From Mugil cephalus (taxonomy: Eukaryota > Chordata > Actinopteri > Mugiliformes > Mugilidae): DNA of 64,000 bases. The position numbers were made by a program, and so were the translations under genes. The stretch is taken from NCBI RefSeq assembly GCF_022458985.1, contig NC_061774.1, positions 21,794,697 through 21,858,696 of the forward strand. The letters are read 5' to 3'. This document shows positions 1-64,000 of this stretch, piece after piece. Below the pieces are notes generated by a model. The model was given only the letters and a program-made list of their open reading frames with translations, was not told the origin of the DNA and did not search any database. Positions within the stretch are counted from its first letter, which is position 1. Every line of letters starts with the position of its first letter.

Positions 1-386
1 TACCATGCTGGGTGAGGAATGAGTGATAATCAAAATAACAGCGTAGCAAGTGCTGTAATGAGTACGGCTCTACAGCTGGAGTCAACTCATCTCTGTGTGT
101 AGTTCCATTGTCACTGCAGCAACAGCCTTCAGTATAGAGTGTATCTTTGTCACATGTCTAGAGTAACTACAGTTCCCATTGTGATTTTGAAAGATAGTGC
201 TTCAGGGACTCTTAGATTCTGTAATCTTAGAGCAACCGATTTTCATTGTGTTTTTCTTTATGGCTGCTCTTCTTTGTTTTCTCAGGGTCACACGATCAAC
301 TGGTTTCCCCCTCAGCCTGCCTGGTGGTGGGGAAGGTGGTCAAAGGTGGAACGGGACTATTTGAACTAAAACAACCTCTGCAGTAG
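1..386 (+). CDS. polr1a: polr1a, last two exons (3' end of RNA polymerase I largest subunit)
   Basis: RPA194 is the catalytic largest subunit of RNA polymerase I, which makes pre-rRNA in the nucleolus. Bases 1-11 are the end of the penultimate exon (reading T-M-L then the first base of a Gly codon) with donor GTGAGG at 12. Intron 12-285 ends in a pyrimidine-rich tract and CAG. The last exon is 286-386; it completes the Gly codon and encodes 32 residues ending [26 protein letters not shown], stop TAG at 384-386. That C-terminus is the highly conserved end of vertebrate POLR1A, recalled from the family. The rest of the gene lies left of the window. Its position beside st3gal5 on the same strand matches known vertebrate synteny. 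The longer frame at 139-369 is the wrong frame of this exon. Confidence 0.93.
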
Positions 387-700
387 GTTAGCGGTGACTG
401 TGGTCACATATGAATGTGACGTAGGATTTTGAACTGAACTATTGCAACATGCGAGAGCACATGGATGTATACAGACACACACAACACTTCCTATCTCAGT
501 TTCCTACACACTGAGCTCTCACGCTGTCAATTTGAGAGTTAATGCAATTTAGTGGTAATCGAGTGACTTGGATTTTTCTCCGAGGATGAGTGAAATCGCT
601 GTATCATACTGTGTAAAAGGATGCAGAGTGGAGTGGGAGTTTCCTGCAAAGAAATTCAATGCAACACACAAAAAATAAAATGTTCAATTATTTTTTATTT
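387..700 (+). terminator. polr1a: polr1a 3' UTR and poly(A) signal
   Basis: Noncoding sequence follows the polr1a stop. The first good AATAAA hexamer is at 674-679, about 290 nt after the stop, and is a likely cleavage/polyadenylation signal. The sequence after it becomes very AT-rich, as in intergenic DNA. Confidence 0.6.
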
Positions 701-1640
701 GTATTTAATAATAAAAAATTAAAAGAAATGTGTAATTTAGTGTTTGTTATTATTAATATTATTATTATTCATAGTGATTATTCTAATGTTTTTTAGCATT
801 TGCACTACTTAAGCAAGGAGCTACTGCCCAACATTTTGTTATCTCCTCGCATATAAATGATTCTTGAATCATTTTTTATACCACATTTTTTGTAGATAAC
901 AAGAATATGTACTTAGAAATGATATAAAGCCACTTAAACATATCTCTTTCCAATTTAAGGTCAATCAGAGAGACTTTATTATGATCTGAATATTTCTTCA
1001 TAGTCATGTAACAGGTATTCTGGATGTATATGTGAGATAGATGGAGTTGTTTTTGTTAAAAGAGTAGGCAGTCAACATACAAACAAACATAAAGTACCTG
1101 ACAAATAAGTTTGTTTTTTTTTGTAGGTTTGAATTGCTGGGGTCAAATTTGTTGATAAAGTGTTAGTAAATTTGAAGGTAATAGGAGGGTTAGTGTTTTC
1201 ACGGAATCTAAACAGCCTAAAGTTGGATAATCACAATTTAAGGGCTTAAAACGTCTTGCATACAAGCATATTTTGCATTGTAGCTCTTAAATTACATTTA
1301 GTCAATCCTAACGTCCATTTACCGCTTCATTCGCTTTTTGTTCAATGTGTTGGTGGCAGCCACAGTTCAGTTTAGTTATAATATATAATATAACTACTGG
1401 CAGTTCACAGAAAGAAAACCACAAATGAAACCTGGAAGTGGAACTGCATAATATAACAAAGTTTGGACTGGCTGAGTTTATTAAAAGAAATCTCATCTCA
1501 AAGTGTCTGGGCCATTTGTCCACAATTCATTTTGTTTGTGAAAGTAGCTCTGAGTTTTCTTGTTTTTTTTTCGTATTTCGTGTAGGACTTAAATTGAACC
1601 CATAATTGTCTTAAAATATCTTCAAAAGTCTTAAATTTCA
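701..1640. other. polr1a-st3gal5 intergenic DNA, nothing recognised
   Basis: AT-rich noncoding DNA without a convincing exon, RNA gene or mobile element. Short open frames on either strand have no recognisable domain. Confidence 0.5.
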
Positions 1641-1649
1641 CTTGTTCAA

Positions 1650-1903
1650 ACCCAAATTCAAATTCACTGTGGTAGATGGATGGTTACGGGCTCTTATTAC
1701 GAAAGAACCGGAAAGGTCGGCGCTTGTGGAGGCCTCTGATTGGCTGATTATATCACAAGCGGTTTTGGAGCCCTCTGATTGGCTGGTCATTGCACTGGGC
1801 AGACTGTACCCCCAAGATGTGGCACACTGTATCTTAGACACGGAAAGCCATCACCATCATCGACATCACCAACATCATGTGTCGCTGTTGTTTATGGAAG
1901 GGT
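1650..1903 (+). promoter_or_regulatory. st3gal5: Probable st3gal5 promoter and upstream noncoding exon
   Basis: Two copies of CTCTGATTGGCTG, inverted CCAAT (NF-Y type) boxes, have GATTGG at 1738-1743 and 1777-1782. An ETS-like CCGGAA lies just upstream at 1708-1713. The stretch is more GC-rich than its surroundings, and a strong splice donor, GAAGG then GTAAGT, follows at about 1902. This is what a TATA-less vertebrate promoter with a 5' noncoding exon looks like. Assignment to st3gal5 is inferred from position: it is the only + strand gene downstream, and its start-codon exon has a splice acceptor and so needs an upstream exon. Transcription itself cannot be seen. No equivalent of this segment was found beside copies B, C or D. 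Confidence 0.5.
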
Positions 1904-4900
1904 AAGTAGTCAAGGCAACCAAGACTAGACAAGACAATGTATTTTAAACGATAAACCCTTCATCGAAACCGTGTAAACAGGTTTACAGTAGTTACGGCTG
2001 TCTCAGACCAAGAGAAGCGGCTAACGGTCAACCTGCTAGCACCGTAAACGGCAAATTAACGTCTAACTTAAAAGTGGCTTTTTTTTAAGGCTTTTTTTCT
2101 TTATTTTCTTTTTTTTTTATTTCGTTTCTACCCAGTTCTTGGAGCACTCTCTTAATTTACCAGATTTGTACCGATATGCGACGCTCCTTTCCTATGAATT
2201 ATTTAAATTTTGTCACTTGAATATACCTTTTTCGTTGCAGTTAACGTTACGGCGTAAGTGTCAAACATAACGTTAGCGGACCAAAAGCGAACCAGCAGAC
2301 GGTCTAATCTGGCCCGCAGCATGAATTACATAGAGTACATTTACAAAAATTACAATAGTGCAATGTTTCCCTGTCCTAATGTACAATTTTCAAACCAAAG
2401 TTTAGGCCTTTACAGAGGTTTGGAAGGTCTTTAATCTTGTCACTGTGTTGCAGTCAAATCAAACTTTTTTCTTTTTAACTATGGAAATCATTCCCCTTTT
2501 AAATCGACGCATTACATGCCCTTACTTTCCGTCTGTGATTAACTTGCTGGACGAACTGGATGTTAACACGCATATGAAAATCATGATGCAAATGTTTTAA
2601 CTTATGTGTGATTTGAATGGTGCAAAACACTGCTTTTACTTTACACTAGAGTAAAGATTAGAGTGAAGCTGCCTCTGTTGTTGATGATTATAACTGACAC
2701 CTGACCTAAACAGTGACAATGAGATGGGATGCTTTAACTGAAGGACGGCTGTTGTGTCCAGGGACCAGTTGAGACTGGACACAGTGACCATTTACTAAAA
2801 CAATTGTAACGATGAAACAAAAACTGAGCTGGGCTGGACTGGATAAATGGGAGTTTTCATGCTTGTGTGTTTGTGAATATGAGGATCCTTTTTCTTTTTA
2901 AATAAGGTTTAGTGTCCATATTATTTATTGTGGATTAACCTTTAAATTTGACTGTGAAAGGGATTAGGATTCACTTAATTTGGCATTTATTAACTGAAAC
3001 GCTGAGAGGAACATGTGTTTCTGTATTTTGATCCAAATATTACATTGACAGGGAGCTACTCTTATGTCAGCCTCAACGCCATATAAACAAACAAACAAGT
3101 CAAGATTACTTTTTAATCTGGACCAGTTTTAAGCAGTCTACTGTTAATAAACTCCAGGCTTGGGTAAATGTGCAAAAATCAGTCACAATTAAAGTAAAAA
3201 TGGGATCAAGCGCTATTTTGTATCACTTGAATTGACATTTATGTATTTATCTGCGCTAGTTACATTTTTTTTTTGTTTCTGTAATGAATTTCTTTCTGCA
3301 GATGAACAAAAAGGTGGATTTATGTGAGACAGGGGGCCTGTTCAGACCTGGCATTAAGATGCATCTGGGCATCGATGCAATGCCACTAAGTACTGTGTCA
3401 GACTGCATAAGATCATCCACATCCGATCTCAGTTTTGCTCTCTGTATTCAAAGACACCCCCAACATCGTCTCAAGTACAATATTTTACCACAGCCATCTG
3501 TAACGATCTCTAATGAAAAAGATGTATTATAAAGACAACGGTAACTGAGGAAATACTTTACCATATGTGGGTCCTGATACATCAACATGACTGCATCGGT
3601 AATTACCACAGAATCACACTCGTGTACTCATAATAAATACTTCTTTTGGAAATAACTAACTTAGATTTATAATTTTTTTTAGTTAGTTAACAGCTACAAG
3701 GACAGATTATTGTTAAATGCTGCCATTACTGATGAATAGACATCACTTACAGTGCATTTATATTTATAGCAGTCGTCAGTTTTGTTCTGAATAAATGAGA
3801 GAAAACTCCACTGACGCAGGATAAACTTGCTGAGTAGAGGCCGTCTTTAATGTGACTCAGGACATATTGCGCTTACACTACCAAAGGAATGTGGACACAT
3901 GTGGTCCACACCTCCTCCAAATGTGATCTAATGTGTCCTGCTGGTGTTCACTAGGGGTTATTCAGACTCGTGGACTCACTGGTGTGTCAAGCAGCATCGT
4001 GTCGACTAGTCACTGATCAGGTGTGTCGCACATTCACAGCTCATAGGCCATTTTAATGAAAACGTTGCAGGCCTGACCAACGTTTCGACGCAGAGTTCTT
4101 CTTCAGGTTACAAGAACAAAACACAGTGACAAGGGTTAAACGGATGCATGTGGGAAATTGGGTGTGTCTGCGTTCAAGGCTCTTCTGAAAGTGAGCTTGG
4201 GTTGAGGTTTTGCCAAAACTGACGGTGTTTATGGTGTTGCCATGGGTTACAGCTGACAGTAGACCGTGTCCACGCTTCTGTAAACTTGCAGAATAGCTCC
4301 TGCTTCTTCCTTTGTGTGAGACACTGCAGTATGTACAGTATTCAAGTATTGCTAAGCATTACGTTCTACTTTGTTTATATTAGTAGAAGGAAAAAACTCC
4401 TAAAACAAATTAATATTTGGTGTAAGCACTAATAAACTACAGCTACTACTAGGTTCTTCTTGAATATGACTTGGAAACACAACCATTGGAGAACTCAGCA
4501 CAGTTCTTCTGGGGATCTTGTCTGTCTCATTCTCTCATCATGTTGGCTAATCCCATTTTACTCTTTGGTTTCCTGTGGCTCACGCCCTAAAGCAGCAACT
4601 AAAATGAAACTATATTTTATTTACAGTAAAGCAATTTAGTACTGTATATTCCTCAGTGAACCCTCTTTGTACATCTCACAATTTGAAACAACACTTCTGC
4701 AAATTAATAACAATAATCAATATTTATATCAAGAGAACAATCCACAGTTTATTTATCAACACACGTGACCACAGAAATGCGAGAGGCTTTTGGGGATTAG
4801 ATCCAATCGTTACATGAGCATATTTAAGGGAGAGAAGGAAAGGCTTTGCCTTTAACAACAACAACGAAAAAAAACACCATTAATGTGGCTAATGATTAGT

Positions 4901-4940
4901 GGACTTCTGTTGACAGTATGTGTCCTCCCTGTGTGTCCAG
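1904..4940 (+). other. Presumed 5' intron of st3gal5 copy A
   Basis: About 3 kb of noncoding DNA between the putative promoter exon and the exon with the start codon. No exon with family similarity was found; the open frame at 3284-3532 has no recognisable domain. Bases about 4061-4108 hold a small Penelope-like or SINE-like motif listed separately. From about 4664 the sequence becomes shared with the DNA upstream of copies B, C and D. Confidence 0.45.
4061..4108 (-). repeat. Short retroelement-end motif, possibly Penelope/hammerhead type
   Basis: On the minus strand this reads CCTGAAGAAG, a short spacer, then GTCGAAACGTTGGTCAGG. CTGANGA followed by CGAAAC is the conserved core order of hammerhead ribozyme motifs carried by Penelope-like element ends, and similar strings recur in fish repeats. 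The helix between the two cores is poorly paired here, so it may be only a degenerate repeat end. Confidence 0.3.
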
Positions 4941-5025
4941 GACAACATCGCTGAAAGCCAGAGGGCTTCAGTCTTCGGCAGTGAGACCAGAAGAGTTCCC
5001 AGGGTGCACTGTGAAGGAGAACAAC
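4941..5025 (+). other. st3gal5: 5' UTR part of the start-codon exon, st3gal5 copy A
   Basis: The exon holding the ATG at 5026 probably begins after the pyrimidine-rich acceptor ending TGTGTGTCCAG at 4940 (a second possible AG is at 4915-4916). The segment is conserved in all four copies, including the untranslated bases. The ATG follows GAACAAC, an acceptable initiation context. Confidence 0.55.
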
Positions 5026-8000
5026 ATGAAACTCACTAAACGCTGGACACCACACAGGTGATAACCTCTCAACACGACACAAAGACTCCTACTGTTCTCT
5101 GTGTAGTGGCTACACAGACATCTGACTTGGTCTGTCCTGCCCTAAAAGCAGAACAGCCGTACCATTCATCCCTCATTAATCTCATTTCTCATGTGGGGCT
5201 TTTTGGGTTGAAAAATGCGCTAGTAGTGAAAAGAGATGCTTTATGGCAACATATAGAAAAGTCTTAAGAAGAACCACAGTCATGCTGATGCGTTGTTTGT
5301 TTCAGATGAACCTCTTTGTCATCCCTGACACGGTTCTTTCTGAAAACAGGTTCCTCCTGTTATGTCACGCACTCTCTTTACACATGTAAAGAATGAAGAA
5401 AGGCAACATTTTAATGACTAGCATACATGTCGTATGTTGCTGTGTGCTTTCCACTGAGTCCTCCACAGGAAGCACACTTTGGCTTGATATAAGAAAACAG
5501 GATATGGCAGCTTTACCATCTGTAGCTATTCTGTTGTTACTACCATCTTTCGTCTCACAGGATGTTGGCAAGCGTTATTTATAATGTAGTGTCACTTAAA
5601 ACGCCACATCTGTGTAGCATGCTCCTCTCAGTGTGCGTGATGTGTCTAATGTAGGTACTATTCTCTTTTCCCCATTTCTCTTCTAAAATCCCGTCTTCCT
5701 GTGCAAACATTGTAGAAGTTCCTACTCCAGGGTTTGGAATAAAATGTAGTTACTTTAATGTTAAAGAGCAAGGAGTATGGAGCTTAAAGTTTCCCTGGCT
5801 TGGGCCTGTCTCAGGGCTACTTCAAGATTAAGACTTGTGTCTCTGTAACAACAATCAAATAGTCTCATTTGTTTTCTTTCTAAATGCAAGAACTTTGCAT
5901 TTAATGCTGCTATATTACAAAAAAAATAAATAAAAAATTTATTCATATGCATACATTTGGCTACTACTTTCTTTAAGAGTCCCGCTGGACTCATGAATAT
6001 TAAGAAAGAGTAGAACTGTGCGGTCCTCTAAGTAAGGTTCCGGAGGTTGAGGTGATTTGCTGTAGGAGCCTCTAAAAAGCCATCTGAGCTAAGATCATAA
6101 CACAGCAGTGACAGATTTCCTTTGATCGTGCTTTGAGGGACTCATTACCGGAAGTGAATTGTGTACGATGGGGTGAGTGCTGGTAGCACAGTTTGGTGCA
6201 GCTTTGGTTTCCTTTACACATAAACCGATGAATATGGGGGAGAGGATAATCTGGAAGTTAATGTGAGGTGAGAAGGGAAATCACCACTCTTGCAATGACG
6301 ATCTTGAAATCAGCGTCTCTTTACTAAAGCAGAATCTCACACAACACAAGGTTGTGGGAGAGGAGCTCCCCGAACAGAAAATGAAACAATATTTAGTATT
6401 TCTACACAATGGTGGGTTATCTTCGAAAGTATCTTCAGTTGCAACTAGCAACAAGTAAGTTATTTATTCTCTGGAAGGAGGGAATAACTTTAAAATGATA
6501 CCAAGTCCTCTGACCTCCTGAACTCTCCTTGAACCGATTGGTTCTCTACAGAAACAAGGCACATATTTATGAATGAATACAACCTCTTTACTATGACCTA
6601 CTATTGTTCTATCAGTTAATAAATCACGTATCTCAGTTCTCAAAACTCAAAGCTCTTTGTACTTCTCTTCATCAGGCCCTGTAGAAAGCAGAGAGACTGT
6701 ATTCCCACATGATATAAATTCTCCAGTCCTCTACGTCTCTACACTAGCTGGGTTAACGTCGAGCCAAATATTCTGATTACAAACGGTTTAGATGCCCAAA
6801 CCAATGAAAATTCTCCATATAAACACCTCAACTGGAATGAACAAAAGTCATGTAAACTGAATCGTACAGAAGTCAGGCTCCACTCTCTCTGCACATGCTC
6901 TGCCTCGAGCCATTCAAAAGAAGAAGAAGACGAACGGTATGTTTTCATCGATCTGTGCATGTCACATGTCTGTAAAACAGCCATCTGATTAAAAGTAGTG
7001 CTACATCAGATTGTAAACATCAGATTGGAATAGATCACCTCACATGCAAACAGCTGACCTGAAACCTTCAGTCAGAATGATTTCTATCAGAATGAGAAAA
7101 AAGTCTCCATGTAAACCCAGCTACTGTGACCACGGTTTACATGCATTTGTCTTAAATGCTGTAATGCCAAAGCACAGTGATCACCTGTGGCCCCTCTCAT
7201 TACTTAACTTGTAGATCCAGTGCTTTAAAGGAGAAATGAAACATCCTCATACTGCAAACTATATACGGAATTACACTGTTGCTGTAGTAAAATATTAAAA
7301 AGGTGCTAAAATCAGAGATTTAAGAAGTTTATTTTTCATAGTTTCTTCATAGCTAGCTCGCTAGTGGCTCGCCATTTTGAAGTGACGTAATGGAATATAT
7401 CACAGGGTTGGTTGGGTCTCTCTGAGCACTGTTGGAAATGGACGTGGGTGAAATGGAAAGAGATCTTGAGCCTGCTAAAAATCCTATTAGATATGCTTTT
7501 GAACCAATGCAGCGTGGGAACTGAGCAGTGGTGCCGCTAAGAGTGGAAGAAGTGGTGAATACAGTGGTTTGGAGAGAAGAGCGTGTTGGCAACGCCACCG
7601 GGCGTCACAGTGGCTATTGTACAAAGATGCCACTGTTTCAGACCTGGACCTTTTACTCCGCGGTCTGTCCTGTATCAGCAGGGTGTCTACTTTTCACACT
7701 ATATGTCGGGAGGTGGACGCACTATTCGTCTTTCTCCAGCTCTCTCTTCTCTCTTTCACTGAGAGAAATAGGGATCACCAATCCAACCAAGACATGGCAG
7801 CACCCATGCTATGAAAAAACATGACGACCATTGTATTTTGTCTTGATGCGCTAACATCAGATGCTGTTTTTTTGACTGAATGCTTCGTTTCCCCCTTAAT
7901 TTGCATTTAGCGTTGGGACAGCGTTTATCTTTACCATCAATGTCAGTCAGCTGAATGAATGGTTGACGCGTAAGTTCATGCATTTCCATTTGGCCTTCCG

Positions 8001-11000
8001 TGAGCACGCAGTAACATCAGCATACCCAAATTAACAATGTAAGAGTTGATCTTAACACTTTTAAAGTGTCAATATGGGTCCACACCTCAGAGTGTTAATT
8101 TAACACTTTTTCGAGTGTTGGTACCTTTACACTAAGTTAGTGTAAATTTGACTCTTCTTGTAGTTAAATTTAACACACTGCCTAACACCAACCTCGATTT
8201 TTTTTTAATCGAGGTGAAGTTAGTTTGATATTGGATGTTCGGATATTCGACAGATAGTCAAAATAAATAGAATAGTTCTCCTTTGTAGTACCAACCACAC
8301 ACACCTTTTTTTTTTACACCCATTGTATGCACACTCTATTTTATATGATTTTTTTAAGGAAAAGACATTATTTTCTATAAGGAATGGTCTCTTTTTTTCA
8401 ATACCTCCCAAGTCATGTGACACCTGGCTTTTCCACAATATCCAACCAACTTCACTTCTGTGTTTTACCAACACTTTTATGTAGTGTTATCAATTAACTC
8501 TCAGAGGACTATTTCTTAACTACACAAGTGTTACCCCCGTAACACTTAAAAGGTGTCAATATAATTCTTATATAATCCTACAAAAAAATACTTGGAAAAT
8601 AGACTTTATTAAAATAAATAGGTAGTCATGTTTGGCAGTTCAAAAACATTTATTTTCAAACTTGCACCACAAATATTAGAACGTGCAACAGTAAAGGCAC
8701 GGTGTAGCGTTAGCACCACTTTAGCACGCTAGCGAGCAACTCCGAACCATTAGCATCATCTTATCACGTTTTACATCTATGGTAACAAAGTGCATGACTC
8801 GTGTCACTCAGCCAAAACGTCAGGCCAAACGTACCGTTTACTGCCGTTACTCACTTTCTATGTTACAGTGAGGCCAGGCGTGCGTGCTAACCTCCAGCTC
8901 ATTAAGCAGGTGTTCGGGTGGTTAGTAACAGCAAGACGAGTATAGTTTCCGTGGCTCACCGCTGCAAAATGACTTCGGGTGTCCGACGAGAAATGGGGGT
9001 GGGGGCCTTTAAATACAGGATCAGAGTTTAGAGGTAGAAGCTCGGAGTTAATGTTTAATATTTATATTTAAACATTTACACCTAGAGGTTTAATTTAGTG
9101 ACACTTCCTTTTTACACTCGCTTTTGACGACAACTATTTATTGACTGAGACTTAATTATAATGGGTTAACTCTACCCAGAGTATAATTAACTCTACTAGT
9201 GTATGTCTAGTTTAACACCAAGAATTCAACTCTTCTCAATTTGCTGTGCAGTATTCAAACTATAACATCTACCACTGGTCACTATTTATTTGTTCACGTT
9301 CTAAAACTCTACATGCTCAGCCTCTTTGCTGTTTGCCAGCTTGTTTCCTTTCATTGTTTCAAACACACTCTTCTCTTACTTAGTACTTCAAGATTAAGAC
9401 TTGTGTCTCTGTAATAACAATCAAATAGTCTCATTTGTTTTCTTTCTAAATGCAAGAACTTTGCATTTAATGCTGCTATATTACAAAAAAAATAAAAATT
9501 TATTCATATGCATACATTTGGCTACTACTTTCTTTAAGAGTCCCGCTGGACTCATGAATATTAAGAAAGAGTAGAACTGTGCGGTCCTCAGAGTAAGGTT
9601 CCGGAGGTTGAGGTGATTTGCTGTAGGAGCCTCTAAAAAGCCATCTGAGCTAAGATCATAACACAGCAGTGACAGATTTCCTTTGATCGTGCTTTGAGGG
9701 ACTCATTACCGGAAGTGAATTGTGTACAATGGGGTGAGCGCTGGTAGCACAGTTTGGTGCAGCTTTGGTTTCCTTTACACATAAACCGATGAATATGGGG
9801 GAGAGGATAATCTGGAAGTTAATGTGAGGTGAGAAGGGAAATCACCACTCTTGCAATGACGATCTTGAAATCAGCGTCTCTTTACTAAAGCAGAATCTCA
9901 CACAACACAAGGTTGTGGGAGAGGAGCTCCCCGAACAGAAAATGAAACAATATTTAGTATTTCTACACAATGGTGGGTTATCTTCGAAAGTATCTTCAGT
10001 TGCAACTAGCAACAAGTAAGTTATTTATTCTCTGGAAGGAGGGAATAACTTTAAAATGATACCAAGTCCTCTGACCTCCTGAACTCTCCTTGAACCGATT
10101 GGTTCTCTACAGAAACAAGGCACATATTTATGAATGAATACAACCTCTTTACTATGACCTACTATTGTTCTATCAGTTAATAAATCACGTATCTCAGTTC
10201 TCAAAACTTAAAGCTCTTTGTACTTCTCTTCATCAGCCCCTGTAGAAAGCAGAGAGACTGTATTCCCACATGATATAAATTCTCCAGTCCTCTACGTCTC
10301 TACACTAGCTGGGTTTACATCGAGCCAAATATTCCGATTACAAACGGTTTAGATGCCCAAACCAATGAAAATTCTCCATATAAACACCTCAACTGGAATG
10401 AACAAAAGTCATGTAAACTGAATCGTACAGAAGTCAGGCTCCACTCTCTCTGCACATGCTCTGCCTCGAGCCATTCAAAAGAAGAAGAAGACGAACGGTA
10501 TGTTTTCATCGATCTGTGCATGTCACATGTCTGTAAAACAGCCATCTGATTAAAAGTAGTGCTACATCAGATTGTAAACATCAGATTGGAATAGATCACC
10601 TCACATGCAAACAGCTGACCTGAAACCTTCAGTCAGAATGATTTCTATCAGAATGAGAAAAAAGTCTCCATGTAAACCCAGCTACTGTGACCACGGTTTA
10701 CATGCATCTGTCTTAAATGCTGTAATGCCAAAGCACAGTGATCACCTGTGGCCCCTCTCATTACTTAACTTGTAGATCCAGTCCTTAAAAGGAGAAATGA
10801 AACATCCTCGTACTGCAAACTATATACGGAATTACACTGTTGCTGTAGTAAAATATTAAAAAGGTGCTAAAATCAGAGATTTAAGAAGTTTATTTTTCAT
10901 AGTTTCTTCATAGCTAGCTCGCTAGTGGCTCGCCATTTTGAAGTGACGTAATGGAATATATCACAGGGTTGGTTGGGTCTCTCTGAGCACTGTTGGAAAT

Positions 11001-12945
11001 GGACGTGGGTGAAATGGAAAGAGATCTTGAGCCTGCTAAAAATCCTATTAGATATGCTTTTGAACCAATGCAGCGTGGGAACTGAGCAGTGGTGCCGCTA
11101 AGAGTGGAAGAAGTGGTGAATACAGTGGTTTGGAGAGAAGAGCGTGTTGGCAACGCCACCGGGCGTCACAGTGGCTATTGTACAAAGATGCCACTGTTTC
11201 AGACCTGGACCTTTTAATCTGCGGTCTGTCCTGTATCAGCAGGGTGTCTACTTTTCACATTATATGTCTTTCTCCAGCTCTCTCTTCTCTCTTTCACTGA
11301 GAGAAATAGGGATCACCAATCCAACCAAGACATGGCAGCACCCATGCTACGAAAAAACATGACGACCATTGTATTTTGTCTTGATGCGCTAACATCAGAT
11401 GCTGTTTTTTTGACTGAATGCTTCGTTTCCCCCTTAATTTGCATTTAGCGTTGGGACAGCGTTTATCTTTACCATCAATGTCAGTCAGCTGAATGATGAA
11501 TGAATGAATGAATGGTTGACGCGTAAGTTCATGCATTTCCATTTTGCCTTCCGTGAGCACGCAGTAACATCAGCATACCCAAATTAACAATGTAAGAGTT
11601 GATCTTAACACTTTTAAAGTGTCAATATGGGTCCACACCTCAGAGTGTTAATTTAACACTTTTTCGAGTGTTGGTACCTTTACACTAAGTTAGTGTAAAT
11701 TTGACTCTTCTTGTAGTTAAATTTAACACACTGCCTAACACCAACCAGTGTTTTTTTTTTTAACCGAGGTGAAGTTAGTTTGATATTGGATGTTCGGATA
11801 TTCGACAGACAGTCAAAGTAAGGAACTGTGTCTTTTTTTCCCAGTACCTCCTAAGCCATGTGGATGCAGAATAGTTCTCCTTTGTAGTACCAACCACACA
11901 CACCTTTTTTTTTACACCCATTGTATGCACACTCTATTTTATATGATTTTTTTAAGGAAAAGACATTATTTTCTATAAGGAATGGTCTCTTTTTTTCAAT
12001 ACCTCCCAAGTCATGTGACACCTGGCTTTTCCACAATATCCAACCAACTTCACTTCTGTGTTTTACCAACACTTTTATGTAGTGTTATCAATTAACTCTC
12101 AGAGGACTATTTCTTAACTACACAAGTGTTACCCCCGTAACACTTAAAAGGTGTCAATATAATTCTTATATAATCCTACAAAAAAATACTTGGAAAATAG
12201 ACTTTATTAAAATAAATAGGTAGTCATGTTTGGCAGTTCAAAAACATTTATTTTCAAACTTGCACCACAAATATTAGAACGTGCAACAGTAAAGGCACGG
12301 TGTAGCGTTAGCACCACTTTAGCACGCTAGCGAGCAACTCCGAACCATTAGCATCATCTTATCACGTTTTACATCTATGGTAACAAAGTGCATGACTCGT
12401 GTCACTCAGCCAAAACGTCAGGCCAAACGTACCGTTTACTGCCGTTACTCACTTTCTATGTTATAGTGAGGCCAGGCGTGCGTGCTAACCTCTAGCTCAT
12501 TAAGCAGGTGTTCGGGTGGTTAGTAACAGCACGACGAGTATAGTTTCCGTGGCTCACCGCTGCAAAATGACTTCGGGTGTCCGACGAGAAATGGGGGTGG
12601 GGGCCTTTAAATACAGGATCAGAGTTTAGAGTTAGAAGCTCGGAGTTAATGTTTAATATTAATATTTAAACATTTACACCTAGAGGTTTGATTTAGTGAC
12701 ACTTCCTTTTTACACTCGCTTTTGACAACAACTATTTATTGACTGAGACTTAATTATAATGGGTTAACTCTACCCAGAGTATAATTAACTCTACTAGTGT
12801 ATGTCTAGTTTAACACCAAGAATTCAACTCTTCTCAATTTGCTGTGCAGTATTCAAACTATAACATCTACCACTGGTCACTATTTATTTGTTCACGTTCT
12901 AAAACTCTACATGCTCAGCTTGTTTCCTTTCATTGTTTCAAACAC

Positions 12946-12986
<41 letters not shown>

Positions 12987-15900
12987 TAGGTGTAGGTGTG
13001 TGTTGTCACTGTTTGTGGTTTTAGGTTTGCTGTCTTTGGTGATGGTCTCTCTGCCACTGATGGAGACACAAACACCAAAACCTGTCGAGTGGCACGTCAG
13101 CCCTGCACATAGAAAGGTGAGTTTGATTTGGAGCACGGTGTTCAGGCTGTCAGGTTCACTGTGCTGTAACCAGAAAGTGAAGTTCGACAGTACAGTACAA
13201 ACATGGAAGCCGGCAAAGAGCAGAGAGTTGAGCTGGAGACAACCACCTGAACTGTCCCCTACAGCTCTATTTATTAGGCTGCTCAGCTTCATGTTACCGT
13301 CGTACTTTAATCCACAAGCAACACTGTACGCACTAGTTCTTTTCTCCCAGCATGTTCACTATCTGTAAATGGTTGTGCATTGAACTGTGAGCATGTATTC
13401 TGAGGTTACTAATGAGTGATTTGAATGATGAACTTACCAATTACAGATAACACAGTTTCATCACTTTTTTGTAATCTGTTTTAAATCTGCAGGGAAGGGA
13501 TATGTTTGTATTAGGCTTCTCAACAACTCTCAGCTCGGTTCATAACTCACACATAACTTCACACTGACAGACAGAAGCACCTGGCAGGGCTCTGGAGCTA
13601 AACATATCATTAAAAGGAATTTACTGAGGCTGTAAAGGTAACACTTCAGCTTTGACAGTCCCCCCAGCACCAGTAAATATTTAGCTATTTGGGAAATGTA
13701 AGCTTTAAAAATATAACTGCTTTAGTGGATCAGATTGTGCTAATATATGCAAAGAAATCAAATAGAAATTCACCAGCAGTGTCTTTCCTGTGAGAAGCTG
13801 CTGTTATAAATTATAAGCCTTTGATTGAATGGTAGTTATAACTGCTTAAATCATGTTGTTTTAACTGAAATGTGAAAGATAAGCTTCTACGTACCTAAAA
13901 TGTCACGTGTCCACGCCCTGTTCAGAGCTGCAGCACAGTTCTTATTATATACTAGGACACAAGCAGTATGTGGTGTGTTATCGTGGCCTGTTCATCTGAG
14001 CTGAGCTTGTTAGCAACACTGTCTGACAGAAAACCCCAAACTCCTGCTTCGCTGTAGATACTGTTGTATAGTACTGTTATAGTACTGTTATTACTGAAGC
14101 AGTAAAAACCAGTCACACATGTCTATAAACTTATGTTATCTGAAGGCACAATCTGATATTCATGTTTGAACCTGACAGTCTGTAGAAGTGATGCAGGTGG
14201 GGTTTGTATAACTAGTCACATTATAACATCAGTGCCTTAAAGCTAATAGGTTTTGTTGTTTGTTTTTGAACTGCAGCGAGTGCATGAACACGTGCACAGA
14301 GTTCTGGAGAGTCAGTGTCGTCCCAGCAGCAGCAGGCAAAGATTGACAGCTCATCTCCCTGCTTCCAGTTACGTTAAACAGCCCTTCCTGTGGAAGGATG
14401 AGCCCCTTCCTGATGACCTTTTCCTGTACCCACCCCCATTTGGGTTCAGGGGTCTTGAAGGCAAAGTAATGGAGCTACTTAAACTGGTGAATGCAACTTC
14501 TTTCTTTCTTTGATTCTGCTGTAATGTGGCTGTTGTTTAATAATCCCCGGCCGTGTGTTGTATTGTATGTGTGGTTACTTGAAATCTGTCCGTGCTTAAT
14601 ATCTTAATGCAGCTCTAGTCAGATACAACATCTACTAACAGTACAAATGACATCAGTAATATTACATTGTTGAAAAGTTATCAATAAGTTTATGAAGGGA
14701 AAATAACCATAGTACATGTAAGTGTGTTAACCCTGTGTGTCTTTTTTACTACAAACATGCAACACACATCACAGTAATACAGTGAGAATGTGAGAATGTG
14801 GCTCTTTAACATGTAAAAACAAGTCCTGTTCAGAGCATAAATGTAATGGTTGTATTTTCCTCTAAAGCTGCCAGCCTCAGACTCAGCCCCCCAGACTGAA
14901 AAGACATCAGGTAAATGTCACCGCTGTGTGGTCATAGGAAATGGAGGCATTCTCAAAGGCCTGGAGCTGGGCCCACTGATTGACCGCTTTGACACCATAA
15001 TCAGGTTAGACTTTATTAACTTCACACACAGTGTGATGGTCTTTGTCAGTGTTGCTTGGTGTATTCATGTCGAACAAGGAGCATGTCGGTTCAGATGATG
15101 TCTGTGCTCTGATTTATATTATGAGTTTATTGACATTGAATTGCACATTAATCAACACTGATGCGTTAGTCATCAGTATAAATGCGCCGGTCTTAGCACA
15201 GATGCTAATTTTCAGCCGTAGTCCCAAGGCAGCTACACAACACAGACAAAGAAGACTTTAAAACAACATTCATACAAAAGAATTACAGAACCAGACACGG
15301 ACAGACAGTGTCAACACAAGCCAAAAAGGACACAGACAGACAGAACAGACATGGCCCAAGAATCCAGAGAGCATACATCAGATAAGGAAAACTTTTAGGC
15401 TATGTGAGTGCATGTCTGGTTAATTTTTAACCAGTGTTTGAGATTTTTTTTTTTTAAAAAGTAAGCAGTTGTCACTGTTCTGGATGTGTGGTGGTAACTT
15501 GTTCCAGCTTTGTGTACCTCTTACTGATAAACTCGTTTGGGAAAATTCTGTTTTCCGCCTCAGTGCATTACAGTCACCTCTAGTTAGAGCTCTCGTTCTT
15601 CGTCCTTCAATGTTTTTTCTCTGAATGAATTCATTCATTCTTTGAAGATGAGACAGGTATCCATTAAGATTTGATAGCTATCTAGATCAAGAATATTATA
15701 CTTTTTTAGGATATTACAGTAATGATGATAACAGTCTGAGTGAAAGGCAGTGACTTTCTGGTCTGTGGTCCTTCAGGTTAAACAGAGGTCCTGTGGGAGA
15801 GTTTCATGTTGACGTTGGAACTCGAACCAGCATCAGGATGAGTTACCCAGAGGGTACACCTCTCCACTGGGCCGACACTGACCCACAATCCCTCTTTGTA

Positions 15901-17466
15901 GCTGTGGTGTATAAAGGTGTAGACATCAGCTGGATCTCTGCTATGATCAACAAGCTCAGTGTGGTGAGTAGTGGTCGACCTGATGAAACTAGACTTCATC
16001 TAATTTTAGAGATCCAACTGTGATTATTTAATTAAACATGAGTTCAGAGCTTTACTATATTATTTAAGAATAAGGTATTTTTCCCCAGGGGAAGATCCTG
16101 CAGACTTCTGTTCAGATCTCTCACAGTTGGCTTCAGTTCAGGAATCTAACTCCTGCCATTGTCACATGCAATCCTCTTAATGATCATGTGACGTTACTCT
16201 ACCAGCTAAAATGTTCTTCCTTCCTTTTCAGTATCCTCAAACTTTATCTTTATTTTACGGAGTTGCAACAAATTTCTGATGATTTCAGATGTGGTCTTTG
16301 ACTTTTATAAACCCCTGTAACTTTTGTATAAGAGAGATTTAGCAAATAATCAGTGCTTTTGACAAAGAGTTCTTTCTACAAACAAAGTTTTTCTTTGTGT
16401 TACAGCCTCTATGGGACTGGCTGTTCTTCTGGCAGAAGGTTCCAGATCAAATCCCTCTTGAGTCGCCCAGGTTCAGACTTCTAAACCCACATGTCATCAG
16501 AGAAACTGCATTGGACCTCCTGAAATACACTCCACCCAGACCACGTCTGTGGGGCTGGGACCAGGTAATAGACACGTCCTGTACCTTTAAATGTGTCTCT
16601 CTGTTCTCTCAGTCCTGTTGACCACTTAATTAACACAATGCAAACTGGGTAAAATGTTTAAACTGAAGGGCCAACACACTTTACGAAAGACAAACGCCGA
16701 CAGATCCACTGTATCAAACGTAAGCCTCCAAGCACATCGTTTGTGTAGTCGTGGCTCCATCTTGTGTTGGATGTTGGACATGTCAATACTGACAAGAATC
16801 AAGTCATACAGTCACAGAACGTAACGAGTGTCAGATGTCACTTTGGGTGAAGGTTTCTTTTGAGACAAGCGAGAAGAAACTTATCAAAGCCACGCTCACA
16901 GTCTAGGTGTGTGGGCAATGATATATTGTTGGCCTCAATAAATCCAGAAGCTTTGTCTCTTGGGCTAAACCTAGACCTAACCCCATGTTCAGTAGAAATA
17001 ACTTGCATGGACTGCTCTGTCTAAAGTGACAGAATGTCATATGTTTATATAATCTTATATTTTAAGTACAAAAACAGTTCACTTAAAAAATACAAGGATG
17101 ACAGGATTATAGAAACTAAAATGATTACTGTACATACTTAAGTTTGGAGCAGGATGAAGTCATGCACTGGGGGAAAATTAGTTTTGTGTGTTTGTTTTGT
17201 TTGTGCAGAATGTGCCGACCCTGGGCATTACTGCACTGAATGTAGCCAGTCTGCTGTGTGATGAGGTCAGCCTGGCAGGCTTTGGCTACAACCTGTCCCA
17301 GAGGGGGGCGCCACTGCACTACTACGACAACCTGCCTATGAGCGCCATGCTGAAGGAAAAGATGCACAATGTGGACAGAGAGACTCAACTCCTGCAAAGC
17401 CTCGTCAGAGAGGGAACCATCACTGACCTGACGGGGGGGATCCACTGCTCCTTCTGCCCCAGCTGA
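5026..17466 (+). CDS. st3gal5: st3gal5 copy A: lactosylceramide alpha-2,3-sialyltransferase (GM3 synthase), 7 coding exons, intact
   Basis: GM3 synthase transfers sialic acid from CMP-Neu5Ac to lactosylceramide in the Golgi, the first step to ganglio-series gangliosides. Coding exons: 5026-5057, 12996-13116, 14277-14486, 14868-15004, 15777-15963, 16406-16564, 17209-17466. All have GT-AG borders and compatible phases (1104 nt, 367 aa). Start: [11 protein letters not shown] gives a short basic cytosolic tail; exon 2 gives the signal anchor (about 12-33, [14 protein letters not shown]). Sialylmotif L is about 138-187 ([12 protein letters not shown]...RLN), split by an intron after R167. Motif S is about 286-309 ([12 protein letters not shown]), motif III is HYYD 319-322, and motif VS is H335-E340. 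C141 and C299 are the expected disulfide pair. Length fits ST3GAL5. The neighbour polr1a supports orthology. An alternative exon 2 acceptor at 12990 adds two residues in frame. Intron 1 is 7.9 kb because of a tandem duplication. Confidence 0.92.
6747..7121. mobile_element. MITE with GCTGGGTT terminal inverted repeats (unit 1)
   Basis: A 375-bp nonautonomous element. The left end begins GCTGGGTTAACGTCG (in unit 2 GCTGGGTTTACATCG) and the right end is CTCCATGTAAACCCAGC, an imperfect inverted repeat. Both sides are flanked by TA, compatible with a Tc1/mariner-type or other TA-targeting element. The interior is noncoding and partly self-complementary. The superfamily is not certain. Confidence 0.7.
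8022..9254. mobile_element. AGTGTTA/TAACACT-rich nonautonomous element, unit 1
   Basis: About 1.2 kb bounded by ATACCCAAATTA on the left and a degenerate GTAT end on the right, packed with AGTGTTA and TAACACT words in both orientations, especially in the outer 200-300 bp. A shorter relative lies at 56338-56934 in an unrelated position, and copies C and D have an uninterrupted version of this intron site, so it behaves as a mobile element. No coding capacity was seen. Confidence 0.6.
10308..10682. mobile_element. MITE with GCTGGGTT terminal inverted repeats (unit 2)
   Basis: Second copy of the 6747-7121 element, carried by the tandem duplication rather than inserted independently. Its left terminus, GCTGGGTTTACAT, is the better preserved one and pairs with ATGTAAACCCAGC at the right end. 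Confidence 0.7.
11575..12852. mobile_element. AGTGTTA/TAACACT-rich nonautonomous element, unit 2
   Basis: Copy of the 8022-9254 element carried in the second unit of the intron 1 duplication. It lies about 140 bp upstream of the exon 2 acceptor of copy A. Small differences, including an altered stretch near 11820-11880, separate the two copies. Confidence 0.6.
12950..12989 (+). repeat. GT microsatellite abutting the exon 2 splice acceptor of copy A
   Basis: A near-perfect (GT)n tract of about 30 bases runs straight into GGTGTGTGTAG, then GTGTAG, the acceptor(s) of exon 2. The same arrangement occurs in the other copies with very different tract lengths: short in B (25719-25732) and C (34660-34678), very long in D (57105-57177). 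The tract replaces a normal polypyrimidine tract. Confidence 0.85.
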
Positions 17467-18260
17467 CCCCTGAGCCATTTCACTGCAGAGCACATCCTGT
17501 TGTTGTTGTTGTGAAGTCCTTTTTTAGAAGAACATGATATACACTGAAGTACAGAAAGCGATAGCACAAAGGACTCGCAGACACATAAGAACAAGTGAGA
17601 AAAAAACTGAGCTGACCTCATAATGTATGTTGCTTCTTACAAAGTGCTTCCTTAAGACATTTGCTCTTTGTATTTTAAAGTTACAGTTCTTCCTTTTGAA
17701 AACATGGCTTCCGAGCAGCAGTTTCATTCTTCTGACGTACACACCCAGTGAAATACATTTCAAATGTCTTTGATGAGATGAGAAAATTTCATATTGAAAC
17801 TATTTAATTATTTCAATCCTTTCATTTATTTATTTTGTTTGTCTTGGTGATAATCATGAATAACAAACTCAAAATGTCCATAGGAAACAGAAGGAACTGA
17901 GTCAAACTGCTGGTTCTGATCAGTGTGTCCATCAAATACGTGACTGCACGTTTTGAAGAAGCATAATATTATTATTTTTAACAATGGAACAAAGCAGCTG
18001 CAGTATCTGAATGTGCATTTATTTATTTAATGTTTTTAATTCTAAATATTACTGCTATTGTTTGTAATGTAGTTTCATTTGCACACACACACACACAATC
18101 ATCAAACTGTCTTAATGCTTCATACCTTTAGTTGTGAAGGTTTTTATCTGTCAAGGTCCTTTTTCCATTCATTTCAGCCTATAAATGTGTTGGTCTGTTT
18201 ACTCATTCAGATGTTTCCAAATGACATGAAGATAAGTTCACTGAAAAATAAAGAAGATGC
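17467..18260 (+). terminator. st3gal5: 3' UTR and poly(A) signal of st3gal5 copy A
   Basis: About 790 nt follow the stop codon. Its first ~350 nt are recognisable next to copies B and D, so it is part of the transcribed unit. An AATAAA hexamer at 18247-18252 is the best poly(A) signal. No open frame of note. Confidence 0.6.
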
Positions 18261-19446
18261 CAAGATGTAAAATTTATAAACTAAAATGTGCATTTGACAC
18301 TGTCGTCCAGGACGTTTACTCTTATTGGAGTCAGAGATGCTGAAGATTTGCTTTTTTTTTGTTTTTTTGCTTCTTTTGTTGGATTTAAAATGTGCATATT
18401 ATGTGGATTAATGCATTATTACACACAGAGCGAATGAGTGAATTCACAAGGTGATTATTGTTACTTACCAGAGGTGGCGAGGAGGTGGAGGACGCAATCT
18501 GCTACCTGCTCCACTTCTATCTATCTGTCTATCTATCTATCTATCTAACTAACTAACTAATCATTACCCAGACTTCATATTTGTGTCGCATTGAGGACGC
18601 TACAGCCTCCGTCCAGCAGGTATCGCTATAAGCTTTTCACACTGAATGAAAACAATTAAACAATACTATAAATAGTTATTACTAAATTTCTTAATTTCCC
18701 ACTGGCAACAATACTTGCCACACTTTTTTTTTTTTTTTTTTAACCCTTTTTAACCTAAGTTTGACTTTGGGTAGCTAATCAAAAGTTTTAAAATGAAAGA
18801 ATATGGTGTCTCCTATAATTTATATCAATATCACATAGCTAGTGTGAATGGTCACATCAGTAGGCCTCTTTACTTACGGCCTGCACCTCCGGAAGGAAAT
18901 GTCCGCCTCTAACTTTTACTTAATGTAAGGGTATATAACTAAAATATTTTCAACATGCATACTTAAAAGGGTCTACTACTGATATATGATGTGAACTATA
19001 TGCCTTTGTGAATTTTTGCTTATAAGAAGAGTAAATATAAGCAGGGCAACGTTTGCTGCCGCTTGCATAAAACATAGTCATGCCAAGTGTTATGCCAAGT
19101 TTTATGATAGGATGGGTTTTAGGTGTTTATTCTGTATTAGTTTTTTTTTTTTTCTACACAACCCCAAAGGGATTTACAATATCACTTGATACTAGTGATT
19201 TCCCCACAATAGACTACCAAGCTGAATAAGAAGATGCCCAGAGGTTCACAGCCCACAGCGCAATAAAGGGATTAAGGGATTAAAGGAATAAAGGGATTGT
19301 TGCCGACTATATAACCTACTTTTTTCACTAAAACAACCAACATGAAATTTAAAAAATCATACATTTCATGTACTAGGGAGGTCTGAGGTATGAGATGCAT
19401 GCACTTATTTTGCAGGGGAAAAATGGGATTAAACGGGTTGAGAACG
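18261..19446. other. Intergenic DNA after copy A; simple repeats only
   Basis: Noncoding. Contains an ATCT tetranucleotide repeat with AACT repeats at about 18520-18560, T-rich runs near 18725 and 19140, and no gene or recognisable transposon. The segment shared with the flank of copy C starts at about 19447. Confidence 0.5.
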
Positions 19447-20071
19447 TATTTTTAAATGGTAGGTATGTTATCTTGAAGCCTGCTTTCCGAAACTGAATTT
19501 ATCAATATTTCTTGTCACTCACTGAGTCAACGCTTCATTCTGATATAAATTTTATGATTTTATTACGATGACTTTATGGATTTATAGTTCCGTACACGTT
19601 GATTAAACAATGAATACCGTGAAAACTAGAACGAGGAGATGAAATGAATATTTGTCATGACAAACAGTGGATTTTCAAATCATTCAAAGCATGTATTACA
19701 TCCATCCGCTATATTACAACATTTGATCACCTCTATTAATTTCATTCACTAAACTAGAGTTTGGCACAACCTAAAAAAATGAACTCGTGTAACCTGTTAG
19801 TCCAATCAAAATACGCCGCTTAATACAATTATAAACACAAACACAGTTACTGAACCAATAACGTTATATTCAAGCTCTTGTGGTATCTTAGGAACAGAAC
19901 CGAAACTTGTAAACATCCCAGCGCAAACTGTCCAGCTCATAGACGGTAATGTAATCCAAGGGGTCTATGATTATAATTATGAAATTAACGTTTCACACCA
20001 CAAACCATTCGGTTTTCATTTTTATCATAAACAAACTTAACCCAGAGTAAAGTAATATTATTTACCGTGTG

Positions 20072-20130
20072 GACCCTTGACCATTACTGTTAATGACCGT
20101 TAACGACCGTTAATGACCGTTAATATTCTA
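20072..20130. repeat. TTAATGACCG / CGGTCGTTAA minisatellite
   Basis: Four or so tandem copies of a 10-12 base unit, GACCGTTAAC / GACCGTTAAT. The mirror copy in arm 2 is at about 40980-41030. Confidence 0.85.
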
Positions 20131-20801
20131 CATTCTTATTTTGCGCGAGCCGCGCTGCTTCCGCTATACGGACAACAACATCAGGTTTGGGGATTAACGT
20201 TTTTTTTTTTTTTGGCGTTAGTTTGCCCAAAAGTTTGAAAATATTGTGAAATATTTGAGGGGCGGGGATTAGCAGTAGGCAAAACATCTCAAATGCTATA
20301 GCTTGTTAGCATATTTCCACGGACTGTTTAGGCGAGAATGGACGAAAATTCACATTTTAGAGAATATAGGCTACTAATACACTCAGTGTTATTTTAAAAA
20401 GGTTGACTGACTGATGGTAATGTTCACCCAGGGTCGGCTCTAGCTAATTTAGTGATCAAAAGATAAAATACAATGAGACTAAATTAAAGTAAAACAAAAA
20501 TTAGTATTAGCTAGCAAACAATAGTGTAATCAAAAAAATTACAGAATTAGCATCATGAACATAGCTATGTACAAAAGAAGTTGGCAAAACAGTGTCCAAG
20601 GTGATGTGGTTGTTTGGCCAGGTGCATGACAACATCGACATGGATCGCACAAAGGGCAAAAACAACCAAATGCCATTTTGACTGGTTCAAGTCACAGAAA
20701 AAACAAGTCAGACAAAAAAAAAGCTTTTAACACGCTGAGATTAACATCATGCAGCCACTCTTTCAAGCGCGTTGTTGATGATTGTCTCACTACAACTCAA
20801 C

Positions 20802-20935
20802 GGGGCAGCAATGGCTCAGTAGGTAGCGCGGGTTTACCACGACCAGAAGTGTTAGCTGTTCGATCCCGGTGCCTCCAGCTAACATTGTGGCGTCACAGTG
20901 ACGAAGGCCTCTATTGACTCCGTGCCTCCCATGAC
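20802..20935 (+). repeat. tRNA-derived SINE head
   Basis: GGGGCAGCAATGGCTCAGTA at 20802 followed by GTTCGATCCCGGTGC at about 20858 has the spacing and sequence of pol III A and B boxes and resembles the tRNA-like head of common teleost SINEs. The region between and after does not fold into a functional tRNA as far as can be seen by eye, and no CCA or anticodon arm is convincing. It is a SINE fragment, not a tRNA gene. Confidence 0.65.
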
Positions 20936-20954
20936 AAGTCATTTCAAGATTTAA

Positions 20955-21321
20955 AAGCCAGACTGGATATGTGTTGCAGTTGTAATTCAGTGTTGCCCAG
21001 ACAAAAAGAGCATTTCAGATATCCACAACTACATTCTTCCTAGGACAAATGACGTCACGTTTGCCATTCGTGTGTATGGGGGTTGTCATTACAGATATCT
21101 ACAATTGAGTTGCCGCTATGTGAATTGCGGATATCTGTAACTGAATTAGGACTAGTAGTAATTCAATTTTGAGATGTCATAGTCATAATTCCAGCTCAAG
21201 ATATCTTTAATTCGCCTCAATTAAGGATATCTACATGACTACGTGAGAGATATCTGAAATGCTCTTTTTGACTAGGCAAAACTGAATTACAGATATCTGC
21301 AACACATATCCAGTCTGGCTT
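20955..21321. mobile_element. Foldback MITE with long inverted termini
   Basis: The left arm AAGCCAGACTGGATATGTGT is exactly complementary to the right end ACACATATCCAGTCTGGCTT, and complementarity continues for about 70 bases through GCATTTCAGATATC with small gaps. The interior repeats AGATATC(T)-type words, which are themselves palindromic. No coding sequence. This is a foldback or MITE-type DNA element; its superfamily was not identified. Confidence 0.8.
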
Positions 21322-21780
21322 TCAAATGTTAAAATGGTTTTCCATATGCCTCCTCCTTGCTGTATTTACCTAAACATCAAATCACTCTGTGACAGTATTT
21401 TCTCACCATTCACAGGCCGTTTTCCAAGTCCATTCAAATATCTGGCATTTTAAAAAAAACATGCTTAAGTATGATCTTTTGGTACTGTTATACAAAACAG
21501 CTTCAACTGCTATGTACTAGAGTAACCCCTTATTTGGAAAAGTGGATTAGCCTATGCTAACGCTAAGAGCTTTACCGAGAAGTAACATCAGTCAAACAAT
21601 ACTGTAGTTTCCAACTGGATGTTAAAAAGATGACGAGAAGTGATCACAAACATTTCGTTTATGGTTTTATTGTTTTATTGTTGGAACTGAAATAGTTAGG
21701 CTACTGTCGGCTGTATCTTTGCCAAAACAACATCGATAAACTTATCTGATAGCCCTCCAGTCCTTCAAAAAAAATACAGC
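21322..21780. other. Repeat-arm DNA without a recognised gene
   Basis: Noncoding stretch shared in inverted form with 40030-40200 and 63670-63880. Nothing beyond the shared arm sequence was recognised. Confidence 0.4.
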
Positions 21781-22010
21781 TTACATTAATATTACTTGAC
21801 ACGAAATGTGAACCACAACACCAGGTTTCAGTGTCTGGATTCCATTGTTTCTTCATAATGCAGCGATCCATTTACTTCTCTTTTCACCTGTGTGTGTTGC
21901 AGCAGCTGCAACTGGTGGAGGAAGGATTATGACCTGTGCTTTAACTTGTGTTTCACTCCTGCAGTAAGAATGCACGACCAGGTCAAGATGAATATTTTAA
22001 AATCGACACA
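21781..22010 (-). pseudogene. THAP-like zinc finger remnant (arm 1)
   Basis: Minus-strand counterpart of the better preserved copies at 39803-40000 and 63446-63657. It is more decayed and rearranged than those. It is listed because it marks the same position in each duplicated arm; on its own it would not be recognisable as a THAP domain. Confidence 0.35.
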
Positions 22011-22195
22011 GCGTTCAAGCTCACCTGCTATTATTCTATATTAGTAGTAGCAGAACAAAGTGTCTGTACAAAAACACAGAGTTAAAGATTTTTATGATGT
22101 TTCTTGCTTTGAGGTGCCAGAGTCTCCAGTAAGTCATGAATTATGTAATATGACTCTGTGTTAGGTGTGAAAACATGCTGTAAGAATGCTTTCAT

Positions 22196-22562
22196 ACATG
22201 GAAGTGTTAATAGTTTATTTAATCATTTAACAAAATGCAGTGAAAGAACAAAAGAGAAATCAAATCGATATCTGGTGTGACCACCTTTTGCTCTCAAGAC
22301 AGCATCAATTCTTCAGTTTTTGAAGGAACTCAGCTGGTAGGTTGTTCCAAACATCTTGGAGAACTAACCACAGATCTTCTGTGGATGTAGGCTTCCTCAA
22401 ATCCTTCTGTTTGTTCATGTAATCCCAGACACACTCGATGATGTTGAGATCAGGGCTCTGTGGGAGCTGTGTCATCACTTCCAGGACTTGTTCTTCTTTA
22501 CGCGGAAGATAGTTTTTAATGACCTTGGCTGTATATTTCGGCTCTTTGTCCTGCTGCAGCAA
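22196..22562 (-). pseudogene. Tc1/mariner transposase remnant (C-terminal part)
   Basis: The minus frame has LQQDKEP, then LPQSPDLNIIECVWDYMN, the second Asp and the Glu regions of a Tc1-like DDE transposase, followed by the usual C-terminal segment. The terminus GAAGTGTTAATAG near 22201 is inverted-repeat-like. The N-terminal DNA-binding half and the first catalytic Asp are missing. Longer relatives are at 38630-39370 and 62225-63010 on the + strand. Confidence 0.8.
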
Positions 22563-22565
22563 ACT

Positions 22566-22690
22566 AGCAGGGGTTCAACAAGTGTGGGGAAATACTTCAC
22601 TAAAGATGAAGCCCATTCTACTGTGACATGCAAAATATGTAAGTCCCAAAATACAACAAAAATACAACTGTAATAACACCTTGGTCATCT
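22566..22690 (+). pseudogene. BED zinc-finger fragment, hAT/ZBED-like
   Basis: An open segment reads STSVGKYFTKDEAHSTVTC then KICKSQ. The aromatic spacing (K-Y-F) plus C-x2-C is the first half of a BED zinc finger as found in hAT transposases and ZBED proteins. The His pair expected downstream is not recognisable. A mirror copy is near 59774-59875 on the minus strand. Confidence 0.45.
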
Positions 22691-22924
22691 AGAAAGGGAG
22701 AAGGAGGTTGCACAACATCTTGCTAGTGGTTTTCATCACCAAATATGGGGCCATTATTGCAGCAAAAGTATTTGCGCGTGTATTTCCATCTGCAAATGTT
22801 TAACCAGATCCACAAATCGTCCACGTCCAATTTAGACGCCCAACAATTACAGATCACTCATTTACAGATGGATGTACCTATTTACTGAACTGTCTACACA
22901 CTACAATCAAGGTGCACATTTGCA

Positions 22925-23015
22925 AATTTATTTTACACATGTATGGATCTGGTTACACATTTGTGGATCTGGTTACACATTTGTGGATCTAGTTACACAT
23001 TTGTGGATCAAAGAG
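22925..23015. repeat. 20-bp tandem repeat, TTACACATTTGTGGATCTGG
   Basis: Three to four tandem copies of a 20-base unit, the last ones slightly diverged. The inverted counterpart lies at about 59345-59415. It is a small minisatellite inside the duplicated flank. Confidence 0.85.
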
Positions 23016-23147
23016 TTAGCCTACCTTTGTGTCAGACTCTGAATCAGGTCTTCTCCCTGTAGACCAACAATAACATATGAGCAATACTCTGCATATTCTA
23101 CTACATGTGTAATACGCCTTCCCATTCACAACTAATATCTGACAAAG

Positions 23148-23699
23148 ATGAGCAACAACAAGTCATTCTCCTACACCAAGGATGAGGGCATTACTGTTGA
23201 AGACACATTTCTGGATTTGCATCAGGAACCTGCACAGATGGCAGAACTGATGACACATTTGCACATAGTCAATTTGTCGGATTATCGGAGGAAAGATATG
23301 ATCCCAAGAGGGCTGAGATTAAACAAATTTCCATCCTTGAAGAATTTTAAGACGAATGGAAATTTAAAGACAAATGGGAAGCGATTCTTAACAAATGCTC
23401 CCTAGATTTGATTCTCCCATTAACTGAGGAAGCCAGAAAACAGAAAATAGCCCTACGAATACAGACTGAAGAACTACAAGTCCAACTTTCTGAGAAGAAG
23501 TCAGAAGAACACAGATGGACATTTGAGAACAAATTAAAAGAAGACATGGAGAAATTGTCTGCTAAATTGAAACAAGGCAAAATTGTGAAATTCAACCGTG
23601 ATCTCAAGGATTACAGTGCAAATGCTATATATGACTTGGGCAAAAAGTGGAATTGGAGACAGTGTCCTTCAGTCTCCCTAGTACTGATGGCGATAATAG

Positions 23700-23739
<40 letters not shown>

Positions 23740-24660
23740 AAGGACACTGACAAGTTGAGTGACCACTGTCGAACAGCGGAGATGCTTGATACAAATGATT
23801 TTTTAGACTTTTGTCCCAGGATACACAACCCACCCTGCAGAAGAGGAAGAGGGAAACAGAGGGGCAGGAGGGGACAGGCATCGTTATCAACGTCTGACCA
23901 GTCAAAACATTGTGGTAGACCAATTATTAGTGGGTATGATTCCATCAGAACCTGCCTCAAAATTTGTTGACTACTTTGTAAAATTGCCTTCCTATATTCA
24001 AGACAGCACTCATGTGCCAAATAAAGTAGAACAAAAACAGATCATTGGTTCTTGCGTTATGGCTACCATGGATGTTGAGCAACATTGTACATCATGAGAC
24101 ACTATTTGAGGCCTTTTTAGACCCGACGACCTGATGCCTCTTGGTGACTTTATTGTGGAACTTATGGAGTGGACACTCAAAAACAATGTTTTGCTATTTC
24201 AAGACAAACTCTATATGTATGTGCACGTTTTGCGCGCAATTATGTAAACTTGTTTTTGGGATTAACAACACATCTTTTCCCGAGACAATCCATTTAAAGA
24301 GAAAATTGTGTGATGGGGCAGATATATTGAGGATGTGATCTTGATTTTTTCAGGCTCAGAAAAAGAGCTCCTGGGCTCATGCTTATGTGAACTGTTTGAA
24401 TGAAAATCTGAAGTTGAGTTTGGAATATGACTTTCAAGTCATTCATTTTCCTGGACTAAGACACACTGAAGAATGACCAAGAGCACCAGCACACTTCCAC
24501 CTTCAAAAACACAATGATCGTAATACCTTGCTACATGTGGACAGTTTCCCTCATGGTTAATTGAGAATATTCCTAATGGACAAATTCAGAGACTAAGACA
24601 CACATGTGATTCTGATTAGGATTTCCAAGTAAAACATATTGATATGCAGCAGTGTTTAAA
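23148..24660 (+). pseudogene. Penelope-like retroelement remnant (arm 1)
   Basis: The first part (MSNNKSFSYTKDEG start; then IPRGLRLNKFPS; then a charged coiled-coil stretch ending KIVKFNRDLKDY) matches the N-terminal ORF of vertebrate Penelope-like elements as recalled. A GAT-triplet run gives a poly-Asp tract. Further on, translated in shifting frames, are EWTLKNNVLLFQDKLY, then WGRYIEDVILIFSGS and FPSWLIENIPNGQIQRL, which are RT-domain landmarks of the same family, with the catalytic YIDD changed to YIED. Several stops and frameshifts make it dead. Related shorter remnants are at 58385-59161 and 38022-38163. Confidence 0.65.
23700..23745. repeat. GAT trinucleotide repeat in the Penelope-like remnant
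   Basis: About 14 GAT/ATG triplets in a row; in the element's frame they encode poly-Asp. The counterpart in arm 3 (about 58475-58565, minus) is longer and interrupted, so the tract has changed length since the arms separated. Confidence 0.9.
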
Positions 24661-25004
24661 CAGAGAGGACATCTTGTACTGTATTGTCCTGTATAAGAAC
24701 AAAAGGGGACTTTGTACATCTCACAATTAGAAACAACGCTTCTGCAAATTAATAATAATAATCACCACTTGTATCAGGAGAAACGTGAGAGGCTTTTGGG
24801 GATTACTTTCAAAGGAGAGAAGGGAAGGCTTTGCTTAACAAATAAAATCATTTTTTTATTGATGTGGCTAATGATTAGTGGACTTCTGTTGACAGTATGT
24901 GTCCTCCCTGTGTGTCCAGGACAACATCGCTGAGAGCCAGAAGGCTTCAGTCTTCGACAGTGAGACCAGAAGAGTCCCCAGGGTGCACTGTGAAGGAGAA
25001 CAAC

Positions 25005-28000
25005 ATGAAACTTATCAAACGCTGGACACCACACAGGTGATAATCTCTCAACACGACACAAAGACACGACACGAGACTGATTTACTCTGTCCTGCCCTAA
25101 AAGCAGAACAGCCGTATCATTCATCTCTCATTGATTTCATTTCTTTTAAGATCATGTGGCTTTTTTTTTTACTACACGCTAGTAGTGAAAAGAGATGCTT
25201 TATGGCAACATATAGAAAAGTCTTAAGAAGAAGTACAGTCATGCTGACGAGCTGTTTATTTCAGATGAACCTTTTATCATCTCTAACAAGATTCTTTGTA
25301 AAAACAGGTTCCTCCTATTATCTCATACTCTCTCTTTACATATGTAAAAAATAGGAAAAGGCAACATTTTTACCAACAAGCACACACATAGTAAAGTGCA
25401 GCTTTCACTTTGGTTTTACACGTGAAGATGGTGGCTTCACTCTGTGCAGCTGCCAGCGGCATGACGTGGCATGGGGATTTTTTTTTTTTTGGTTTGTTTG
25501 AGGAAGCCAAATCTACATAGAGTTGCAGTATGTTGCTATTTCATGTAACGGAATGAGCTATTAGAGCACCCACCTTGATTTCACATATCAAATGCTGTTT
25601 ATTTGCTTCCTCTTTAATGTGCATTTAGCGTTTGGACAGCTTTATTTTTTCACTTTATAAAACTCTAAGTGCTCAGCTTCTTTGCTGTTTGCCAGCTTGT
25701 TTCAAACCACACCCTTATGTGTGTGTGTGTGTAGGTGTGTGTTGTTACTGTTTGTGGTTTTAGGTTTGCTGTCTTTAGTGATGGTCTTTTTACCACTGAT
25801 GGGGACAGAGACACTAAAACCTGTCGAGTGGCACGTCAGCCCAGCACATAGAAAGGTGAGTTTGATTTGGAGCACGGTGTTCAGGCTGTCAGGTTCACTG
25901 TACTGTATCCAGAAAGTGAAGTTGTCCCCAACAAATCTTTATGTCAGGATCCTGTAGTGGTGAGCACCCAAATGCTGGACAAAAGATGAGAAAGCAGAGG
26001 ATGCAGGGAAAATTTAATAAACAAAGGGGAAACAAAAAGCGATGCAGACAGCAGGTAATCCAGCACTAAACTCCAGAAACATAACTCAAAACTCACAGGA
26101 TAGGAACGAGGCCAGGGGACAACACAAGCACACGAACGTAACACAGGGAAGTAATACAAGAAAGAACAGCTCTAAATACACACAGGGGTGAGGGATGACA
26201 AGACACAGGTGAAACAAATCAGGGCAGTCACAAAGGGAGAAACCAATGAGCTATCACCAACATCAATCACGCATGTCTATAAACATATGTTATCTGATTT
26301 CACAATCTGAAAATTCATGTTTGAACCCGACAGTCTGTAGAAGTGATGCAGGTGGGGTTTGTATAACTAGTCACATTATAACATCAGTGCCTTAAAGCTA
26401 ATAGGTTTTGTTGTTTGTTTTTGAACTGCAGCGAGTGCATGAACACGTGCACAGAGTTCTGGAGAGTCAGTGTCGTCCCAGCAGCAGCAGGCAAAGATTG
26501 GCAGCTCATCTCCCTGCTTCCAGTTACGTTAAACAGCCCTTCCTGTGGAAGGATGAGCCCCTTCCTGATGACCTTTTCCTGTGCCCACCACCATTTGGGT
26601 TCAGGGGCCTTGAAGGCAAAGTAATGGAGCTACTTAAACTGGTGAATGCAACTTCTTTCTTTCTTTGATTCTGCTGTAATGTGGCTGTTGTTTAATAATC
26701 CCCGGCCGTGTGTTGTATTGTATGTGTGGTTACTTGAAATCTGTCCGTGCTTAATATCTTAACGCAGCTCTAGTCAGATACAACATCTACTAACAGTACA
26801 AATGACATCAGTAATATTACGTTGTTGAAAAGTTATCAATAAGTTTATGACTTGAAGGGAAAATAACATAGTCCATAGTACATGTAGGTGTGTTAACCCT
26901 GTGTGTCTTTTTTACTACAAACATGCAACACACATCGTACTAATACAGTGAGAATGTGAGAATGTGGCTCTTTGACATGTAAAAACAAGTCCTGTTCAGA
27001 GCATAAATGTAATGGTTGTATTTTCCTCTAAAGCTGCCGGCCTCAGACTCAGCCCCCCAGACAGAAAAGACATCAGGTAAATGTCACCGCTGTGTGGTCA
27101 TAGGAAATGGAGGCATTCTCAAAGGCCTGGAGCTGGGCCCACTGATTGACCGCTTTGACACCATAATCAGGTTAGACTTTATTAACTTCACACACAGTGT
27201 GATGGTCTTTGTCAGTGTTGCTTGGTGTATTCATGTCGAACAAGGAGCATGTCGGTTCAGATGATGTCTGTGCTCTGATGATAACAGTCTGAGTGAAAGG
27301 CAGTGACTTTCTGGTCTGTGGTCCTTCAGGTTAAACAGAGGTCCTGTGGGAGAGTTTCATGTTGACGTTGGAACTCGAACCAGCATCAGGATGAGTTACC
27401 CAGAGGGTACACCTCTCCACTGGGCCGACACTGACCCACAATCCCTCTTTGTAGCTGTGGTGTATAAAAGTGTAGACATCAGCTGGATCTCTGCTATGAT
27501 CAACAAGCTCAGTGTGGTGAGTAGTGGTCGACTTGATGAAACTAGACTTCTTCTAATTTTAGAGATCCAACTGTGATTATGTAATTAAACATGAGTTCAG
27601 AGCTTTACTATATTATTTAAGAATAAGGTATTTTTCCCCAGGGGAAGATCCTGCAGACTTCTGTTCAGATCTCTCACAGTTGGCTTCAGTTCAGGAATTT
27701 AACTCCTGCCATTGTCACATGCAATCCTCTTAATGATCATGTGACGTTACTCTACCAGCTAAAATGTATTCTTCCTTCCTTTTCAATATCCTCAAACGTT
27801 ATCTTTATTTATGGAGTTGCAACAAATTTCTGATGATTTCAGATGTGGTCTTTGACTTTTATAAACCCCTGTAACTTTTGTATAAGAGAGATTTAGCAAA
27901 TAATCAGTGCTTTTGACAAAGAGTTCTTTCTACAAACAAAGTTGTTTTTTGTGTTGCAGCCTCTGTGGGACTGGCTGTTCTTCTTTTGTGTAGTCGTGGC

Positions 28001-28693
28001 TCCATCTTGTGTTGGATGTTGGACATGTCAATACTGACAAGAATCAAGTCATACAGTCACAGACGTAAAGAGTGTAAGATGTAGCTTTAGGTGAAGGTTT
28101 CTTTTGGGACAAGCGAGAAGAAACTTATCAAAGCCACGTTCACAGTCTAGGTGTGTGGTTAATGATATATTGTTGGCCTTAGAGACCTCAATAAATCAAG
28201 AAGCTTTGTCTCCTGGGCTAAACCTAGACCTAACCCCATGTTCAGTAGAAATAACTTGCATGAACTAAAGTGACAGAATGTCATATGTTTATATAATCTT
28301 ATATTTTAAGTACAAAAACAGTTCACTTAAAAAATACAAGGATGACAGGATTATAGAAACTAAAATGATTACTGTACATACTTAAGTTTAGAGCAGGATG
28401 AAGTCATGAATTGTGTGTTTGTTTTGTTTGTGCAGAATGTGCCGACCCTGGGCATTATTGCACTGAATTTAGCCAGTCTGCTGTGTGATGAGGTCAGCCT
28501 GGCAGGCTTTGGCTACAACCTGACCCAGAGGGGGGCGCCACTGCACTACTACGACAACCTGCGTATGAGCGCCATGCTGGAGCAGAAGTCGCACAATGTG
28601 GACAGAGAGACTCAACTCCTGCAAAGCCTCGTCAGAGAAGGAACCATCACTGACCTGACGGGGGGGATCCACTGCTCCTTCTGCCCCAGCTGA
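25005..28693 (+). pseudogene. st3gal5: st3gal5 copy B, exon 6 partly deleted
   Basis: Same seven-exon structure as copy A: exons 25005-25036, 25735-25855, 26432-26641, 27034-27170, 27330-27516, then 27960-27983 (exon 6 start only), and 28436-28693. Exons 1-5 and 7 are open with conserved splice sites and keep motifs L, S, III and VS. Exon 6 keeps its acceptor and first 24 nt (PLWDWLFF) and is then joined directly to intron 6 sequence, so the remaining 135 nt and the donor are lost; reading on reaches a stop within 20 codons. Exons 5, 6 and 7 meet in phase 0, so skipping exon 6 would keep the frame but remove 53 residues between motifs L and S. The catalytic product is therefore doubtful. Intron 1 is only 0.7 kb, and no copy-A-type promoter is present upstream. 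Confidence 0.85.
25930..26268. mobile_element. Unclassified insertion replacing part of intron 2, copy B
   Basis: Copy B diverges from copy A after AAGTGAAGTT and rejoins it at CATGTCTATAAAC. In between, about 340 bp of unrelated, purine-rich DNA replaces about 900 bp of the copy A intron. The content (TCCTGTAGTGGTGAGCACCC, AATCAGGGCAGTCACAAAGG) has the look of a common fish interspersed repeat, but I cannot name the family and no coding sequence is present. Confidence 0.5.
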
Positions 28694-28830
28694 CCCCTGA
28701 GCCATTTCACTGCAGAGCACATCCTGTTGTTGTTGTTGTGAAGTCCTTTTTTAGAAGAACATGATATACACTGAAGTACAGAAAGTAATAACACAAAGGA
28801 CTTGCAGACACATAAGAACAAGTGAGAAAA
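28694..28830 (+). other. Truncated 3' UTR of copy B
   Basis: The first ~135 nt after the stop match the copy A 3' UTR, then break off at GAGAAAAAAAG where the LINE begins. The copy A poly(A) signal is not present. Confidence 0.7.
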
Positions 28831-29341
28831 AAAGTCCTCCCAATTAAGAATGATATGGATGAATTTGACAGAGTTATTAAAAACATAGACGGGTAATCGG
28901 GTAATATCTGGTATAAATGTGGTACCACAATTCAAAATATCACAGAACGTTTCCTTAGGAAAACTAAATGTAAAGGTAAAAACAAATACTCTTTCACCTG
29001 GATTAATAGTGTTATAAGAAAATCAATGAAAGAGAGAGACAACTCTTTACAGAGTTATCTTAAGACAAAGTCATTGACAGATAGTCTTATCTTTGTGTCT
29101 TTAAGAAACAGGGTTACTAAGGACATCAGAGCAGCTAAATCTAACTTATTTATAAATCTTCTGCATGACACTGAAGGAAATCATTGGCAAATCTGTGATT
29201 GTTTACAGAAGTTAACTGGGAAATGTCATAATACAACAAAGCAATTGGAGATTCATAATGGAACCTTATGCAAGGCACCAGTAAAAACAGCAACTCTTTT
29301 TAACAACCACTGTGTTAATTCTGTGAAGTTGACTATAAATA

Positions 29342-30628
29342 CACTGTGTTCCAAATTATTATGAAAATGATATTTTTCTCAGATTTTCCTAAATAGTCAA
29401 TTCAAATGGCAGTCAGCACAATTTAAGTCATCAACCTTTAGTTTAATGAATTCTAATGTTATTGAACAAACCTCCCAATGCAAACACTATTTTTCAAAAT
29501 TAAAAAACTTAAAATGCACTGTTCCAAATTATTACGCACAACAGAGTTATCTTGAATTTGCAGCATTAGGAGGTCATATTTCAAAAGCTATTTCAATCAA
29601 AAACATCTTAACATGTCAAGTTACATTTTAACGTAGGACCCCTTGTTTGATAGCAGCTTCACATTCTTGCATCCATTGACATTGTGAGTCTTTGGAGGGT
29701 TTCTGCTTGAATGTCTTTGCAGGATGTCAGAATAGCCTCCCAGAGCTGCTGTTTGGATGTGAACCGCCTCCCACTCTCATAGATCTTTTGCTTGAGGATG
29801 CTCCAAAGGTTCTCACAAGGTTTGAGGTCAAGGGAGGATGGAGGCCACACCATGAGTTTCTCTCCTTTTATGCCCATAGTAGCCAGTGATGCAGAGGCAT
29901 TCCTTGCAGCATGAGGTGGTGCATTGTCATCCATGAACATGATTTTGTTACAGTTCTTCTTTTTGTACCATGGAAGAAAGTGGTCAGTCAGAAACTCCAC
30001 ATACTTTACAGAGGTCATTTTCACACCTTCAGGGACCCTAAAGGGGCCGACCAGCTCTCTCCCATTGATTCCGGCCCAAAACATGACTCTGCCACCTCCT
30101 TGTTGACGTCGCAGCCTTGTTGGGACCTGATGGCCATCCACCAACCATCCACTACTCCATCCATCTGGACCATCCAGGGTTGCACGGCACTCATCAGCGA
30201 ACAAGACTGTTTGAAAATGAGTCTTCATGTTTTTCTGGGCCCACTGCAGCCGTTTCTGCTTGTGAGCATTGTTTAGGGGTGGCTGAATAGAAGGTTTACG
30301 CATAACTGCAAGCCTCTGGAGGATCTAACACCCTGATGTTCGTGGGACTCCAGAGGCACCAGCAGCTTCAAATATCAGTTTGCTACTTTGTAATGGCATT
30401 TTAGCAGCTGCTCTCTTAGTCCGATGTATCTGTCTGGCAGAAACCTTCCTTATTGTGCCTTTACGAACCTGTGTGTACTCTGAATCAGCCACAAATCTCT
30501 TTACAGTACGATGATCACGCTTAAGTTTTCGTGAAATATATAAAGTTTTCATACTTTGAATTCTTTGAAAAACAAAAAATGTAATCTTTATGACACTTAA
30601 ATACAATTTGCATGATAATTTGGAACAG
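29342..30628 (-). mobile_element. Tc1/mariner-type transposon nested in the LINE
   Basis: Ends CACTGTGTTCCAAATTATTA (left) and its near-complement AATTTGGAACAGT (right) form terminal inverted repeats. TA flanks both ends, and the second LINE copy at about 50908 has the uninterrupted site with a single TA. A further internal copy of the terminal motif (GCACTGTTCCAAATTATTAC at about 29517) suggests the IR/DR arrangement known from Sleeping Beauty-like elements. Length is 1287 bp, fitting a single-gene element. Confidence 0.93.
29659..30606 (-). pseudogene. Tc1-like transposase of the nested element, one in-frame stop
   Basis: DDE transposase that cuts and reinserts the element. The frame runs from about 30606 with a helix-turn-helix segment (ISRKLKRDHRTVKRF), meets a TAG at 30325-30327, and continues in the same frame from 30324 to 29659 (214 aa from the next ATG). 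Catalytic regions are FADECRATLDG (first Asp), FMDDNAPPH (second Asp) and PCENLWS (Glu). I count 37 residues between second Asp and Glu, more like the DD37E group than DD34E. The very N-terminus looks short compared with usual Tc1 proteins. With the stop it is probably non-functional, but otherwise little decayed, so insertion seems fairly recent. Confidence 0.85.
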
Positions 30629-31517
30629 TAGTCCTCAGACTGCTCCCCTATATTCTTTACCAGTTAATAATGCACAGCCAGTCTTCTCCTTAACAGAAGT
30701 GTCTGAATCCAAGGTCACCAACATTTTTGGACTAGATGCACTGCTTTTGAAGAAACATGTTGCCACTCTCACAGGTCCAATTACTAACGTAATTAATGCC
30801 TCAATAAAGAAGGGTAAATTCCTTCAGATTTGGAAATCAGCCATTGTTGTGCCTGTTCATAAATCAGGCGACACAATGGACATGAATAACTATAGTATTA
30901 TAGTATTTTGCCGGTCATGTCTAAAATCTTTGAAAAATGTGTAACTGAGCATCTCACACATACACCTTTTTCATTACATCCTGTGCAGTTTGGCTTTAGA
31001 GCCAATCAGTCAACTGAAACTGCAAATTTTTGTTTGTTTGTTTGTTTGTTTTTTGTGAACAATGTGAAATCTAAAAGGAACAAAGGATGTACTGTTGGAG
31101 CTATATATATTTTGGACCTCAAAAAAGCCTTTGATACAGTTAATCACAACATACAGTACTTATTCACAAACTTTCTTATTTTAATTTTTCGCCCAGTGTA
31201 ATTGATCGGATGAAGTCATACTTATCAGACAGAGTCCAGTGTGTAAGGGTAAATGGTGATATATCACCACCCCTGGGTAATGATCTGGGTGTGCCCCAGG
31301 GGTCTGTCCTAGGGCCTGTTCTGTTTAGTCTACACATAAATGACCCTACCATCAATATGCTCAGGATGTGAGGTTCAGATGTATGCTGATGATACAGTAA
31401 TTTATGTTTATGCACAAACTAAGGCACAAGCTGCTGCCACGCTCAGTAACACCATGGTACATGTTCAAAAATGGCTGGTTGATTCACAACTATACCTTAA
31501 TGTTAAGAAAACAGACA

Positions 31518-31766
31518 GAATTCAAACTCCATATACACACACAAAAGCAAAGCCATGGTTTTTCTATTTCTCTGCGCAGTTTGTCTCTTGCTTTTTGGGA
31601 TGCTTTCTCGGCTGCTAAATGACTAAGATGAAAGCATGGAATACATAGAAAGGGCATCATTAGTTTTACAGATTAGTAGTTACATATACATAAGGTTGTA
31701 TTAACTGACCACCATGGCTTTGCGTTTGTGTGTGTGTGTACGGAGGGGGTTTGAATTCAGTCTTAA
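31518..31766. repeat. Foldback inverted repeat in the LINE tail (first copy)
   Basis: GAATTCAAACTCC...ACACACACAAAAGCAAAGCC at 31518-31562 is the inverse of the stretch at 31709-31766 (CATGGCTTTGCGTTTGTGTG...GGGTTTGAATTCAGTCTTA). It interrupts the LINE right after the YADD region. The same foldback is in the second LINE copy at about 51436-51700, so it predates their duplication. Confidence 0.8.
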
Positions 31767-31997
31767 AACAGTTAACCACAAATGTGCATGTCTTAGGAGC
31801 TACTACAATAATCAGAACATATATAAAGCAGCGCTTTTAAACAAGTTATCATAATTTAAACCAAGCACTATTTCTACCCATATATATATATACATACGGG
31901 AGTATGTGGAGGGGTTAGAGGGGTAGGTGCACTGTTTTCAATCTCAGCTTTTCTTTTCTGTCTTTCTTTAGCCTTCCTCTCACTCAGGTCATCATCA

Positions 31998-34900
31998 TCA
32001 GCTGGGGCAGAAGGAACAGTGGATCCCCCCCGTCAGGTCAGTGATGGTTCCCTCTCTGACGAGGCTTTGCAGGAATTGAGTCTCTCTGTCCACATTGTGC
32101 GACTTCTGCTCCAGCATGGTGCTCATAGGCAGGTTGTCGTAGTAGTGCAGTGGCGCCCCCCTCTGGGTCAGGTTGTAGCCAAAGCCTGCCAGGCTGACCT
32201 CATCACACAGCAGACTGGCTAAATTCAGTGCAATAACGCCCAGGGTTGGCACATTCTGCACAAACAAAACAAACACACAAAATTTGTCACCAGTAGCTCT
32301 ATGAAGAATAACAATTTAAGGTTAATCTTATTGTGTTAATGGTTGTTTTTTGTCTGACATGTTGTTGTTTTTTGTGCCTTGAACCAATCAAAATGGCTTT
32401 TGGCCCAACGAAGATACTGTGACAGTAATTTCCCTGGAATTTCCCTTGTGGATCATTAAAGTTCAGTTTCTGACTTTACAGTTTGGCTGACTTTTAACAT
32501 TTTAAAACAAAACATAAGTATATGACATTCAGTCACTTTAGACAGAGCAGTCCATGCAAGTTATTTCTACTGAACATGAGGTTAGGTCTAGGGTTAGCCC
32601 AAGAGACAAAGCTTCTGGATTTATTGAGGTCTCTATAACAATATGTCATTAACCACACACCTAGACTGTGAACGTGACTTTATAAGTTTCTTCTCACTTG
32701 TCTCAAAAGAAACCTTCACCCAAAGTGACATCTGACACTCTTTACGTCTGTGACTGTATGACTTGATTCTTGTCAGTATTGACATGTCCAACATCTAACA
32801 CAAGATGGAGCCACTAATACACAAGTGTGTTGGCATTTCAGTTTAAACATTTCAAAGACTGCACATTTTACCCAGTTTGCATTGTGTATTAAGTGGTCAA
32901 CAGGAGGAGAACAGAGAGACACATTTAAAGGTACAGGACGTGTCTATTACCTGGTCCCAGCCCCACAGACGTGGTCTGGGTGGAGTGTATTTCAGGAGGT
33001 CCAATGCAGTTTCTCTGATGACATGTGGGTTTAGAAGTCTGAACCTGGGCGACTCAAGAGGGATTTGATCTGGAACCTTCTGCCAGAAGAACAGCCAGTC
33101 CCACAGAGGCTGCAACACAAAGAAAAACTTTGTTTGTAGAAAGAACTATTTGTCAAAAGCACTGATTATTTGCTAAATCTCTCTTATACAAAAGTTGCAG
33201 GGGTTTATAAAAGTCAAACACCACATCAGAAATCATCAGAAATTTGTTGCAACTCCATAAATAAAGATAATGTTTAAGAGGTATCATTGTTCAGTTGGTC
33301 TGAAGTCATGTTTATTTAAATAATCACAGTTGGATCTCTAAAATTAGATGAAGTCTAGTTTCATCAAGTCGACCACTACTCACCACACTGAACTTCTTGA
33401 TCATAGCAGAGATCCAGCTGATGTCTACACCTTTAAACACCACAGCTACAAAGAGGGATTGTGGGTCAGTGTCGTCCCAGTGGAGAGGTGTACCCTCTGG
33501 GTAACTCATCCTGATGCTGGTTCGAGTTCCAACGTCAACATGAAACTCTCCCACAGGACCTCTGTTTAACCTGAAGGACCACAGACCAGAAAGTCACTGC
33601 CGTTCATTCAGACAGTTATCATCAGAGCACAGACATCATCTGAACCGACATGCTCCTTGTTCGACATGAATACACCAAGCAACACTGACAAAGACCATCA
33701 CACTGTGTGTGAAGTTAATAAAGTCTAACCTGATTATGGTGTCAAAGCGGTCAATCAGTGGGCCCAGCTCCAGGCCTTTGAGAATGCCTCCATTTCCTAT
33801 GACCACACAGCGGTGACATTTACCTGATGTCTTTTCTGTCTGGGGGGCTGAGTCTGAGGCTGGCAGCTTTAGAAGACTTGTTTTTACATGTTAAAGAGTC
33901 ACATGTTCTCACTTTCTCACTGTATTACTGTGATGTGTGTTGCATGTTTGTAGTAAAAAAGACACATAGGGCTAACACACTTACATGTACTATGGTTATT
34001 TTCCCTTCAGGTCGTAAACTAATTGATAACTTTTCAACAATGTTATCAAATTACAGCAGAATCAAAGAAAGAAAGAAGTTGCATTCACCAGCTTAAGTAG
34101 CTCCATTACTTTGCCTTTACCCAAATGGCGGTGGGTACAGGAAAAGGCCATCAGGAAGGGGCTCATCGTTCCACAGGAAGGGCTGTTTAACGTAATTGGA
34201 AGCAGGGAGATGGGCTGCCAATCTTTGCCTGCTGCTGCTGGGACGACACTGACTCTCCAGAACTCTGTGCACGTGTTCATGCACTCGCTGCAGTTCAAAA
34301 ACAAATAACAAAACCTATTAGCTGTCAAAGCTGAAGTGTTACCTTTACAGCCACAGTGTAATATGAAGCTGAGCAGCCTAATAAATAGAGCTCTAGGGGA
34401 CAGTTCAGGTGGTTGTCTCCAGCTCAATTCTCTGCTCTTTGCCTGCTTCCATGTTTGTACTGTACTGTCGAACTTCATTTTCTGGATACAGTACAGTGAA
34501 CCTGACAGCCTGAACACCGTGCTCCAAATCAAACTCACCTTTCTATGTGCAGGGCTGACGTGCCACTCAACAGGTTTTGGTGTTTGTGTCTCCATCAGTG
34601 GCAGAGAGACCATCATTAAAGACAGCAAACCTAAAACCACAAACAGTAACAACACACACCTACACACACACACACATACAGGAGTGGTTTGCAACAATGA
34701 AAGGAAACAAGCTGGCAAACAGCAAATAAGCTGAGCATTTAGAGTTTTATAAAGTGAACAAATAAACAGTGACGGTAACCAGTGGTAGATGTTATAGTTT
34801 GAATACTGCTTGTAGAATGCAAAAGGGAAATGCATGAATTTCCGTGTCAACCATTCATTTAACGGACTGACATTGATGGTAAGGATAAAGCTGTCCAAAC

Positions 34901-35455
34901 GCTAAATCCAAATTAAAGAGGAAAAGAAGCAAATAACCAGCCTTTTATAAGTGAAACAAAGTGGGTGCTCTAATAGCTCATTCCGTTACATGAAATAGCC
35001 ACATACTGCAACTCTTCTATGTAGATTTGAGATTTTGTCTCTCCCCATGCCACGTCATGCCGCCGGCAGCTGCAGAGAGTGAAGCCACCATCTTCACGTG
35101 TAAAACCAAAGTAGAAGCTGCACTTTACTATGTGTGTGCTCGTTGGTAAAAATGTTGCCTTTTCCTATTTTTTACATATGTAAAAAGGTACAGGTTCATC
35201 TGAAATAAACAACTTGTCAGCATGACTGTACTTCTTAAGACTTTTCTATATGTTGCCATAAAGCATCTCTTTTCACTACTAACGTGTAGTAAAAAAAGCC
35301 ACATGATCTTAAAAGAAATGAGATCAATGAGAGATGAATGATACGGCTGTTCTGCTTTTAGGGCAGGACAGAGCAAGTCAGATGTCTGTGTCGTGTCTGT
35401 GTGTCGTGTTGAAAGATTATCACCTGTGTGCTGTCCAGTGTTTAGTAAGTTTCAT
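31998..35455 (-). pseudogene. st3gal5: st3gal5 copy C, frameshift in exon 3
   Basis: Seven exons on the minus strand: 35455-35424, 34659-34539, 34287-34089, 33866-33730, 33570-33384, 33109-32951, 32255-31998. Exon 3 is 199 nt instead of 210: an 11-nt deletion after the Phe-Gly codons creates TAA at 34117-34119, before any sialylmotif. The acceptor of exon 4 has also lost about 37 bp of upstream sequence, including most of its pyrimidine tract. The first exon has changed residues (MKLTKHWTAH). Exons 4-7 remain open with motifs L, S, III and VS. The 3' UTR is missing: LINE-derived sequence begins at the stop codon itself. A 30-bp tandem repeat lies in the 5' UTR (35472-35531). Copy C cannot make the enzyme. 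Confidence 0.9.
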
Positions 35456-35871
35456 GTTGTTCTCCCTCACAGTGCACCCTGGGAACTCTTCTGGTCTCAC
35501 TGTGCACCCTGGGAACTCTTCTGGTCTCACTGCCGAAGACTGAAGCCCTCTAGCTCTCAGTGATATTGTCATTGACACACAGGGAGGACACATACTGTCA
35601 ACAGAAGTCCACTAATCATTAGCCACATCAATAAAAAAATTATTTTATTTGTTAAGCAAAGCCTTCCCTTCTCTCCTTTGGATCTAATCCCCAAAAGCCT
35701 ATCACGTTTCTCATGTCATGTGTGTTAATAAACTGTAGATTGTTCTCCTGATACAAACAGTGATTATTGTTATTAAGTTGCAGAAGTGTTGTTTCTAATT
35801 GTGAGATGTACAAAGAGTCCACTGAGGATTAAACAGTACTCTTATTTGCTTTTTTGTAATTGGAATATAGT
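35456..35871 (-). other. Shared 5' flank of copy C
   Basis: Upstream DNA matching 4664-5025 of copy A in reverse, including the 5' UTR with an extra 30-bp tandem repeat (GTGCACCCTGGGAACTCTTC unit, 35472-35531). No promoter motif was recognised. Confidence 0.6.
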
Positions 35872-38021
35872 TTCATTTTAAGATAAGAAAATGTCTGGAG
35901 TGCTACTGGTGTCCCTCAAACCAATGGTGCACTGGAAAGGGAACTAATGGTTCAAGGAAAATGGAAGAATCAAGCAGAAATCAAGCAGGAAAATGCATTG
36001 AAAAGGCCTTTAATTCAATGAGCTGGAGTCATAAAAAAAAAAAAAAAAACACCTGTGCATATCCAAAAATCCTTTTAGGGAAGGAAAGGTGTCGAGTGAG
36101 CTGCACAGCCTGATGCAACCATACCCAAATACAGTCCTTTTACTGCCACAGTGTGAGTTGGTAAAATAGGGAAGTCCTGATGACCGATGTTTCTGTCCCT
36201 TGGTAAATCCCTTAAAATCCTTCACAAGTGTAATCTAATAGGTCTCCTTGACTCTGTACAAAGTCCAAGTAATAGAGATCCAAAATGCAAAAGATAATCC
36301 AATATCGACTGCTAGGCAGGGGGATTCCAGACAGAACTTTTAAAGCCAAAATAGCACTGCAAGGGAGTTGGCTCAGTCCACATGCAATGCAGTCCGTGCC
36401 CGAGGTGAAAATCCCATAAAACACTTCTGCATTACATCTTTTATACTAATTCGAGACATCCTATTTTCCACACATCAGCATGACTGACCATCACCCTATC
36501 ACTCTTATCCAATAAGGGTGTTATATCCAGAATATCCCTATCCAGGGGTCGAAGCAGGAACGCTGGAGGACAATGAGAAGCCTTGCTCCGGGCGCAGATG
36601 GTGCAGACAGCTACAAACTTTTTAACATCCTTGTTGAGGGAGGGCCACCAGAATCTGCGGCTGATGAATTCTGCTGTTCGGCGTTCCCCTAGCTGACAGG
36701 CAATGTGACTGGAGTGACCCCACTCCAACACTTGTGGGCAGACAGAGGTGGGAATGAACAGCCTGTTTTGTGGTGAATTGCCCTGAATGGGCTGGGTTCG
36801 CTGGGCCTGCCTTAACAAGGAGGAATCGACAGGCCAGGTGACCACACCCACAACTCGAGAGGGGGAAAGGATGGTGTTTGAGTCCTTCCCTGGTGACCTG
36901 ACGGGAGAGAGCATCAGCCCTGATGTTCTTGGAACCTGGGTCATAACTGAGGGCAAAATCAAACCGGCTGCAGAATAGGGCTCAGCGGGCCTGTCTGGAG
37001 TTAAGCCTCTTTGCTGTCCTTAAGTAGGTCAGATTCTTGTGGTCTGACCACACTATGAACGGCAGCTTCGCTCCCTCCAACCAGCGTCTCAACATTTTCA
37101 GTGCATCATGGACCGCCAGTAGCTCCTTATTACCCACATCGTAGTTCCTCTCAGTGGTGTTGCAACTCCTTGAAAAGTAGGCACAAGGATACACTCTCTG
37201 GTCCCCATCTACTTCGATGATACACTTGTTGGTATCATCATCGGTCTACCCTGACTCAACAAGGGTCAGGGTAAACCAGTGCAGGAGCTGTAATGAACAC
37301 CCTCTTAAGCTTACAGAAAGCTGCCTCCGCTGTCCAGGAGAAAGGGCGAGAGGTGGAAGTGAGGGAATTGAGCGGGGCTGCTATTTGACTGAAACCCTTG
37401 ATGAACCAACAGACAAAGCCGGCAAATCCCAGGAAACGCCTTAGCTGAGTTCGGTCGATGGGACGCAGCCATTCCTCTACCGCCTTGACCTTGGCAGGAT
37501 CCACACGTTCTCCACTACGTTGCCCAGGTACGTAACAGAGTCAGAGTGAAACACACATTTTTCAGCCTTGACATACAGGCGGTTCTCCAACAACAGCTGA
37601 AGAACCAGGCAGGTGTGCTGGCGGTGTTCCTCCAAAGACCTGGAGAAGACAAAGATGTCATTCAGGTACACCATCACAAAGATGTTAAGCAGGTCTCTCA
37701 GCGCATCATTCACAAGGGCTTGGAAAACAGCCAGGGCATTGGACAGGCCAAACGGTATGACCAGATACTCGAAATGGCCAAGATGGGTGTTGAAGGCCGT
37801 TTTCCATCCGTCACCCTCCTTGATCCGGACTAAGCGGTAGGCGTTGCGGAGGTCAAGCTTCGTGAATAGGTAGGAGATTGATGGCACAATCATATGGCCA
37901 GTGAGGGGGAAGCGACAGAGCCCTGTCCTTACTAAACACTGGAACAAGATCGTGATACTCAGGGGAACACCTGTGAGATCTGGGTCAGAGGACTCTGCTT
38001 TGGAACCACAGGGTGGTGACA
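35872..38021 (-). pseudogene. Ty3/gypsy-type LTR retrotransposon fragment (pol: RT, RNase H, integrase start)
   Basis: Minus-strand pol, read from 37947 down: RT ([35 protein letters not shown], then [14 protein letters not shown]), connection (LRRFLGFAGFVCWFIKGF), RNase H ([40 protein letters not shown]), then an integrase H2C2 finger (HSSHIACQLGERRT and CTICARSK). The RT box has YLND where an active enzyme has YLDD. Frames shift near 37480, 37200 and 36970. Gag, protease and the rest of integrase are absent. The left 600 bp are noncoding and may be LTR or 3' end. It sits exactly where copies B and D carry their Penelope-like remnant. Confidence 0.88.
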
Positions 38022-38163
38022 GTGCAATTGTGTCTTCAGTTCTTTTTTCTGGAAGTTTTTGAAGTCTGCCATCTGTGCAGGTTCCTGATCCAAATCCAGA
38101 AGTGTGTCTTCAGTAGTAATGCCCTCATCCTTGGTGTAGGAGAATGACTTGTTGTTGCTCATC
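38022..38163 (-). pseudogene. Penelope-like N-terminal remnant (arm 2)
   Basis: Minus-strand reading MSNNKSFSYTKDEG through [20 protein letters not shown], the same start as in 23148 and 59125. The rest was replaced by the Ty3/gypsy fragment. Confidence 0.65.
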
Positions 38164-38271
38164 TTAGTCAGAAAATAGTTGTGGATGAGAAGGCATATTG
38201 CACATGTAGCAGAATATTGCTCATATGTTATTGTTGGTCTGCTGGGGGCAGACCTGATTTTAGAGTCTGAC

Positions 38272-39375
38272 CTCAAGCTGAAATGAACTTGTGTTCTGCA
38301 GCAGGACAACGATCCAAAACACAACAACAAGTCCACCTCTGAATGGCTTAAGGAAAACTGAATGAAGACTTTGGAGTGGCCTAGTCAAAGACCTGACCTG
38401 AATCCTATTGAGATGCTTCGGCATAACCGTAAAAAGGAAATTCATGCTCAAAAACTCTCCAGTGTGGCTGAATTACAACATGAGTGGCCAAAAATTCCTC
38501 CAGAGTGCTGGAAAAGACTTATGGCAAGTTATCAGAAATGCTTGATAGTAGTTGTTGCTGCTAAGGGTGGCCCAACCAGTTTTTGGGTTAATGGGATAAT
38601 GACTTTTTCACACAGGGCCATGTAGGTTTGGATGGTGGCAGAAGTGGTCTTCATGGAAGAGTAGCAGCAAAAAATCCATCCATCTGACATGGAAACAAGG
38701 CCAATATTTAATATTTGTCTGTAGTAGAAGGCAGTTTGTTCACCTGCTCACCGAAGGGCTGGAGAGAGGTACGATAATGAGTGTCTGCAAGCAACAGTGG
38801 AACTTGATGGAGGTTCCTTGCAAGTTCGGGGCTGCATTTCTGCAAATGGAGTTGGGGATTTGGTCACTACTAATGGTGTCCTCAAGGCTGAGAAATACAG
38901 GCAGATACTTATCCGTCATGCAGTACCATCAGAGAGGTGTATGATTGGCTTCAAATTTATTTTGCAGCAGGACAAAGAGCCGAAATATACAGCCAAAGTC
39001 ATTAAGAACTATCTTCAGCATAAAAAAAGAAAAAGTCCTTGAAGTGATGGCATGGCTCCCACAGAGCCCTGATCTCAACATCATCGAGTATGTCTGAGAT
39101 TACATGAACAGACAGAAGGATTTGAGGAAGCCTACATCCACAGATGATCTGTGGTTTGTTCTCCAAGATGTTTGGAACAACCTACCAGCCCTGTTCCTTC
39201 AAAAACTATGTGCAAGTCTACCTAGAAGAAGTGATGCTGTCTTGAGAGCAAAGGTTGGTCACACCAGATATCGATTGGATTTAGATTTCTCTTTTGTCCA
39301 TTCACTGCATTTTGTTAAATGGTTAAAAAAAGCTATTAACACTTCCATTTTTGACGGCATGTTTCACACCTAACT
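38272..39375 (+). pseudogene. Two fused Tc1/mariner transposase remnants (arm 2)
   Basis: Bases 38272-38627 are the C-terminal part of one Tc1 family (QQDNDPKHNNKSTSEWLK, then WPSQRPDLNPIEMLRHNRKK). Bases about 38640-39370 are a second family (NGVGDLVTTNGVLKAEKY; FILQQDKEPKYTAKVIKNYL; after a break, PQSPDLNIIEYV; then DLWFVLQDVWNNLPALFLQK). Both families are also present in arm 3, but more completely and separated there by another repeat. Stops and frameshifts make both inactive. Confidence 0.85.
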
Positions 39376-39802
39376 CAGGATCGTATTACAAAATTCATGA
39401 CTTATTGGAGACTCTGGAAGGATCTCGAAGGAAGAACTCATACACGGTTTTGGCATCGTCATAGATATGCGTCAAGTGACCGCCTGCATGCAGTAGAACT
39501 GATCAATGTGCTTTTTCTTCCTTTACTTCACATGTGTGCTACTGAACTGGAGCAAGGATGATAGAATTTATAATAATTTATCATAATAATGATCCTCAGT
39601 GTAGATATCATCACAGTTTTCCACAAGTGTTTTGCCTGTGCACTGGAGTATGTAACGTCAGCTTCATCTAACAATCAGAGAGAAACATAATACAAATCTT
39701 TAACTCTGTGTTTCTGTACAGACACTTTGTTCTGCTACTACTAATACAGAATAATAGCAGGTGAACTTTATCGCTGTGTCAGTTTTATAATATTCATCTC
39801 GA

Positions 39803-40000
39803 CCTTGTCATGCATTCAACTTGACTCTTACTGCAGGAGTGAAACACAAGTTAAAGCACAGGTCATAATCCTTCCTTCACCAGCTGCAGCAACACAGAGA
39901 GATGGAAAGAGAAGTAAATGGATCGCTGCATTACGAAGAAACAATGGAATCCAGGGACAGAAACTTGGTGTTGTGGTTCACATTTTGTGTCAAGTAACAT
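39803..40000 (+). pseudogene. THAP-like zinc finger remnant (arm 2)
   Basis: The + frame reads QRDGKRSKWIAALRRNN; the next frame continues WNPGTETWCCGSHFVSSN. Basic-KW-AA-RR-N-W followed by C-x2-H-F is the second half of a THAP DNA-binding domain (C2CH type). A one-base shift separates the halves, and the N-terminal Cys pair is not convincing. It could derive from a THAP transposon or a captured host exon. Confidence 0.5.
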
Positions 40001-40975
40001 AAATTTAAGCTGTATTTTTTGAAGAGCTGGAGGGCTGTCAGATAAGTTTAAGGATGTTGTTTTGGCGTAGTTACGGCCGACAGTAGTCTAACTATTTCAG
40101 TTCCAACAATAAAACAATAAAACAGTAAACGGAATGTTTGTGATCACTTCTCGTCATCTTTTTAACATCCAGATGGACGCTGCAGTATTCTTTGGCTACG
40201 TTACTCATGTTACTTACAGCCAGGAGAAGGCACACAGTCAATAAAATCATAAAATTTATATCACTACGAAGCATGGACTCAATGTCTGACAAGAAGTAGT
40301 TATAAAATCAACTACAGAAACCAGGCTACGTCATATTGAATCATTATTTGGGGGATTTTTGTTACTGGTTAGTGCTAATGCTAACCGCTAGCCAATGCAA
40401 TGTTAGTTGTATATTTCAGGGGTGTCCAAGCATTTACTACGTTACTCTCCACAGTGGGTCTGCTTACTTCTTGTAATATCTTTGTTGGAGAGGCTTCACT
40501 TCAAAAAAACAGACCAGACTTCATCCCCTCTGTGTCCTCCTTAGGTCAAATCGTCCATCCAGTGAGTGAGAGTTTAGGGGTCGTTGAATATATATTACCA
40601 TCAGTCAGAGTCAACCTTTTAAAATAACACTTGCGTTCTTGGAGAGTAAGTGTATTTGTATATTCTCTAAAATGTGTGTTTTGCATGTCCATTCTTGCCA
40701 AGAATGTCTGTTGAAATATGCTAACAGGCTATAGCATTTGAGATGTTTTGTCTCCAGCTAATCCCCGCCCCTCAAATACGTCACACTGTTTACAAACTGT
40801 GAAGGGGTCCACTGTTCTCTAATAACACTTGAATTACAGTACGTTAACAGGCTTTTTTCGAATTTTGACAAAATAATTCCAAAAAATAACAATTCCAAAA
40901 CCCGATGTTGTTGACCGTAGACCGAAAGCGCGCAAAATAAGAATGTAGAATGGAGAGCAGGAGAGAGATATTAAC
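40001..40975. other. Arm 2 noncoding DNA
   Basis: Shared with arm 1 in inverted form (19.5-21.7 kb). The open frame at 40400-40627 has no recognisable domain. No gene assigned. Confidence 0.4.
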
Positions 40976-41036
40976 AGTAGCTAATTAACGGTCATTAACG
41001 GTCGTTAACGGTCGTTAACAGTAACGGTCAAGGGTG
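40976..41036. repeat. CGGTCGTTAA minisatellite (arm 2)
   Basis: Tandem units GGTCATTAAC / GGTCGTTAAC / GGTCGTTAAC, mirror image of 20072-20130. Confirms the inverted relation of the arms. Confidence 0.85.
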
Positions 41037-41606
41037 CACACAGTAAATAATATTACTTTACTCTGGGTTAAGTTTGTTTGTGATGAAAATAATACCGAAT
41101 GGTTTGTGGTGTGAAACATTCATTTCATAATAATAATAGATTGTTCGGATTACATTACTGTCTATGAGCTAGACAGCTTGCGCTGGGATGTTAACAAATT
41201 TTTGTTCCGTTCCTAAGATACTACAAGAGTACCAGATTACTTGAGTTCATTTTTTAGGTTGTGCCAAACTTTAGTTTAGGGAAAGAAATTAAGGGAGGTT
41301 ATCAAATATTGTAATATAGTCTAACTGAGTTGGATGTAATACATGCTTTGAATGATTGGAAAATCCACTGTCTGTCATGACAAATATTCATTGAGACTGT
41401 CTTCTCCTCGTTTTAGTTTTCATGGTATTTAATGAAGATGTTTCATCAATGTGTACAGAAGAATAAATCCATTAAGTCATCATAATAAAACCATAAAATT
41501 TATATCTGTATAAAGCGTGGACTCAGTGACTGACAAGAAGTACTTATAAATTCAACTTCGGGAAGCAGGCTTCAAGATAGAATACCTACCATTTAAAAAT
41601 ACGTTC

Positions 41607-43140
41607 CTATGCGTGCGTATATCACCTTTATGTTCATGAACTTCATACCATACCAGAATCATGTTTTTAACAAAGGGATTATGTGTTGATGTCTTTAATT
41701 CTTTTAATTTAGCTGAGTATAATTATGAATTGAATGGTAGAGGGGATGTCATATTTACTTTCATACTCATCAGAGGCAGTAGTGAGGTGAGCAGCCCAAT
41801 AATAATTGGAGGTTTGGAAGTTTCAACCCACCTCTATCATAGGGGAGATAAAGCAAAGATAAACGAAGTTTAGCCCGTCTGTTGTTCCAAATGAAATTAC
41901 AGAAAATGCTTTTTATCTTTGAAAAACATGAATAGGTCGACCAAGAGGAATGGAATGAAAGAGGTAAAGAAATTTCGGAAGAACATTCATTTTAAGTATG
42001 TTAATCCACTGTATCATGGACATTGGTAACATCGACCTTATATTCATAGATTCAGAAAGTGACTCTATCACTGGATTGTAATTTGTCTCTACTAAATCAT
42101 CAATTTTAGAGTCTAATTCTTATACCAAGATAAGTGAAGCTATCCCTAACTATTTTGAATGGTGTTTTAACTGGGAGATTTATTCTTTCTGAATGCTTAA
42201 GGAAAAGAATATAAGATTATGCTTCATTAATTTTGTAACCGGAAAGTTTGCTTAAAGAGCTAATGATATTAAACAAGTGATGTAGTGACTGTTCTAGGTG
42301 AGATTAAAAAAAAATTACAATATCATCCTAAGCCTATTTTATTATAATAAGCCTATTTTGTTGTCAGTGTCATTTATTCTAATGCCTGTAATATTTTGAT
42401 TGCTCCAATAGGCAAGGGCACAATTACCATCACAAACAGAAGAGGCGAAAAGGGACAACCATGGCGTGTGCCTCTTGAAAGATTAAAAGTATCCGGTGCG
42501 GTTCGAGCACTTTTGAATGAAAAGCCTCATTGGTTATCTGACTGTGTCCGCGTTCTGTGATAGGTGACGCGCCGCGCCCCTCCCCCACACATTTACATGT
42601 GGTGCTGTGTCCCGCTCTGCTGACTCTGACACACAAAAGCTGTTTGTCTGTCAGGTTCGCGGTCTCTTCCGTTAAGTTTAGAGCTTCTTTTGCTTCAGGT
42701 TTGTTTTTACTCCGGTTTGTACCTACTTATCAACCAGTGGAGTTCTGGTAAACGTGGGTTCGTTCGGACGTGGTAAAAAAAAAAAAAAAATGTTACAAAA
42801 AAATTAAATGTTAAAAAAAGAAAGTTATATTGAGTATGAAACTCTTGTCAACTACATTTTACTTGATAATTGCAACCGCATGTGGTGTATTCATTGTTGC
42901 AAAATATGTGATCAAAACCACAATTTTTGATCAACCCATATCAACTGAATGCTTAAAATAACACACCGGTTAAGGCCCCGCCCATCAACAAAACCAGAAA
43001 CACTTCCGGGTTAAATCCCGCCAACTTTCGGTTTATGCCCCGCCCACTCTGAGTACAGATACGGATGCAGCTAATTCGTATGATTACTGATACAGATACA
43101 AATACAGATAATGCTGTACTCGCTCATCCCTAGTTTGGAT
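41607..43140. other. Unassigned DNA between arm 2 and the L1-type remnant
   Basis: Mostly AT-rich. A GC-richer patch at about 42540-42740 (CGCGCCGCGCCCCTCCCCCA) could be an old promoter or an element end, but no exon follows. An A-run is at 42775-42790. Confidence 0.4.
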
Positions 43141-43159
43141 ATAATATCATTTGTTAATA

Positions 43160-44400
43160 CTGATGCAACCGAGGTATTATACACTTTGTAACTTTAATCC
43201 AATTAGCGAAATAATGACCGAAGCCACAACATGCAAGTACTTCATGGAGATATCGACGCTCAGCTCGATCAAACGCTTTTCTGCATCCAACGACGGTACT
43301 ACTGTATCGGGATGTTCTGTCTTTGCATAAATAATATTGAGAATCCTGCGGACACAGTGGAAAGCTTGACGTCTCCTAACAAACCCAATTTGGTCTGGAT
43401 CAGAGAAAGAAGGCAAGTGTCTTTCAAGCCTTTGTGCCAACATTTTAGCAATTATTTTAGCGTCAGAATTAATCAGTGAAATTGGTTGATAGGAATCACC
43501 TTTTGTTGCTGACTTTCCAGATTTTAGGATCAAAAGTATATGCATTACAGATAGATAGTGGAAGTTTGCTGGAGTTAAAGCTTTCTACAAACACATCTAA
43601 CAGGGGTGATAATAGCTTGTTCTTAAAGATTTCATAGAGGTCAATAGGTAGCCCATCTGGGCCAGGGGCTTTTCCCCCTGTCATTTTGTCAATTGCTTCA
43701 GAAACTTCAGCTGTTGTTTCAGCCCATGTTTTTGTCTCCATTAAGTGTTTTAAGCGCCATGCAAGTAGTTTCCTTGCATTCTCTATCTGATCATAATAGA
43801 TCTGCTTTAGTCTAATTAATCCAGCCAGAACTTTATTGGTAGATAACCTATTGTACTATGCTTCTAGAATTGCTAATTTCTGTTCTTTTCCAGCTCCACT
43901 AATCCTAGATATTTTTTATTTGATTTATTTCTTGTGTATCTCGTCATTTGAACCAAATTAAAGCTTTAAAGGCCTCCCACCTTATTGAGGCAGAAAATAG
44001 TCAGTGTTTTGTCTGACATAGTCAAGGAATTTGGGATTTTATAATCATTGTGGCTTTAGGCACCAAAGAGTTTTCCCTTTGACAGTAGTTGTAGCTGAGT
44101 AATTAAGAAGAAGCAAAGCATGATCAGAAATGAGAATACTGTTGTATATACAACCACTCACATTTGGAGCAAGCGATTTGGACATGAGAAAGTAATCTAT
44201 GCGACTGTATGTTTTATGTAACTGAATGACAAGAGTACTGTAGGGTTTTCTACTCCAAATATCAATTAGGTTAAGCTCCTGCATAAATTGGTGGATTATG
44301 TTCCTGCTTCTAGCATGGGTTAGGTCTGTTGTGTGAAGAGCGATCAAATTAAGGATCAAGGGTGCAATTAAAAGCTGTGTCTATATACATAGAGTACATA
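43160..44400 (-). pseudogene. L1/Tx1-type LINE remnant (endonuclease and reverse transcriptase pieces)
   Basis: From 44359 down, the end of an APE endonuclease (LIDIWSRKPY; YSRIDYFLMS; ILISDHALLL). From 43741 down, the RT N-terminal region (DKMTGGKAPGPDGLPIDLYE; DSYQPISLINSDAKIIAKML; DQIGFVRRRQAFHCVRRILN; SLDAEK). These are L1-clade hallmarks. The segment between is decayed and the catalytic YADD part is missing. Confidence 0.85.
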
Positions 44401-46080
44401 CATCAAGGGAGTTCAGAGACTGTTAGAAAGCTCTATATGCTTTTCAACTAATTTGTAAAAGGCACATTGATATTTCATTTTTTTAAATTTACATATCATA
44501 TATTACAAATTATGTGTACATTATTTTGTAATATTACCTGTATGGCCAGGTGTCTTGTTTTTGTAGTCCAAGGTTGCTATTGTGCATACAAAGGCTGATG
44601 CTCCTCATGCTCTTAAAGACTGTTGTGACTTCCTGATCAAGTCTAAAAGGAAAGCAGAAATGTAATGACAAGAAGTAGTGACTCACTTTACATAGTGCTA
44701 TGGTAACAATTTCATCAAACATCAGAAAGTTATACTTTCTATATAATAAGTACATAACTAATAACATAACCTGCTGGTGTATGTGACGTGACATTATTGT
44801 TACACCATAGTTTACAAAGGGAGAGTTATTGAAAGTAGTTCTTAATAAATGAAGCGAAAACTGTTCTCCAATGTCTAGTATAGACAGCAGAAATCAATAG
44901 ATGCAACATCATGTTTCTGACTCTACCATACATAAAATGTACCTTTTGAATAAATTAGATTTTGCTTTGATGTTGCAATTTGCAGATGGTCCCTGAACAC
45001 CTGACTCACAGTCGGCTGCGCACAGATCAATGCGTTCCTCCAGCACAGCGAACACACAGTGAAAGTGAGTGCGTGAGCACGGAGACCGTGCAGTCGCCAG
45101 GTTCGAGTACGCACATCCTTTTTTGTTTGTTTGTTTTTTAAATATACGTCATGGCAGTGGTGCCTGGTCGTTTTATTGTGTTCACAAATAGACACACAAT
45201 CATAAAATCTGTTGCATCAGTATCAACAATTGAAAATTTCAAAGGACTTCAACTTCAGTGAGGATGCCTCAGTATTTCTCTTCAGCACTGCTGAATGAGA
45301 AACATCTGAGGGAGCCTGAAACTTGTAGTGACGTCCTGTCTGAGGATTAACGTTGTTAAAGGCTATTTTAAAAACTTCTGTGTAACTCCAGGCGAAGAAC
45401 ACTGCCACCTTGGTTGTGAAACAACCACGTTTGATTCAGACAGGCATGTACAGCTCCCTGCCAGCAGATGGCAATGTGGGGGTTTGTTAGCATGTCTGTG
45501 TCATGCTAGCGGGAGGTGCAGAGAGCTACATATCGTTATTTTTATTTTTTGAATTTTCATTTTAAAACTGAGGACACATAATTACAAACAATCGGCAAGT
45601 AATGCACTACACGAAAACTACTATTTTAAAGTAAAAGCACTGAAATTGTATCTATGCACTTTTATACTGTTTTACGCCAAAGCAAAAAGTAAAAAAAAAA
45701 AAAAAAAAACGAATTACAAAAAAAGGTTATTTGTTGAATGATCCTTCATTACAGTCATTTGTCTTTCGTTGAGTTAACATTATAATATTATAGTCTGCGT
45801 GGTTAATAAATATAAATATTTGGTCACTTTTGGCTGCAGGTGAATTTAAAGTCTGTAGGGGATAAATATTAATTAAAAAAAAAATAGAGTATTGTGCCAA
45901 TGTTGCCTTCCCCTCTCTGTCTCGTTTTGACCTTAAGGTCCAGTCACCTCTGTGTGTTGCAGCAGCGACTCGACTGTGTCAAGATGAATGTTTTAAAATT
46001 GTCACACAGCGAGGTGTTGTGTTGTAGATTAAAGACAGTGCTGATCTATTGTGTACTGCCTTGGTTACTGTGTTTTGAAG
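44401..46080. other. Unassigned intergenic DNA
   Basis: No gene recognised. About 45945-46030 (TGTTGCAGCAGC then GTCAAGATGAATGTTTTAAA) resembles 21893-22005 of arm 1 and so is another scrap of the same duplicated flank. A poly-A run lies at about 45690-45710. Confidence 0.4.
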
Positions 46081-46450
46081 CGGTTACTACACTGTAAAAA
46101 AAAATTGTAATATAACAGAATTTTACAGATAATTTTAACAGATTATTTCCGTATTTTAAAAATACAGAAACAAGCTGGACAATCAACGAAAAAGACTACG
46201 ATTTTACATGTCAAGTTTAAAATAACATGAAATCACTGTAACTGTGAAAATACACGTGAAAATATGATATTTCTGTTCTTTTACAAAAAACATTAGAAAT
46301 ACATATATTTATTGTTAAAATATGTTCACAAATGTATCGTAATTTTACAAATATTTGTCTGTTATTTAATGGAATAAACTGTAAAATTCAACAAAACTTA
46401 AAACTTTAAAAAATCATTTAAAAATACTGAGAAATTAATAGTAAAATGAC
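46081..46450. repeat. ACTGTAAAA-rich AT element
   Basis: Starts CACTGTAAAAAAAAATTG and is filled with TTTTACA, TGTAAAA and AAATACAG words in both orientations, like the abundant nonautonomous DNA elements of fish that begin CACTGTAAAA. No coding capacity and no clean right terminus seen. Confidence 0.45.
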
Positions 46451-46477
46451 TATTTAACACTGTAGGCTATTGTGTGT

Positions 46478-46480
46478 GTA

Positions 46481-46513
<33 letters not shown>

Positions 46514-46515
46514 CA
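46478..46515. repeat. TA microsatellite
   Basis: Run of about 36 bases of TA with one ATACATAT interruption. Confidence 0.9.
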
Positions 46516-46707
46516 ATCCAATGTAAATCACAACGTCTTGAATTATTTCACAGCATGTCTGAACAAAACACGTGTAATCAGGAGACATTTTACTGCTGCA
46601 ACGTCTCCCTGCACAAACACAAAAGACAAAAACGTGAACGCGACATGTCATTGGAGTGCGTGCTTTGAAAAGTGCGGGTCCCGTTTGGATTGGTCGACAG
46701 AAACGGT

Positions 46708-46760
46708 TGGAGAAGAAGAAGAAGAAGAAGAAGAAGAAGAAGAAGAAGAAGAAGAAGACA
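46708..46760. repeat. GAA microsatellite
   Basis: About 16 GAA triplets. The Lys/Glu/Arg-rich translations across it are artefacts of the repeat. Confidence 0.9.
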
Positions 46761-47602
46761 TGCCATTGGCTGTTGGGACACTGAACATCCGTCTTTGACG
46801 TTACGCTTAACAAGGTCAACAACCACCACGCGGCTGTTTCCGTTTGGTCACAGAAACTTGGAGCAAACAGCAGCTAATGTCGAGGCTGGAGGAAGGACGA
46901 AGGCAGAAGGCAAGTATCAAACTGAAGCTTAGTAGTATTAGCTTTATTTACCACCATGCCTCTGACTTTACTCAGTCGACAAAACGAATCCGCTAGCATT
47001 TCGTCAACTGAAATGTTAGCTAACTATGATGACAAATGTATGGCCGGCGGCGGCGTCTTCACGTGGCGTCTGCCAGTGTTAGTCATAGATATATCTATGA
47101 CTGTTAGTAGTCAGCCAGACCAACCACTTTTTATTTTATTTACGCTAACGTTAGCTTAGCACTTTTTTTTCTTTCTTTCTGCAGATAAGTGGTGAGAGTT
47201 GATTTCATGGCATAAACTTGTGGTTAAGAACTCCGCTCCTTTCCATGCTGGACTGTACAGTGGAAGGGACAAAAGGGTCTTTCTGTGTTTAAACCAAGGT
47301 GAGGCATTTGAATTCAGACAGATTCAGCTCATGCTTGTGATGCAGGACCAGCATGTATACTTTATTGTTACACCTCATGATGTGTCCTATGTGCCAGCAT
47401 TTGCATTGTATGAAGTGAAACAAGCATGAAATGTTGAAAGCCTGAGCAGAAACTAGATTATTACCATTTGCATGTGTACAAGCTTTGTGGGACAAGAGTA
47501 ATTTCACTTAAGCATAGCATTGTTGACTCAGAGTCATCTGGAGTTTGAGAGATTAAAATCTGACAGTAACAGTATTTTTCATCCCTTCGAGTCCTCCTAG
47601 TC

Positions 47603-49616
47603 ATGGATGCAGAGAGTCCGCTTCTGTCTTTCATCAAATCAGTGCCTGAACTGAGAGACCCTGGGCCTTTGCTGGAGCATCTGCAATGTTTAGGAGTTGG
47701 ACCTGAGCTACCTGCAGGAGAGTGACCTCCTTTTTGTCCTCAGACCAGTTGAAGCCAGGAAACGTCTGTCACTGCTCAAAAAGACAAGTATGTGTTTTAG
47801 TTTGTACAGAATAAACTTTCACATTAAAAAAATGTGCATAGTCAAAATCTACTTATTAGGTCCACCTGTACTAATCAATGCAGTCCAATACAGCAGTTGT
47901 ACTATGAATTATACTTCAAAGAATCTTCTCTATATTTTTGTTGATGTTTTGAAAAAGGTGATGACTATACACTACACCTTGTTCTTCACTGATTTCATAG
48001 TGGGTCTTAGTGGTGGTGTACTGCATTATATTGAGAAAGGAACAGTTTAAAATATATCAATGGCTACTGAGGATATAATTATGTTAGGTAATAATATACC
48101 CACATTGAGCTATGTGATGTCTGTGTTTAAATATTACTACTATCTGTCCTTTAATAAGGCCAACAACATGTCTTGAACAGTCCTCCAAGCAGCCAGAGCA
48201 ACCAACAGTTGAGCAGAGCCAGTACCAGTACAAGTCCAGTAACACAGTCTGACCAGATGCCCCTCTCTGGTGAGTACATGCATCTGTTGCACACAGTTAC
48301 TCTTTTGGGTTAGATGGGCTGAAAAATAACATAATCTACCTGTAACTTAGTGTAATATAGTACAATCAGCAGCAGTGAATTGACAGTGTGCTTAGAAATG
48401 AGTTTCATCAGTTGGGTCTATCTTCTCTAGATTCTGATTCGGTAGCAAATGACACACAACTCATGATGGAATGGGATTATGGGATGAACACAGGATATTT
48501 TAACACAATGTACAGAAAAAAAATACTTTTGTATCCAGCAGTAGCAATAGTTCCCCACAAGAATATGTTGTTCATTTAGTTCCCATTTATAGTCAGTCTG
48601 GTGTGTATTTTCTTTGTAGTGTGTTGAGATCTTGCAAGCTTGTCTGTCCCAAAGCAACGGTGTCGTCTATAGTGGGACTCGTGTGACTGCTGTGGTGTTG
48701 GAAAAGGCTGTATCTTCTTGCACCTTTATCCTGGTCCTGCCTCTTAAACTGTTATTATCTAATAACCGCTAATATTTTCTGTCTTCTCTTCAGGTGGTTA
48801 CAGCTCAGAAACTGCAACTTCACTACGATCAACAAGTAGTTCAAGTATGGACACCACACCTCGTCAACTGTATAGAGCAGGGGTCGGCAACCCGCGGCTC
48901 CGGAGCCGCATGCAGCTCTTTCGTTCCTCTATTGCAGCTCTCTGCAGCGAGTGGTGCGGAGCAAGGATGCTGATCAAAGCCGTTCACTTTTTCACACTAA
49001 CTGCCTCAGAATAGTGGCAACTAGTCACTCATCAGTGAACAAGCGAGAGTTACACAACAACTGAATGACGCTGAATGCCACACCACACTCATGGTTGTAA
49101 CATCAACCAAAAAACACTGAACTCCCACAGTGCATTGCAGCTCATTTACTAGTTGCTGTCGAGTATTTAATTCAAATGTATTTTTATTTTTCTGCGTTAG
49201 TTTTTTTAAATATAATTCTAAATTTGAATTGATGGTGATCTTTTAACATTAAAATAAAATGTATTTAATTTTTTGTTGCACAAAATATACGCCACAACTG
49301 CCGACGTGCGACACCCGCCGCAGGTCCAGTCCGCTATTTATTGACCTTTCGACCCCAGGTAAGCCAACCATGGATAAATCCCTGTTGCAATTTCGTTTTC
49401 TCTGTAGCAGTTATTTCATTTCATAAATGCAACACACTATGGGCCTAGCATAGAGGTGAAAATGATATATGCAGTGTTATCTTCATTTTAGATGTCAAAG
49501 GGGTTTTGTGGCTCCCAGTGTTTTCTTTCCAAATGGCTCTTTGAGTGTTGAGGGTGCCGACCCCTGGTATAGAGTATGGATTCATTTCCAGTGATGTTTC
49601 ACCAAGTTTCTAATCA
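47603..49616 (+). pseudogene. SAM-domain protein (SAMD3-like) N-terminal fragment, frameshifted and interrupted by a hAT element
   Basis: Exon 47603 to about 47787 starts MDAESPLLSFIKSVPELRDP then LLEHLQCLGV, and after a short frame break LSYLQESDLLFVLRPVEARK, matching the SAM domain start of the SAMD3-like families common in fish (recalled, not searched). A second exon, about 48159-48269, is Ser/Thr/Gln-rich (SSQSNQQLSRASTSTSPVT) and splices in phase to a third (48794 on: GGYSSETATSLRSTSSSS, then DTTPRQLYR), where a hAT element is inserted. The downstream catalytic-looking part of such proteins is absent. An untranslated exon ending near 47299 may lie upstream, and AATAAA is at 49803. The frame break near 47695 and the insertion argue for a dead or truncated gene. 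Confidence 0.55.
48878..49566. mobile_element. Nonautonomous hAT element with 8-bp target duplication
   Basis: Starts CAGGGGTCGGCAACCC and ends GGGTGCCGACCCCTG, an inverted repeat typical of hAT elements. It is flanked by perfect 8-bp direct repeats GTATAGAG (48870-48877 and 49567-49574). Length is 689 bp, with no transposase. Confidence 0.95.
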
Positions 49617-50401
49617 GTGTTGTGGATGTATGGTGACTTGTATGTAAATTGGTAACTCAGCTATTTTTTTTCTTTTTTTTTTTCTTTTTTCTTTCATTAC
49701 CAGTTCAGTTGAATTTTGTTTGTTTTTTTTTGTTTCAGAACCAGTCATTTTAATGAATAGATTTTTCAATATTGCTGTAATAATGACTACCTGCTACAGT
49801 TGAATAAAAAATATGGAGAATGGTGAATTGTAGCTGTTCTTGTTCAGCTTGGTCTCATTTTTTTCTCATGTTCTCATGTTTTGAAAAGATCAAATTATTG
49901 TTGTATACTGTTATATTACATCTAATCTAATATAGCCTACAGCCTTTTTAAATAAAATAATGCCATTAAAACAACTAATAAGAGCACATTTCTGTAACTT
50001 TAAGCATTATTATTCGTTAATTTGCTATCTTTATGGGTAATTTCATTATTTTAAAATGTAAAATGTTTGTAATTAAACGTAAAACAATTAAATATCCATT
50101 TGATGTTTTCAAAAATGAACAGTAAATTCTTGCAGTCTAACCAAATATCTAGTTTTGCAACAGTTTTTGACGTGTTTTGAAAGATTAATCACATTATTTT
50201 GTGTCATATGCTGTTGTATTACATCAAATGTAAATTATTATACAATCTCTTCCCATAAAATAATGTCAAAAACCGTTTAATAACAGTAACTGTAAATTTA
50301 AGCATTATTGTTCGTAATACAACATTTATTTACTATATTTCTAGGTGATTTAATTGTTTTAAAATGTGAAAATATATGTGTATAAATATAATATTATACT
50401 A
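49575..50401. other. 3' side of the SAMD3-like fragment and AT-rich intergenic DNA
   Basis: Includes T-rich runs, an AATAAA at 49803-49808 that could end a transcript from the SAMD3-like locus, then AT-rich DNA with no gene. Confidence 0.4.
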
Positions 50402-50620
50402 CTCTCAGTCCTGTTGATCCTTTAATTAACACAATGCAAACTGGGTAAAATGTGCAGTATTTTTTTATTTTTTTTTAAATGTGTTTAAAGTGAAGGGCCA
50501 ACACACTTTAAGAAAGACAAACGCAGACAGATCCACTGTATCAAACGTAAGCCTCCAAGCACATCGTTTGTGTAGTCATGGCTCCATCTTGTGTTAGATG
50601 TTGGACATGTCAATACTGAC
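50402..50620 (+). pseudogene. st3gal5: Remnant of a fifth st3gal5 copy (intron 6 piece only)
   Basis: CTCTCAGTCCTGTTGA through CATGTCAATACTGAC matches intron 6 of copy A at about 16609-16792 in the same + orientation, with one small T-rich insertion. It has no exon. It joins the LINE at 50621 without a gap, so it is the leftover of a + strand copy whose other parts were lost. Confidence 0.85.
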
Positions 50621-51935
50621 TGAGAGTTATCTTAAGATAAAGTCATTGATATATCTTTGTATCTTTAAGAAACAGGGTTACTAAGGACATCAGAGCAGCT
50701 AAATCTAACTTCTTCATAAATCTCCTGCACGACACTAAAGGAAATCATTGGCAAATCTGTGATTGTCTACAGAAGTTAACTGGGAAATGTCATAATACAA
50801 CAAAGCAATTGGAGACCATTCATAATGGAACCTTATGGAAGACACCAGTAGAAACAGCAACTCTTTTTAACAACCACTATGTTAATTCTGTGAAGTTGAT
50901 TATAAATAGTCCTCAGGCTACTCCCCTATATTCTTTACCAGTTCTCTTTAACCGAAGTGTTTGAATCCAAGGTCACCTCTATAATCACCTCTATTAAGAA
51001 TTCCAAATCAAAAGACATTTTTGGACTAGATGCGTTGCTTTTGAAGAAGCATGCTGCCACTCTCACAGGTCCAATTACTAACGTAATTAATGCCTCAATA
51101 AAGAAGGGTAAATACCTTCAGATTTGGAAATCAGCCATTTTTGTACCTGTTCAGGCGACACAATGGACATGAATAACTATAGTATTATAGTATTTTACCG
51201 GTCATGTCTAAACCCCCCCCCCCCCGTCCTAGGGCCTGTTCTGTTTAGTCTATACATAAATGACCCTACCATCAATTTGCTCAGGATGTGAGGTTCAGAT
51301 GTATGCTGATGATACAGTAATTTATGTTCATGCACAAACTAAGGCACAAGCTGCTACCACGCTCAGTGACACCATGGTACATGTTCAAAAATGGCTGGTT
51401 GATTCACAACTATACCTTAATGTTAAGAAGACAGACAGAATTCACACCCCCTCCATACACACACACACACAAACGCAAAGCCATGGTTTTTCTATTTCTT
51501 TGCGCAGTTTGTCTCTTGCTTTTTGGGATGCTTTCTTGGCTGCTAAATCAATAAAATGAAAGCATGGAATACATAGAAAGGGCATCATTAGTTTTACAGA
51601 TTAGTAGTTACATATACATAAGGTTGCAGTAACTGACCACCATGGCTTTGCGTTTGTGTGTGTGTGTGTGTACGGAGGGGGTTTGAATTCAGTCTTAAAA
51701 ACAGTTAACCACAAATGTGCATGTCTTAGGAGCTACTACAATAATCAGAACATATATAAAGCAGCGCTTTTAAACAAGCTATCATAATTAAAACCAAGCA
51801 CTATTTCTACCCATATATTTCCCTCACTGTGGCTTGCACTGCATCTTGAATGTCACTGTCAGGAGTATGTGGAGGGGTTAGAGGGGTTCTTTTCTGTCTT
51901 TCTTTAGACTTCCTCTCACTCAGGTCATTGATTGA
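50621..51935 (+). mobile_element. Second copy of the LINE
   Basis: Near-identical to parts of 28831-31975, but without the nested Tc1 (empty site near 50908) and with an internal deletion of about 300 bp whose junction is a 13-base C run at about 51212-51225. It keeps the MYADDTVIYV box (about 51299-51328) and the same foldback in its tail (51436-51700). 5' and 3' limits are approximate. Confidence 0.85.
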
Positions 51936-52678
51936 TTTCTGATTCAACCCCATAACAGTGCATGTCAACTTGATGATAAAAACAATGAAATATAGGTAAG
52001 AAAGTATGTTAGCACTTACCTCTCATTACAGGGTCAGCGGGAAAAGATTTGAGTGATGAGAGGAAGTTGGACTGAACCATTATATTTATTTATATTTGTT
52101 GTGCTTTATTTACGAATAATTCTTTTATTTGGGTTAAAGTGGACAGACAACGTATTATATTAACAGAAAGACATGTGGTTACTGACTATTTTTTATTAGT
52201 TTTACATTCAAAGAAAAAGTATTGGTCAGTGGAGACATGCTCAGCAAACCCATAAAAGTTTTCAGAACATTTTTTTAAAAATATCTTTGTGTGTTATAAT
52301 GCAAAGACACATTCCATTTCTTGTGTTAAAATGCAGTTGTGGTGTACTTTATATGAAAATGTTTGAGGTACACCTGTGGGACACAAAGTGCACCGAATTC
52401 AGAGAATCACCCAGATAGATTGATAACTCAAAGGATTGAAATCATTAAATAGTTTCAATATGAAATTTTCTAATTTTCTCCTCTCCTCAAAGAAACTTAA
52501 AATGTGTACATCAGAAGAATTAAACTGCTGCAAACGTCGTCAAGAAGCACTTTGTAAGAAACAAAATACATTATAAGGTGGGCTCTGTTTTTTCTGTACT
52601 TCAGTGTATACCATGTTCTTCTAAAAAAGGACTTCACAACAATAACAGGATGTGCTCTGCAGTGAAATGGCTCAGGGG
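51936..52678 (-). other. LINE/copy D junction and 3' UTR of copy D
   Basis: From about 52440 to 52678 the minus strand matches the start of the copy A 3' UTR. The rest, 51936-52440, is unrelated noncoding DNA, so the copy A poly(A) signal is not conserved; the minus strand does have TTTATT-complement AATAAA-like words near 52085-52110. Confidence 0.5.
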
Positions 52679-55600
52679 TCAGCTGGGGCAGAAGGAGCAG
52701 TGGATCCCCCCCGTCAGGTCAGTGATGGTTCCCTCTCTGACGAGGCTTTGCAAGAGTTGAGTCTCTCTGTCCACATTGTGCGACGTCTGCTGCAGCATGG
52801 CGCTCATAGGCAGGTGGTCGTAGTAGTGCAGTGGCGCCCCCCTCTGGGTCAGATTATAGCCAAAGCCTGCCAGGCTGACCTCATCACACAGCAGACTGGC
52901 TACATTCAGTGCAATAACGCCCAGGGTCGGCACATTCTGCACAAACAAAACAAACACACAAAACTTGTTGCCAGTAGCTCTGTGAAGAATAACAATTTAA
53001 GGTTATTCTTATTGTGTTAATGGTTGTTTTTTGTGCATTGAACCAATCAAAATGGCTTTTGGTCGTGTTTTATCTTTTTGTGCTGTTTTTATTTTGTCCA
53101 TTGGAGTTTACATCCCTCCCTCAGCGACAAGGACAAGGAAACACCATGTGACATGATTCATGCCGCTGTTGCTATGCAACTGGCCAAACAACCACATCAC
53201 CTTGCCACCTACTTTTTTTTTGTATATTTGATCATAATGCTAATTTGATTAAATTTGAATACACTGTTTGTTTTTATTTTACTTACTTTATTCATTAACC
53301 ACACACCTAGACTGTGAACGTGGCTTTGATAAGTTTCTTCTCGCTTGTCTCAAAAGAAACCTTCACCTAAAGCTACATCTGACACTCTACGTCTGTGACT
53401 GTATGACTTGATTCTTGTCAGTATTGACATGTCCAACATCTAACACAAGATGGAGCCACGACTACACAAACGATGTGCTTGGAGGCTGACGTTTGATACA
53501 GTGGTTCTGTCGGCGTTTGTCTTTCGTAAAGTGTGTTGGCTCTTCAGTTTAAACATTTTAAATTGCACATTTTACCCAGTTTGCATTGTGTTAATTAAGT
53601 GGTCAACAGGACAGAGAGACATTTAAAGGTACAGGACGTGTCTATTACCTGGTCCCAGCCCCACTTAGGTGGTCTGGGTGGAGTGTATTTCAGGAGGTCG
53701 AATGCAGTTTCTCTGACGACATGTGGGTTTAGAAGTCTGAACCTGGGCGGCTCAAGAGGGATTTGATCTGGAACCTTCTGCCAGAAGTGCCGCAAGTCCT
53801 GCAGGGGCTGCAACACAAAGAACAACTTTGTTTGTAGAAACTACTCTTTCTCAAAAGCACTGGCTGAAGTTTGGGAATATTGAAAAGGAAGGAAGTATAT
53901 ATTTTAGCTGTCAGAGTAACGTCACATGATCATTAAGAGGATTGCATGTGACAATGGCAGGAGTTAAATTCCTGAACTGAAGCCAACTGTGAGAGATCTG
54001 AACAGAAGTCTGCAGGATCTTCCCCTGGGGGAAAATACCTGATTCTTAAAAAATATAGTAAATCTCTACAAAAACAACACAACTATGATCCAACAACAGA
54101 ATCTGAAACCGGACTCAGGCTCAGGACATTTTGTATCTAAGAAGTATCATTGTTCAGTTGGTCTGAACTCATGTCTAATTACATAATCACAGTTGGATCT
54201 CTAAAATTAGATGAAGTCTGGTTTCATCAGGTCGACCACTACTCACCACACTGAGCTTGTTGATCATAGCAGAGATCCAGCTGATGTCTACACCTTTAAA
54301 CACCACAGCTGCAAACAGGGATTGTGGGTCAGTGTCGGCCCAGTGATGAGGTGTACCCTCTGGGTAACTCATCCTGATGCTGGTTCGATTTCCAACGTCA
54401 ACATGAAACTCTCCCACAGGACCTCTGTTTAACCTGAAGGACCACAGACCAAAGAGTCACTGCCGTTCATTCAGACTGTTATCACCAGAGCACAGACATC
54501 ATCTGAACCGACATGCTCCTTGTTCGACATGAATACACCAAGCAACACTGACAAAGACCATCACACTGTGTGTGAAGTTAATAAAGTCTAACCTGATTAT
54601 GGTGTCAAAGCGGTCAATCAGTAGGCCCAGCTCCAGGCCTTTGAGAATGCCTCCATTTCCTATGACCACACAGCGGTGACATTTACCTGATGTCTTTTCT
54701 GTCTGGGGGGCTGAGTCTGAGGCTGGCAGCTTTAGAGGAAAATACAACCATTACATTTATGCTCTGAACAGGACTTGTTTTCACATGTTAAAGAACCACA
54801 ATCTCACTGTATTAGTGTGATGTGTGTTGCATGTTTGTAGTAAAAAAGACACACAGGGTTAACACACTTACATGTACTATGGTTATTTTCCCTTCATAAA
54901 CTTATTGATAACTTTTCAACAATGTAATATTACTGATGTCATTCGTACTGTTAGTAGATGTTGTATCTGACTAGAGCTGCATTAAGATATTAAGCACGGA
55001 CAGATTTCAAGTAACCACACATACAATACAACACACGGTCGGGGATTATTAAACAACAGCCACATTACAGCAGAATCAAAGAAAGAAAGAAGTTGCATTC
55101 ACCAGCTTAAGTAGCTCCATTACTTTGCCTTCAAGGCCCCTGAACCCAAATGGCGGTGGGTACAGGAAAAGGTCATCAGGAAGGGGCTCATCCTTCCACA
55201 GGAAGGGCTGTTTAACGTAACTGGAAGCAGGGAGATGAGCTGCCAATCTTTGCCTGCTGCTGCTGGGACGACACTGACTCTCCAGAACTCTGTGCACGTG
55301 TTCATGCACTCGCTGTAGTTCAAAAACAAACAACAAAACCTATTAGCTTTAGGGCACTGATGTTATAATGTGACTAGTTATACAAAACCCCCCCTGCATC
55401 ACTTCTACAGACTGTCGGGTTCAAACATTAATATCAGATTGTGCCTTCAGATAACATAAGTTTATAGACATGCGTGACTGGTTTTTACTGCTTCAGTATA
55501 CATACTACAACAGTACTATACAACAGTATCTGCAGCGAAGCAGGAGTTTGGGGTTTTCTGTCAGACAGTGTTGCTAACAAGCTCAGCTCAGATGAACAGG

Positions 55601-57119
55601 CCACGATAACACACCACATACTGCTTGTGTCCTAGTATTATAATAAGAACTGTGCTGCAGCTCTGAACAGGGCGTGGACACGTGACATTTTAGGTACGTA
55701 GAAGCTTATCTTTCACATTTCAGTTAAAACAACATGATTTAAGCAGTTATAACTACCATTCAATCAAAGGCTTATAATTTATAACAGCAGCTTCTCACAG
55801 GAAAGACACTGCTGGTGAATTTCTATATTTGAGTTCTTCGCATATATTAGCACAATCTGATCCACTAAAGCAGTTATATTTTTAAAGCTTACATTTCCAA
55901 ATAGCTAAATATTTACTGGTGCCGGGGGGACTGTCAAAGCTGAAGTGTACAGCCTCAGTAAATTCCTTTTAATTATATGTTTACCTTCAGAGCCCTGCCA
56001 GGTGCTTCTGTCACAGTTCAATATTACAATTTATAGATAGTGAACATGCTGGGAGAAAAGAACTAGTGTGTACAGTATTGCTTTTGGATTAGAATACGAC
56101 GGTAATATGAAGCTGAGCAGCCTAATAAATAGAGCTCTAGGGGACAAGGACCTTGCAAGTGGCCAGTGGGCCCAATTTGTTGATATGTATACATATTTTT
56201 TATTCACATTCCTTAGTGACATGCTATTGCTTTTATAAAAGGGCTGTGTGGGCTATCGGGTCCATGGTACTGATTGTTATTGGGAGTGTGTGTGGTTCTT
56301 TTTTTTTTCTTTCACAGTACTGCATGGTAAAATGAGTATACCCAAATTAATTAAGAGTTGATTTTAACACTTTTAAAGTGTCAATATGGTTCCACACCTC
56401 AGAGTGTTAATTTAACACTTTTTCGAGTGTTGGTACCTTTACACTAAGTTAGTGTAAATTTGACTCTTCTTGTAGTTAAATTTAACACTGCCTAACATCA
56501 ACCAGTGTTAGTTTTTAACACTTTTATGTAGTGTTAGCAATTAACTCTCTCAGAGGACTATTTCTTAACGACACAAGTGTTACCCCCATAACACTTAAAA
56601 GGTGTCAATATAATTCTTATATGATCCTACAAAACATACTTTAATAAAATAAACTTCACTAAAGGGGAGGCGTTAACACTTGGGTTGTTAAATACAGGAT
56701 CAGAGTTTAGAGTAAGAAGCTCGGAATTAATGTTTAATATTAATATTTAAACATTTACACCTAGAGGTTTGATTTAGTGACACTTCCTTTTTACACTCGC
56801 TTCTGACGACAACTATTTATTGACTGAGACTTAATTATAATGGATTAACTCTACCCAGAGTATAATTAACTCTACTAGTGTATGTCTAGTTTAACACCAA
56901 GAATTCAACTCTTCTCAGTTTGCTGTGTGGGTATTCAATAGAGTCGTATAGTACAGCCTGAACACCGTGCTCCAAATTAAACTCACCTTTTGTGCAGGGC
57001 TGAGGTGCCACTCGAAAGGTTCTAGTATTTCTGTCTCCATCAATGGCAGAGAGACCATCACTAAAAACACCAAACCTAAAACCAGAAACAGTGACAACAC
57101 ACACCTACACACACACACA

Positions 57120-57179
<60 letters not shown>

Positions 57180-58014
57180 AGGGGGTGGTTTGAAACAATC
57201 TGGCAAAGAAGCGGAGCATTTAGAGTTTTATAAAGTGAACAAATAAACAGTGACAGTAACAAGTGGTAGATGTTATAGTTTGAATACTGCTTGTTGAATG
57301 CAAAAGGGAAATGCATGAATTTCCGTGTCAATCATTCATTCAACTGACTGGCGTTGATGGTAACGATAAAGCTGTCCAAACGCTAAATGTAAATTAAATA
57401 GGAAAAGAAGCAAATAAACAGCATTTCATAAGTGAAATCAAAGTGGGTGCTCTAATAGCTCAGTCTGTTACATGAAATAGCCACACACTGCAACTCTTCT
57501 ATGTAGATTTGGCTTCCTCAAAATAAAACAAAACAAAAAATCCCAATGCCACGTCATGTCACTGGCAGCTACAGAGAGTGAAGCCACCATCTTCACATGT
57601 AAAACCAAAGTGAAAGCTGCAGTTTACTATGTGTGTGCTCGTTGGTAAAAATGTTGCCTATTCTTATTTTTTACATATGTAAAGAGAGAGTATGAGATAA
57701 TAGGAGGAACCTGTTTTTTACAAAGAATCTTGTTAGAGATGATAAAAGGTTCATCTGAAATAAACAGCTCGTCAGCATGACTGTACTTCTTCTTAAGACT
57801 TTTCTATATGTTGCCATAAAGCATCTCTTTTCACTACTAGCGTGTAGTAAAAAAAAAAGCCACATGATCTTAAAAGAAATGAGATCAATGAGAGATGAAT
57901 GATACGGCTGTTCTGCTTTTAGGGCAGGACAGAGTAAATCAGTCTCGTGTCGTGTCTTTGTGTCGTGTTGAGAGATTATCACCTGTGTGGTGTCCAGCGT
58001 TTGATAAGTTTCAT
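52679..58014 (-). CDS. st3gal5: st3gal5 copy D: GM3 synthase-like sialyltransferase, 7 coding exons, intact frame
   Basis: Minus strand exons 58014-57983, 57104-56987, 55312-55103, 54729-54593, 54433-54247, 53807-53649, 52936-52679. All GT-AG borders and phases hold (1101 nt, 366 aa). Exon 2 is one codon shorter than in copy A (PAQK instead of PAHRK). Signal anchor about 12-33; motif L ([16 protein letters not shown]), motif S ([12 protein letters not shown]), HYYD and HNVDRE are intact, as are the two conserved Cys. Differences from copy A cluster in exon 6 ([10 protein letters not shown] for [10 protein letters not shown]) and include GLLID for GPLID in motif L. Intron 2 carries an AGTGTTA-rich element, and a GT tract of about 70 bases abuts the exon 2 acceptor. 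No copy-A-type promoter exists upstream, so expression is uncertain; it may be a young retained duplicate or an unexpressed copy. Confidence 0.85.
56338..56934. mobile_element. AGTGTTA/TAACACT-rich element in intron 2 of copy D
   Basis: 597 bp bounded by ATACCCA and TGGGTAT inverted termini, a shorter version (internal deletion) of the 8022-9254 element. It lies in a different intron and in the opposite orientation relative to the gene than in copy A, so it is an independent insertion. Confidence 0.7.
57105..57180 (-). repeat. Long GT tract at the exon 2 acceptor of copy D
   Basis: On the + strand about 70 bases of CA with one CAGACA interruption; on the gene strand GT repeats lead into CTGTGTGTGTGTGTAG, the exon 2 acceptor. 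Confidence 0.9.
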
Positions 58015-58384
58015 GTTGTTCTCCTTCACAGTGCACCCTGGGGACTCTTCTGGTCTCACTGCCGAAGACTGAAGCCTTCTGGCTCTCAGCGATATTGTCC
58101 TGGACACACAGGGCGGACACATACTGCCAACAGAAGTCCACTAAACATTAGCCACATCGATAAAAAAATGTATTTGTTAAGCAAAGCCTTCCCTTCTCTC
58201 CATTGGATCTAATCCCCAAAAGCCTCTCACGTTTCTCATGTCACGTGTGTTAATAAACTGTAGATTGTTCTCCTGATACAAACAGTGATTATTATTATTC
58301 ATTTGCAGAAGTGTTGTTTCTAATTGTGAGATATACAAGGGGTCCACTGAGGATTATACAGTACTCTGATTTGCTTTTTTGTAA

Positions 58385-58529
58385 TTGGAATACTGCAGGG
58401 TGGGTTGTGTATCCTGGGACAAGAGTCAAGCATCTCAGCTGTTCGACAGTGGTCACTCAACTTGTCAGTGTCCTTATCAGCATCATCATCCTCATCATCA
58501 TTATCATCATCATCATCATCATCATCACT

Positions 58530-58560
<31 letters not shown>

Positions 58561-59161
58561 CTATTATCGCCATCAGTACTAGGGAGACTGAAGGACACTG
58601 TCTCCAATTCCACTTTTTGCCCCAGTCATATATAGCATTTGCACTGTAATCCTTGAGATCACGGTTGAATTTCACAATTTTGCCTTGTTTCAATTTAGCA
58701 GACAATTTCTCCATGTTTTCCTTTAATTTGTTCTCAAATGTCCATCTGTGTTCTTCTGACTCCTTCTCAGAGAGATGGACTTGTAGTTCTTCAGTCTGTG
58801 TTTGTAGGGCTTTTTTCTGTTTTCTGGCTTCCTCAGTTTATGGGAGAATCAAATCTAGGGAGCATTTGTTAAGAATCGCTTCCCATTTGTCTTAAAATTC
58901 TTCATTCTCATGACCAAAGGATGGAAATTTGTTTAATCTCAGCCCTTTTGGGATCATATCTTTCCTCCAATAATCTGTGACTATGTGCAAATGTGTCTTC
59001 AGTTCTTTTTTCTGAAAGTTTTTGAAGTCTGCCATCTGTGCAGGTTCCTGATCCAAATCCAGAAATGTGTCTTCAACAGTAATGCCCTCATCCTTGGTGT
59101 AGGAGAATGACTTGTTGTTGCTCATCTTTGTCAGTTGTGGATGGGAAGGCGTATTGCACAT
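58385..59161 (-). pseudogene. Penelope-like N-terminal remnant (arm 3)
   Basis: From 59125 down: MSNNKSFSYTKDEG, then [32 protein letters not shown], the charged coiled-coil part and an Asp-rich run encoded by an interrupted GAT tract (about 58475-58565), stopping at CPRIHNPPC. The RT part is lost. Confidence 0.65.
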
Positions 59162-59344
59162 GTAACAGAATATTGCTCATATGTTATTGTTTGTCTACAG
59201 GGAGAAGACCTAATTTTAGAGTCTGACGGCAGAGGGGAGGAAGTACCTGCAATACCACTCCTTTCCACAGTGTGGTGTAAGATGGAGCCCCCTCCACATG
59301 ATCAAGGTTGCCGCCAAGGACAAAGGTAGGCTAACCCTTTGATT

Positions 59345-59415
59345 AACAAATGTGTTACCAGATCCACAAATGTGTAACCAGATCCACAAATGTGTAACCA
59401 GATCCACAAATGCGT
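59345..59415. repeat. 20-bp tandem repeat (arm 3)
   Basis: Units ACCAGATCCACAAATGTGTA, three or more copies, mirror image of 22925-23015. Confidence 0.85.
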
Positions 59416-60130
59416 AAAATAAATTGGCATATGCCAATTGATTTGTATGTGTAGACATTGTATTTGTAGACAGATCGGCAAATACGTACATCGATCTGTA
59501 AATGAGTGATCTATAATTATTGGGCGTCTAAATTGGACGTGGACGATTTGTGGATCTGGTTAAACATTTGCAGATGGAAATACATGCACAAATACTTTTG
59601 CTGTAATAACGGCCCCATATTTGCCAATGAAAACCACAGGCAAATTGTTGATGTGCAGCCTCCTTCTCTCTTTTACCACGGGTTGTTTGGTGAAGTCGTT
59701 AACTGACTGCTGACGATAGGATTTGGACCGTTCGGGGATGCCTTTCCAGATGACCACGGTGTTATTACAGTAGTACTTTTGTTGTATTTTGGGACTTACA
59801 TATTTTGCATGTCACAGTAGAATGGGCTTCATCTTTAGTGAAGTATTTCCCCACACTTGTTCAACCAAATTATTGTAAGGGATGGCTGTTCATTGGTAAT
59901 GACAGATTTTAAAAATAGTCTGTCCTAAAAAAAAAAAATAATACATGTAAGTAACAATGAACAAATGAAAGTATTTATTATGAGTACACGAGTGTGATTC
60001 TATTATGACTACACGAGTATGATTCTGTGGCAATTACTGATGTGATCACGTTGATGTATCAAGACACGCGTGTGGTAAAGTATTTCCTCAATCTGAACTT
60101 TGTGCCGGCCTTTGCATGTGTCACGACGTA
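59416..60130. other. Arm 3 noncoding DNA with a BED-finger scrap
   Basis: Mirror of 22566-22925. The minus strand at about 59774-59875 corresponds to the BED zinc-finger fragment of arm 1. No functional gene. Confidence 0.45.
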
Positions 60131-61295
60131 CGCCCAAAAAAACACAACTCTTTTTGGTTCTATGTTTTATGACGCCTGAGCTCAGTTTCTCTAGCGTCAC
60201 CCAGGCCTGATTACTGCCACACATGTTCTCAATCAAGAAATCACTTCAATAGGACCTGCCTGACAAAGTGACGTACACCAAAATATACTCAAAAGCTAAA
60301 CATCGTGGTGAGAAAGAAAGTAATTGAGATTGATCAGTCTGGAAAGGGTTGTAAGGCCATTTTTAAAGCTTTGGGACTCCAGGAAACCGCAGTGAGAGCC
60401 ATTATCCACAAATGGTGAGAACATGGAATAGTAGTGAATCTTCCCAGTAGTGGCCGGCCAACTAGAAATAACCCCAAGAGCAGCCAAAGAGGTCACAAAA
60501 CACCCCACAAAAACATTCAAAGAACTGCAAGCCTCACTTGTAAGGTCAGTGTTAATGACTCCACCATAAGAAAGAGACTGGGCAAAAATGGCCTCATGGC
60601 AGAACCAAAACAAAAACAACTACTGAGCAAAAAGAACATAAAGGCTTATCTCAGTTTTGCCAGAAAACATCTTGATGAGCCCCAAGACTTTTGGGAAAAT
60701 TCTCTGTGGACTGACAAAGCAAACGTTGAACTTTTGGAAGGTGTGTCCCCCATTAAATGTGGAGTAAAAGAAAACTAGAATTTAAGAAATAGAATATCAC
60801 AGCAACAATCTGGTGGTGGTGACGTGATGGTCTGGGGCTGTTTTGCTGCTTCAGGACCTGGAAGACTTGCTGTGATAAATTAACTATGTATTCTGCTGTC
60901 TACCTAAAAATCCTGAAGGTGAACATCCAGCCATCTGTTCATAACCTCAAGCTGAAATGAACTTGTGTTCTGCAGCAGGACAATGATCCAAAACACAACA
61001 GCAAGTCCATCTCTGAATGGCTAAAGGAAAACTGAATGAAGACTTTGAAGTGTCCTAGTCAAAGACCTGACCTGAATCCTATTGAGATGCTTCGGCATAA
61101 CCGTAAAAAGGCAATTCATGCTCGAAAACCCTCCAATGTGGCTGATTTATAACAGTTCTGCAAAGATGAGTGGGCCAAAATTCCTCCAGAGTGCTGGAAA
61201 AGACTTATGGCAAGTTATCACAAATGCTTGATAGTAGTTGTCGCTGCTAAGGGTGGCCCAACCAGTTATTAGGTTAAGGGGGTAATGACTTTACC
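60131..61295 (+). pseudogene. Tc1-like element remnant, first family (arm 3)
   Basis: Reads VIEIDQSGKGCKAIFKALGL (helix-turn-helix), LPSSGRPTRNNPKSSQRGHK (GRPR-like linker), VNDSTIRKRLGKNGL, then WENSLWTDKANVELL (first Asp), GGGDVMVWGCFAASG, and, broken by stops, the DNDPK and PDLNPIE regions. Many stops and frameshifts. The 3' part matches 38272-38627. Confidence 0.85.
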
Positions 61296-62222
61296 CCCTT
61301 ATAAAGGTTAAAGGTTTTTTTGTTTACATGTGACTAGCCAGCGCTGGTTGTTAATTTGAAGATCATGAAGATAGTCGGGCGTCACCGATGGGTTCACTTA
61401 CACAGTTCTTGGTTGTCTGGCTACATTTTACAACCTCCAGAGCAAGCCTGAGGGCAACGGTGGCAAGGAAAAAGTCCCTTTTAACAGGAAGAAACCTTGA
61501 GCAGAACCCAGCTCATATGGAGGGACCTATCTGCCAAAGGCCAGCCGGGTAGAAAGAGAGAAGATAGAGAGAGAAGAAGAGCAGGGGAAACAAGATAAAC
61601 AAACTTCTGTCATAGATACATACATCCAGCTGAAGGAAACACGTAGGATCTAGTAACATAGCTGATGATCTTATGTGATAGTTTTTGAGTATAACAGGAA
61701 TCATGGGCAGGTTGGTGAATTGTTCATCTAGGTAGGAGTGGACCACTGAAGATGGAGGGGAAGGGAGAGAGTGAGACACAGTGGTTAGTAATAGAAAATA
61801 AATTATAAGAGATAGAAAACAAAATGATAAGATATTAGAGGTCAGGAGCCAGAGAAGAAAGAGGAGAGGACAAGTCCTCAGTGCATCGTCCCCCTGCAGC
61901 CTAGGCCTATAGCAGCATAACTAAGGGATGGTTTAGCCAGCTCAACTATAAGCTTTGTCAAAAAGGAAAGTCTTGAGCCTGACCTTAAACGTAGAGACGG
62001 TGTCTGCAGGCATGCAAAAGATGCTGTAAATTAAGAATTCTTTCAAAAATATAAATAGTGAAAGTCAGTGATTCTGTAGGACCGTATACTCAGTGGTCGG
62101 CCAAGGAAGGAATCGAGTTTATTTCCCTTTGAAATCAGAAATCAGAACATGTTCAGCAGTGCCCTCAGCTCAGAACTGGCAGAAATCAGTGGGACCCAGG
62201 TACAACAATCTACTCTCGGGAG
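61296..62222. mobile_element. Unclassified fish interspersed repeat between two Tc1 remnants
   Basis: About 0.9 kb, noncoding, with the strings AACAGGAAGAAACCTTGAGC and GTGCATCGTCCCCCTGCAGC that I recognise as part of a common teleost repeat, class not known to me. It is absent from arms 1 and 2. Confidence 0.5.
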
Positions 62223-63015
62223 ACGTCTGGCCAGAAGTTGTCTTCACGGAAGAGTAGCAGCAAAAAATCCATCCATCTGACATGGAACCAAGGCCAAGAG
62301 ACTCAACTATGCAAGAAAACATATGAACTAAGGTGCAGACAAATGGCAGCAGGTGCTCTGGACTGATGGGTGAAATTTTAATATTTGTCTGTAGTAGAAG
62401 GCAGTTTGTTCACCTGCTCACCGAAGGGCTAAGGTAGAATAATGAGTGTCTGCAGGCAACACTGGAGCATGGCGAAGGTTCCTTGTAAGTCTGGGGCTGC
62501 ATTTCTGCAAATGGAGTTGGGGATTTGATCACGATTAATGTTGTCCTCAATGCTGAGAAGTACTTATCCGTCATGCAGTACCATGAGGGAGGTGTATGAT
62601 TGGCCTCAAATGTATTGTGCAGCAGGACAAAAAGTCAGCCAAGATCATTAAAAACTTCAGCATAAAGAAGAACAAGTCCTTGAAGTGCTGGCATGGCTCC
62701 CACAGAGCCCTGATCTCAACATCATCGAGTATGTCTGGGATTACATGAACAAACAGAAGGATTTGAGGAAGCCTACATCCACAGATGATCTGTGGTTTGT
62801 TCTCCAAGATGTTTGGAACAATCTACCAGCCCTGTTCCTTCAAAAACTATGTGCAAGTCTGCCTAGAAGAAGTGATGCTGTCTTGAGAGCAAAGGTTGGT
62901 CACACCAGATATCGATTGGATTTAGATTTCTCTTTTGTTCATTCACTGCATTTTGTTAAATCGTTAAATTAACTATTAACACTTCCATTTTTTAAAGCAT
63001 TCTTACAGCATGTCT
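62223..63015 (+). pseudogene. Tc1-like element remnant, second family (arm 3)
   Basis: Same family as 22196-22562 and 38640-39370. The best part is the C-terminal end: LPQSPDLNIIEYVWDYMN, DLWFVLQDVWNNLP, PRRSDAVLRAKVGHTRYRLD. The N-terminal half is broken by stops. Terminal TATTAACACTTCC at about 62973 pairs with GGAAGTGTTAATA of arm 1. Confidence 0.85.
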
Positions 63016-63445
63016 TCACACCTAACTCAGGATCATATTACCTAATTCATGACTTATTGGAGACTCTGGCATCTCAAAGAGGGAACATGGTTTTGGCATC
63101 GTCGTAGATATGTGTCAAGTGACCGCCTGCATGCAGTAGAACTGATCAATGTGCTTTTTCTTCCTTTACTTCACATGTGTGCTACTGAACTGGAGCAAGG
63201 ATGATAGAATTTATAATGATTTATCATAATAATGATCCTCAGTGTAGATATCATCACAGTTTTCCACAAGTGTTTTGCCTGTACACTGGAGTATGTAACG
63301 TCAGCTTCATCTAACAATCAGAGAGAAACATAATACAAATCTTTAACTCTGTGTTTCTGTACAGACACTTTGTTCTGCTACTACTAATACAGAATAATAG
63401 CAGGTGAGCTTTATCGCTGTGTCAGTTTTATAATATTCATCTCGA
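63016..63445. other. Arm 3 noncoding DNA
   Basis: Near-identical to 39385-39800 in arm 2. No gene recognised. Confidence 0.4.
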
Positions 63446-63657
63446 CCTTGTCATGCATTCAACTTGACTCTTACTGCAGGAGTGAAACACAAGTTAAAGC
63501 ACAGGTCATAATCCTTCCTTCACCAGCTGCAGCTGCTGCAACACAGAGAGATGGAAAGAGAAGTAAATGGATCGCTGCATTACGAAGAAACAATGGAATC
63601 CAGGGACAGAAACCTGGTGTTTTGGTTCACATTTCGTGTCAAGTAATATTAATGTAA
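63446..63657 (+). pseudogene. THAP-like zinc finger remnant (arm 3)
   Basis: Nearly identical to 39803-40000: QRDGKRSKWIAALRRNN in one frame and WNPGTETWCFGSHFVSSN in the next. It has three extra bases in a CTG run, and the first Cys of the C-x2-H pair context is changed to Cys-Phe. Confidence 0.5.
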
Positions 63658-63880
63658 GCTGTATTTTTTGAACGTCTGGAGGGCTATCAGATAAGTTTAT
63701 CGATGTTGTTTTGGCGTAGGTACAGCCGACAGTGACTATTTCAGTTCCAACAATAAAACAGTAAACGGAATGTTTGTGATCACTTCTCGTCATCTTTTTA
63801 ACATCCGGATGGACGCTGCAGTATTGTTTGGCTATGTTACTAATGTTACTTCTCAGTAAAGCTCTTAGCATTCACATAGG

Positions 63881-64000
63881 CGATCCACAAGTACCAGAAC
63901 TTTAGTATAAGTATAGTATTTCCCAGTGTTCAAATGAGGCCAATATAAATATCAGGATAACAAGCCAATATTTATGGATCATTTGTTATTTGATAACAAA
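63881..64000. other. Unassigned end of window
   Basis: Unique AT-rich DNA beyond the end of arm 3. Nothing recognised. Confidence 0.4.

Follow-up and report, generated by a model that had tools for sequence, protein, structure and literature searches.

The GM3 synthase gene st3gal5 controls entry into ganglioside synthesis. Young segmental duplications are known in which gene conversion takes place and intact copies stand beside dead ones. Sections of Teppa et al. 2016 (PMC5000683) list one st3gal5 in fish, state that sialyltransferase duplicates from the teleost genome doubling were almost all lost, and describe lineage-specific small-scale sialyltransferase duplicates carrying the suffix A, B, C or D. 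Here we analysed a 64-kb window, i.e. the whole stretch of Mugil cephalus DNA under study (64,000 nucleotides), which holds four st3gal5 copies of seven-exon layout between 5026 and 58014, two on the plus strand (A, B) and two on the minus strand (C, D).

Compared with ST3GAL5/st3gal5 as described (lactosylceramide alpha-2,3-sialyltransferase, GT29), the locus has the same domain, the polr1a synteny of copy A and 64-81% identity of A to its relatives except the Mugil protein P0001 (best 120 of 476 matches), but four local copies are present where those sections of PMC5000683 give one in fish. Like the small-scale duplicates described there, the copies are recent, local and found in one lineage; unlike them, the Mugil case concerns st3gal5, is arranged in both inverted and direct order, and likely involves sequence exchange. 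Its inverted pair, junction transposons and patchwork identity are shared with young segmental duplications, from which it shows no difference in principle. The cluster adds a case to the known phenomenon of local gene amplification with decay. Our literature search found no paper on st3gal5 amplification in Mugil cephalus, and the literature on Mugil cephalus and gangliosides, judged by title and abstract start, contained nothing relevant. Most probably, a segment with st3gal5 was amplified in the Mugil lineage specifically, giving one main gene, A, and decaying copies that have exchanged sequence. Of the copies, A alone seems complete and evidently under selective constraint. The coding features are as follows.

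about 286..386, plus strand: final coding exon of polr1a, which is the neighbour of A by synteny
1894..1901, plus strand: coding end of exon 0 of A, the probable long-form start, ATGGAAGG followed by a GTAAGT donor
5026..17466, plus strand: copy A, seven coding exons, open, 367 aa
5026-5057, 12996-13116, 14277-14486, 14868-15004, plus strand: exons 1-4 of A
15777-15963, 16406-16564, 17209-17466, plus strand: exons 5-7 of A
25005..28693, plus strand: copy B, with about 25 nt of exon 6 left (27960-27984)
25005-25036, 25735-25855, 26432-26641, 27034-27170, 27330-27516, 28436-28693, plus strand: exons of B
31998..35455, minus strand: copy C with seven exons, the third of which has an 11-bp deletion that creates a stop at 34119-34117
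52679..58014, minus strand: copy D, seven exons, open, 366 aa
58014-57983, 57104-56987, 55312-55103, 54729-54593, minus strand: exons 1-4 of D
54433-54247, 53807-53649, 52936-52679, minus strand: exons 5-7 of D

Self-comparison, exon search and splice-site models agree on these four copies, and the outer limits, 5026 on the plus strand and 58014 on the minus strand, are the start ATGs of A and D. An earlier note on this DNA, made from its letters, had placed the copies there with the same gene identity and orientations, and had described A and D as full reading frames; all of this was correct. Both frames run through their seven exons without a stop, and each intron is bounded by GT and AG. 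Two pieces of A match the Pfam family Glyco_transf_29 (GT29 sialyltransferase, E 2.2e-32 and 1.6e-21), and the top match of A is the Mugil cephalus protein P0001, which is identical to it from the membrane segment to the C-terminal end. Among the best 120 of 476 matches, relatives named by their source are nearly all called lactosylceramide alpha-2,3-sialyltransferase or st3gal5. The few exceptions are labelled hypothetical, uncharacterized or unnamed, and lgn-only matches are nameless. Thus domain, P0001 and the names of relatives identify the gene as st3gal5, and A is st3gal5 by domain, relatives' names and synteny, with a predicted activity on lactosylceramide. Segments that we take to be sialylmotifs L, S, III and VS, with their presumed borders, were found by eye in the sequences of A, B and D.

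The polr1a exon, first spotted by eye, aligns over 32 residues with the C-terminus of human RPA1, and 29 of them are identical. Copy A follows just downstream on the same strand. The adjacency to polr1a proposed earlier thus holds, for A only among the copies; polr1a/st3gal5 is presumably the human gene order as well. Pfam scans of the flanks and spacers found no polr1a. The exon 0 candidate is the single match of a loose pattern in 1-12990. P0001 carries an N-terminal extension that begins MEGTTSLKARGL, the first codons of which fit the candidate and its donor, and similar extensions occur in other fish sequences, e.g. P0002. Similarity of A to B, C and D starts near 4600, within the intron that follows exon 0, and a search of 1-4599 against the window found no counterpart of 1600-1901 elsewhere in it. 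Hence B, C and D are without exon 0 and the native 5′ region within the window, and A alone keeps both as far as the window shows. Synteny and the upstream exon point to A as the ancestral GM3 synthase gene, its function being predicted from sequence.

Intron 1 of A consists mostly of a 3.6-kb tandem duplication (5818-9371 and 9384-12950, 96.1% alike), in which one reading frame, 7503-7814, gave no Pfam match. A structure-sequence search with one frame of 1-4700 returned just two cytochrome b562 fusion chains, both weak.

Among the best 120 of 476 matches, inspected by eye, five species have two protein clusters and Mugil is the sole one with a distinct second copy. The pairs of the other four are isoform-like (95.8-100% over the main match, among the matches listed), and as clusters were built at 90% identity, young copies in other species could be hidden. 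The non-coding layout of the locus is given below.

19442..28833, plus strand: B unit, inverted against the C unit
29051..31885, plus strand: remnant between B and C that includes a reverse-transcriptase-like piece (below the Pfam cut-off)
29659-30324, minus strand: Tc1-type element splitting this remnant, transposase match above the Pfam cut-off
31998..41606, minus strand: C unit, inverse of the B unit and in the same orientation as the D unit
41607-50400: spacer from C to the scrap, without long counterpart elsewhere in the window
50402..50620, plus strand: scrap of intron 6 in B orientation, 82% alike to that intron of A and 86% to that of D
50623..51818, plus strand: same remnant as in the B-C spacer, between the scrap and D

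The intron-6 scrap is the fifth intron fragment of the earlier note, found again here. Its succession of scrap, remnant and D mirrors that of B, remnant and C, so in the simplest history an inverted pair would have been copied once more, and of D's partner only the scrap would remain. Accordingly to this layout, a segment that begins in the intron following exon 0 and ends shortly beyond the final exon would have been copied next door among transposons and multiplied as an inverted pair with B facing C, and duplication of the pair would have given D and the scrap of its partner. Sequence would then have been exchanged among the copies, as the identity patchwork supports, while a frameshift killed C and a deletion deprived B of exon 6. 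D, with its open frame, near-neutral change outside exons 3-5 and lack of A's native 5′ region, would most likely be a late-stage decaying copy.

The patchwork is apparent in non-coding blocks. Divergence of A from the other copies is 11-22% in the flank and intron 1; between A and D it is only 1.6-3.4% in introns 2-4, and between A and B it is 0-1.8% in introns 3-4 and 9.8% in intron 2 (over 287 alignable sites). In the four-copy permutation set, identical tracts exceeded expectation (uncorrected p) for B-D (<0.0002), A-B (0.0016), C-D (0.007), A-D (0.020) and A-C (0.029), and were not significant for B-C (0.21). In three-copy sets, uncorrected p was <0.0002 for A-C, and for A-D 0.005 in the set A, B, D and not significant in the set A, C, D (0.14). 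A runs test for mosaicism, made on 35 sites that split the copies two against two, did not reach significance (1131 of 10000 shuffles). With moderate confidence, we interpret the patchwork as gene conversion among the copies. Under such conversion, D may owe its clean exons 3-5 to sequence received from A rather than to selection on D, and the open frame of D becomes weak evidence of function. The locus thus illustrates a way in which a copy that is not needed could retain intact-looking exons through conversion.

The earlier note also raised a retained second active copy, and of this the open frame of D stands. D has no stop, keeps all splice sites and the motif residues of exon 7, and its single coding indel is in frame. 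It could therefore be a second working st3gal5 that took a new promoter from its transposon-rich 5′ flank and was kept for dosage or for a shifted activity, which we regard as possible though rather doubtful. Against it, D is without A's exon 0 and native 5′ region (its flank has no exon 0 counterpart inside the window), and change between A and D is near neutral outside exons 3-5, which may themselves be copied from A. The dN/dS check between A and D suggested earlier was run by the Nei-Gojobori method on copy pairs and gave a divided answer, i.e. 0.72 overall, about 0.99 for exons 1, 2, 6 and 7 pooled, and 0.31 for exons 3-5, the last of which would favour a working D. Over the whole coding sequence, 38 replacement and 16 silent differences show no departure from neutral (p 0.18), while exons 3-5, with 6 and 6, do depart from it (p 0.04). 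Clean exons 3-5 in this pair mean either selection or copying from A; they are seen in the dead C and the cut B as well, which argues against a working D. The other pairs gave 1.09 (C-D), 0.40 (A-B), 0.67 (A-C), 0.52 (B-D) and 0.53 (B-C), and the values near 0.5 even in B-C and B-D, pairs without A, count against the reading of one main gene with decaying copies.

The distribution of changes between A and D is uneven. Residue differences (n = 34, that is 36 minus two gap-edge residues) were placed against 118 fish sequences, including isoforms and unnamed ones, and 25 fell on D, 8 on A and 1 was a tie (p 0.005). At 8 of the 34 it is D that has the commoner fish residue, so A has changed too. 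A tree was built from 40 rows, of which other fish supplied 35; the Mugil copies group together in one clade (100/100), and the path from the clade node is 0.016 for A, 0.059 for B and 0.107 for D. Exon 6 carries 12 replacement and 2 silent differences in A-D, and 0 and 1 in A-C. Phe236, kept in 118 of 118 compared sequences, is lost in D, which speaks against a working enzyme; D is also changed at Trp232, Trp234 and Leu235 (kept in 107, 97 and 92 of 118), which are its neighbours in one predicted helix. This exon-6 helix reads Trp-x-Trp-Leu-Phe in most of the compared fish, versus Gln-x-Leu-Arg-His in D.

Small coding indels between A and D are few, 1 versus about 6-8 predicted from the intron ratio (p 0.003-0.017), a point in favour of a working D. 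As proof of selection on D, this shortage was rejected, since comparable shortages occur in A-C (p 0.037), where C is dead, and in A-B (p 0.024), where B is cut; hence the coding-indel count does not discriminate. Intron 2 of D contains at 56688-56938 a 250-bp piece of A intron 1 (9009-9258 and 12607-12856, about 96%), reversed relative to the gene and perhaps a mobile element or a small inversion.

A further reading, which we consider quite unlikely, is that D is expressed and diverging, with a remodelled exon-6 helix that would change acceptor use and catalytic exons 3-5 refreshed by conversion from A. If true, mullets would make gangliosides with a duplicated, partly remodelled gateway enzyme. 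The recent cluster comprises a main copy, an open fast-changing copy, an exon-deleted copy and a dead copy, a natural series for asking if extra GM3 synthase is tolerated, silenced or remodelled.

B and C had both been called pseudogenes. C is indeed broken, as the 11-bp deletion in its exon 3 leads to the in-frame stop, whereas B is open when exon 6 is skipped. In B, about 306 bp that A has are deleted, which truncates exon 6; when complete, this exon is 159 nt long and lies between two phase-0 junctions, so the frame survives its loss, leaving an open 314-aa frame. The Mugil cephalus protein P0015 (350 aa) contains this exon-6-less product letter for letter, thus B is annotated as a protein by a public source, and that annotation is worth checking. 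Such a protein, if expressed, might bind partners or compete with A, and the open skipped frame and the exact product in P0015 agree with this. Annotation pipelines can, however, build such gene models from homology alone. Moreover, in the AlphaFold model of P0001 (mean pLDDT 75), the exon-6 part forms a strand (285-288) with one helix before it (264-269) and one after it (290-300); as B lacks this predicted helix-strand-helix, its product is probably inactive and probably does not fold as the enzyme. We therefore hold an expressed exon-6-less B protein to be very unlikely.

An artefact of assembly or of haplotypes as the source of the additional copies is barely credible: these copies are known from one assembly, but they diverge by up to 22% in non-coding blocks and lie in an inverted layout with unique spacers between them, and contigs of the public Mugil cephalus assembly were built, as given in part of PMC9247318, from PacBio reads over 30 kb. 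From P0001 and P0015, the window appears to be part of that assembly, and part of PMC12382950 presents an independent Mugil cephalus nanopore assembly. Chance resemblance and two alleles were both ruled out: differences between copies range over 0-22%, according to the pair and the non-coding block compared, and with two of them inverted they are too different to be alleles.

Other mobile sequences were met in the window. Upstream of C, retroelement fragments on the minus strand (36441-38109) comprise an integrase zinc-binding domain and a reverse transcriptase, and the Pfam scans of flanks and spacers gave a single match to a reverse transcriptase, located in 41600-45999 on the minus strand, in the spacer from C to the scrap. 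The upstream part of the B unit matches that of D up to 63888. At 63324-64000 the D upstream unit is still B-like near the window end, and further copies may lie beyond.
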